Source of the DNA: Chitinophagaceae bacterium
GTDB taxonomy: Bacteria; Bacteroidota; Bacteroidia; Chitinophagales; Chitinophagaceae
Direction of reading: 5' to 3'
NCBI GenBank assembly: GCA_019247775.1
Contig: JAFBAN010000229.1
Coordinates: 1-37,922 of the forward strand
DNA: 37,922 nucleotides
The translations under genes were made by a program, and so were the position numbers. The notes under the pieces were generated by a model. It was not told the DNA's origin. It saw only the letters and a list, made by a program, of their open reading frames with translations, and did not search any database. Positions 1-37,922 of the stretch are shown in pieces. Each line of letters starts with the position of its first letter. Position 1 is the stretch's first letter.

Positions 1-1623
1 ACCTTTGCTGTTTTAACGCAGGCCCAGCCCAAAGCCCCGGCTGAAAATGTAGTGATCACATCCGACAAGAATAAAACCGAGGTACACACCAATGAAAAAG
101 GAGAATTACTGGTAAATGTTTCTCCAGCGGATGTCCGCAAATTTAAAGCAAGAGGCCTGGTTCACTATAGCGACTTCGGAGCCAAAGGCGATGGCAAGGC
201 AGATGATATCGACGCTATCGCTGCGGCACATGCATTCGCTAACCAGCATAACCTTCCGGTGAAAGCCGATGATGGGGCCACCTACTACATTGGCGGAAAA
301 CAGCGCACCGCGGTTATCCGCACCGACACCGATTTTGGCACGGCCGCCTTCATCATTGACGATACGGAAGTCCAGAATATTAATGCAGCTGTTTTTATGG
401 TCAGTTCCGGGCTGCAGCCGTTTAAACTGGAAGGCATCTCTTCACTTAAGCGTAACCAGCAGAAAATCGATGGATCCTTCTCCTTACCAGGAAACTGTTT
501 GATCGCTGTTACCAATTCCAACATTAAACGGTATATCCGTTTTGGCCCCAACCAGAATAACGGCGCTTCGCAGACAGATATCTTTGTTGTTGATAAGAAC
601 GGCCAGGTAGATATGAACGCCCCGATCATCTGGGACTTCGACCAGGTTACGGACATCACCGCGCTTCCCCTGGACGAGAAAACACTGACCATCACCGGAG
701 GACGTTTTACCACCAGCGCCAATAAAGCGGAATCGAAGTATACGTACTATAACCGGAACATTGCCATCAGGCGTTCCCATGTTGTTGTTAACGGACTGCA
801 ACACTATGTGCAAGGCGAAGGCGACCATGGTGCGCCGTATGGCGGCTTTATCTCTATTGGCGATTGCTCTTATGTAACTGTCAGGAATACCACGCTGACC
901 GGGCACAAAACTTACGAAACCATTGGCTCGGCAGGAGTCCGCGTTTCTATGGGCACTTATGATATTTCGGTTAACCGTGCTTTGAATGTATCATTCGTTA
1001 ACTGCAGGCAGACAAATGATATCAACGATAGAACGTTCTGGGGGATCATGGGCTCCAACTATAGCAAAAACCTGCTTTACGACAGCTGCATTTTTTCACG
1101 GTTCGACGCGCATATGGGAGTTGCCAATGCCAACATCCGGAATTCGACTATGGGGCATATGGGCATCAATGCCATCGGCAGCGGCACCTTGACCGTTGAG
1201 AACTGCACCATCCGGGGCGGGAATCTCATCAACCTGCGCTCCGACTACGGCAGCACCTGGGAGGGAGAATTCATTATACGGAACTGCATTTTCGTGCCTG
1301 CCGGAGGCAGGGCAACAAATGTCAGCCTGATCGGCGGCTCCAATTCGGGACAGCATGATTTCGGCTACACCTGCTATATGCCTTACCGCATCACTATTGA
1401 AAACCTGCGTATCGATGATTCCATTCATCCGGAGAATTACAAAGGCCCTGCCATTTTCGCAAATTTCAATCCGCAAATGGTGGACGATTCCTACCGGGAG
1501 AAGTTCCCGTACATCATAACCAGGGAAGTCATTCTCAGGAATGTAACCACTGCCAGCGGAAATAAACTAAGGGTCAGTGACAATCCGTACATGTTCAGGA
1601 ATGTGAAGGTAGACACCGATTAA
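1..1623 (+). CDS. Secreted right-handed beta-helix protein, pectate lyase-like (5' end outside window)
   Basis: The frame is open from base 1, so this is the 3' part of a longer gene. The first visible residues (TFAVLTQAQPKAPAENV) look like the end of a signal peptide with cleavage near TQA-QP, so little is missing. About 540 residues are visible. Residues SDFGAKGDGKADD, followed by an alanine-rich helix, are the usual N-terminal signature of the Pectate_lyase_3 / GH28-like beta-helix fold. The rest is a run of short strands rich in Asn, Gly and Ile (for example NCTIRGGNLINLRS), as in parallel beta-helix coils. An extracellular polysaccharide-binding or polysaccharide-cleaving role is inferred; no catalytic residues can be assigned. 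The GTG at 52 is not needed as a start. No operon partner is visible. Confidence 0.8.
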   Translation, partial: TFAVLTQAQPKAPAENVVITSDKNKTEVHTNEKGELLVNVSPADVRKFKARGLVHYSDFGAKGDGKADDIDAIAAAHAFANQHNLPVKADDGATYYIGGKQRTAVIRTDTDFGTAAFIIDDTEVQNINAAVFMVSSGLQPFKLEGISSLKRNQQKIDGSFSLPGNCLIAVTNSNIKRYIRFGPNQNNGASQTDIFVVDKNGQVDMNAPIIWDFDQVTDITALPLDEKTLTITGGRFTTSANKAESKYTYYNRNIAIRRSHVVVNGLQHYVQGEGDHGAPYGGFISIGDCSYVTVRNTTLTGHKTYETIGSAGVRVSMGTYDISVNRALNVSFVNCRQTNDINDRTFWGIMGSNYSKNLLYDSCIFSRFDAHMGVANANIRNSTMGHMGINAIGSGTLTVENCTIRGGNLINLRSDYGSTWEGEFIIRNCIFVPAGGRATNVSLIGGSNSGQHDFGYTCYMPYRITIENLRIDDSIHPENYKGPAIFANFNPQMVDDSYREKFPYIITREVILRNVTTASGNKLRVSDNPYMFRNVKVDTD

Positions 1624-1724
1624 TGTGCGAGGCAGTAAGTGAAATTCTTCGCAGCTATTGGTCGTCTGACCAACAACCCGAATTTAGGCCCGAGGTTTTA
1701 TTAGTCACATAAGACGTCAAACTG

Positions 1725-2489
1725 ATGATCTATAACATTTTAAACGGAGATTCTCTCGCCCATAGTTTTTCAGACGCTAAAATCGAAGGAGACATCATCG
1801 TAGTCAGAGAAGCCCTTATCGACGGAGACGTATCGGGCAATGATCTCCAGGCTTTCTGGCATTCACGAGCTAGATACCTGGAATTAACAGATGCCGAATA
1901 TCGCCACAAAGTTGTAAGCGAGTTTGAAAAAATAATGAACGCGCCAGACGGTTCAGAATTCAATCTTTGGTTTGAGTATGACTTATTTTGCCAGGTAAAT
2001 ATGTGGTTCACCATTTCGATCATTAACAATTTGCCAGTAAAGAAAAAGGTGTACGCCGTTTATACGTCTTATTTAGACAGGAATGATAAGCATTTCTGGA
2101 ATGGATTCGGACCAGCTGAGGTAAGCCAGCTCCAGGTTTGTTTTAAGGATAGGATACTTTTAAATAATGCCGACCTGCAATTAGGACAGGAACTATGGAC
2201 AGCCTATAAAAACGATAACTTTGAAGAATTAACCCGCCTCGCAAAAAACCGGTCTGCGGCTTTTCCATATTTGCAGGAAGTAGTAAACGCGCATATTGAC
2301 CGGTTTCCGAAAGACGGCACGAATGGAAGACCTGAAAAAGTTATCGAAAACATTACAGAAAATATATCGACCGACTTTCATAAAGTGTGTAAAGAGTTTT
2401 GGAACAGGGAAAGTATTTATGGGTTCGGCGATACCCAGGTAAAACACCTTTATGACAAAGTGATGAACCAGCGCGCCAATGGGCGTTAG
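1725..2489 (+). CDS. DUF1835 domain-containing protein
   Basis: 254 aa. The N-terminus (YNILNGDSLAHSF, then EGDIIVVREALIDGDVSG) matches the DUF1835 pattern in which a nucleotide-binding-like HxxNGDS strand-loop is followed by a conserved REAL-x-DG segment. The family is common in Bacteroidota and Firmicutes and has no established biochemical role. No signal peptide or membrane segment is seen, so it should be cytosolic. The ATG at 1725 is the first Met and begins the conserved domain directly. It is followed 22 bases later by the NTF2-like gene on the same strand, so the two may be cotranscribed. Confidence 0.8.
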   Translation: MIYNILNGDSLAHSFSDAKIEGDIIVVREALIDGDVSGNDLQAFWHSRARYLELTDAEYRHKVVSEFEKIMNAPDGSEFNLWFEYDLFCQVNMWFTISIINNLPVKKKVYAVYTSYLDRNDKHFWNGFGPAEVSQLQVCFKDRILLNNADLQLGQELWTAYKNDNFEELTRLAKNRSAAFPYLQEVVNAHIDRFPKDGTNGRPEKVIENITENISTDFHKVCKEFWNRESIYGFGDTQVKHLYDKVMNQRANGR

Positions 2490-2511
2490 GCTATAAAATA
2501 AATTAAGATAA

Positions 2512-2934
2512 ATGCCACAGTTGAACGAACCAGAAAAAGCAAGCATTGACAACCTGATCAGCCAATTCTTCGGCATCTTCAATAATAAAGCCAACTCGGA
2601 ACATAACTGGGAACTTATTTTCAGCATCTGCATACCCGAAACAATAATTGTCAAGAAAAACGGACTCGAACAAACAGTATACAACCTAAAAGACTTTATC
2701 GAGCCCAGAAAAAAAATACTGACAGACGGCACTATTTCCAACTTTGAAGAATACGAAACAGAGGAAGAAACTGTAATCATCAACAACATCGCCCAGCGTA
2801 AAAGCCGGTATCAGAAAACAGGCTATTTAAAAAATGTACAGTTTACAGAATCCGGCACGAAACTCTTTCACCTGATAAAAACATCCAAAGGCTGGCAGAT
2901 AAGTTCGGTGATGTGGGAAGACGATCAGTCTTAG
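2512..2934 (+). CDS. NTF2-like / SnoaL-like small protein
   Basis: 140 aa. An N-terminal helix (EKASIDNLISQFFGIFNNK) leads into a curved beta-sheet pattern. The C-terminus reads KLFHLIKTSKGWQISSVMWEDD, the typical end of nuclear-transport-factor-2-like (DUF4440/SnoaL) proteins, where a Trp-containing strand follows a basic turn. These domains bind small molecules or act as enzymes; the substrate here is unknown. It starts 22 bases after the DUF1835 gene and ends 43 bases before the M24 peptidase gene, so it is probably in the same transcription unit. The family call rests on fold pattern only. Confidence 0.65.
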   Translation: MPQLNEPEKASIDNLISQFFGIFNNKANSEHNWELIFSICIPETIIVKKNGLEQTVYNLKDFIEPRKKILTDGTISNFEEYETEEETVIINNIAQRKSRYQKTGYLKNVQFTESGTKLFHLIKTSKGWQISSVMWEDDQS

Positions 2935-2977
2935 CTATACTGCTCAAGCCATTCCTTTTAAAAACAATCCCAAACTC

Positions 2978-3661
2978 ATGAATGACACCCTGCAACAACT
3001 CTTCACTTCAGAACAAAAAGCAAAACTATTGTTCCAATCCATCGAAGACCGGGGACTGATAATTGCCGGTAAAACAGAGCAGCAGCTCTCCGATGAAATA
3101 GTGCAGGTGGCAAAGGAAGCGTTTGGCACAGAAACCCATTGGGGCAAAAAGATCGTGAGAACCGGCATCAATACGCTGCAGCCATATAGCTCAAACCCGC
3201 CGGATCTGACGATCCAGGATGGCGATATATTGTTTTTCGATTTCCATCCAGTGTTTGACGGCTGGGAAGCAGATCTCGGAAGGACTTATGTGCTGGGCAA
3301 TGATCCGCTGAAGATCGAACTAAAAAAAGACATTGAACAAGCCTGGCAGGAAGGGAATGCCTGGTATTTCAAACAGACCAGACTCACCGGCGCAGAATTT
3401 TTCAATTACGCAGTCGGCCTGGCAAGAAAATATGGTTACGAATTTGGCAATGCCATTGCCGGGCATATCCTTGGCAGGTTCCCACATGAACAGCCCGATG
3501 ATCCGAACGATCCATGTCTCGATGTGCATCCGGACAATCATCAGGACATACTGCAACCCGACAGGCATGGCAATCCAAGACACTGGATTCTGGAACTGCA
3601 TTTTGTTGACAGGAAAAATAAGATCGGCGCCTTCTTCGAACAGCTATTGACAGCAGGCTAG
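2978..3661 (+). CDS. M24 family metallopeptidase (Xaa-Pro aminopeptidase-like)
   Basis: 227 aa. All five metal ligands expected of the pita-bread M24 fold are visible in order: D88 (FFDFHP), D99 (EADLGRT), H163 (AGHILGRFPH), E206 (WILELHF) and E221 (FFEQLL). The protein is short for an Xaa-Pro aminopeptidase because the N-terminal creatinase-like domain is missing; the catalytic domain is complete. It is probably a cytosolic dinuclear-metal aminopeptidase or a relative with another amide-hydrolase activity. The ATG at 2978 is chosen because the helix just after it fits the domain start. A promoter-like sequence follows the gene at 3702, so the next gene is probably a separate unit. Confidence 0.8.
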   Translation: MNDTLQQLFTSEQKAKLLFQSIEDRGLIIAGKTEQQLSDEIVQVAKEAFGTETHWGKKIVRTGINTLQPYSSNPPDLTIQDGDILFFDFHPVFDGWEADLGRTYVLGNDPLKIELKKDIEQAWQEGNAWYFKQTRLTGAEFFNYAVGLARKYGYEFGNAIAGHILGRFPHEQPDDPNDPCLDVHPDNHQDILQPDRHGNPRHWILELHFVDRKNKIGAFFEQLLTAG

Positions 3662-3701
3662 AACAAGCGCCAGACAGTTGCCGGCCGCCTGTCAATCAAG
3701 C

Positions 3702-3731
3702 TTTGGATTTCGGTGGAACTTGCCTATTTTG
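3702..3731 (+). promoter_or_regulatory. Candidate Bacteroidota sigma promoter upstream of the SRPBCC gene
   Basis: TTTG at 3702-3705 is followed by exactly 19 bases and then TATTTTG at 3725-3731. The Bacteroidota consensus is TTTG-N19-TAnnTTTG, so the -33 box is exact and the -7 box is one base short. Transcription would start near 3738, about 30 bases before the ATG at 3769. Confidence 0.5.
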
Positions 3732-3768
3732 TAGGTAGCCAATCAGGCTTACTGCAAAAAACCAAAAC

Positions 3769-4299
3769 ATGAGTGTCTTCATTACCATTCTGCTTGTTCT
3801 CGCAGCTATCATCGTGCTGTTCCTGATCATTGCCGCTTTTTCAAAAAAAGGTTATCATATCCAGCGGGATGTTGTTATCAACGCACCGCTGCCCGTGGTC
3901 TTCGATTATATCCGATACCTGAAGAACTGGGACAATTTCAATGAGCCCGCCATGGCCGATCCCAGCAAGAAAAATGAATTCAGGGGTACGGATGGAACAG
4001 TCGGTTTCATCTATGCATGGAGCGGCAACAGCAAAGTGGGTGAGGGCGAAAAGGAGATCAAAGGCATTACCGAAGGAAAAGCGGTGGAGACCGAGATCCG
4101 TTTCATCAAACCTTTTGCCGTAGTTGGCCAGACCAATATGAGCACGGAAGCTTTATCCGATACGCAAACCAAAGTAAGCTTCAGCAACGCCAGCACGCTG
4201 AAGTATCCCCTGAATGCGATGCTGCTGTTCGTGGAAAAGAACATCGCGAAGGGGATCGATACGAGTTTGGTGACCTTGAAAGGAATTCTCGAGAAATAA
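3769..4299 (+). CDS. SRPBCC (START-like) family protein with N-terminal membrane anchor
   Basis: 176 aa. Residues 1-28 form one hydrophobic segment (SVFITILLVLAAIIVLFLII), so the protein is probably membrane-anchored. The remainder has the polyketide cyclase/dehydrase (SRPBCC) pattern: IQRDVVINAPLPVVFDYI at the start, a central GTDGTVGFIYAW region, and a long C-terminal helix (VEKNIAKGIDTSLVTLKGI). The family binds hydrophobic ligands in a helix-grip cavity; the ligand here is unknown. It has its own candidate promoter, and a large inverted repeat begins 14 bases after its stop codon, which suggests a transcript end. Confidence 0.8.
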   Translation: MSVFITILLVLAAIIVLFLIIAAFSKKGYHIQRDVVINAPLPVVFDYIRYLKNWDNFNEPAMADPSKKNEFRGTDGTVGFIYAWSGNSKVGEGEKEIKGITEGKAVETEIRFIKPFAVVGQTNMSTEALSDTQTKVSFSNASTLKYPLNAMLLFVEKNIAKGIDTSLVTLKGILEK

Positions 4300-4313
4300 T
4301 TCTGATCTTGCTA

Positions 4314-4427
4314 ATGTGCCCTTATATCCCTATGTTCCTATGTGTTAAAATGCACCAGTCAGTACCATCGGAAAGTTCCAGGCTCGCGAGGCTTAACACA
4401 TAGGAACATAGGGGTATAAATTCACAT
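4314..4427. repeat. Inverted repeat element R1 (word cctatgtt), 35-base arms
   Basis: Left arm 4314-4348 and right arm 4393-4427 are reverse complements at about 31 of 35 positions; the core ttaacacataggaacatagg is exact. The 44-base loop is unrelated to the loop of R2. Inside each arm cctatg recurs with an 8-base step. It lies between the SRPBCC stop codon and the ankyrin ATG at 4440. Confidence 0.85.
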
Positions 4428-4439
4428 AGGGTTTCAACC

Positions 4440-5420
4440 ATGATCCAACCACCCGAACTCAAACAAACCCTGCCCGCTAAGCTTACCAACGGCGCTATGT
4501 CCACTACCACAGCGGTCTGGGAGATCTTGCTGGCCAGTTTCAACGGTGATCTGGAGTCCGTTCAGAAACTGGCTGCCGATTGTCCCGAACTCCTCTACGC
4601 CCAATACAACTATGCGCCACCCATTCATTTTGCTGTTCGTGAAGGACATGTACAACTGGTGAAATACCTGCTGGACCACGGCGCTCATGATCCAGCCTAT
4701 CGCTTCTACCCATTCCAGGAAAGCCTTCAAACTGTGGCCAATGACCGCGGCTATACTGAAATAGAAAACCTGCTCGATGAATATGTAGCGGATACTTCCA
4801 GACACAGATCCAAAGGCGATAACGGCGAGATACTATACAACCGCAGTCCGGAACAGATTGAATTTGAGAAAGCGGTTTCGAACAACGATCTGTCCAAAAC
4901 AAAGCAACTGCTGGAGCATCATCCCGATTTCGCGCTCGACGAAAGCTATTTCTGGAGCGAAGGGATTTTACTCTTTGCCGCCAAATCGAATAACAGGCCG
5001 ATGATCGATCTGCTGATGAGCTTTGGCGCAAAAGTTCCACGCCTGCTGAAATGGGCGCAGTTCTATTATTTCGAGAGACTGGACGGCGCCACCTACATGA
5101 TGAAAAAAGGCATGGATCCAAATACGATGAGCTGGCAGCATGTAACGCTGCTTCATGATATGGCCCAAAAAGGCTTTATCGATAAGGCTGACCTGTTGCT
5201 AACCCATGGCGCAGCCCTCGACCCGGTTGATGAAGCTTATCAGTCAACCCCGCTGGGCCTTGCATCCAGGTGGGGACAGACCGAAATGGTCAGCTACCTC
5301 CTTTCCAAAGGCGCCGACCCAAGTAAAGCAGGCGCAGCATGGTCAACACCGATTGCATGGGCAAGGAAAAAAGGGCATGACAAAATTGAAAAGATCCTCA
5401 TCGATGCGGGCGCCGCGTAA
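4440..5420 (+). CDS. Ankyrin repeat protein
   Basis: 326 aa made largely of ankyrin repeats. Clear units include APPIHFAVREGHVQLVKYLL near residues 59-78 and STPLGLASRWGQTEMVSYLL with the following SKGADP near residues 276-302. A last unit (STPIAWARKKGHDKIEKILI) ends the protein. The middle (YFWSEGILLFAAKSNNRPMI) is a more degenerate unit. No signal peptide is seen. Ankyrin repeats mediate protein-protein contacts; no partner can be named. A second Met at residue 20 (ATG at 4497) is an alternative start that would remove a Pro-rich leader. The stop codon is one base before the DinB ATG, so the two genes are likely translationally coupled. Confidence 0.85.
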   Translation: MIQPPELKQTLPAKLTNGAMSTTTAVWEILLASFNGDLESVQKLAADCPELLYAQYNYAPPIHFAVREGHVQLVKYLLDHGAHDPAYRFYPFQESLQTVANDRGYTEIENLLDEYVADTSRHRSKGDNGEILYNRSPEQIEFEKAVSNNDLSKTKQLLEHHPDFALDESYFWSEGILLFAAKSNNRPMIDLLMSFGAKVPRLLKWAQFYYFERLDGATYMMKKGMDPNTMSWQHVTLLHDMAQKGFIDKADLLLTHGAALDPVDEAYQSTPLGLASRWGQTEMVSYLLSKGADPSKAGAAWSTPIAWARKKGHDKIEKILIDAGAA

Positions 5421-5421
5421 C

Positions 5422-5988
5422 ATGCAGGACACAGTCTACATACAGAAAATCCTTGCCAGCGGCCAATCAGCCAAACAGAAAGCTGCGACAGCATTTTCGG
5501 GATTATCTGAAACGCAGATCAACTGGAAACCTTCGGCAGACTCGTGGAGCATCGCACAATGCCTGGAACACCTGATGATCGCAGACGCCTGCTATTTCCC
5601 GGTCTTTGAAAAGATCATGGCAGGCCATTACAAAATCTCGTTTTGGGAAAAATACAGTCCGTTCACTGCGCTCTGCGGCCGGCTGCTGAAAAACCAGCTC
5701 CGCGAAGAAGTGAAGCGGAAAATGATCGCTCCCAAAAAGATCAGGCCTGCGTTTCAGCATAAGCTGGATGGTTTTATCAGTGAATACCTTGATAACCTGT
5801 CAAGGTTCCTGGCCTATATTGAGAACTGCGCGCATGCGGATCCCGACAAAATAATATTGACCTCACCCACGATCCCGATCGTTACCTACAGTCTGCGGGA
5901 TGCATTGCAGTTCCTGGTTCAGCACGAGCACCGTCATATCAACCAGGCGATCAGGGTAAAGCAGCATGCTTCATTTCCGGCGCTCTGA
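5422..5988 (+). CDS. DinB family protein
   Basis: 188 aa from the ATG at 5422, which follows the ankyrin stop codon after one base. A longer reading from 5206 would overlap the ankyrin gene and adds only low-complexity residues, so it is rejected. The protein has the DinB/YfiT four-helix pattern: WSIAQCLEHLMIAD carries the first His ligand, and HEHRHINQAIRV near the C-terminus carries the other two. Members bind a divalent metal, and some are thiol-dependent transferases; the substrate is unknown. An inverted repeat (R2) starts one base after the stop codon. Confidence 0.85.
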   Translation: MQDTVYIQKILASGQSAKQKAATAFSGLSETQINWKPSADSWSIAQCLEHLMIADACYFPVFEKIMAGHYKISFWEKYSPFTALCGRLLKNQLREEVKRKMIAPKKIRPAFQHKLDGFISEYLDNLSRFLAYIENCAHADPDKIILTSPTIPIVTYSLRDALQFLVQHEHRHINQAIRVKQHASFPAL

Positions 5989-5989
5989 C

Positions 5990-6105
5990 TATGTGACCTC
6001 ATATCCCTATGTTCCTATGTGTTAAATATTCGCGTTTGAAGCCTCCCGCTGTTACGGGCTTTCGGACGTTTAACACATAGGAACATAGGGACACAAGTTC
6101 ACATA
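5990..6105. repeat. Inverted repeat element R2, second copy of the R1 family
   Basis: Arms 5990-6026 and 6069-6105 are 37 bases each and pair at about 33 positions. They carry the same core as R1 (ttaacacataggaacatagg), but the 42-base loop is different. R2 begins one base after the DinB stop codon. Confidence 0.85.
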
Positions 6106-6157
6106 AGGTCTGAGGGAGATTCTGTAATTTCACGAGCTTCAATACCACGCAGGTTCA

Positions 6158-6562
6158 ATGCCAAATCTTAGCTACATAGCTCCCCTGTTCATCGTTAAGG
6201 ACCTGCGGGTTTCCATTGCATTTTATAAAGACAGGCTGGGATTTGAGGTCCGCTATATCGGCCCGGAGGGAGAAGACCCATTCTTTGCGATCGTTGGCCG
6301 CGATAAGATCTCCATCATGCTCAAACAGATCGCTTCGGATATCCTGCCGGTTCCCAACCATACCCGGCATGACTGGGCGCGCCTGGATGCCTATATTTCC
6401 GCAGAAGACCCCGATGCGCTGTACGAAGAATACCGGGCTGCAGGTATCGAATTCCATCAACCGCTGCGCAATGATGAGGACAGGCTGCGTGGGTTCGAAC
6501 TGGCGGATGCCGATGGCTATATCCTTTTTTTCGGCCGGCCGCAGCATGAAGACGGAACATAA
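6158..6562 (+). CDS. VOC superfamily protein (glyoxalase/bleomycin-resistance fold)
   Basis: 134 aa. Two beta-alpha-beta-beta-beta modules are visible. The first starts IAPLFIVKDLRVSIAFYKDRLGF, the second ARLDAYISAEDPDALYEEYR, and the end (FELADADGYILFFGRP) holds the Asp-x-Asp-Gly turn before the last strand. The family covers metal-dependent lyases, dioxygenases and drug-binding proteins, and this sequence does not reveal which. It is the first of three VOC proteins between 6158 and 7647, suggesting a small accessory or detoxification cluster. Confidence 0.85.
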   Translation: MPNLSYIAPLFIVKDLRVSIAFYKDRLGFEVRYIGPEGEDPFFAIVGRDKISIMLKQIASDILPVPNHTRHDWARLDAYISAEDPDALYEEYRAAGIEFHQPLRNDEDRLRGFELADADGYILFFGRPQHEDGT

Positions 6563-6621
6563 ATCCTTAACCACGCGGTAGCAAATCATTTTCTATTTTT
6601 ATAGACCTAAAACCCCAGCTC

Positions 6622-7038
6622 ATGTTAGTAGCCTATGTAAATTTCAACGGCAACACGGAAGAAGTTTTTAATTTCTACGCCTCCGGGCTCGGCGGCCAGA
6701 TCGTTAATGTGCAGCGCTTCAGCGATTCGCCACAGGGTGGTCAGCTGCCGGAAGCTGAAAGGAACAAGATCATGCATATTGCCCTCGAAGCGCCCGGCGG
6801 TATCAGGCTGATGGGTACTGACCACCAGGAATCGATGAGCGGACCATTCAATCCGGGCAACAATTTCTCTTTATCGCTTCATCCCGACAGCGAAGAACTC
6901 TCAGATAAATTCTTCAATAATCTTTCGGCCGGTGGAACCGTTATCATGCCGATGAGCAAAGCGCCATGGGGCGATTATTTCGGGATGTTCAAAGACAAGT
7001 TCGGCATGACCTGGATGATCAACTGTCAGAAAAAATAA
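6622..7038 (+). CDS. PhnB-like VOC family protein
   Basis: 138 aa. YVNFNGNTEEVFNFYASGLGG at the start and GDYFGMFKDKFGMTWMINC at the end are the usual PhnB / 3-demethylubiquinone methyltransferase-like signature. The central segment (MHIALEAPGGIRLMGTD) also fits. The molecular role of PhnB-like proteins is generally unknown. It is followed 10 bases later by the KOW gene, so they are probably one unit. Confidence 0.85.
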   Translation: MLVAYVNFNGNTEEVFNFYASGLGGQIVNVQRFSDSPQGGQLPEAERNKIMHIALEAPGGIRLMGTDHQESMSGPFNPGNNFSLSLHPDSEELSDKFFNNLSAGGTVIMPMSKAPWGDYFGMFKDKFGMTWMINCQKK

Positions 7039-7048
7039 AGCGCCCCTT

Positions 7049-7246
7049 ATGAAAATCAAAACACCAGCCGAACTGAAAGACGGCGATCAATGCACAGTGG
7101 TGGGCGGTACCCATGCCGGTAAATCCGGAACAGTGCGGGATATCAATACCAGCAAGACCGGCCATATCACCATCACCGTTGAACAAAAGAACGGCATACG
7201 GTTCAAGACCCTGGGCAAAAATGTGTCGGTACCGACCGGCCGCTAA
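7049..7246 (+). CDS. Small KOW-motif protein
   Basis: 65 aa. The sequence KDGDQCTVVGGTHAGKSGTV is a clear KOW motif (Gly at the turn, hydrophobic alternation), the RNA- or protein-binding element of ribosomal proteins uL24 and NusG. A second beta segment follows (HITITVEQKNGIRFKTLG). It is far shorter than uL24 or NusG and is a stand-alone KOW domain; the function is unknown. It lies between PhnB-like and VOC genes with short spacers. Confidence 0.75.
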   Translation: MKIKTPAELKDGDQCTVVGGTHAGKSGTVRDINTSKTGHITITVEQKNGIRFKTLGKNVSVPTGR

Positions 7247-7269
7247 AATCATTGACCAACCCACTCCTT

Positions 7270-7647
7270 ATGAATACGATCGGTTTTTTTGAGATCCAGT
7301 CCTCCGATCCGGCACGCGATCTGGCTTTTTACCAGGCTGTTTTCGGCTGGAAATTTACCAGGCAGGAAGCTGTGCCTATAGAATATTACCTGATCGAGAC
7401 CGACAATATTTGGGGCGGCCTGCTGAAACGTCCTGCGCCGCTCCCACCCATCAGAACCGGCACTAATGCTTTTGTCTGCTCGGTAGAGGTTAAGGATTAC
7501 GATAAAACAAGCGGGCTGATCCTGCAACAGGGCGGAAAAATAGCCATGCCAAAATTCGCTGTGCCCGGAAAATGCTGGCAAGGCTATTTTATCGATCCTG
7601 ATAACAATACTTTCGGCATCTTCCAGGTGGATGAGGAGGCCAAATAA
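7270..7647 (+). CDS. VOC family protein
   Basis: 125 aa from the ATG at 7270. An upstream TTG at 7252 would add six residues and is less likely. It starts with IGFFEIQSSDPARDLAFYQ, contains the AVFGWKF turn typical of this subgroup, and ends CWQGYFIDPDNNTFGIFQVD. These features match glyoxalase-like VOC proteins whose substrates are mostly unknown. It is the third VOC protein in the cluster. Confidence 0.85.
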   Translation: MNTIGFFEIQSSDPARDLAFYQAVFGWKFTRQEAVPIEYYLIETDNIWGGLLKRPAPLPPIRTGTNAFVCSVEVKDYDKTSGLILQQGGKIAMPKFAVPGKCWQGYFIDPDNNTFGIFQVDEEAK

Positions 7648-7681
7648 TACAATAGCCGCTTAGTTTGATCACTTTCGGCTG

Positions 7682-7843
7682 ATGTTTCACGCCTCACGGT
7701 TCGTCACGCCGCAGCACCTGTTCGGGAATGAACCGGACTTCTATATTTTATTGCGGCCCGATAATCATATTCCTTATCTTGGAAAGGACCTGATGCAATG
7801 CAGAAGCCTTCTGCAGTCGCTGAGGCCAGCCAATAAAGATTGA
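7682..7843 (+). CDS. Possible small ORF, 53 aa, unrecognised
   Basis: An open frame runs from ATG 7682 to TGA 7841-7843, ending four bases before the next ATG. The product has a plausible globular stretch (NEPDFYILLRPDNHIPYLGK) but I recognise no family. Its first codons overlap a degenerate copy of the tcacgcc word (7684-7710). It could be a real small protein, a remnant of a larger gene, or chance. Confidence 0.3.
   Translation: MFHASRFVTPQHLFGNEPDFYILLRPDNHIPYLGKDLMQCRSLLQSLRPANKD
7684..7710. repeat. Degenerate tcacgcc-type word, possible decayed repeat
   Basis: The segment contains tcacgcctcacgg and then tcacgcc. These match the W2 word (gtgaggc on the other strand) of the large elements at 18142 and 25325. 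No second arm is visible. Confidence 0.35.
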
Positions 7844-7847
7844 GCTC

Positions 7848-8135
7848 ATGGGAAAGATCTATTGCTCCTGCGGCGAAATGCTCTCCGACAACAGCGAGGC
7901 GAACAAAGCCAGGATCATTGCGGACAAGGATTTTGAAAAAATGATGGAGCAGATCATAGCAAAACCGGCCGATGCCTACTGGCTGGCAGCGCCTTATTTC
8001 GAATCGTTTTACCAATGCTATCATTGCCATAATCTCATCTTCGTGCTCCCCAATGCCACTCTTGAATTCAAACCGGTTGATCCGGAAAGCAGTGCGGATC
8101 TTGTTGCAGCCTATCTGCGGAAAACCAGCGATTGA
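7848..8135 (+). CDS. Hypothetical protein with paired Cys motifs
   Basis: 95 aa. Two cysteine groups, IYCSCGEM near residue 5 and QCYHCHNL near residue 57, could bind one zinc ion in a split ribbon. The middle is helical (ANKARIIADKDFEKMMEQII). No family is recognised. No signal peptide or membrane segment is seen, so it is probably cytosolic. It starts four bases after the possible 53-aa ORF. Confidence 0.6.
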   Translation: MGKIYCSCGEMLSDNSEANKARIIADKDFEKMMEQIIAKPADAYWLAAPYFESFYQCYHCHNLIFVLPNATLEFKPVDPESSADLVAAYLRKTSD

Positions 8136-8196
8136 TACATCTTCACGCCCGTACTAACTCCTGATTTACGGGCTACAGCCCTTGTTAAGTTTGTTC

Positions 8197-10299
8197 ATGC
8201 GCAGTTATGGACCAAATTTCAGGCGATCGCATCCGTTTATCCGTCTGCTGGTGGCATTGGTTGTCGGGATACTGGTGCAGCGATACATCGATCTTCCGCT
8301 TGCACTCATCGCTATCATTTTGCTGATCGCTATAGCCGGCTGGCTTTTCATTCGCTTCGCAACGATACAGCACAAATTCCGCTGGCGATGGATAGGCGGG
8401 ATCAGCATTTTTCTCTGCCTGTTTGCCGCAGGAGCAGTACTGGTGTATACGAAAGACATCCGCCATCGCAGCGCATGGATAGGATACCAGCTAAACGCCA
8501 ACCTCTTACTGGTAACAGTGAACGAACCTCTGACTGCAAAAGCAAGATCGTTTAAAACAACGGCCCTTGTAAAAGCAGTGTACGTAAACAGGAAATGGGA
8601 ACCGGTAACAGGGACGCTGCTTGTTTATTTCGCCAGGCCGTCGGTATCAGGCCGCCTGCATTCAGACACCTTTCCCTTAGTTCAATATGGGTCGAGGCTT
8701 GTGATCCGCAAGCCGCTGCAGCAGATCCTCGGCCCAGGCAATCCGGGCGCTTTTGACTACGGGAAATATTGCGCGGCACAAAATATCTATCACCAGGTGT
8801 ACCTGCAGCCGAAAGATTATTTGCTGCTCCCCGGCCCCGATGCAAATAATTTTACCGCCGGCCTGTTGAACGTACGCGACAGGGTGTTATCAACGCTGAG
8901 ACAGTTCATCCCCGGTGAAAAAGAAGCCGGGGTTGCCGAGGCCTTGCTGATCGGTTACCGGAACGACCTGGACAAGGAGCTGGTGCAGGCATACAGCAAC
9001 ACCGGCGTGGTGCATATCATTGCCATCAGTGGGTTACATCTGGGGATGATCTATGGCCTGCTGGTTGCTCTATTCAAGCCTTTCCGCCGGTTCAGGGGCT
9101 CAAAGCTGGTTAAACCGGTATTCATTCTCGCCGTACTTTGGGGCTTTTCGCTATTAACCGGCGCTGCCGCCTCCATTCTGCGTTCGGCAGTGATGTTCTC
9201 CTTCATCGTTATTGGCGAAAGCCTGGGACGGAAGACCCGTATCTACAATACACTGGCTGCATCCGCATTTTGTCTTTTGGTATATGATCCCGGGATGCTT
9301 TGGGATGTGGGCTTTCAATTATCCTATGCCGCCGTACTCAGCATCATCATTTTTATGAAACCAATCTACCGTCAGATCTATTGCCGTAATAAGATATTGA
9401 ATATGGTGTGGGAGCTCAATTCCATCACACTGGCTGCGCAGATCCTTACCCTTCCATTGCTTCTTTTTTATTTTCACCAGTTCCCCAACCTGTTCCTGTT
9501 CACCAATTTTATCGCCGTGCCGCTCTCCGGATTTATTCTGTACGGTGAACTGATCCTGCTGCTGGTAACGCAGATCCCATTCATCAACAACCTGGCCGGC
9601 ATGTGCTCCGCCTTCCTGATCAGGCAGATGGACGGTGTGATCGAACGGACCGATCGGTTACCGTTTGGCGCTACCGTAAATATTCCCTTTATACTCAGCC
9701 AGGCCATCCTGCTTTACGCCGGTATCAGCCTGCTGGCCTGGTGGATCTTTCAGAAAAACAAACCCGCGTTGCTGGGTGGCTGCTTCATTATTTTGTTGCT
9801 CATCGCTACACACAGCGTCACCACTATTCAACAAAAAAGGCAGCGCCTGCTGCTTGTTTACAATATCCCGAAACAAAGCGCCATGGATATCATCGAAGGA
9901 AAACAATACAATTTTTATGGTGATACCGGCCTGCTCCGGAACAGATCGCTCCAGAACTTTCACCTGCAGCCGGCCCGCATCCTGTATGGGGTTGCCGGCC
10001 GGTGTTCAGCCGCATCTGTCCCTCCATCCCGGCCCTTGCGAACCGGCCACACCACTATCCTATTGGTTGACCCGGCATTTCATCTGCCCCGGACAAGGCT
10101 GCATGCAGACCTCGTCGTTTTCAGTCACAGGCCACGACTTTCAGTTCCGCAGCTGGCAGCAGTGATCGATTGTCCACAATATGTATTCGACAGCAGTAAT
10201 CCATTGTGGAAAATCCGGGAATGGAAAAAACAGGCCGACAGCCTACATTTGCGCCATCACTCCGTGCCAGAACAGGGCGCATTTCAAATGGCACTCTAA
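8197..10299 (+). CDS. comEC: ComEC/Rec2 family DNA uptake channel protein
   Basis: 700 aa from the ATG at 8197; a TTG at 8182 would add five residues. An N-terminal DUF4131 region with several membrane helices (LLVALVVGILVQRYIDLPLA) is followed by the Competence domain. Its core reads AISGLHLGMIYGLL near residue 275, then a series of membrane segments ending near residue 540. The C-terminal part resembles a degenerate metallo-beta-lactamase-like domain without the HxHxDH zinc motif; to my knowledge this is common in Bacteroidota ComEC. It would form the inner-membrane channel for single-stranded DNA during natural transformation. comF lies 15 kb away in this window, also on the plus strand. 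purH follows with a 26-base gap. Confidence 0.9.
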   Translation: MRSYGPNFRRSHPFIRLLVALVVGILVQRYIDLPLALIAIILLIAIAGWLFIRFATIQHKFRWRWIGGISIFLCLFAAGAVLVYTKDIRHRSAWIGYQLNANLLLVTVNEPLTAKARSFKTTALVKAVYVNRKWEPVTGTLLVYFARPSVSGRLHSDTFPLVQYGSRLVIRKPLQQILGPGNPGAFDYGKYCAAQNIYHQVYLQPKDYLLLPGPDANNFTAGLLNVRDRVLSTLRQFIPGEKEAGVAEALLIGYRNDLDKELVQAYSNTGVVHIIAISGLHLGMIYGLLVALFKPFRRFRGSKLVKPVFILAVLWGFSLLTGAAASILRSAVMFSFIVIGESLGRKTRIYNTLAASAFCLLVYDPGMLWDVGFQLSYAAVLSIIIFMKPIYRQIYCRNKILNMVWELNSITLAAQILTLPLLLFYFHQFPNLFLFTNFIAVPLSGFILYGELILLLVTQIPFINNLAGMCSAFLIRQMDGVIERTDRLPFGATVNIPFILSQAILLYAGISLLAWWIFQKNKPALLGGCFIILLLIATHSVTTIQQKRQRLLLVYNIPKQSAMDIIEGKQYNFYGDTGLLRNRSLQNFHLQPARILYGVAGRCSAASVPPSRPLRTGHTTILLVDPAFHLPRTRLHADLVVFSHRPRLSVPQLAAVIDCPQYVFDSSNPLWKIREWKKQADSLHLRHHSVPEQGAFQMAL

Positions 10300-10325
10300 C
10301 GGCCAATGCCGGCAAAGCAACCAAC

Positions 10326-11828
10326 ATGCAAAAAAAAATTCAATCTGCTCTTATTTCCGTTTTTTATAAAGACGGCCTCGAACCTATTGCCCGGAAATTA
10401 CATGAACTCGGTATTACCATTTATTCCACCGGCGGTACCCAGAAATTCCTGGAAGATCTCGGTGTGGGCTGTGTACCCGTGGAGAGCCTTACAACCTATC
10501 CTTCTATTTTAGGCGGCCGGGTCAAAACCCTGCACCCTGCTGTATTCGGCGGCATTCTCGGCAGGCGTTATGAAGCACAGGATCTGGCGGAAATGAAACA
10601 ATACGCAATTCCGGAGATAGACCTGGTGATCGTTGACCTCTATCCCTTCGAGGAAACATTGCGCACCACCACCGAAGAAAAGCTGATCATTGAAAAAATA
10701 GACATCGGGGGACCATCTATGATCCGTGCAGCGGCCAAAAATTTCCGCGACCTGGTAGTGATCGCCGCCAAAGATGATTATGCTGCGCTCGAAAAATTGC
10801 TCACGGAACAAAAAGGCGAAACCTCCATCGAACAGCGAAAGACTTTTGCAGCAAAAGCTTTCGAAGTGGTAATGCATTATGATATCGCCATCAGCGATTA
10901 TTTCAACCCCGGCACACAGCAATCGTTGCGTTATGGTGAAAACCCGCACCAGCAGGCGGTTTTCAAGGGCGATCTCGACCAGTTATTCAACCAGCTCAAT
11001 GGCAAAGAGCTTTCGTACAATAACCTGGTAGATGTAGATGCTGCCGTGCAACTCATCAATGAATTCCGCTCTGCCCGTCAGAGTGATGAAGCGGTGTTTG
11101 CGATCATCAAGCACACCAATGTCTGCGGCATCGCTTCAAGGGATACGGTGAAAGAAGCCTGGGATGCCGCTCTGGCTGGCGATCCTGAAAGCGCATTCGG
11201 CGGCGTACTGGTCTGCAGCAACTCAATCGATAAAGAAACTGCCAATGCCATCAATGAGATCTTCTTCGAAGTGCTTATCGCTCCGCAGTTCGACGCGGAT
11301 GCATTGGACGTGCTCAAAAGCAAAAAGAACCGCATCCTTTTACAACTGCACGATCATAGCGGGCAGCTCAGATCGCCTTCGCGCTCCATCCTCAACGGAA
11401 CACTGGAACAGGATTCGGATATCGGCAATTTTACCAAATGGGATGAGGTGGGCGGCCGCGAAACTTCTGCGCTTGAGAAAGAAGAACTAGTTTTTGCAAA
11501 CATCGTCTGCAAACATTTAAAGAGTAATGCCATTGCACTCGTGAAGAACAGGCAGCTGGTAGGCAAAGGCTGCGGACAAACAAGCCGTATCGATTCATTG
11601 CGCCAGGCCATCGAAAAAGCGAAACAGTTCAATTTCGACCTGAAAGGCGCGGTACTGGCTTCGGATGCCTTCTTTCCCTTCAACGACTGTGTGCAGATCG
11701 CCCATACCGCGGGCATCGAAGCATTCATACAACCGGGCGGTTCTGTTCGCGATAAAGACAGCGTTGAATACTGTGTCGCCAACAACCTCGCCATGGTCAT
11801 GACCGGCATGCGCCATTTCAAACATTGA
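10326..11828 (+). CDS. purH: Bifunctional AICAR transformylase / IMP cyclohydrolase
   Basis: 500 aa from the ATG at 10326. Upstream in-frame codons to 10206 overlap comEC and are not conserved in style, so they are excluded. The N-terminal MGS-like IMP cyclohydrolase domain shows STGGTQKFLEDLG and KTLHPAVFGGILGRR. The C-terminal transformylase domain shows SLRYGENPHQQA and the catalytic K262-H263 in KHTNVCGIAS. The enzyme performs the last two steps of purine synthesis, AICAR to FAICAR to IMP, in the cytosol. The length matches the family (about 500-530). An inverted repeat sits 15 bases after the stop codon and separates it from a convergent gene. Confidence 0.97.
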   Translation: MQKKIQSALISVFYKDGLEPIARKLHELGITIYSTGGTQKFLEDLGVGCVPVESLTTYPSILGGRVKTLHPAVFGGILGRRYEAQDLAEMKQYAIPEIDLVIVDLYPFEETLRTTTEEKLIIEKIDIGGPSMIRAAAKNFRDLVVIAAKDDYAALEKLLTEQKGETSIEQRKTFAAKAFEVVMHYDIAISDYFNPGTQQSLRYGENPHQQAVFKGDLDQLFNQLNGKELSYNNLVDVDAAVQLINEFRSARQSDEAVFAIIKHTNVCGIASRDTVKEAWDAALAGDPESAFGGVLVCSNSIDKETANAINEIFFEVLIAPQFDADALDVLKSKKNRILLQLHDHSGQLRSPSRSILNGTLEQDSDIGNFTKWDEVGGRETSALEKEELVFANIVCKHLKSNAIALVKNRQLVGKGCGQTSRIDSLRQAIEKAKQFNFDLKGAVLASDAFFPFNDCVQIAHTAGIEAFIQPGGSVRDKDSVEYCVANNLAMVMTGMRHFKH

Positions 11829-11843
11829 CAACTTTTGGGAAGT

Positions 11844-11893
11844 TTAGCCGCAGATCCGCAGAGTGCTTAAAAAATCTGCGAATCTGCGGCTAA
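11844..11893. repeat. Inverted repeat R4 (word ccgcagat), between convergent genes
   Basis: Arms 11844-11862 and 11875-11893 pair at 18 of 19 positions around a 12-base A-rich loop. Each arm contains the 8-base word cgcagatc or its complement twice. It may act as a bidirectional terminator for purH and the convergent deacetylase gene. Confidence 0.8.
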
Positions 11894-11908
11894 TTTTTAA
11901 CGGCGTCT

Positions 11909-13225
11909 TTACCCGAAATTGGATTGCAGGAATTGCTCATACATCCGCCTCCACTCAACCCATTCAGGCTGCAAGGTCAGGAAATGATTGTGAAACAGGG
12001 TGATCAGTTCTCCTTCCACATTTTTTACCGTATCGTAATAATACTGTATCTCCGCCCCGGCCTGCTCGGCAGAATAGTGCTGCTGAAAGAAAGAGTTCGC
12101 TTCCATGAAACAGAAAGGATGCACCACTAGTTGCGTCACCTGCTCTTTTTCCAGGTCGTACCAGCGAAAAGGCAGGGCATAAGAAGCCCGGAAACCGTTA
12201 ACCGTGCCATAGGCCATTGAATGATCATCCGTAATACCCGCGGCACTCAGCCGGCGGTAAGAATGCGGCAGTGTAAAACGCAGGTAATGGTTCCGGGAAA
12301 CGAATATCCTATGTCCTACAATCGCTTCCAGTTTTTCTTTTTCCTGCAGCAATAAGCCTTCCTCATCCCCGCTCCTCCAGGAAGGATGTAGCCCGGTCAC
12401 ATACACAGCGGCTAGTTTCTTATATAATCTTTGCAAGGCAGCACTGGCGGCAGGCAAATTCTTGTCATACAATCCGCGTTTGATAAGCGTCAGAAAAAAA
12501 TAGGCCGGCTTCAGCCGGTAGCGGGCATGCAGTTCATCCAGCCAGCCGAATGTATCGAAGGGATCTGCATGCCTTCCGGTATAGCTATTACCCCGCTCGA
12601 TCACTTTATCGATCTTACCCTGCAGCAGGTCGCGGAAAAAACCGGCTACATTTTTCCATACCGGCTGCGCAGCATAAGCATAGGCAATATCAATATCATA
12701 GGTAGGAAGGAAACGGAACTTGGAATGCTGCATTTTGAATGTGGGCTGCGGAAATTTTGCGGATAATTCCACATCTAATCGCTGCATCCATAGATTTACC
12801 AGAGGCTGGTTGAGGAATTCATTCCGGTAAGCCAGGCTGTTCTCATGCGCGTACCGCCCATAAGCATCCACTGAATGGGGCAGATATTCTTCATAGCGGG
12901 AGATCAGGTAAAAAGCGGCGGCGAAAAGATCGAAAGGGATATCTCCCGCCGTTCTGAAAAAAACCTTCAAACCATTCCATTCGAAACAATCAGGCGATTG
13001 CGGTTTGATCGCGTTCTCAGTCAGCAATCCATGTGGCTGTATATGCAGGGCGCCGGTTATTGGATCGGGAGAATAATTAATAACAGGTCCGGCATGTGCT
13101 TCGATCTCTGCCTTATCCGAACTGATCCGGACCTTCCCGCCCGAAAGGGTATTTGCGATATAACCCAGCCGCGGCGAAACCTCCGGCGTATAGATCAACA
13201 GCTCATTAGTAATTGCTCTATCCAA
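11909..13225 (-). CDS. Polysaccharide deacetylase family protein (Bacteroidota type)
   Basis: 438 aa. The NodB-like core begins FRFLPTYDIDIAYAYA near residue 170, where TYDID stands at the position of the metal-binding Asp motif. It continues with KPAYFFLTLI and VTGLHPSWRS (second metal site) and ends in LITLFHNHFLT. This matches a Bacteroidota branch of carbohydrate esterase family 4, often linked to envelope polysaccharides. No signal peptide is evident, so the location is uncertain. The start is unclear: no ATG exists near the beginning, an in-frame TAA lies directly upstream, and TTG at 13225 is the best candidate. The first codons come from a repeat arm (R5), so the true start may be a later CTG or TTG near LLIYTPE. 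Confidence 0.75.
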   Translation of the reverse strand: MDRAITNELLIYTPEVSPRLGYIANTLSGGKVRISSDKAEIEAHAGPVINYSPDPITGALHIQPHGLLTENAIKPQSPDCFEWNGLKVFFRTAGDIPFDLFAAAFYLISRYEEYLPHSVDAYGRYAHENSLAYRNEFLNQPLVNLWMQRLDVELSAKFPQPTFKMQHSKFRFLPTYDIDIAYAYAAQPVWKNVAGFFRDLLQGKIDKVIERGNSYTGRHADPFDTFGWLDELHARYRLKPAYFFLTLIKRGLYDKNLPAASAALQRLYKKLAAVYVTGLHPSWRSGDEEGLLLQEKEKLEAIVGHRIFVSRNHYLRFTLPHSYRRLSAAGITDDHSMAYGTVNGFRASYALPFRWYDLEKEQVTQLVVHPFCFMEANSFFQQHYSAEQAGAEIQYYYDTVKNVEGELITLFHNHFLTLQPEWVEWRRMYEQFLQSNFG

Positions 13226-13256
13226 TTATTAATTACTAATTATTAATTATCAATTG
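13204..13256. repeat. AT-rich heptamer repeat R5 (word aattatt)
   Basis: From 13224 the sequence reads aattatt, aattact, aattatt, aattatc, aattg: four and a half units with an exact 7-base step. A shorter inverse arm (cattagtaattg) lies at 13204-13215. The element covers the stop codon of the lutB-like gene (13250-13252) and the first codons of the deacetylase frame. Confidence 0.85.
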
Positions 13257-14629
13257 CCGCCTTTCCGCTCCTTCCATAATTCATTGAAAGTTTTCTGACT
13301 GAAATCCAGTTCAGCCCTATGCGCTGTCCAACCTTTGAATACCTTATTCACCACCCAGTTCTTCATTTTACCATTGCCCATATTCATCATGCTCCGGTTG
13401 AGACTGGCGGTCTTCCAGACCTTCCAGGCAACCCGTTCCGACATCGCGCTGGCGCCGTGCGTAACGGCTTCATGCCGGTTATCGAGCAACAGCTCATGCA
13501 GGTTGATGCGCACGGGGCATACTTCCGTGCAATTTCCGCAGAGTGAAGAAGCATAACTCAGGTGTTTGTATTCCGACATCCCGCTCAGGTAAGGCGTGAT
13601 CACACTGCCGATCGGACCGCTGTAGGTTGTTTCATATGCATGGCCGCCGATATTCTTGTACACGGGACAGGCATTGAGACAGGCGCCGCAGCGGATGCAG
13701 TACAACGCTTCACGGGCCGTTGGATTCATCAGCAGGTTGGTACGGCCGTTATCCAGGAGGATCACATACATTTCTTCCGGGCCATCAACTTCATCCCGCT
13801 GCCTCGGTCCGGAAATGATCGTATTGTAAACCGTGATCTGCTGACCGGTTCCATAAGTAGCGAGCAGCGGCCAAAACAAAGGCAGGTCGTGAATAGAAGG
13901 GATCAGTTTCTCAATACCAACGATAGCGATATGCGTTTTCGGCCAGGCACAGCTCAGGCGGCCATTGCCTTCATTCTCCGTTACCGCTATCCCGCCGATA
14001 TCCGCCACGATAAAATTGGCTCCGGTAACGCCCACCTCTGCCTGCACATATTTCTCGCGCAGCAGTTTGCGCGCAACAAGCGTGAGTTCTTCCGGAGTAA
14101 GCCCATAAGGCGTGCCCAGTTTTTCGGCGAAAAGGCGGGCCACATCCTCCTTGCTTTTGTGCATTGCCGGCGTTACGATATGATAGGGAGCTTCACCGTC
14201 GAGCTGCTGGATGTACTCACCGAGATCGGTCTCCACACTCTCGATACCATTCTCTTCGAGAAAATGGTTGAGATGGATCTCCTCCGTTACCATGCTCTTG
14301 CTTTTGACCAGGGTTTTACAGTTCTTCTCTTTGCAGATCTTTCCAACCGCTTCCAAAGCCTGTTCCGCATTCTCCGCCCAGATCACTTTGGCGCCGCGGG
14401 CGGTGATCTTTCGCTCAAATTCTTCCAGGTAGCGGTCCATATGTTCGATCGCATCCCATTTCCGGTTCTTGGCGCGTTCGCGCGCCGTCATTACATCGGA
14501 GAACTGGCTCTTGCCCATCGGCACCACCGCATTATATTTGCCGATATTGAAATTGATCTTGCGCCGGTGCTCAAGATCGGCAGCTTTAATAGTGCTCTTG
14601 GCGATAAAGGAAGCGGCTGTTTCTTTCAT
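13250..14629 (-). CDS. lutB: LutB-type iron-sulfur protein, LUD domain plus 2x 4Fe-4S
   Basis: 459 aa. An N-terminal LUD domain (roughly residues 70-290) includes GVTGANFIVADIGGIAVTEN. Two ferredoxin-type clusters follow: CIRCGACLNACPVYKNIGGH near residue 310 and CGNCTEVCPVRINLHELLL near residue 360. This order matches LutB/LldF, a subunit of the LutABC L-lactate oxidation complex. LutA and LutC are not adjacent, so partners must be elsewhere. The ATG at 14629 begins the conserved region. The stop codon lies inside repeat R5. The DUF3109 gene is 49 bases upstream on the same strand, so the two may be cotranscribed. Confidence 0.88.
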   Translation of the reverse strand: MKETAASFIAKSTIKAADLEHRRKINFNIGKYNAVVPMGKSQFSDVMTARERAKNRKWDAIEHMDRYLEEFERKITARGAKVIWAENAEQALEAVGKICKEKNCKTLVKSKSMVTEEIHLNHFLEENGIESVETDLGEYIQQLDGEAPYHIVTPAMHKSKEDVARLFAEKLGTPYGLTPEELTLVARKLLREKYVQAEVGVTGANFIVADIGGIAVTENEGNGRLSCAWPKTHIAIVGIEKLIPSIHDLPLFWPLLATYGTGQQITVYNTIISGPRQRDEVDGPEEMYVILLDNGRTNLLMNPTAREALYCIRCGACLNACPVYKNIGGHAYETTYSGPIGSVITPYLSGMSEYKHLSYASSLCGNCTEVCPVRINLHELLLDNRHEAVTHGASAMSERVAWKVWKTASLNRSMMNMGNGKMKNWVVNKVFKGWTAHRAELDFSQKTFNELWKERKGGN

Positions 14630-14678
14630 GTTTGATCAATCGGTTTACTATCGCATTGGATCGATATGGCAGTATTCG

Positions 14679-15266
14679 TTACCCGTTATTCTTCATATGC
14701 TCCGCAGTAGCAACGAGCCGCTCATAAAATTCCTGACCGTATTTCCTGATCAGCGAATCTTTCAGGAAAACATAGACAGGCACTTTTAATTTCTTTCCGA
14801 GACTGCATGCCGCGCGACAAAGATCTTCCCGCGGTTCATAATTTACATATTCCACATCCGGGTCCCGCTTGCTTTTCTGGATCTTGATCGGGAACAGGTG
14901 ACAACTCAGCGGCTTTTTCCAGTCGAGCTTACCCTCATTGTACGCATGCTCGATGCCGCATTTGATGACACCTTGCTTATCCCGGTAGCCATACGCACAG
15001 ATCCCGCCATTGATGGTCGGCGTTACCCAGCCGAATTCTTTATCGTACAGGTATTTTCCCTGGCGCTCCACTTCCCTGATGCCTTCCGGCGTCATATAGG
15101 GTTTGATCACTTCGTAATACTCCTTCAGTTTTTCCAGTTCCCATTTTTCCATGGGCGCGCCGGCATCGCCGTCTTCGCAGCAACCGCCTTTGCATTTACT
15201 GAGATCGCATACAAACTGTTCCTGCACCACTTCATCACTCACCAGCACATTATCGATAGCTATCAT
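14679..15266 (-). CDS. DUF3109 family cysteine-rich protein
   Basis: 195 aa. The N-terminal CDLSKCKGGCC is a CxxxxCxxxCC cluster like that of YkgJ-type proteins. More cysteines follow in NGGICAYGYRDKQGVIKCG, CHLFPIKI and CRAACSLGKK, enough for a metal or Fe-S site. DUF3109 is widespread in Bacteroidota and has no established function. No signal peptide is seen. It probably forms a unit with the downstream lutB-like gene. Confidence 0.85.
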   Translation of the reverse strand: MIAIDNVLVSDEVVQEQFVCDLSKCKGGCCEDGDAGAPMEKWELEKLKEYYEVIKPYMTPEGIREVERQGKYLYDKEFGWVTPTINGGICAYGYRDKQGVIKCGIEHAYNEGKLDWKKPLSCHLFPIKIQKSKRDPDVEYVNYEPREDLCRAACSLGKKLKVPVYVFLKDSLIRKYGQEFYERLVATAEHMKNNG

Positions 15267-15304
15267 GGGCTCAAAGATAACCGAACACCTCCAGAATTCG
15301 CCCT

Positions 15305-15346
15305 AATCTGCGAATCTGCGGCTTTAAAAAGCTGCAGCAGCAGATT
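15305..15346. repeat. Imperfect inverted repeat R6 (aatctgcg word)
   Basis: Left arm aatctgcgaatctgcggctt and right arm aagctgcagcagcagatt are imperfect complements around a short A-rich loop. The left arm carries the same 8-base word as R4 (tctgcgaa). It lies upstream of the DUF3109 start. The rest of 15267-15452 shows no ORF or clear signal. Confidence 0.6.
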
Positions 15347-15452
15347 CATAGCATAAAGCGGTCAGGATATTAACAAATCATAACGTAACTAAAGCCTGTG
15401 AGAACCGTCTGATTGATAGCGCTGGCGTCTGGGTGATGGTCAGTGTTTGCCT

Positions 15453-15477
15453 GGCCGCTCTTCGGAGCGGCCTTTTT
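15453..15477. terminator. Strong hairpin at the gldD 3' end
   Basis: ggccgctc-ttcg-gagcggcc is a perfect 8-bp stem with a tetraloop, followed by ttttt on the plus strand. The gldD stop codon (15476-15478) overlaps the T run. For the minus-strand gldD transcript the hairpin comes directly after the stop codon but lacks a following U tract; for any plus-strand transcript it is a canonical terminator. Confidence 0.75.
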
Positions 15478-16063
15478 AATTCTTCCACCTGAACGTATTG
15501 ATCAGGTGTTTCAGGTCTTCCAGCAAAAACTGGTTAACTATGCCCAGCGAATCGGCATTGGGCGTGGCGTCGAAATACAAAGCTCCCCGCAGAAAATGCC
15601 TGGTAGTATCGGTAAGGAAGAACTGGTTGGCAGTAGCAACATCCCCGCCCACCGTAAAGAACATCCCGTGAACGCCATTCTTTGTCGCCAGCGCCGAATC
15701 ATCTATCGAATAGGCTTTGGACGAATGCTTGCCCGTAAGCAGGTAGGAATGTTTGATCAGCGTATCGAATTTGTTACGGCCGATCTCTTTATAGCTGATA
15801 TAGATCCGTCCGGCAAACTGCGGAAAGTCCACATTGATCCACCACGGATTCTCCGTAGCCTCCCCAAAATAAGTGCTGTCCTTCACGATCTTCGCATACA
15901 CCGGATACTCGAACGAATAGGGATACCCCGCCTGGTCGAAAACCTGGTACTTTCTCTCCGGAAAATCGATCTTAAAATATCCCTTCGGCCGCGGCGTATA
16001 GTCGCTGTTGCACGAAAGGATCACCAGGGAAGCCAACAGAACTATAAAGGCACTGAATTTCAT
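15476..16063 (-). CDS. gldD: Gliding motility lipoprotein GldD
   Basis: 195 aa. A lipoprotein signal peptide ends at the lipobox VILSC (Cys near residue 18). The mature start (YTPRPKGYFKIDFPERKYQ) is the characteristic GldD opening. The rest is beta-rich with FGEATENPWWINVDFPQF. In Flavobacterium johnsoniae GldD is required for gliding; it is a membrane lipoprotein of the gliding/type IX secretion gene set, though its exact task is unknown. gldE lies directly upstream on the same strand, as in other Bacteroidota, but here separated by two heptamer repeats (R7, R8). Confidence 0.92.
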   Translation of the reverse strand: MKFSAFIVLLASLVILSCNSDYTPRPKGYFKIDFPERKYQVFDQAGYPYSFEYPVYAKIVKDSTYFGEATENPWWINVDFPQFAGRIYISYKEIGRNKFDTLIKHSYLLTGKHSSKAYSIDDSALATKNGVHGMFFTVGGDVATANQFFLTDTTRHFLRGALYFDATPNADSLGIVNQFLLEDLKHLINTFRWKN

Positions 16064-16096
16064 AATTGTTCATTAGTTGTAACCATCAGCTGCGCG

Positions 16097-16145
16097 GTCT
16101 ATAGTCCATGGTCCATGGTCCATGGTCCATGGTCCAAGTCGATAG
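16097..16145. repeat. Heptamer repeat R7 (word gtccatg)
   Basis: Units gtccatg at 16104, 16111, 16118 and 16125, then gtccaag and tcgatag, step exactly 7 bases. The ends (ctatag and tcgatag) make the whole block an imperfect palindrome. The same words recur in the inner arms at 18212-18294. It lies between the gldE stop codon and the gldD start. Confidence 0.9.
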
Positions 16146-16172
16146 TTTTTTTACAGACATGCAGTATTGACC

Positions 16173-16214
16173 GGACTCCAGACTCCTAACTCCAGACTCC
16201 AGACTCCAAACTAT
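16173..16214. repeat. Heptamer repeat R8 (word agactcc) touching the gldE stop codon
   Basis: Five units from 16173 with a 7-base step: ggactcc, agactcc, taactcc, agactcc, agactcc, then aaactat. The last unit overlaps the gldE TAG (16211-16213). On the gldE coding strand the units read ggagtct, ggagtct, ggagtta, ggagtct, ggagtcc, almost the same order as the element inside mutL. Confidence 0.9.
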
Positions 16215-17554
16215 TCCCCCGCACTCTCCTTTATCGTCACCTTCACCCGCTGTATCCTGTTCTTCTCCACTTCCAGTACGCCGAATTCGAAATCGCCGGA
16301 CTGCAATACTTTGCCGGGAACCGGTATTTCGCCCGCGAGTTCCAGCACCAGTCCGGCAAGCGAATCGCTTTCTCCTTTGATCGTATCGAATGTTTCCGCA
16401 GGCAGGTTCATGATCTTGCATACATCGTTGATCATGATCCGGCCTTCGAAAATATAGTTGTTCTCATCCAGCTTGCGGTAACCGGATTCTTCCTCATCGA
16501 ATTCGTCCTTGATCTCGCCGATCACTTCCTCGAGTATATCTTCCAGCGTTACGATGCCGCTGGTGCCGCCGAACTCATCCACCACTACTGCAAAATGGAT
16601 CCGCTTCGACTGGAATTCTTTCAGAAGGTCTTCAATAAATTTTTGCTCATGCACAAAATAAGGCGGACGCATTAAACCCTGCCAGTGGTAGTCATCCGGC
16701 TCCTGCAGAAAGGGCACCAGGTCTTTTGTATGAATGATGCCGAGCACATTATCCAGATCGTCGCGGTATACCGGCAGCCTGCTGTACTGCAGGTCTTTCA
16801 CTGTGGTTATAAGTTCTCCGAAACTGGTATTCTCATCAACGCCATGCACGTCTACCCTGGTCTTCATGATCTGCTTTACAGTGATATTCCCGAACTTGAC
16901 GATCCCTTTCAGTATGTTCTTTTCGTTTTCCGAAGCGGTATTCTGCGTGGTAAGATCGATGGCATGGTCCAGCTCTTCCAGGCTATACGCGCCATTCGAA
17001 CGGTTGGCGAGTTTTTTTTCGATGATATCCGAATACTTCACCAGCCACTTGCTGAGCCCGTGCACTGCCAGCGAAACCGCCTGCACAATGCCACCGAAAT
17101 CCTTGGCAAAACGAACATTGTTCTGGGTAGCCAGCACTTTCGGCATTACTTCACCGAAGAGCAGCAACAGAAAAGACACGGCCACTACCTTGATCAGGAA
17201 TTCTACCCAGCCGGCATTGAACTGTTCAAAATTGAACATATCGTCTATCAGCAGGTTGGAGATGATGATGATGGAGATATTGATAAAACTGTTGGCGATC
17301 AGCAAAGAGGCAAGCAGGATCTTAGGTTCCTCGAGCAGGTCGACGATCCGTTTATAAGCGGGCTGCTGTTTTCCTTTCAGCAGGTTGATGTCTTTGTAGG
17401 TGAGTGAAAAGAACGCCACTTCCGAACCCGATAACACAAAAGAGAGGAAAAGCAGGATGAACAATACCATCACAAGCACAGTGGTACCCTGGGCCTGGAT
17501 AGCGGACAGCAATGTAAGATCAGGAACGAACTGCCAAACCGTGTGATAATCCAA
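16211..17554 (-). CDS. gldE: Gliding motility-associated protein GldE (CNNM/CBS/CorC)
   Basis: 447 aa. The N-terminal CNNM (DUF21) membrane domain has hydrophobic segments including VLVMVLFILLFLSFVLSG and VEFLIKVVAVSFLLLLFGEV. It is followed by a CBS pair (near residues 215-345, including FAVVVDEFGGTSGIVTLEDI) and a C-terminal CorC/HlyC domain. This architecture and the position before gldD and after ssb identify GldE. It resembles magnesium/cobalt efflux proteins; its gliding role is known only from genetics. No ATG is present near the start; TTG at 17554 is the only candidate start after an in-frame TAA. The stop codon touches repeat R8. Confidence 0.9.
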   Translation of the reverse strand: MDYHTVWQFVPDLTLLSAIQAQGTTVLVMVLFILLFLSFVLSGSEVAFFSLTYKDINLLKGKQQPAYKRIVDLLEEPKILLASLLIANSFINISIIIISNLLIDDMFNFEQFNAGWVEFLIKVVAVSFLLLLFGEVMPKVLATQNNVRFAKDFGGIVQAVSLAVHGLSKWLVKYSDIIEKKLANRSNGAYSLEELDHAIDLTTQNTASENEKNILKGIVKFGNITVKQIMKTRVDVHGVDENTSFGELITTVKDLQYSRLPVYRDDLDNVLGIIHTKDLVPFLQEPDDYHWQGLMRPPYFVHEQKFIEDLLKEFQSKRIHFAVVVDEFGGTSGIVTLEDILEEVIGEIKDEFDEEESGYRKLDENNYIFEGRIMINDVCKIMNLPAETFDTIKGESDSLAGLVLELAGEIPVPGKVLQSGDFEFGVLEVEKNRIQRVKVTIKESAGE

Positions 17555-17610
17555 AGCTGGAGGTTTTGATGAACGATCGGAAACGCAAAATTAAGATTTC
17601 AGGAATTGGA

Positions 17611-18039
17611 TCAGAAAGGTAAGGTTTCGCCCGGGTCCGGAAGCGGCGGGGTATCATCGCCCGAGTAACCTTCCAGCGGATCGCTGCCATGCGTGCCATG
17701 ACCGTCACCGCGTTTGTCGAGCATGATCAGGTTATCGCCAACCACTTCGGTGGCAAATTTTTTATTGCCTTCCTTGTCTTCCCAACTGCGTGTCCTGAGG
17801 CGCCCCTCCACATAGATCAGACTGCCTTTATGCAGGTATTTCTGGGCCAGTTCGGCCAGACCGCGCCACAGCACAACGGTATGCCATTCTGTTTGAGAGA
17901 TCAGCTTGCCCGAGCGGTCTTTGTATGTTTCCGTGGTAGCTAAAGGAAATTTGGCCACCGCAATGTTCCCTTCCAGGTGCTGAACGTCGGGATCTTTACC
18001 CAGGTTTCCGATCAGCATTACTCTATTAACACCTCTCAT
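17611..18039 (-). CDS. ssb: Single-stranded DNA-binding protein
   Basis: 142 aa. The OB fold shows MRGVNRVMLIGNLGKDPDV, TEWHTVVLWRGLAELAQKYL and KGSLIYVEGRLRTRSWED. A flexible Gly/Asp/Pro tail ends DPGETLPF, the acidic-aromatic-Pro-Phe tip that binds partner proteins. It coats ssDNA in replication and repair. The length is shorter than E. coli SSB because the tail is short. It sits between mutY and gldE as in F. johnsoniae-type gene order. Confidence 0.95.
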   Translation of the reverse strand: MRGVNRVMLIGNLGKDPDVQHLEGNIAVAKFPLATTETYKDRSGKLISQTEWHTVVLWRGLAELAQKYLHKGSLIYVEGRLRTRSWEDKEGNKKFATEVVGDNLIMLDKRGDGHGTHGSDPLEGYSGDDTPPLPDPGETLPF

Positions 18040-18141
18040 ACGATAGATTTTACGTTCCTAGCATTGAATCACTCTTAAAAATACTTTTTTTTAAGCAACA
18101 AAAGAATAGCAGGGTAAATTTTAACGGGCGATCGGCGGTGT

Positions 18142-18350
18142 AAGGCGTGAGACGTGACACGTGAGGCGTGAGGCGTGAGAGGCGGCGCGAGTGGTTGCAG
18201 TCTTGCTGATCGGGTCCATAGTCGATAGTCCATGGTCCATAGTAGCGGCGGATGGATCATGGACTATCGACTATCGACTATTGACCATGGACCCGCACTC
18301 AAGATCCACGTTTAACGACTCCCGCCTCACGTCTCACGCTTCACGACCCC
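18142..18350. repeat. Outer inverted repeat R9a (word gtgaggc) between ssb and mutY
   Basis: Left arm 18142-18185 has cgtgagg- and cgtgaga-type units; right arm about 18320-18349 has the complement (cctcacgtctcacgcttcac). Step is mostly 7 bases. The right arm contains the mutY TGA stop codon (18341-18343). R9a encloses a second, different inverted repeat (R9b). The 301-base gap 18040-18340 holds nothing else except an A/T-rich stretch near 18075-18105. Confidence 0.9.
18212..18294. repeat. Inner inverted repeat R9b (words gtccata, gtcgata)
   Basis: Left arm 18212-18243 starts gggtccatagtcgatagtcc; right arm 18258-18294 ends ctattgaccatggaccc and contains ctatcga twice. The arms pair with small differences and with one more 7-base unit on the right. 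The words are those of R7. Confidence 0.9.
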
Positions 18351-19393
18351 TCAAGATACTGCGTAATGAACCTCGGAAAAGGCAGTTCCCGAAGCTTCGC
18401 AACCGGCTGCCACTGGTATTTGCGCAGAAAGGCCGGACGCTCAGTCAACACAACACGGATGAACTGTCCTTTGATCTGCTGATGTGTAAGCTGCTGCGCC
18501 TGGAGCCCGCTTATGGTCGGCTTGCCTGCATAACGGATCCCCATCTGCTCCTTTAACCAGCCCTGTACTTTTAGATCATCCCAGGCCAACTGTTCCGGCG
18601 ACTCGAACAGGTAAAATTCAAAAAGCCCTTGCCAGATATCTTTGCCGATGCGTTGATGCACACAGATCCGGCCATTCACTTCAAAAAGGAAATAATAGAA
18701 CCAACGTTTTTTGCGCAGCAGGTTCTTTTCTTTTACCGGCAACTGGTTCACGGTGCCTTCGGCATATGCGCGGCAATGGGGTTGCAGCGGACAGGAACCG
18801 CAAACCGGCGCCACCGGCCTGCAGATCACCGCCCCAAAATCCATGATCGCCTGGTTATAGAGACCCGGATGTTTTTTGTCGAGCACCCGGCCCGCGATCT
18901 CTGTAAACACCTGCTTACCCCTGGCAGAATCTGTAGGTTCGCTGATACCGAAAAACCGGGCCAGTACGCGAAATACATTCCCATCCACTACGGCATGCGG
19001 AAGATCGAATGCAAACGACGAGATGGCTGCGGCGGTATAAGGACCTACGCCTTTCAGTTCCAATATCTCCTCATAGCGATCAGGGAATTTTCCTTCCCGC
19101 TCCTGCAGGATCTGGCGGGCGGTATGCAGCAGGTTGCGGCAACGGTTATAGTAGCCCAGTCCCTCCCAAAGCTTAAACACTTCCTGGTCGGGGGCCGCGG
19201 CCAGTTGGCTGATGTTGGGGTATTTACTGATGAAATTCTGGTAGTAGTTCCAGCCCTGCTCCACCCGGGTCTGCTGCAGGATGATCTCGCTGAGCCAGAT
19301 CCGGTAGGGATCTTTTTCACCTTTCCAGGGCATTTCCCGGGTATTCTTCCGGCGGTTCCAGTCCATCAGGATCCGGGTAAATTGGGCTTCCAT
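18341..19393 (-). CDS. mutY: A/G-specific adenine glycosylase MutY
   Basis: 350 aa from the ATG at 19393; a TTG one codon upstream is also possible. The helix-hairpin-helix and catalytic region reads ELKGVGPYTAAAISSFAF and then AVVDGNVFRVLAR with the catalytic Asp. The 4Fe-4S ligands are in CRPVAPVCGSCPLQPHC. A C-terminal NUDIX-like domain for 8-oxoG recognition follows (KKRWFYYFLFEVNGRICVHQ). MutY removes adenine opposite 8-oxoguanine. The last codons (EGS-stop) are read from the arm of repeat R9a, so the stop codon is supplied by the repeat. Confidence 0.96.
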   Translation of the reverse strand: MEAQFTRILMDWNRRKNTREMPWKGEKDPYRIWLSEIILQQTRVEQGWNYYQNFISKYPNISQLAAAPDQEVFKLWEGLGYYNRCRNLLHTARQILQEREGKFPDRYEEILELKGVGPYTAAAISSFAFDLPHAVVDGNVFRVLARFFGISEPTDSARGKQVFTEIAGRVLDKKHPGLYNQAIMDFGAVICRPVAPVCGSCPLQPHCRAYAEGTVNQLPVKEKNLLRKKRWFYYFLFEVNGRICVHQRIGKDIWQGLFEFYLFESPEQLAWDDLKVQGWLKEQMGIRYAGKPTISGLQAQQLTHQQIKGQFIRVVLTERPAFLRKYQWQPVAKLRELPFPRFITQYLEGS

Positions 19394-19599
19394 CAAGGCA
19401 AATATTCAATAAAAGCTTCTACGGCAAGTGTTTTTAGCGCGTATTTTCCGCAAAATGGCCTGTTTTTCGAAAATTTTCATCGGTTGAACCTTTTATCTAT
19501 CAATCAATAACGCCTATAATATTTGTTCCATCTTTCTTGCATTATTCAATCTTTTTAGTTTACTTTAATTTTCAGAGTAAGTACATAAATCCAAAAAAA

Positions 19600-19890
19600 A
19601 TGAGAAAATCAGATCTCATCAACCAGATTTCGGACAAAACCGGTATTCCAAAAGTGGATGTATTGGTTACCCTGGAAACTATGTTCAAAGAAGTAAAAGA
19701 AAGCCTGTCCAACGGGCAGAATATCTATATCAGGGGCTTCGGCAGCTTCATCACCAAGAAACGGGCGGCCAAGATCGGCCGTAATATCAAGAAAAATGTA
19801 GCGGTGGAAATACCCGAACATTTTATTCCCGCCTTCAAACCCGCAAAAGAATTTGTGAGCGAGGTAAAAACCAAGCGCAAGCCGGAGTAA
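19600..19890 (+). CDS. HU/IHF family DNA-binding protein
   Basis: 96 aa from the ATG at 19600, preceded by an A-rich stretch; earlier in-frame codons from 19537 are not HU-like. MRKSDLINQISDKTGIPKVDV is the usual HU helix pair, and IYIRGFGSFITKKRAAKIGRN is the conserved arm base with GFG-F. The C-terminal tail is basic (KTKRKPE). It would compact DNA as a dimer. It is divergent from mutY, matching the HU - mutY - ssb - gldE - gldD neighbourhood of Bacteroidota. Confidence 0.93.
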   Translation: MRKSDLINQISDKTGIPKVDVLVTLETMFKEVKESLSNGQNIYIRGFGSFITKKRAAKIGRNIKKNVAVEIPEHFIPAFKPAKEFVSEVKTKRKPE

Positions 19891-19911
19891 CTTTGCGGAA
19901 ATTCCCGGTCA

Positions 19912-20760
19912 GTGAAGAAACAGCAATGGATTTTAGTAAGTAGCGGCGTCATCGCCTGCCTGCTACTGTTATTTTTTGGCAGGACCGTTCCGCCCAATAA
20001 GCCCGCTACACCCGCAGTCTCATCTCAAGACCATGAACATCAGGCCATTAGTTTCGATGCCATCCTTACCCAGGCCAGGCAGAAGATCAGTCCGGAACAG
20101 GCTCTACGCCTTACCAGACTTGAAAATTCCATCAGCCGGGGCGATGTAAAAGAGCAACAGATCCATGTTTACCATCAACTGGCCCGTTTCTGGGCCGATT
20201 CGGCGCATGTTTTCGAGACCTATGCCTGGTACACGGGGGAGGCTGCGAAATTGGAAAATTCCGAGAAAAGCCTCACCTTTGCCGCCCATCAGTTTTTAGA
20301 CGGACTGATGCGCGAAGACCAGCCCGCCATGCAAACCTGGCTGGCCGGTAACGCAAAAGTTCTTTTCGAGAAAGCTTTAGCCATCAACCCCGCCAATGAT
20401 TCGAGCAGGATCGGGCTGGGCGCCTGCTATATTTTCGGCAATCTGTCCGATAACCCGATGGAAGGTATCCTGCCCATCCGAGAGATCGTACAGCGCAATC
20501 CCGACAACCTGTATGGCCAGCTGATCCTGGGCCTCGGCGGCCGGAAAAGCGGTCAGTATGATAAGGCGATCGAGCGGTTCAGGATAGTGGCGCAGAAGGA
20601 TCCGGCCAATATGGAAGCGGTGTTCAACCTGGCTGAATGTTACGAGATCAAAGGAGATAAAGCCAGCGCGATCAAATGGTATGAGCAGGGCAAAGAACTG
20701 GTGAAACTGCCCGAAGCGCGGAAAGAAATCGAGAAACGCATAACGGAATTAAGAAAATAA
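19912..20760 (+). CDS. TPR protein with N-terminal membrane segment
   Basis: 282 aa, GTG start at 19912, 21 bases after the HU stop codon. Residues 7-23 (ILVSSGVIACLLLLFFG) form a membrane anchor or uncleaved signal. The C-terminal half has tetratricopeptide repeats, for example LYGQLILGLGGRKSGQYDKA and NLAECYEIKGDKASAIKWYE, so it is likely an exported or periplasm-facing scaffold. The partner is unknown. It is probably cotranscribed with the HU gene. Confidence 0.85.
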   Translation: MKKQQWILVSSGVIACLLLLFFGRTVPPNKPATPAVSSQDHEHQAISFDAILTQARQKISPEQALRLTRLENSISRGDVKEQQIHVYHQLARFWADSAHVFETYAWYTGEAAKLENSEKSLTFAAHQFLDGLMREDQPAMQTWLAGNAKVLFEKALAINPANDSSRIGLGACYIFGNLSDNPMEGILPIREIVQRNPDNLYGQLILGLGGRKSGQYDKAIERFRIVAQKDPANMEAVFNLAECYEIKGDKASAIKWYEQGKELVKLPEARKEIEKRITELRK

Positions 20761-20793
20761 ATTATTTAACTCACTTTAAAAATTGCTCTGAGT

Positions 20794-20886
20794 ATGCCTT
20801 GTGGTAAGAAGAGAAAGCGTCATAAAATTGCGACCCATAAACGCAAGAAGCGCTTAAGAAAGAACCGTCATAAGAAGAAGAAATAG
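20794..20886 (+). CDS. 30-aa highly basic protein, AURKAIP1/COX24-domain (mS38/bS22-like) type
   Basis: ATG 20794 to TAG 20884. The product starts MPCGKKRKRHKIATHKRKKR and ends in a run of Lys, Arg and His; more than half of its residues are basic. Similar 30-residue proteins in Bacteroidota are, as I recall, classed as AURKAIP1/COX24-domain proteins, related to mitochondrial mS38 and mycobacterial bS22, which bind rRNA in the small subunit. A ribosomal role is inferred from this resemblance. It lies 33 bases after the TPR gene and before a hairpin. Confidence 0.75.
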   Translation: MPCGKKRKRHKIATHKRKKRLRKNRHKKKK

Positions 20887-20905
20887 TTCTTAACTGATGT
20901 ATAGC

Positions 20906-20940
20906 GTCCCGTTCATTCGTTTGCTGCGGATGAGCGGGAC
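20906..20940 (+). terminator. Hairpin after the small basic protein gene
   Basis: gtcccgttcat at 20906-20916 pairs with atgagcgggac at 20930-20940 (11 pairs, one G-U) around a 13-base loop. No T run follows, so it is a hairpin with a possible termination or RNA-stability role. Confidence 0.5.
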
Positions 20941-21089
20941 CTTCAAAAACACTTACTGGATTTCGCCATTATCTCTCCCGCTGCAACTTTTACCTTATCC
21001 TTCCTGATCTGGTGGCGAGCGTTACAGAACAAGTGTGGTGTAGACTGCCGCATACCGGCCCGTGATTTTTATTTAAAAGTTGCTTGTTT

Positions 21090-22640
21090 GTGAACAAAGA
21101 ATTAATTATTAATGCCGGCCCTTCAGGCGTTGAGATCGCTTTCCTGGAGGACAAAAAACTGGTGGAGCTTCATAACGAGAAGACCGATGCCATTTTTGCC
21201 GTGGGAGACCTTTACCTGGGTAAGGTAAAAAAACTGATACCCGGTCTCAATGCCGCGTTTGTAGATGTCGGCTTCGAAAAGGATGCCTTCCTCCATTACA
21301 CCGATCTCAGCCCTTATGTCCGCTCCATCCTCAAGTTCACCCAGCTGGCGATGAACGACAAGAATGAGGGGGGATTCGATTTTTCAAAATTCCAGTCGGA
21401 ACCCGAGATCGTGAAGACCGGTAAGATTACCGAGGTGCTTAATGGCAAACCGCAGGTACTGGTACAGATCCTGAAAGAACCGATCGCCGCCAAGGGGCCG
21501 CGTCTCAGTTGCGAACTGTCTTTACCGGGACGGTTCGTGGTATTGACGCCCTTCAACGAGATCGTGGCCGTTTCCAAAAAGATCCATTCTTCTGAAGAGC
21601 GTAAGCGACTGCATAAGATCGTGGAAGCGATCCGTCCTAAAAATTTCGGGGTGATCGTTCGTACAGCTGCAGAAGGAAAAACAACAGCCGAACTGCACCA
21701 GGACCTGCTGGCATTGATCGATACCTGGAAAAGTATCAAGACGAATCTGAAAGGCGCTGTTGCTCCTGTGCGCATCATGAGCGAGGAGAACAAGACCACG
21801 AGCATACTCCGCGACCTGCTGAATGCAGATTTCAATAAAGTGATCGTTAACGACAAGAGCCTGTTCTCGCTGACGCAGAATTATATCGAGCGTATCGCTC
21901 CTGACAAGCGGGATATCGTAACGCTTTACCAGAACGGCCTGCCCATCTTCGACCAGTATGGCGTTACCAAGCAGGTAAAATCTTCTTTCGGCAAAACAGT
22001 TAACCTGCCCAGCGGCGCTTACCTGATCATCGAGCATACGGAAGCGATGCATGTGATCGATGTGAACAGCGGTTATAAAAGCGTGAGCAATAACCAGGAA
22101 GACAATGCCCTCGAAACAAACCTGGAAGCGGCTGAAGAGATCGCCCGCCAGTTAAGGCTGCGCGATATCGGCGGCATTATCGTGATCGATTTCATCGACA
22201 TGAAACTGCCCGATAACAAACGCAAAGTGCATGATGCGCTGGAAGGTTTTATGAAGACGGACCGGGCCAAGCATTCGGTGCTGCCCATCTCCAAATTCGG
22301 CATCACGCAGATCACCCGGCAGCGCATGCGCCCGGAAGTGAACATCAATACCAGCGAAACCTGCCCTGTATGCAACGGCACCGGCAAGATCACGTCTACC
22401 TTATTGCTGGAAGATGAGATGGAGAAACGCCTGTACTATCTGGCCACGCACGGACACAAGGACCTGACCCTAACGGTGCATCCTATCGTGTTCTCTTACC
22501 TGACCAAGGGCCTGTTCAATTCCAGGATCAAAAAATGGAAGCGCAAGTTCAAGATCAATCTGAAAGCGCAGGCAAACACGAATTACCATATGATCGAATT
22601 CAGGTTCTTTAATGAACATGAGGAAGAAATAAAATTCTGA
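21090..22640 (+). CDS. rng: Rne/Rng family ribonuclease (RNase G-like)
   Basis: 516 aa from the GTG at 21090 (MNKELIINAGPSGVEIAFLE); a TTG at 21084 would add two residues. An S1 domain shows LYLGKVKKLIPGLNAAFVDV. The DNase I-like catalytic part holds D324 (VIDVNSG) and D370 (IDFIDMK), matching the two Mg-binding Asp of RNase E/G. CPVCNGTGK near residue 430 is the Zn-link. No long C-terminal scaffold is present, so it is RNase G-like. It cuts single-stranded A/U-rich RNA in rRNA maturation and mRNA decay. A classic terminator follows. Confidence 0.95.
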   Translation: MNKELIINAGPSGVEIAFLEDKKLVELHNEKTDAIFAVGDLYLGKVKKLIPGLNAAFVDVGFEKDAFLHYTDLSPYVRSILKFTQLAMNDKNEGGFDFSKFQSEPEIVKTGKITEVLNGKPQVLVQILKEPIAAKGPRLSCELSLPGRFVVLTPFNEIVAVSKKIHSSEERKRLHKIVEAIRPKNFGVIVRTAAEGKTTAELHQDLLALIDTWKSIKTNLKGAVAPVRIMSEENKTTSILRDLLNADFNKVIVNDKSLFSLTQNYIERIAPDKRDIVTLYQNGLPIFDQYGVTKQVKSSFGKTVNLPSGAYLIIEHTEAMHVIDVNSGYKSVSNNQEDNALETNLEAAEEIARQLRLRDIGGIIVIDFIDMKLPDNKRKVHDALEGFMKTDRAKHSVLPISKFGITQITRQRMRPEVNINTSETCPVCNGTGKITSTLLLEDEMEKRLYYLATHGHKDLTLTVHPIVFSYLTKGLFNSRIKKWKRKFKINLKAQANTNYHMIEFRFFNEHEEEIKF

Positions 22641-22645
22641 TAAGG

Positions 22646-22669
22646 AACCGGCCAACCGCCGGTTTTTTT
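22646..22669 (+). terminator. Intrinsic terminator of rng
   Basis: aaccggc-caacc-gccggtt is a 7-bp stem followed by a T run to 22669, five bases after the rng stop codon. Confidence 0.9.
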
Positions 22670-22675
22670 GAAATG

Positions 22676-22790
22676 ATACCTCTGCGGTGATCTCTGGCAA
22701 CTCATGTTCTCAGCGGTGAACGCCCGCCCGCGCCCATTCAAGGTTTGCTTTACCGCAGAGAACATGAGCCAGCGGAGTTTGCGCGGAGTT
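22676..22790. repeat. Inverted repeat R10 (ctctgcggtga-type words) between convergent genes
   Basis: The core arms 22701-22720 and 22749-22768 pair at 18 of 20 positions (ctcatgttctcagcggtgaa and its partner). The flanks carry related words (tctgcggtga, agcggag, gcgcggag). It fills the gap between rng and the convergent hypothetical gene. Confidence 0.75.
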
Positions 22791-22797
22791 GATATAC

Positions 22798-23457
22798 TCA
22801 AAGCGTATTGTAATAGTTGATCAGCTTCGCCACCTGGTCCGTATTCCTGAAATTGATCCTGTTCTTGTCTACAAATTCGTCGACCTGCACTTTGCGGTCT
22901 GCCAGTTCGGCCATGATGTATTCCCGGTCTCGTTTCAGGCGCTTCATTTCTCCTTTGACGAACAGGTAAAAGTTATCATAGGTCTCATAGTCCTTCACCA
23001 CATCGCCGGTGATCGCGTTCTTGCGGTTGATCACCCGCTTTTCAACGGCGCGCAACATGCTGCAGTTGCCGTCGGCCATTACGATATAGAACTGTTGAGC
23101 CGTTTTGTTTTCAAATGGCGGATAACCTGTTCGGAATTTATAAAACAATATACCGTCCGATGTGGTATCTGCATAAGACACTTCTTTCACCCAGCCGGGC
23201 TGCAACATCCCCTCTACCCCTTCTGAAATAAATTGCACACTCTGGGTCTCCAGATCGATGCGTGTTTTTACGCTGGTGAACTTGCGGGTTTTGCTGAGAA
23301 AGATATCTGCGTATTTATAGTTCTCGTCAAAATAAGGGCTGCCGCTGAATACCGGCCTATTACCGGAAAAGATCGGGACTATCGCCCTGTTTGCAGGCAT
23401 CCCGGAATACAGGGCCGGAACCAGGCAGAGCAAAAAAAAGACGATCGGTGGTCGCAT
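22798..23457 (-). CDS. Secreted hypothetical protein
   Basis: 219 aa with an N-terminal signal peptide (PPIVFFLLCLVPALYSG). After a Gly/Pro-rich stretch the protein is beta-rich in the middle (TRIDLETQSVQFISEGVEGM) and helical at the C-terminus (MKRLKRDREYIMAELADRKV). No known domain is recognised. It would be exported to the periplasm or outer membrane. Its 3' end is convergent with rng across R10; upstream of its start is a long non-coding stretch. Confidence 0.7.
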   Translation of the reverse strand: MRPPIVFFLLCLVPALYSGMPANRAIVPIFSGNRPVFSGSPYFDENYKYADIFLSKTRKFTSVKTRIDLETQSVQFISEGVEGMLQPGWVKEVSYADTTSDGILFYKFRTGYPPFENKTAQQFYIVMADGNCSMLRAVEKRVINRKNAITGDVVKDYETYDNFYLFVKGEMKRLKRDREYIMAELADRKVQVDEFVDKNRINFRNTDQVAKLINYYNTL

Positions 23458-23764
23458 AAAAAGAAGTCTTTAAAGTTACGCTGTTTTTATGCCGGCGGTT
23501 GCCAAACGCAGGTCTTCGGCTCAGACGGATCAAACCAAAAACCAAACAAAACATATGTTATTTTACCTAATGCGTTAGCCGCTCATCGACCAGTCCTTAA
23601 CGGCTCATTATCAAAGTGAAAAACTCCGTCTAGCTAGGTTGTTCAAATTAATTCATTGATTATCAAATGATTATTAAAAAATGCGTTGCTGCATTTACCC
23701 CGAATTACATTAATTAATTCTCATATTTAAGCCCTCATAAATTATGCACAACGGTCAAAATTTA

Positions 23765-23795
23765 TTTGGGAATCTGCCCCATTCTTGTAACTTAG
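23765..23795 (+). promoter_or_regulatory. Candidate Bacteroidota promoter upstream of radA
   Basis: TTTG at 23765-23768, exactly 19 bases, then TAACTTAG at 23788-23795; one mismatch to the TAnnTTTG box. Transcription would start near 23800, about 150 bases before radA. Confidence 0.55.
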
Positions 23796-23826
23796 TGTCA
23801 GAATTTAATGGGTTAGTAAGTAAAAC

Positions 23827-23852
23827 GGGTCAACAGCAATGTTGGCCCTTTT
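23827..23852 (+). terminator. Terminator-like hairpin in the radA leader
   Basis: gggtcaaca-gcaa-tgttggccc is a 9-bp stem (one G-U) followed by tttt. It lies about 30 bases downstream of the predicted start of transcription and 100 bases upstream of radA, so it could attenuate radA or end a very short RNA. Confidence 0.6.
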
Positions 23853-23951
23853 ACATGCCTGTAATCTATCCTAATTTCCGCCGGCAACGCTTCGCTTTTC
23901 CTTTTAGTATGTATGTTCCCGAATCGGTTTTTCCATTTCTATCTTTAATCT

Positions 23952-25319
23952 ATGAGCAAGGTTAAAACAGCTTTTTTTTGCAGCAACTGTGGTTATGAAA
24001 GCGCCAAATGGCTGGGCAAATGTCCGGCCTGCGCATCCTGGAACACTTTCACCGAGGAAGTGCTGGATAAAGGCGGACAGGAAGAAAGCTGGGATGATTA
24101 CAGCGCCGATAAAAGAAATTCCAAAACAGTTGCACTAAGCGATGTAGCCGGCCATCCGGAAAAAAGGATCCTCAGCAAAGACCCTGAACTGAATCGTGTA
24201 TTGGGCGGAGGGATTGTTCCGGGCAGTATTGTATTGGTAGCCGGCGAGCCCGGCATCGGCAAGAGCACGCTGTTCCTGCAGAACGGTTTACAGCTCGGTA
24301 ACCTGAAAGTACTTTATATCAGCGGTGAGGAAAGCGAACAGCAGATAAAGATGCGCGCCGACCGTTTAAAGATCAGCAACGATCAGTTCTTCCTGCTTAC
24401 CGAAACGGCAACGCAGGTTATTTTTAAAGAGATCAAAAAACTGAAACCGCAGCTGGTGATCGTTGATTCGGTGCAGACGCTCCAGTCGAACATGATCGAG
24501 TCGTCGGCCGGCAGCGTATCGCAGATCCGCGAATGCGCGGCCGAGTTCCAGCGCTTTGCCAAGGACACCGGTACGCCGGTATTCCTGATCGGCCATATTA
24601 CGAAAGACGGCGCCATAGCGGGTCCGAAAATACTGGAGCATATGGTAGATACGGTGCTGCAGTTCGAGGGCGACCGGCATTATGCATACCGGATCCTCAG
24701 AACGCTGAAGAACCGTTTTGGCAGTACGGCCGAGCTGGGCATTTATGAAATGACGGGCGATGGTATGCGGATCGTATCCAACCCCTCGGAGATCCTGATC
24801 GCGCAACGCGAGGAGCAACTCAGCGGCAGCGCCATCGCCGCTACGCTGGAAGGCATGCGGCCCCTGCTGATAGAAGTACAGGCCCTGGTAACACAAAGCG
24901 TGTATGGCACCCCGCAGCGAACGGTTACGGGTTTCGATCTGCGGCGCTTACAACTATTACTCGCCGTACTCGAAAAACGGGGCGGCTTCCATTTCGGTGC
25001 GAAAGATGTGTTCGTAAACATTGCAGGCGGCATCAAGGTAGAGGATCCGTCTATCGACCTCGCGGTGATCTGCGCCCTGCTCTCGTCTTACGAAGATGTT
25101 CCGCTGCCCGCCCATATCTGTTTTGCGGGTGAAGTGGGACTGAACGGCGAGATCCGTGCCGTGAACCGCATCGAACAGCGCATTGCCGAGGCGGAGAAAC
25201 TGGGTTTTGAAAAGATCATCGTATCCCGCTACAATAAAAAAAGTTTCGACCCAAAAGCCTATAAGATCAATGTAGTGGCGTTGAGCAGGGTGGATGAGGT
25301 GTACCGGCAGCTGTTTTGA
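23952..25319 (+). CDS. radA: DNA repair protein RadA
   Basis: 455 aa. The N-terminal zinc finger has C10, C13, C24 and C27. The RecA-like ATPase domain has Walker A GEPGIGKST with K104 and the RadA-specific KNRFGS motif near residue 255. A C-terminal Lon-like domain follows (FHFGAKDVFVNIAGGIKVED). RadA drives branch migration of recombination intermediates and also aids natural transformation. A block of gtgaggc repeats begins a few bases after its stop codon. comF is the next gene. Confidence 0.97.
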   Translation: MSKVKTAFFCSNCGYESAKWLGKCPACASWNTFTEEVLDKGGQEESWDDYSADKRNSKTVALSDVAGHPEKRILSKDPELNRVLGGGIVPGSIVLVAGEPGIGKSTLFLQNGLQLGNLKVLYISGEESEQQIKMRADRLKISNDQFFLLTETATQVIFKEIKKLKPQLVIVDSVQTLQSNMIESSAGSVSQIRECAAEFQRFAKDTGTPVFLIGHITKDGAIAGPKILEHMVDTVLQFEGDRHYAYRILRTLKNRFGSTAELGIYEMTGDGMRIVSNPSEILIAQREEQLSGSAIAATLEGMRPLLIEVQALVTQSVYGTPQRTVTGFDLRRLQLLLAVLEKRGGFHFGAKDVFVNIAGGIKVEDPSIDLAVICALLSSYEDVPLPAHICFAGEVGLNGEIRAVNRIEQRIAEAEKLGFEKIIVSRYNKKSFDPKAYKINVVALSRVDEVYRQLF

Positions 25320-25324
25320 TCGGG

Positions 25325-25479
25325 GGCGTGAGGCGTGACGTGAGGCGTGAGGCGTGAGGCGTGAGGCGTGAGACGTGAGACGTGAATGGTGAATGGCCAC
25401 GGCTCGTTTCGTGTTTCGCGTTCTTGTTTTTACGGCTTCCTCTCACGTTTGACGTCTCACGCCTCACGATTCACCATTA
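25325..25479. repeat. Large heptamer inverted repeat R11 (word gtgaggc)
   Basis: The left arm 25325-25394 has about nine units of gcgtgag or close variants with a mostly 7-base step. The right arm 25441-25479 has the complements (tctcacg, gcctcacg, attcaccatt). The two ends, atggtgaat and attcaccat, pair exactly. It fills the gap between radA and comF. The word is shared with R9a. Confidence 0.92.
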
Positions 25480-25530
25480 CCCCCCGGAAAACACCTGATC
25501 TTCCGATCCCAACGTTGCGGAATTTGCAGG

Positions 25531-26225
25531 ATGATCAGACAATGGCTTCAGTCGTTCCCGCATTTGTTCTATCCGCATGTTTGTGAAGGATGTGGTACGG
25601 ATACCCTTTACGAGCACCAGTTCCTGTGTTCGCGGTGCGTGCACCGGTTGCCGGAGACGAAATTCTTTGCCGCAGCAGGCAATCCGGTAGAAAAACTTTT
25701 TTACGGGCGATGCGATGTGACGGCAGCGGGAGCGGCATTTTATTTCACCAAGCATTCCCTGCTGCAGCACCTGCTGATGCAGCTGAAATACCGGGGCAAT
25801 CGCGAGGCCGGCTATTTTTTAGGGCGCATGATGGGAAGAGTGCTCGCCGCTTCGGGCCGGTTCGATGCAGTAGACCTTTTAGTGCCCCTGCCGCTGAATC
25901 CCCGCCGCGAATTTGAGCGGGGTTATAACCAGGCCTCCCTGCTCTGCCGGGGCATAAGCGAAACCTGGCATAAACCGGTACTGGGGGGTCGGCCCTCGAG
26001 CGGATCCGGTTCACCGATACCCAAACCCGGAAGGACCGGCTGAGCCGCTGGAAAAACATGGAACAGGTATTCGGTGTAAGCGATGCATCGGCGCTGCAGG
26101 GGCGACATGTTCTGCTGGTAGACGATGTGATCACCACCGGCGCCACGCTCGAAGCCTGCGGCGCCGCCATTCTGCAGGCGCCCGGCACGCAGCTGAGTAT
26201 TGCAGCAGCAGCTTATACCGTATGA
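25531..26225 (+). pseudogene. comF: comF phosphoribosyltransferase, interrupted by a frameshift
   Basis: Two frames together make a full ComF of about 231 aa. The first (from ATG 25531) has the zinc-finger start (FYPHVCEGCGTDTLYEHQFL, then CSRC) and LLVPLPLNPRREFERGYNQA. After the G run at 25983-25988 it goes astray and stops at 26043. The other frame continues with LERIRFTDTQTRKDRLSRW and the PRPP site VLLVDDVITTGATLEA, ending at 26225. One more G in the run would restore the frame as VLGGSALERIRF. ComF is needed for DNA uptake in transformation. The lesion may be real, phase-variable or a homopolymer sequence error. Confidence 0.85.
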
Positions 26226-26336
26226 TACGGTTATGGCCTACAATCAATGGTTATCGGCCCTGCTCATCCGTTTGTCCAACTCATTACCCTGAATTCATAA
26301 CTCTTAACTATCTTACGGTTCCTAAAAAATACAGCA

Positions 26337-26870
26337 ATGAAATACCTGTTCACACTTCTGGCGGTTGCCCTGCTCAGCGCATTTACCCTGAAAGGCGATC
26401 CCACCATCCACAGCTTCAAGGTTAAATCCATTGAAGGCGGCACCATCGATTTCTCCCAGTTCAAAGGCAAAAAGATACTGGTGGTGAACACCGCTTCCAA
26501 ATGCGGTTATACGCCACAGTATGAGGCGCTGGAAAAAGTGTATGAAGAATACAAAGACAAACTGGTGATCGTTGGTTTCCCGGCCAATAATTTCGGCGGA
26601 CAGGAGCCCGGCGCGGATACCGAGATCCAGGAATTCTGCAAAGCCCGTTTCGGCGTGAAATTCCCGCTGGCCAGCAAGATCAGCGTTAAAGGCGACGATA
26701 CGGCGCCGATCTACAAATGGCTTACCAGCAAGGAACAGAATGGCGTACTGGATGCCACCATCACCTGGAACTTCAATAAGTTCCTGCTCGATGAGAATGG
26801 CAAACTGATCGCTTATTTCCCAAGCAAGGTTACGCCGGATAGTGAGGAGATACTGAAGTACCTGAAGTAG
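26337..26870 (+). CDS. Exported glutathione peroxidase family protein
   Basis: 177 aa. An N-terminal signal peptide (KYLFTLLAVALLSAFTL) precedes a thioredoxin-fold GPx domain. The catalytic residues are visible: C56 in NTASKCGYTP, Q89 in FPANNFGGQEP, and W144-N145 in TWNFNKF. The catalytic residue is Cys rather than selenocysteine, so it probably uses thioredoxin-like reductants to reduce peroxides outside the cytoplasm. A gtttggg repeat and a strong terminator lie between it and holB. Confidence 0.93.
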   Translation: MKYLFTLLAVALLSAFTLKGDPTIHSFKVKSIEGGTIDFSQFKGKKILVVNTASKCGYTPQYEALEKVYEEYKDKLVIVGFPANNFGGQEPGADTEIQEFCKARFGVKFPLASKISVKGDDTAPIYKWLTSKEQNGVLDATITWNFNKFLLDENGKLIAYFPSKVTPDSEEILKYLK

Positions 26871-26877
26871 CGATAGT

Positions 26878-26957
26878 TGAGGTTTGGAGTTTGGGGTTTG
26901 GGGTTTGGAGTTGGCGTCGTGTCGTTGACGCGAGAACTATAAACCCCAAACCAAAAT
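26878..26957. repeat. Heptamer repeat R12 (word gtttggg)
   Basis: Units gtttgga, gtttggg, gtttggg, gtttgga start at 26882 with an exact 7-base step. The partner arm (ataaaccccaaaccaaaat) is at 26939-26957. It begins a few bases after the gpx stop codon. Confidence 0.88.
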
Positions 26958-26965
26958 ATATTCCC

Positions 26966-27004
26966 GGGATACAGACCGCAAAGTCCGTATCCCTTTTTAT
27001 TTTT
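26966..27004 (+). terminator. Intrinsic terminator ending 6 bases before holB
   Basis: gggatac at 26966-26972 pairs with gtatccc at 26987-26993. Inside it gac pairs with gtc around cgcaaa, with one A-C mismatch. The stem is followed by tttttatttt. The holB ATG is at 27011, so holB must be transcribed by read-through or from a start almost at its ATG. TATTTTG at 26999-27005 could be its -7 box. Confidence 0.8.
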
Positions 27005-27010
27005 GACGCT

Positions 27011-28210
27011 ATGCTGTTTAAAGATGTGATCGGACTGGAGTCGACCAAAAAACACCTGGCTGAAATGGTGGAACAGAACAGGCTGAGCCATGCGCTGCTG
27101 TTTTTGGGTAAGGAAGGAAGCGGCGCCCTGCCGCTGGCCCTGGCTTTTGCAGAATATGTTGTGAGCCTGCCGCAACCCTCGCCGGTAGTGGAAGACCTGT
27201 TTGGCGGCATGTCTGCCCTGGAGCCGGCCCCGGCTTTCATCAGTCCCGATGATATCGCCGCCCAGCCTGCTTTTGAGCGGGCGCGGCAAATGATCCACCC
27301 GGACCTGCATTTTTCCTACCCGGTAATCCCCAAGAAAAGCGGCGATAAGCCGGTAAGCGCGGATTATATCCAGGAGTGGCGGGAGTTTGTGCAGTTGTAT
27401 CCTTACGGCAATGTGTACGACTGGCTGCAATTCATCGGCGCAGAAAACAAGCAGGGGAATATCACGGCGGATGAATGCAATGATATCATTCGCAAACTCA
27501 ACCTGAAGAGTTTCGAAAGCGCTTACAAGGTTTTGCTGCTATGGATGCCCGAATACCTGGGCAAGGAAGGAAATAAATTACTGAAGCTGATCGAAGAGCC
27601 GCCGCCTGATACGCTGTTCCTGCTGGTAGCCGAGAGCGAAGAACAGATCCTGCCCACCATACTCAGCCGCTGCCAGCTGGTAAAAGTGCCGGCGCCTGAA
27701 AACCGCGAAATAGAACAGGCACTGACGAGTCGCGCCAATGCCGCACCTGAAACTGCCAGACAGATCGCCGGCATTGCCGAAGGCAATTACCGGGAAGCGC
27801 TGCAACTGCTGCAGCATGCGGATGAAGACTGGCAAAGCCTGCTGCGCGACTGGCTGAATGCAACACTCAAAGGCGGTCCGATAGCGCAGGTAAAATTTAC
27901 GGAAGAAGTGAGCAAGCTGGGGCGGGAGAAGCAGAAACAATTCCTGCGGTATTTCAACCACCTGCTGGAGCAGAGCATCCGCATTAAGGTATTGGGAGCT
28001 GAGCAGGTAATGCTGGGCGATAATGAAAAGGATTTTGCCCAGCGGCTGAACAAGATCGCTTCAGTAAGTCAGCAGCAGGCCGTGATAGAGGAGCTGGATA
28101 AGGCCGCCTATTACGTGGAACGCAATGCCAACGCCAAAATGCTGTTCCAGGCCCTGACGATCAAACTGTATCATATCATTCAGAACAAAACCCTAATTTT
28201 GATGCATTAG
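27011..28210 (+). CDS. holB: DNA polymerase III subunit delta'
   Basis: 399 aa from the ATG at 27011 (MLFKDVIGLESTKKHLAEMV); the longer in-frame reading from 26891 runs through repeat R12 and is rejected. The AAA+ clamp-loader fold is visible: RLSHALLFLGKEGSGALPLA (a modified P-loop), then YKVLLLWMPEYLGKEGNKLL with the following KLIEEPPPDTLFLL, and LPTILSRCQLVKV near sensor 1. These are the usual delta' features. It is part of the clamp loader that places the beta clamp on DNA. ricT follows after a 336-base gap. Confidence 0.9.
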   Translation: MLFKDVIGLESTKKHLAEMVEQNRLSHALLFLGKEGSGALPLALAFAEYVVSLPQPSPVVEDLFGGMSALEPAPAFISPDDIAAQPAFERARQMIHPDLHFSYPVIPKKSGDKPVSADYIQEWREFVQLYPYGNVYDWLQFIGAENKQGNITADECNDIIRKLNLKSFESAYKVLLLWMPEYLGKEGNKLLKLIEEPPPDTLFLLVAESEEQILPTILSRCQLVKVPAPENREIEQALTSRANAAPETARQIAGIAEGNYREALQLLQHADEDWQSLLRDWLNATLKGGPIAQVKFTEEVSKLGREKQKQFLRYFNHLLEQSIRIKVLGAEQVMLGDNEKDFAQRLNKIASVSQQQAVIEELDKAAYYVERNANAKMLFQALTIKLYHIIQNKTLILMH

Positions 28211-28546
28211 GGATCCTGCCCGGGTGGCGGGAGGTGAGGATGGGAGACATGGGTTACCGTGTAGAATTGGTTTACGGACCAGCTATGCACCTGAACTGTT
28301 ACCTGCTTATCAATATACTTGAAGGCACTGATGCTGAACAACATATCTCAAAGCTCAACAGCCGGTCCGCGATAGCGGCGCTGAAGTGAGTGACACAACG
28401 AAGCATCATAGCAGTACTGTTGCCGGTACCATCTCCCGACTAAATCAAAAGTGAAAAGTAAAAAGTCAAAAAGACTGCTGTTTGCGTTTTGACTTTTGGG
28501 TTTTGATTTTTGACTTACATTTTAAAACCTTTGAATTTAAAGAACC
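28211..28546. other. Intergenic region between holB and ricT
   Basis: 336 bases. The 3' third holds repeat R13. A 49-codon open frame (ATG 28240 to TGA 28389) is present but resembles no family and is more likely chance. No RNA gene is recognised. Confidence 0.5.
28443..28520. repeat. Heptamer inverted repeat R13 (words agtcaaa / ttttgac)
   Basis: The left arm 28443-28477 reads aatcaaa, agtgaaa, agtaaaa, agtcaaa, aagactg. The right arm 28486-28520 reads gttttga, cttttgg, gttttga, tttttga, cttacat. Both step exactly 7 bases. It ends 26 bases before the ricT ATG. Confidence 0.92.
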
Positions 28547-29980
28547 ATGGGTTGTGGATCATGTGGTACATCGAGCGGCAAGCCGAACGGCTGTAAGAGC
28601 AATGGCGGCTGCAGCACGGGCGGGTGCAACCGGATGAATGTGCACGACTGGCTGCTGAACCTGCCGTTCAGCGACCCGGAAAGCACCTGCAAAGTGATAG
28701 AAGTGAGTTTTAAGCAGGGCAGCCGGAAAGAATTCTTCCGCAACACCACTTTACAATATTTTGAAAAAGGCGATTATGTAACGGTGGAAGGTGTGAGCGG
28801 ATTCGATGTGGGCGAAGTAAGTCTTTGCGGAGAACTGGTGCGATTGCAGCTGAAGAAGAAAGGGGTTGATGAATTCAATCCGGAAATGAAAAAGATCCTG
28901 CGCCGCAGTTCGGAACGCGATATCGAAACCTTTAAGATCAGCAAGGCAAGGGAAAAAGAAACGCTTGCCCGCAGCAGGGCCATCGCGCGGCAGCTGAATG
29001 TGCAGATGAAACTCAGCGAGGTGGAGATACAGGCCGATGGCAAAAAAGCCACTTTCTTCTATACTGCCGATGACCGCGTAGACTTCAGGGAACTGATCAA
29101 AGTATACGCCGGCGATTTCAAGGTAAAAGTGGAAATGCGGCAGATCGGCATCCGCCAGGAGGCAGCCAAAGTAGGTGGTATCGGAAGCTGCGGCCGCGAG
29201 CTGTGCTGCAGCACCTGGCTCACCGATTTCAAAAGTGTGAATACGACGGCGGCGCGTTATCAAAACCTCTCCATTAACCAGACCAAGCTCAGCGGTCAAT
29301 GCGGCCGGCTGAAATGCTGTCTGAATTATGAACTCGATACCTATCTGGATGCATTGCAGCATTTCCCCGACTATGCTGAAACGCTGGATACGCAGATGGG
29401 CCCGGCACAGCTGATCAAAAAAGATATTTTCAAGAACCTGATGTGGTATGTGCTGCCGAACAACAGCAAGCATTTCCCGCTCAGCATCCAGCGTGTGAAA
29501 GAGATCAAGCGGATGAACCAGCAGGGTCAGAAAGCGGATGAACTGCAGCCGGTAGAAGTAAGTGCTGCCAAGGCAAAGGAAGCCGAATCGGGTTTTGTGG
29601 ACCTGGTTGGGCAGATCAGCCTGCGTACACTGGAGAAAAACGACCGCCGGAAAAGAGACCAGCAAAGGAATGAACGCAGGGGACCAGGCGGTCAGGGAAA
29701 TAAAACGCAGGGCGGTAACCAGGGACAAAAACCACAGGGAAACCAGGGTCCGAGGCAACAAGGCAACAGACCTCAGGGCGGCAACCAGGGACAACGGCAG
29801 CAAGGCCAGCAAGGCGGCGGCCAGGGACAAAGACCCCAGGGCAACCAGGGACCGAAACAAGGCGGGCAGGGTCAGCGTCCGCAGGGCAACAGACCGCAGG
29901 GCGGTAATCAGGGGCCGAGGAACCAGGGCGGACGACCGCAGAACCCGCGTCCGCCGCAGGGGCCGCCGAAGCAGGATTAA
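28547..29980 (+). CDS. ricT: PSP1 domain protein, RicT/YaaT homologue with Gln/Gly-rich tail
   Basis: 477 aa. A Cys/Gly-rich start (MGCGSCGTSSGKPNGC) precedes the PSP1 domain (GDYVTVEGVSGFDVGEVSLC). Two conserved cysteine motifs follow, IGSCGRELCCSTWL and GQCGRLKCCLNYE. RicT of Bacillus forms an Fe-S complex with RicA and RicF that helps RNase Y. From about residue 365 the protein changes to a basic and then Gly/Gln/Asn/Pro-rich tail of about 110 residues with units like QGQRPQGNQG. This tail is probably disordered and may bind RNA. In flavobacteria gldH often follows this gene; it does not here. Confidence 0.9.
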   Translation: MGCGSCGTSSGKPNGCKSNGGCSTGGCNRMNVHDWLLNLPFSDPESTCKVIEVSFKQGSRKEFFRNTTLQYFEKGDYVTVEGVSGFDVGEVSLCGELVRLQLKKKGVDEFNPEMKKILRRSSERDIETFKISKAREKETLARSRAIARQLNVQMKLSEVEIQADGKKATFFYTADDRVDFRELIKVYAGDFKVKVEMRQIGIRQEAAKVGGIGSCGRELCCSTWLTDFKSVNTTAARYQNLSINQTKLSGQCGRLKCCLNYELDTYLDALQHFPDYAETLDTQMGPAQLIKKDIFKNLMWYVLPNNSKHFPLSIQRVKEIKRMNQQGQKADELQPVEVSAAKAKEAESGFVDLVGQISLRTLEKNDRRKRDQQRNERRGPGGQGNKTQGGNQGQKPQGNQGPRQQGNRPQGGNQGQRQQGQQGGGQGQRPQGNQGPKQGGQGQRPQGNRPQGGNQGPRNQGGRPQNPRPPQGPPKQD

Positions 29981-30001
29981 CTAATTTCAAAACGCGCTTC
30001 G

Positions 30002-30079
30002 CAATAGAAGAGGAACGAAGGGAAAAAGAAAAGAAGGCAGATGCTTTTTTTACTTTTTCTCTTCGTTTTTCTTTTATTG
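30002..30079. repeat. Inverted repeat R14 (purine-rich word aacgaaggga)
   Basis: Arms 30002-30032 and 30049-30079 pair at 26 of 31 positions; four of the five differences are A/G transitions. It lies just after the ricT stop codon. A further word, tttcgctaagag (30104-30115), matches the arm start of R15. Confidence 0.8.
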
Positions 30080-30179
30080 ACAGGGGTGCAACACTCCGAA
30101 GGGTTTCGCTAAGAGTGGATAAGAGCAAAGGAGCCAAGGAGGATAAATAAATATGCGTAGCTTTCCTGGCCTGCACCCG

Positions 30180-30920
30180 CTATTCGTAATAAAACTCCTG
30201 ATAATACTCATTGCCCTGATCGATATTACTGATACGGATCAGTCTGCCGGCGGCATCATATTTATACGTGAAACCGGGCGTTATCTGGTTATTGCGGTTG
30301 AGTAATTCGGGACTGTCATAAATGTAAAAAGCCAATAGTCCCAGGGAACGGTAAGGGTTATCAGCCTTGTCGAATGTGTACCCGCTAACAGGTATATTGC
30401 CATCGGCATTATAGGTAAAATCCCATTGATTCATCTTAACGTTGGCTGAGGGGTTCTGCTGCTGCCCATAAAAGCCGACGGCCGATATATGGCCGTTGGC
30501 ATCGTAGGTGTAGGACCGGATACGGAAGTAGGGGCTTGTATATGGATAGCTTTTGGTGTAGCGTTCTGTTACCCTGCCGTTTACATAAGCAAGGGAATCG
30601 ACCCCTATCTTCAGTAAATGATGGTCTGCGTCAAATGCCAGCGCGGGCTTAATAAAAATCTGCATCCTGAGCGGGGTTGGTCCGGTATACCAGTTGCGCC
30701 AACCCAGGTCCTGTTGTTCCAGTTGAATCAATGCACCGTTCTGATCATAGGTAAACTGCTGAATGATCAGGGGTTTTGATGAATAATTGCCAATGGAATC
30801 TGCACCATTGGTAAGTACTTTAACCAGCCTGGCAGGTTTATCAATAACTTCTGTGTTCTTGGTACAACTGTACAGGAACAAAAACAAACAGAACAATATC
30901 GTCAACCGACGTAAGTCCAT
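30180..30920 (-). CDS. Hypothetical lipoprotein with YD-like repeats
   Basis: 246 aa. A lipoprotein signal (ILFCLFLFLYSC, Cys 19) is followed by beta-rich repeats such as QFTYDQNGALIQLEQ, SYTYDANGHISAVGF and TYKYDAAGRLIRISN. These resemble the YD repeats of RHS/DUF4595-type secreted proteins. Such lipoproteins are common in Bacteroidota genomes; the function is unknown. It is convergent with ricT. Confidence 0.75.
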   Translation of the reverse strand: MDLRRLTILFCLFLFLYSCTKNTEVIDKPARLVKVLTNGADSIGNYSSKPLIIQQFTYDQNGALIQLEQQDLGWRNWYTGPTPLRMQIFIKPALAFDADHHLLKIGVDSLAYVNGRVTERYTKSYPYTSPYFRIRSYTYDANGHISAVGFYGQQQNPSANVKMNQWDFTYNADGNIPVSGYTFDKADNPYRSLGLLAFYIYDSPELLNRNNQITPGFTYKYDAAGRLIRISNIDQGNEYYQEFYYE

Positions 30921-31082
30921 ATCAATAAGGGCGAGGATAGTTAAATTTACGCAACCAGCACTACAAATGCAATAAAAAACATGCTCGGAGAGTGGCCATT
31001 TGAAAGAATTTACTGGCCTTCACGGATTTACGAGCGTACGCCATCGTTTTATTTTTTTGGCGCTTCTCTATTGCGGAATGCG

Positions 31083-31164
31083 GTTTCGCTAAGCAGGGGA
31101 AAGAGAGAAAGAGGGTAACAGGAGGTTTCTCTTGGCTCTTTCTCTCTTTGCCTCTTAGCGAAAC
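31083..31164. repeat. Inverted repeat R15 (gtttcgctaag, aaagagagaaagag)
   Basis: The left arm from 31083 (gtttcgctaag...aaagagagaaagag) and the right arm ending at 31164 are complements; the left arm has two extra bases. The right arm ends one base before the pepF stop codon (31166). The remaining 30921-31082 region shows no gene. Confidence 0.85.
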
Positions 31165-31165
31165 T

Positions 31166-32899
31166 TTACAGCTTTTCCATTTCGCCAGCAGTAAATTCCA
31201 TCAACGTTTTAATGTGTTCCGGCGAGAGATCGAATTTGAGGCCGGCGGCTTTATATAGTTCGGGTAATGTTTTAGTTCCGCCGAGGCTCAGCGCTTTGAT
31301 ATAATTTTCTAAAGCCTTTGAAGGATTTTGTTTGTACTGCATCCAGAGCCCGATAGCGCCCAGTTGTGCGATACCATATTCGATGTAGTAGAATGGAACT
31401 TCAAATAAATGCAACTGTCGCTGCCAGCCGATCTTGCGGAACTCATCAAGGCCGGAATAATCGATGGCGCCGGAGGAGAACTCATTGAGGATCTCCATCC
31501 ATTTGTCCGTTCTTGCTTCAACGGTGTGCTGCGGGTTTTCGTACACCCAGTGCTGGAATTTATCGATGATGGCTATCCATGGAAAGATGGTGATGGTCCG
31601 CTCGAGCTGGTGTTCCCTGGCACGTGTGAGGTCTTCTTTGCTGCTAAAAAAAGCTTCCCAGTGATCCATGGTGAACAACTCCATGGCCATGCTCGCCACT
31701 TCAGCGATCTCCATCGGGTATTCCTTGAATGCACTGAGCTCCAGCTCATGCGCCAGGAATGAGTGTACGGCATGACCACCCTCGTGCACCATGGTAGTTA
31801 CGTCGCTCATCTGGCCGGCAGCATTCATAAAGATGAAAGGCGCACCGCTCTCCGATAAGGGACAGTTATAGCCGCCCGGCGCCTTGCCTTTGCGGCTTTC
31901 GAGATCGAAATGGTTCAGCTCTTTCATTTTGCGCAGGCAGTCGGCAAAAAAAGGATTGAGTTGCTGGAACACCTGCACTGATTTCTCATACAGCTCCTGG
32001 CCGTTATTGAAAGGCTTGAGCGGCTCAACACCCTCGGGCTCCGCTTCGGTATCCCAGGGGCGCAATTTGTCAAGACCCAGTTTCTTTCTTTTTTTCTCGT
32101 AGATCTTATCGATCAGCGGCAGCACATGCAGCTTAACTGCTTCATGAAACTGGAAGCAATCTTCCTTGGTATAATCGAAGCGGCCAAGTTCCACGAATTT
32201 GTAATCGCGGTAATTGGCGAACCCGGCATTTTTTGCCACCTGGTCGCGTTTATGCACCAACTGGGTATACAGGTCGTTCATAGCCTGCTTATCCTGCAGC
32301 CTTCTTTCCTGGATCTTGCGGTATACTTCTTCGCGCAGCTTGCGATCATGGCTCTCAAGGAATTTTCCTGCCTGCTGCAAAGTGTATTCCTGGCCATTTA
32401 CTTCAATGGTCATTTTACCGGCGATGGCGCCGTATTGTTGCTGCATCACATTGAGCTCTGCCTGGAGCGGAATGTTTTCCTAGCGGAACAGGTCGATGCT
32501 TTTGCGGACATTGCGGAGATAGGTGTAATATTTTTCGTCGTCCAGCTCTTTGGATAAAGGACTGTCGATGAGTTTACGGTTGAGCAGGTCGCCATAAGGC
32601 TGCAACCGGGGCTGGATCTCCATGCAGAAATAAGTGAACGCATCCTCCAGGGCTTTATCTGTGGTATCGCAGGTCATTCTGATCTGGCGCCAGCAGGCAT
32701 CTTCGCTTACTACTGCTTCCAGTTCACTGATGTCTTTCATCCACTGCTCCAGGTCGGCACGGGTATTCAATGGCCTGTCGGCCAGGTCTTTAAAAAAGGG
32801 CTCGAGACCAGCCCAGTCTGTCAGTACAAAATTGTTCGGCACAAAATGCCTTTCCAGCTTTCTGATATCCGCGTTAGGGGTCATTTTTTCTGATTTCAT
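31166..32899 (-). pseudogene. pepF: M3 family oligoendopeptidase (PepF-like) with one in-frame TAG
   Basis: Read through from ATG 32899 to TAA 31166 the frame is 577 codons, the usual length for this M3B family. It is broken once, by TAG at 32480-32482, between KSIDLFR and ENIPLQAELN; the frame continues unchanged after it. The missing codon is probably Glu or Gln, since one base change gives GAG or CAG. The zinc site MVHEGGHAVHSF and the downstream Glu in EIAEVASMAME are intact in the second part. Possible readings are a recent nonsense mutation, read-through, or a sequence error. It encodes a cytosolic metallopeptidase for short peptides. It is divergent from mutL. Confidence 0.88.
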
Positions 32900-32995
32900 G
32901 TTCTTTTACTATGCAAATTCCGGACCTCAAAATTACTATAAAGCGTTCTACAACGGGTGCTTTTGGAAAGTTCTTACACTTTCCGAAAGCTGGTC

Positions 32996-33003
32996 TATTT
33001 TTA
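32996..33003 (+). promoter_or_regulatory. Possible -7 box of mutL
   Basis: TATTTTTA matches TAnnTTTG at seven of eight positions. It would place the transcript start near 33010, which supports the GTG start at 33022 over the ATG at 32911. No clear TTTG -33 box is found at 19 bases. Confidence 0.35.
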
Positions 33004-33021
33004 CAGACCCAAAAAGAGATT

Positions 33022-34878
33022 GTGGCGGATATCATACAATTATTACCGGATAATATTGCCAACCAGATAGCGGCGGGAGAAGTGATCCAGCGGCCGGCCA
33101 GCGCCGTAAAAGAGCTGCTCGAAAATGCAGCCGATGCGGGGGCTACGGAGATCCGGCTGATCATCGCCGATGCCGGTAAGGCACTGGTGCAGGTGGTAGA
33201 CAATGGCAAGGGAATGAGTGAAACGGATGCCCGTATGGCTTTTGAGCGGCATGCCACGAGCAAGATCCGTCAGATAGACGATCTGTTCCGGATCAAGACC
33301 ATGGGTTTCAGGGGCGAGGCACTGGCGTCCATCGCTGCCGTAGCCCAGGTTGAATTGCGGACCCGCCGCCCGGAGGATGAGCTGGGCACTTATATCGAGA
33401 TCGGCAACAGCCAGGTACAGAAACAGGAATCCTGTTCCTGCCCGGTAGGCACTAATATAAGCATGAAGAACCTGTTCTTCAGCGTGCCCGCCCGGCGCAA
33501 TTTCTTAAAAAGCAATGCAGCTGAAATGAGGCATATCGTGGATGAGTTCATCCGTGTGGCGATGGCTTTCCCCGGCATCTTTTTCTCCCTTACAGCCAAT
33601 GGCCAGGAACTGTTTCACCTGGAAGCCGGCAGCCTTAAACAGCGCATCATCCATATTCTGGGCGCCCCCTATAATGCAAAACTGGTAAGTGTAAAAGAGG
33701 ATACCGACTACATGAATATCCATGGCTTTGTGGGTAAGCCGGAGACCGCGCGCAAGACCCGGGGCGACCAGTACTTTTTTGTGAACAACCGTTTTATCCG
33801 CAGCGCTTATCTCAACCATGCGGTGAACAGCGCTTTTGAGGATATGATCGCGAAAGACAGTTTCCCCAGTTATGTGTTGTACATCGACCTGGATCCTTCA
33901 CAGGTAGATATCAATGTGCATCCCACCAAGCAGGAGATCAAGTTCGAGGATGAAAAGATCATCTATGCTTTTGTGCAGGCTGCGGTTAAACATGCGCTGG
34001 CGCAGTTCAGCATCGCTCCTTCACTGGATTTTACCCTGAATGCGGAGATCCAGGGCCTGGAAGCCATCAGCAAGCCGTTTACAACGGATAAAAAAGAAGC
34101 CGCCGCCTCTTCAGACCTGTTCAAAACCTTCACACAAAAAAACCAGGCGCATTTCATTGAAGCAAACAAGACCAGTGAACTGAAGCATTGGAAAGAAGGA
34201 ATGGGGAGTGGAAGTCTGGAGTCTGGAGTTAGAAGTCTGGAGTCTGAGCGAAATCCCGCTGCTTTATTCCAGACTCCAGACTCCAGACTTCAGACTACCA
34301 TCCGCCTTCTCCCTGAAAAGCCGCTGCTCCAGATCCACAATACCTATATTCTCGCATCTACCCATTCCGGTTTTATCCTGGTGCACCAGCAGTTCGCGCA
34401 TGAGAGGATCTTGTATGATAAGTACAGCATAGCTGCCCATCACAAACAGATGGCTACGCAGAAAAGCATGTTCCCGGTCACGCTGGAACTGCCGCAGGCC
34501 GACGCCGTGCTGCTCGCAGACCTGCTGCCAGATCTGCATACGATCGGTTATCAGGTAGATCCTTTCGGGAACAACAGTTTTGTGATCCAGGGCATTCCCG
34601 CAGATGTGCTGCCCGGTAATGAAAAACATGCGATCGAATTGCTGATCGAGCAGTTCAAACATTTCAGCAGCGATATCAAATTCAGCAAACGGGAAAAGCT
34701 GGTGCGCTGCATGGCCAGGCAGCAGGCGATCAAAGCCGGACAGTTACTCAATCAGAAAGAAATGATGACGCTGCTCGAAGAACTGTTCGCCTGCAACACT
34801 CCCAATACCACGCCCACCGGCAATCCAACTTACATGGAGTTTAAGGAAGATTATCTGGACAGGATGTTCGGAAGATGA
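33022..34878 (+). CDS. mutL: DNA mismatch repair protein MutL, with a repeat inserted in the linker
   Basis: 618 aa from the GTG at 33022 (MADIIQLLPDNIANQIAAGE), the usual MutL opening; the ATG at 32911 would add 37 unconserved residues. GHKL ATPase motifs are intact: ELLENAADAGA, DNGKGM, ATSKI and GFRGEALASI. The C-terminal dimerisation domain starts near residue 432 (LLPEKPLLQIHNTY). Between them, residues about 397-425 are encoded by a heptamer inverted repeat (R16) and read GSLESGVRSLESERNPAALF and then QTPDSRLQ. The usual endonuclease motif DQHAxxER is HQQFAHER here, and the CPHGRP-like motif near the end is TPTGNP, so nicking activity is doubtful. MutL couples MutS to strand removal in mismatch repair. 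Confidence 0.94.
   Translation: MADIIQLLPDNIANQIAAGEVIQRPASAVKELLENAADAGATEIRLIIADAGKALVQVVDNGKGMSETDARMAFERHATSKIRQIDDLFRIKTMGFRGEALASIAAVAQVELRTRRPEDELGTYIEIGNSQVQKQESCSCPVGTNISMKNLFFSVPARRNFLKSNAAEMRHIVDEFIRVAMAFPGIFFSLTANGQELFHLEAGSLKQRIIHILGAPYNAKLVSVKEDTDYMNIHGFVGKPETARKTRGDQYFFVNNRFIRSAYLNHAVNSAFEDMIAKDSFPSYVLYIDLDPSQVDINVHPTKQEIKFEDEKIIYAFVQAAVKHALAQFSIAPSLDFTLNAEIQGLEAISKPFTTDKKEAAASSDLFKTFTQKNQAHFIEANKTSELKHWKEGMGSGSLESGVRSLESERNPAALFQTPDSRLQTTIRLLPEKPLLQIHNTYILASTHSGFILVHQQFAHERILYDKYSIAAHHKQMATQKSMFPVTLELPQADAVLLADLLPDLHTIGYQVDPFGNNSFVIQGIPADVLPGNEKHAIELLIEQFKHFSSDIKFSKREKLVRCMARQQAIKAGQLLNQKEMMTLLEELFACNTPNTTPTGNPTYMEFKEDYLDRMFGR
34208..34295. repeat. Heptamer inverted repeat R16 inside mutL (word ggagtct)
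   Basis: The left arm has units gaagtct, ggagtct, ggagtta, gaagtct, ggagtct from 34211. The right arm has tccagac, tccagac, tccagac, ttcagac from 34268. All step exactly 7 bases. The insert keeps the mutL frame open. The word is the same as R8 next to gldE. Confidence 0.93.
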
Positions 34879-34975
34879 GAACAGATGAACAAGGAACAGA
34901 TGAGCAAGGAACCGGGGAAGGGAAAACATTCAATGTTCCTCCGTTCCCGGTTCCTTGTTCCTTGTTCATCTGTTC
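34879..34975. repeat. Inverted repeat R17 (word gaacaag) between convergent genes
   Basis: The left arm starts gaacagatgaacaaggaaca directly after the mutL stop codon. The right arm 34941-34975 is its complement but lacks an 8-base unit (gatgagca). The right arm overlaps the stop codon of the carboxypeptidase gene (34974-34976). The pairing is otherwise exact over 30 bases. Confidence 0.93.
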
Positions 34976-36278
34976 AATTGCCGTCCATCACCGCGGTCAG
35001 GAATTTCTCCACGCCTTTGCGGATATTGGCCGGAGGGGCCAGTTCGGCGTTGACGAGGACGGAAAAAATGAGTTGTCTTCCTTTTTTGGTGGTGATATAG
35101 CCGCTGAGGGCAAGATGGTTGCTAAGGCTGCCTGTCTTGGCGTAAATACGGCCTGAATAATTTTTGTAATAGCTGCTGATGGTGCCTTCGCCGCCGGTGG
35201 CGAGAATGGTGCTGATCCGCTCCCATCTGAATTCATTCTTCATTTGCGTAAGTACCCATACGAAATCCTGCGGTGAGATCAGGTTATAACGGCTGAGCCC
35301 GCTTCCGTCTACCCATTTAGGTTTTTGAGGCAGGCCTACAAAATCGGTTTTAAGCAGGGTATCGATGATCCGCGCATCGCTCATGAACCCGAGTTTTTCG
35401 TTACTGACCATCAACAGGGTCTGCTCGGCGAAAAAGTTATCACTTCTGTGCATCATTATTTTAAGCAGGGAATCGGTTGGCTGCGAATACATTTTAACGG
35501 CAGCCTGACGATCCCCGGTACTCCCTGCCAGCCCAACCCTGGTATGAAGCGTATCCGCCAGCAGGCTCACCAGCAGTTGCGGATCACGGGTGTAGATCGG
35601 GATATCGGTGGTGGCGAACCTGCTGTTGCTGGCACGGCGATAAAAACTGTTAGAGGCAGGCTCGCGGCGGATACTGAAACTCTCTTTGCCATTCCAGCCG
35701 GAATCGCTGAGCGAATTTTGGAAATAAGAAGGGATTGCGCGTGTTGCTGTATTGTGTGTGAATCGGACAAGGTTACCATAGATAGGCATCAGGCTGCGCT
35801 CTGCCATGTAGTCGCTGTTGTAATCGTCCCAGGCCCAGCCGAATCCCAATGCATTTTCGCGCCAGCTCTCAGTGCCGATCATCACCGATCGGTGCTTTTT
35901 CAAAAAATCGAATACGCGCTGGCTGGAAAAATCCGGATGCAGGAAGCTTGGATCTCCGTTGGGATATACCGTTACAGATCCATTACCATTCTCAATATAG
36001 CGGATGCTGAGAAGGCTATCCCCCAGATTTTTCATCACCGCATAACAGGTAAACAGTTTTGTATTGCTTGCAGGCACAAAGAATTTATCTCCCTGGTGGT
36101 CGTACAGGTATTGGCCGGAAGCGGGGTCATAGAGGGTGATGCCGATATGTGCAGATCTGAAGTCGGGATTGTTGAGGATATCCCGTCCAGCTTCTTTGGC
36201 AATCTTTTTCTGCAGGCTGCAGGCGGAAAAAAACAGCAGCGCTGAGAATACAGCCGCTGCAGATATAAATTTTCTCAT
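34974..36278 (-). CDS. dacB: D-alanyl-D-alanine carboxypeptidase/endopeptidase (PBP4, S13)
   Basis: 434 aa. A lipoprotein-type signal ends at FFSAC (Cys 20), so it is probably anchored in a membrane facing the periplasm. The S13 active-site motifs are present: S71-x-x-K74 in VPASNTKLF, SDN in MMHRSDNFF, and KTG in YAKTGSLSN. The enzyme trims or cleaves peptidoglycan peptides. The length fits the family. Its stop codon is formed within the arm of repeat R17. It is convergent with mutL and divergent from the M13 peptidase gene. Confidence 0.93.
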   Translation of the reverse strand: MRKFISAAAVFSALLFFSACSLQKKIAKEAGRDILNNPDFRSAHIGITLYDPASGQYLYDHQGDKFFVPASNTKLFTCYAVMKNLGDSLLSIRYIENGNGSVTVYPNGDPSFLHPDFSSQRVFDFLKKHRSVMIGTESWRENALGFGWAWDDYNSDYMAERSLMPIYGNLVRFTHNTATRAIPSYFQNSLSDSGWNGKESFSIRREPASNSFYRRASNSRFATTDIPIYTRDPQLLVSLLADTLHTRVGLAGSTGDRQAAVKMYSQPTDSLLKIMMHRSDNFFAEQTLLMVSNEKLGFMSDARIIDTLLKTDFVGLPQKPKWVDGSGLSRYNLISPQDFVWVLTQMKNEFRWERISTILATGGEGTISSYYKNYSGRIYAKTGSLSNHLALSGYITTKKGRQLIFSVLVNAELAPPANIRKGVEKFLTAVMDGN

Positions 36279-36377
36279 ATGAACTGTTATAACTACGCCG
36301 AATTTAGTCCATTCGCCTAAGAACTCAGCTTTGAGCCGGCAATTTCATTAACTTGGGTACCCTCAAACTATACTACT

Positions 36378-37922
36378 ATGCCTGTAACAGTTAAACCCCC
36401 GATGCTTGCAGCAGCCTTGCTTTGCTGCGCCATCGCGTTTGCCGGAAATGACGATAAAATAAGCAAGGAAAAGATCAAATACATCGATAAGGCCAATATG
36501 GACCTCTCGGTAAAGCCAGGCGATAATTTTTACCGGTACGCCAACGGCGGCTGGATCAAAAAGAACCCGATCCCCGCATCCAAAACAAGATGGGGCAGTT
36601 TCGATGTGCTGCGTGAAGAGAGCTCAAAAAGATTACAGACCCTGCTGGAAGATGCCGCCAGAAAAACCAACCGCGACCGCAAGACGCAGGTGATCGGCGA
36701 TTTCTACAGCAGCGGCATGGATAGCCTGGCAATCGAAGCCCGCGGTTACCAGCCGATCAAGGCTGATCTGGCGCGGATCAACGGATTGAATTCATACAAT
36801 GACGTGCTTCATGAAATAGCGTTCGAGCGGAGTAATGGTATTGGCGGAGCATTGTTCAATGTTGGCGTAGCGCCCGATCGAAAAAATGTGAGCCGCTATA
36901 TTCCGAACATTGGCCAGGGCGGTACCACGCTTGCCGACCGCGACTATTACCTGAACAATGATGCCAGGAGCGTAACGATCCGCAACGCTTATAAAACCTA
37001 TCTCGAAAAAATGTTCAGCCTCACCGGCGATGATGCGGCAGCTGCCGGCATGAATGCAGCCGTGATCCTGAAGATCGAGACTGCACTGGCGAAAGCACAG
37101 ATGTCGCGTATCCAGATGCGCGATCCCAATGCAGTGTATAACAAATTTGCAGTGAGGGACCTGACGGCTACCACGCCCAATATGAGCTGGGCCGAGATAC
37201 TCACCGAATCGAAGATCATGGGAGCAGACAGTGTGGTAGTGGCCAATCCCGCTTTTCTGAAAACCGTTAACGAAATGCTGGCATCGGTACCGGTGCAGGA
37301 ATGGAAGACCTACCTGCGCTGGAATGTGATCAAATCGGCTGCGCCTTACCTGAGCAGCGATTTTGTGAACGCCGATTTCGAATTCAACAAAGTAGTGTCC
37401 GGTCAGCGCGAACAGACTCCCCGCTGGCAGCGCATGAGCGGCCTGATCGACCGCACTTTGGGTGATATGGTAGGTGAGCTCTATGTAGCCAAATATTTCA
37501 AACCCGAAGCCAAGGACTATATGGTGAAAATGGTAGATAACCTGCAGAGCACTTTTGCAGCGCGTATCAGGCAGCTTGACTGGATGAGCGAAAAGACCAA
37601 GGCCAAGGCACTCGAAAAATTAAATGCGATCGCCAAGAAGATCGCTTATCCGGATAAATGGAGAACCTATGATGGCGTAGTGGTGAATAAAGCCGATTTC
37701 TTCAGCAATGTGCGCACCGTGAGTGCGTGGCAATACAATTACAATACCTCGAGGATGGGTAAGCCGGTTGACCGGAAAGAGATGAGCATGACGCCGCCTA
37801 CCATCAATGCTTCCTATAACCCATCTAATAACGATATCACTTTCCCTGCCGGCATCCTGCAATTCCCGTTCTTCGATTTCGGCGCAGATGACGCGGTGAA
37901 CTATGGCGGTATTGCTGCTGTG
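36378..37922 (+). CDS. M13 family metallopeptidase (PepO/neprilysin-like), 3' end outside window
   Basis: The frame is open from the ATG at 36378 to the window edge, 515 codons. A signal peptide (MLAAALLCCAIAFAG) comes first. The M13 N-terminal domain follows: KPGDNFYRYANGGWIKKNPI, then QRMSGLIDRTLGDMVGELYV. The last residues (FFDFGADDAVNYGGIAAV) come directly before the expected zinc motif HExxH, which is cut off. Bacterial M13 enzymes degrade peptides in the periplasm or outside the cell. About 150 residues should be missing. Confidence 0.93.
   Translation, partial: MPVTVKPPMLAAALLCCAIAFAGNDDKISKEKIKYIDKANMDLSVKPGDNFYRYANGGWIKKNPIPASKTRWGSFDVLREESSKRLQTLLEDAARKTNRDRKTQVIGDFYSSGMDSLAIEARGYQPIKADLARINGLNSYNDVLHEIAFERSNGIGGALFNVGVAPDRKNVSRYIPNIGQGGTTLADRDYYLNNDARSVTIRNAYKTYLEKMFSLTGDDAAAAGMNAAVILKIETALAKAQMSRIQMRDPNAVYNKFAVRDLTATTPNMSWAEILTESKIMGADSVVVANPAFLKTVNEMLASVPVQEWKTYLRWNVIKSAAPYLSSDFVNADFEFNKVVSGQREQTPRWQRMSGLIDRTLGDMVGELYVAKYFKPEAKDYMVKMVDNLQSTFAARIRQLDWMSEKTKAKALEKLNAIAKKIAYPDKWRTYDGVVVNKADFFSNVRTVSAWQYNYNTSRMGKPVDRKEMSMTPPTINASYNPSNNDITFPAGILQFPFFDFGADDAVNYGGIAAV

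What the first reader, a model, noticed from the sequence alone, without database searches (positions are those of the whole stretch)
4314..34975. A dispersed class of heptamer/octamer inverted repeats with different words but one architecture
At least fifteen sites (R1, R2, R4-R17) carry short words repeated with a 7-8 base step, most of them mirrored as a complementary arm after a loop. The words differ between sites: gtgaggc, gtccatg, ggagtct, gtttggg, agtcaaa, aattatt, gaacaag, cctatgtt, ccgcagat, and purine-rich words. The sites share a step mostly of 7, matching arms, and a position at gene 3' ends. Several words are used twice in 38 kb. This is not a normal terminator set or a REP/BIME family, where one sequence is conserved. 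Heptanucleotide tandem repeats are known in cyanobacteria (STRR), but I know of no described Bacteroidota system that keeps both arms complementary while the word changes. A process combining slippage with arm-to-arm correction (quasipalindrome conversion) would fit.
Basis: partly seen in the sequence, partly recalled or inferred. Interest (0 to 1): 0.88.

Follow-up and report, generated by a model that had tools for sequence, protein, structure and literature searches.

The report
Seven-base tandem hairpins between bacterial genes
Between the genes of this bacterium (genus Sediminibacterium or close kin) lie many short DNA hairpins whose two arms are built from the same seven-base word repeated in tandem; the word differs from place to place and both arms can change word together between close relatives, which makes them a natural test bed for how DNA copying makes and renews inverted repeats.

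Summary
In the window, 14 tandem segments with step 7 were found against 0.00 per shuffle; the other steps from 3 to 13 gave one in all, inside a step-7 array. In 758,760 bases of this genome (19%) there are 121 step-7 segments and few of other steps. 73 of 121 have a reverse-complement arm within 160 bases, against 44 of 726 for other arrays' flanks. The class recurs at the same gene gaps in many genus members and, at one gap, in other genera, with gap-specific words. At two loci both arms changed word together between genomes 92% identical. Arms show no G·U excess (49 versus 51 A·C), so RNA structure is probably not what keeps them. The 5' arm is mostly the G-rich, C-poor one (44 versus 6). 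Best reading: a DNA-level growth process, 7-base slippage plus foldback template switching, with ectopic spread of words; fine arm-to-arm correction is only weakly supported. Xanthomonas GGGAATC repeats, which include inverted pairs, are the closest described case found, so this is a many-word variant of a known kind.

The parts
4314..4427 (.). Hairpin, step-8 word CCTATGTT/G, arms 35 nt, 44-nt loop
   Evidence: I2; a 601-base query from here has 18 matches in the genome, itself included
5990..6105 (.). Second CCTATGTT hairpin, arms 37 nt, 89% complementary
   Evidence: I1; 76% identical to the first
11844..11893 (.). Step-8 hairpin, word CCGCAGAT, arms 19 nt, 95% complementary, in a convergent gap
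   Evidence: I25
13224..13255 (.). Step-7 array AATTATT without a strong partner arm, bridging two genes
15305..15320 (.). Two copies of step-8 AATCTGCG
16097..16136 (.). Step-7 array GGTCCAT in the gldE-gldD gap, no strong partner arm; the orthologous gap carries related words in other genomes
16171..16212 (.). Step-7 array GACTCCA, flush with the gldE stop codon, no partner arm
18137..18345 (.). Nested element between ssb and mutY: outer arms GTGAGGC (18137-18185 / 18306-18345), inner arms GGTCCAT (18211-18243 / 18252-18295)
   Evidence: I3, I8, I12
25325..25478 (.). Hairpin in the radA-comF gap, word GTGAGGC (arms 25325-25396 / 25441-25478); three relatives compared have GTGAAAR-type words here
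26882..26952 (.). Hairpin: step-7 array GTTTGGA 26882-26912, 11 nt after a stop codon, with a short partner arm 26935-26952
28441..28517 (.). Hairpin, word AGTCAAA
   Evidence: (I11, I14)
34209..34300 (.). Hairpin, word AGTCTGG, in frame inside mutL, in its variable middle stretch; no counterpart by eye in the 24 relatives readable there
   Evidence: (I9, I22)
34879..34975 (.). Hairpin filling the convergent gap after mutL, words GAACAGAT/GAACAAG (15-nt double unit), 20-nt perfect outer arms
   Evidence: (I15, I21)

Best explanation
These are by-products, or mildly selfish products, of DNA copying rather than RNA signals. A short array of a 7-base word arises or is copied into an intergenic gap, often flush with a stop codon. 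Slippage in 7-base steps lengthens, shortens and slowly drifts it. Foldback (intrastrand) template switching during replication makes, and now and then renews, a complementary arm from the 5' arm. Words already resident in the genome spread between loci and occasionally replace a hairpin wholesale, so both arms change word together. Shown: the 7-base step, arm coupling at word level, both-arm replacement at two loci, a 7-base indel, multi-copy words, no wobble signature, polarity. Inferred: template switching as the agent, its direction, and the route of spread. Why the step is 7 is not explained.
For: Step 7 almost alone: 121 segments against 0, 0, 9, 12, 8, 0, 1, 2, 3 for steps 4, 5, 6, 8-13 in 758,760 bases. 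Partner arms in 73 of 121 against 44 of 726 controls and 6 of 121 in direct orientation. Mismatches between arms in transcript sense are G·U 49, A·C 51, transversions 137 over 37 hairpins: no RNA selection signal. 5' arm G>C in 44, G<C in 6 of 52 own hairpins, 35 and 5 of 43 in relatives; T>A 35 against 14 own, only 24 against 16 in relatives (sign tests). Monttinen and Loytynoja 2022 derive a G-C and U-A excess, reading 5' to 3', from intrastrand template switching (passages). Both arms differ in G072 while G068 and outgroup G101 share the other word: GTCCATN against AAAGTGA, and GTCCATN against GGCTAAT/GTTCATA; at a third locus G068 and G101 have a GTGAATN hairpin and G072 a GTCCATN array without the 5' arm. 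One 7-base unit is missing in G072 at G068cat 12010. A switched AAAGTGA hairpin has 62 matches in G072, 53 in G068, 9 in G101; in the listed part those of 90% or more are single arms of about 21-37 nt, while five longer ones cross the loop at only 68-76%. Loops of 8 GTTTGGN hairpins in G084 are no more alike than shuffled (0.33 without one neighbouring pair, shuffled 0.32), as expected if arms, not whole elements, are made and copied. Within-genome arm match exceeds cross-genome at S19-L22 and L14-L24 (0 of 2000 each) and S3-L16 (4 of 2000); unit order in own genome 0 of 400 shuffles.
Against: Arm-to-arm copying at the level of single units is weak: relatives 50 of 400 shuffles reach the observed value; strict same-word control p=0.46 in relatives (a looser control gave 29 of 29 own and 15 of 17 relatives, but lets the control words differ more); within one word class at orthologous gaps self is not above cross (GTTTGGN 4636, AACGCTN 3967, TTAGCTN 3060, AGCTNNN 1754, all GT types 430 of 5000), so the excess is mainly a matter of word class; three more gaps were not significant (239, 221, 271 of 2000). 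Hairpins share words and some are orthologous, so polarity counts are not independent. No event was caught in the act, and the step of 7 has no cause in this model. The density varies strongly among genomes without a known factor.
Confidence: 0.42

Rival explanations
1. REPIN-like miniature mobile elements: each word is one family of ssDNA hairpins moved by a Y1 (IS200/RAYT-type) transposase of the host; whole hairpins insert in intergenic gaps and replace each other.
For: Multi-copy word families with unrelated flanks; gaps of 16-17 nt in 7 of 20 relatives against 93-105 nt filled at L29-S17; wholesale word switch; full-length Y1_Tnp in 8 of 10 genomes that I sorted as array-rich against 2 of 13 array-poor (Fisher p=0.0034).
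Against: Array-rich, single-contig G101 has no Y1_Tnp hit, and G033 only a weak one; no array in the 2.4 kb around the full-length Y1 gene of the window's genome, and arrays at 4 of 13 Y1 loci examined, two of them A-rich or T-rich runs; loops not conserved among copies; words drift and no constant tag was seen; sorting rich/poor rests on small samples and ignores phylogeny.
Confidence: 0.25
2. Functional RNA hairpins at gene ends (mRNA stabilisers, processing sites, attenuators), kept complementary by selection.
For: They often sit flush with stop codons (51 of 89 within 16 nt), lie inside a ribosomal protein operon in many relatives at the same gaps, and arms stay complementary.
Against: No G·U over A·C excess (49 versus 51); about the same frequency per gap in divergent gaps; gaps without an element in relatives; in 18000-37922 none of 26 terminator-like sites (23.4 expected) lies on an element, though that scan sees only loops of 3-8; no Rfam match.
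Confidence: 0.13
3. 3'-end extension at breaks: an enzyme adds the same 7-base word to the 3' ends on both sides of a break and the ends are then joined, giving word-junction-complement.
For: Accounts for the reverse-complement-symmetric polarity (G-rich strand running towards the middle on both strands), the same word on both sides, variable junctions, one-armed cases and nested words (18137-18345).
Against: No RVT_1 reverse transcriptase in the window's genome and in only 1 of 10 array-rich genomes; word similarity at orthologous gaps is not expected from random breaks.
Confidence: 0.08
4. Chance, low complexity or assembly artefact.
For: Draft genome in 248 contigs; many relatives are drafts too.
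Against: Shuffle and other-step controls; the same class in a 3.1 Mb single-contig genome, G101, and at the same gene gaps in many genomes.
Confidence: 0.01

Closest known systems
GGGAATC heptamer repeats of Xanthomonas and GGGGAYT repeats of Nostoc (Rehm et al. 2015, PMC4692102; abstract, introduction, one results section and passages seen)
   Same: Tandem 7-mers, mostly intergenic; in 70 and 75 cases two arrays in convergent orientation form an inverted repeat, which I read as G-rich arm first, the same polarity as here; 83% in the same gene context between two Xanthomonas species.
   Different: One G-rich word there, dozens here; many words here lack GGG tracts, so G-quadruplex formation cannot be the common theme; word switches on both arms were not described in what I read.
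TAACTGA direct repeats (MacGregor 2015, PMC4679880; abstract, outline and the Bacteroidetes section seen)
   Same: Heptamer arrays in intergenic regions, including five Bacteroidetes, some with other heptamers in the same gap; close relatives with shorter gaps lacking them.
   Different: Mostly one word, direct (one indirect repeat reported in the main genome), proposed translational role upstream of starts.
REPINs with RAYT transposases (Bertels and Rainey 2011, PMC3116915; abstract and outline seen)
   Same: Dispersed extragenic inverted doublets able to form hairpins, populations within a genome, Y1 transposase present.
   Different: REPs are defined by conserved palindromic sequences; here arms are tandem 7-mers of changing word, and no array was found beside the full-length Y1 gene of the window's genome.
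Template-switch (quasipalindrome) evolution of hairpins (Monttinen and Loytynoja 2022, PMC8794818; abstract, outline and passages seen)
   Same: DNA-level copying between arms, predicted G-C and U-A bias in the 5' to 3' direction.
   Different: Described there for RNA genes under structural selection; no tandem step in what I read.
Cyanobacterial STRR heptamers (three heptamers in Calothrix are mentioned in the introduction of Rehm et al.; the name STRR is from the finding and recall)
   Same: Several heptamer words in one genome.
   Different: Not compared here by any search.

Membership tests
Heptameric simple sequence repeats (Rehm et al. type) | Tandem unit of 7 bases, over-represented against other unit sizes | tested here: met
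Heptameric simple sequence repeats (Rehm et al. type) | Enriched between genes | tested here: met
   104 of 121 intergenic, 11 coding, 6 at contig edges, by my own rough gene calls covering 86% of bases
Heptameric simple sequence repeats (Rehm et al. type) | Convergent inverted pairs with the G-rich arm first | tested here: met
   (44 against 6, 2 ties, own; 35 against 5, 3 ties, relatives); published counterpart
Heptameric simple sequence repeats (Rehm et al. type) | A single G-tract word able to form quadruplexes | tested here: not met
   43 canonical words in 121 segments; GTCTGGA, AATAATT, GTGAATG and others have no GGG
REPIN/RAYT | Inverted doublet able to form a hairpin, many copies per genome | tested here: met
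REPIN/RAYT | Conserved palindromic REP per family (tag recalled and from listings) | tested here: not met
   words vary between and within arrays and loops are not conserved
REPIN/RAYT | Elements beside the cognate transposase gene | tested here: not met
   no array in 2.4 kb around the full-length Y1 gene of G000 (a second, partial hit at C185 was not fetched); arrays at 4 of 13 Y1 loci, two of them A-rich or T-rich runs
MITE | Terminal inverted repeats with target-site duplication and a conserved interior | tested here: inconclusive
   gaps with and without an element compared by eye; interiors not conserved in one family; no duplication analysis made
Intrinsic terminators | G+C-rich stem followed by a T run | tested here: not met
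   none of 26 terminator-like sites in 18000-37922 lies on an element; the scan allows loops of 3-8 only and 1-17999 was not scanned
Known RNA families | Match to an Rfam model | tested here: not met
   0 matches at gathering thresholds in the window
Template-switch hairpins | Arms of one locus match each other better than arms of other loci with the same word | tested here: inconclusive
   own 13 of 17 tested (40 pairs), p=0.017; relatives 10 above, 7 below of 18 tested (28 pairs), p=0.46; null within word classes

The most novel reading that the evidence does not exclude
A dedicated DNA synthesis activity other than an RVT_1 reverse transcriptase adds 7-base words to 3' ends at breaks or stalled forks, telomere-fashion, on both sides of the gap before joining; the hairpins are the scars. 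This would explain the 7-base step, the shared word, the symmetric G-rich polarity, the variable middle and the one-armed and nested forms with one act.
Probability: 0.07. Interest if true: 0.92.

Novelty: new variant of a known kind. Interest (0 to 1): 0.62.

Why it matters
Inverted repeats are usually studied one locus at a time. Here one genome offers an estimated several hundred array loci (87 in 19% of the genome, so roughly 460 by simple scaling; not all two-armed) with dozens of words, at orthologous places in many sequenced relatives, so the birth, drift and replacement of hairpin arms can be followed directly, and RNA selection can be told from DNA copying by the wobble test. It also extends the unexplained bacterial preference for 7-base tandem units, known from single-word families, to a many-word system and raises the question of what sets the step at 7.

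Tried and rejected
Intrinsic terminators and known RNA families: not supported. RNA-level selection: no wobble excess. Reverse transcriptase as the maker: RVT_1 is absent from 9 of the 10 array-rich genomes, G000 among them, and present in 6 of 13 array-poor ones. Loss of SbcD as the permissive factor: 18 of 23 genomes had weak matches and none exceeded the family cut-off, so there was no contrast. Y1 transposase: suggestive count, but no linkage and a counterexample. A mutL comparison: of 30 loci (the window's own and 29 relatives), five relatives (L030, L042, L043, L044, L057) gave no usable linker row in my script; the other 24 show no counterpart by eye, one (L041) has a short 7-base repetition there; L030 had no step-7 segment at score 10. 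GTTTGGN hairpins by exact pattern in 244 genomes of the family: G000 and 2 others, both of other genera, which speaks of that word only. Literature searches: 20 of 36 listed; 15 of 3,567; 30 of 2,121; 12 of 110; 8 of 12; none; 8 of 10; 6 of 1,130; no listed title or abstract start described a many-word heptamer hairpin class in Bacteroidota; subscription papers are mostly not held. PMC4060949 was searched for heptamer terms without a hit. A recalled 2007 survey of prokaryotic simple repeats was looked up and is not held. The word-family list used for the gldE Fisher test was written after seeing the sequences. One codirectional gap longer than 700 nt was dropped.
Full report
What is there. A self-match scan of the window found 14 segments that repeat with a step of 7 bases, none in shuffles (mean 0.00 in 50), and of the other steps from 3 to 13 only one segment, step 12, inside a step-7 array. 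The inverted-repeat search independently finds most of them as two-armed elements; 11 of the 14 have a partner arm of score 14 or more. The words differ: GTGAGGC, GGTCCAT, AGTCTGG, AGTCAAA, GAACAAG, AATTATT, GTTTGGA; two sites of CCTATGTT and two of CCGCAGAT have step 8. One element is nested: GTGAGGC arms outside, GGTCCAT arms inside (18137-18345). Gene names in this report (gldD, gldE, ssb, mutY, radA, comF, mutL, ribosomal proteins) are my reading of the translations (and the L016 frames), not family searches.

Genome scale. They hold 121 step-7 segments in 87 loci; steps 4, 5, 6, 8, 9, 10, 11, 12, 13 gave 0, 0, 9, 12, 8, 0, 1, 2, 3. For the first 20 stretches, 41 segments were seen and 0.0 expected from five order-2 random sequences; for the other 40 the other steps are the control. 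There are 43 canonical words; 27 of them form one chain of single-base steps, against a largest chain of 4-18 in 20 letter-shuffled sets, so the words look like drifted relatives of one another.

Arms. 73 of 121 arrays have a reverse-complement match of score 14 or more within 160 bases; the same arrays against the flanks of six other arrays each reach it in 44 of 726 comparisons, and direct-orientation copies in 6 of 121. In 50 codirectional gaps with an array (one longer gap dropped), 37 hairpins scored 10 or more; the other 13 were left out of the mismatch count. Mismatches read in transcript sense are 49 G·U, 51 A·C and 137 transversions: if RNA pairing were selected, G·U should exceed A·C. 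The 5' arm has more G than C in 44 hairpins, fewer in 6 (2 ties of 52), and 35 against 5 (3 ties of 43) in relatives; T exceeds A in 35 against 14 own, but only 24 against 16 in relatives; composition in the own genome is A 0.25, C 0.11, G 0.33, T 0.32. Because a hairpin reads the same on both strands, this polarity cannot come from strand or gene direction. The hairpins share words, so the counts are not independent.

Place. 104 of 121 segments are intergenic, 11 coding, 6 at contig edges, by a rough dicodon gene caller of my own that misses some genes, such as the long frame at 8182-10299. Per gap they are about equally frequent in codirectional (72/385), convergent (17/89) and divergent (15/87) gaps. 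Where a gap begins with a stop codon, 51 of 89 segments start within 16 nt of it; only 15 of 87 lie within 16 nt of a start codon. One element is inside mutL in frame.

Relatives. Titles of records with the same gene cluster are Sediminibacterium species and unnamed Chitinophagaceae or Bacteroidota, with Segetibacter, Hydrotalea and Flavihumibacter further out. Abundance varies: 0-1 segments per 20-60 kb in several genomes, 9 per 20 kb in two, and uneven within a genome. Among 80 orthologous gldE loci (787,488 bases) step 7 gave 37 segments and steps 4-6 and 8-13 together 23. In the gldE-gldD gap 14 of 21 arrays belong to one word group, elsewhere 1 of 16 (Fisher p=2e-4; grouping post hoc); a Segetibacter record is among the 14.

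Ribosomal operon. In the S10 operon of G000 and many of 20 relatives the same gaps carry such sequences: GTTTGGN at S19-L22, AGCTNNN at L29-S17, AACGCTN or TTAGCTN at L14-L24, and an 8-base word TTTGAAAA at S3-L16 and L16-L29. At S19-L22 two genomes, G073 and G050, have GTCTGTR or GTCTCTG words on both arms in place of GTTTGGN. L29-S17 gaps of 16-17 nt exist in 7 relatives beside filled ones of 93-105. Words in the same gap of different genomes are closer (1.92 mismatches) than in different gaps (2.90; 0 of 500 label shuffles, phylogeny not controlled and some of the 20 are near relatives). Within-genome arm matches exceed cross-genome ones at S19-L22 and L14-L24 (0 of 2000), S3-L16 (4 of 2000), but not at L16-L29, L29-S17 and S17-L14 (239, 221, 271 of 2000). 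Held within one word class the difference vanishes.

Change between close relatives. G068 and G072 share 91.6% identity over 66.7 kb; G101 is the outgroup at about 83%. At two loci G072 has another word on both arms while G068 and G101 agree, and at a third G068 and G101 have a GTGAATN hairpin where G072 has GTCCATN sequence without the 5' arm; at a further locus one 7-base unit is missing in G072 (its output was cut, so these are the loci that I saw, not a complete count). A switched AAAGTGA hairpin has 62 matches in G072, 53 in G068 and 9 in G101; the listed ones of 90% or more are single arms, and five longer ones cross the loop at 68-76%. In G084 and G136 GTTTGGN hairpins stand at unrelated sites with mostly different loops.

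Mechanism. Word-level coupling of arms, unit changes, missing RNA signature, unconserved loops and the polarity fit DNA-level growth with foldback template switching; the polarity is the one that Monttinen and Loytynoja derive for intrastrand switches that copy from the 5' base (passages). Unit-level copying between arms is the weak point: own genome 0 of 400 unit shuffles, relatives 50 of 400; with the word held constant own 13 of 17 loci (p=0.017), relatives 10 above and 7 below of 18 (p=0.46); a looser control was more favourable (29 of 29 and 15 of 17) but is less fair. So arms seem to be made alike, then drift. Mobility in the REPIN manner remains open: the full-length Y1 transposase is present in 8 of 10 array-rich and 2 of 13 array-poor genomes, by my own sorting from small samples, but the array-rich G101 has none and no array flanks the full-length gene in G000. 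RVT_1 reverse transcriptases are not needed.

Known or new. Heptamer arrays are known; Xanthomonas has one G-rich word, often as convergent inverted pairs, and TAACTGA arrays occur in five Bacteroidetes. What I did not find in print, whose listings are capped, is a many-word hairpin class with both-arm word replacement at orthologous gaps. I therefore call it a new variant of a known kind.

Noticed in passing
window 34209-34300: A heptamer hairpin lies in frame inside the frame read as the mismatch-repair gene mutL; 24 relatives whose linker could be read show no counterpart by eye.
   Followed up: partly
L188-L207, S3-L16 and L16-L29 gaps: A step-8 word TTTGAAAA/TTTTCAAA forms the same hairpin architecture in many relatives, while the window's genome and G049 have a step-7 AATTAAT/AATTATT word at S3-L16.
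   Followed up: partly
G000:C148:16248-16595 (L291) and relatives: A Y1 (IS200/RAYT-like) transposase, mostly one full-length copy per genome, is shared by 8 of 10 array-rich genomes; its partner DNA element is unknown.
   Followed up: partly
L218:1-137: A contig begins with a long CAAACGC array, so some contig breaks may fall in the longest arrays and the counts may be lower bounds.
   Followed up: no
window 29990-30110 and 31083-31164: Purine-rich inverted repeats without a 7-base step sit beside two genes; they may be a separate or decayed class.
   Followed up: no
L194 and L206, L14-L24 gap: G068 and G072 carry a 119-nt gap with CCCCTAAAGGGG-type sequence where the close relative G074 (L193) has a TTAGCTN hairpin.
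   Followed up: no
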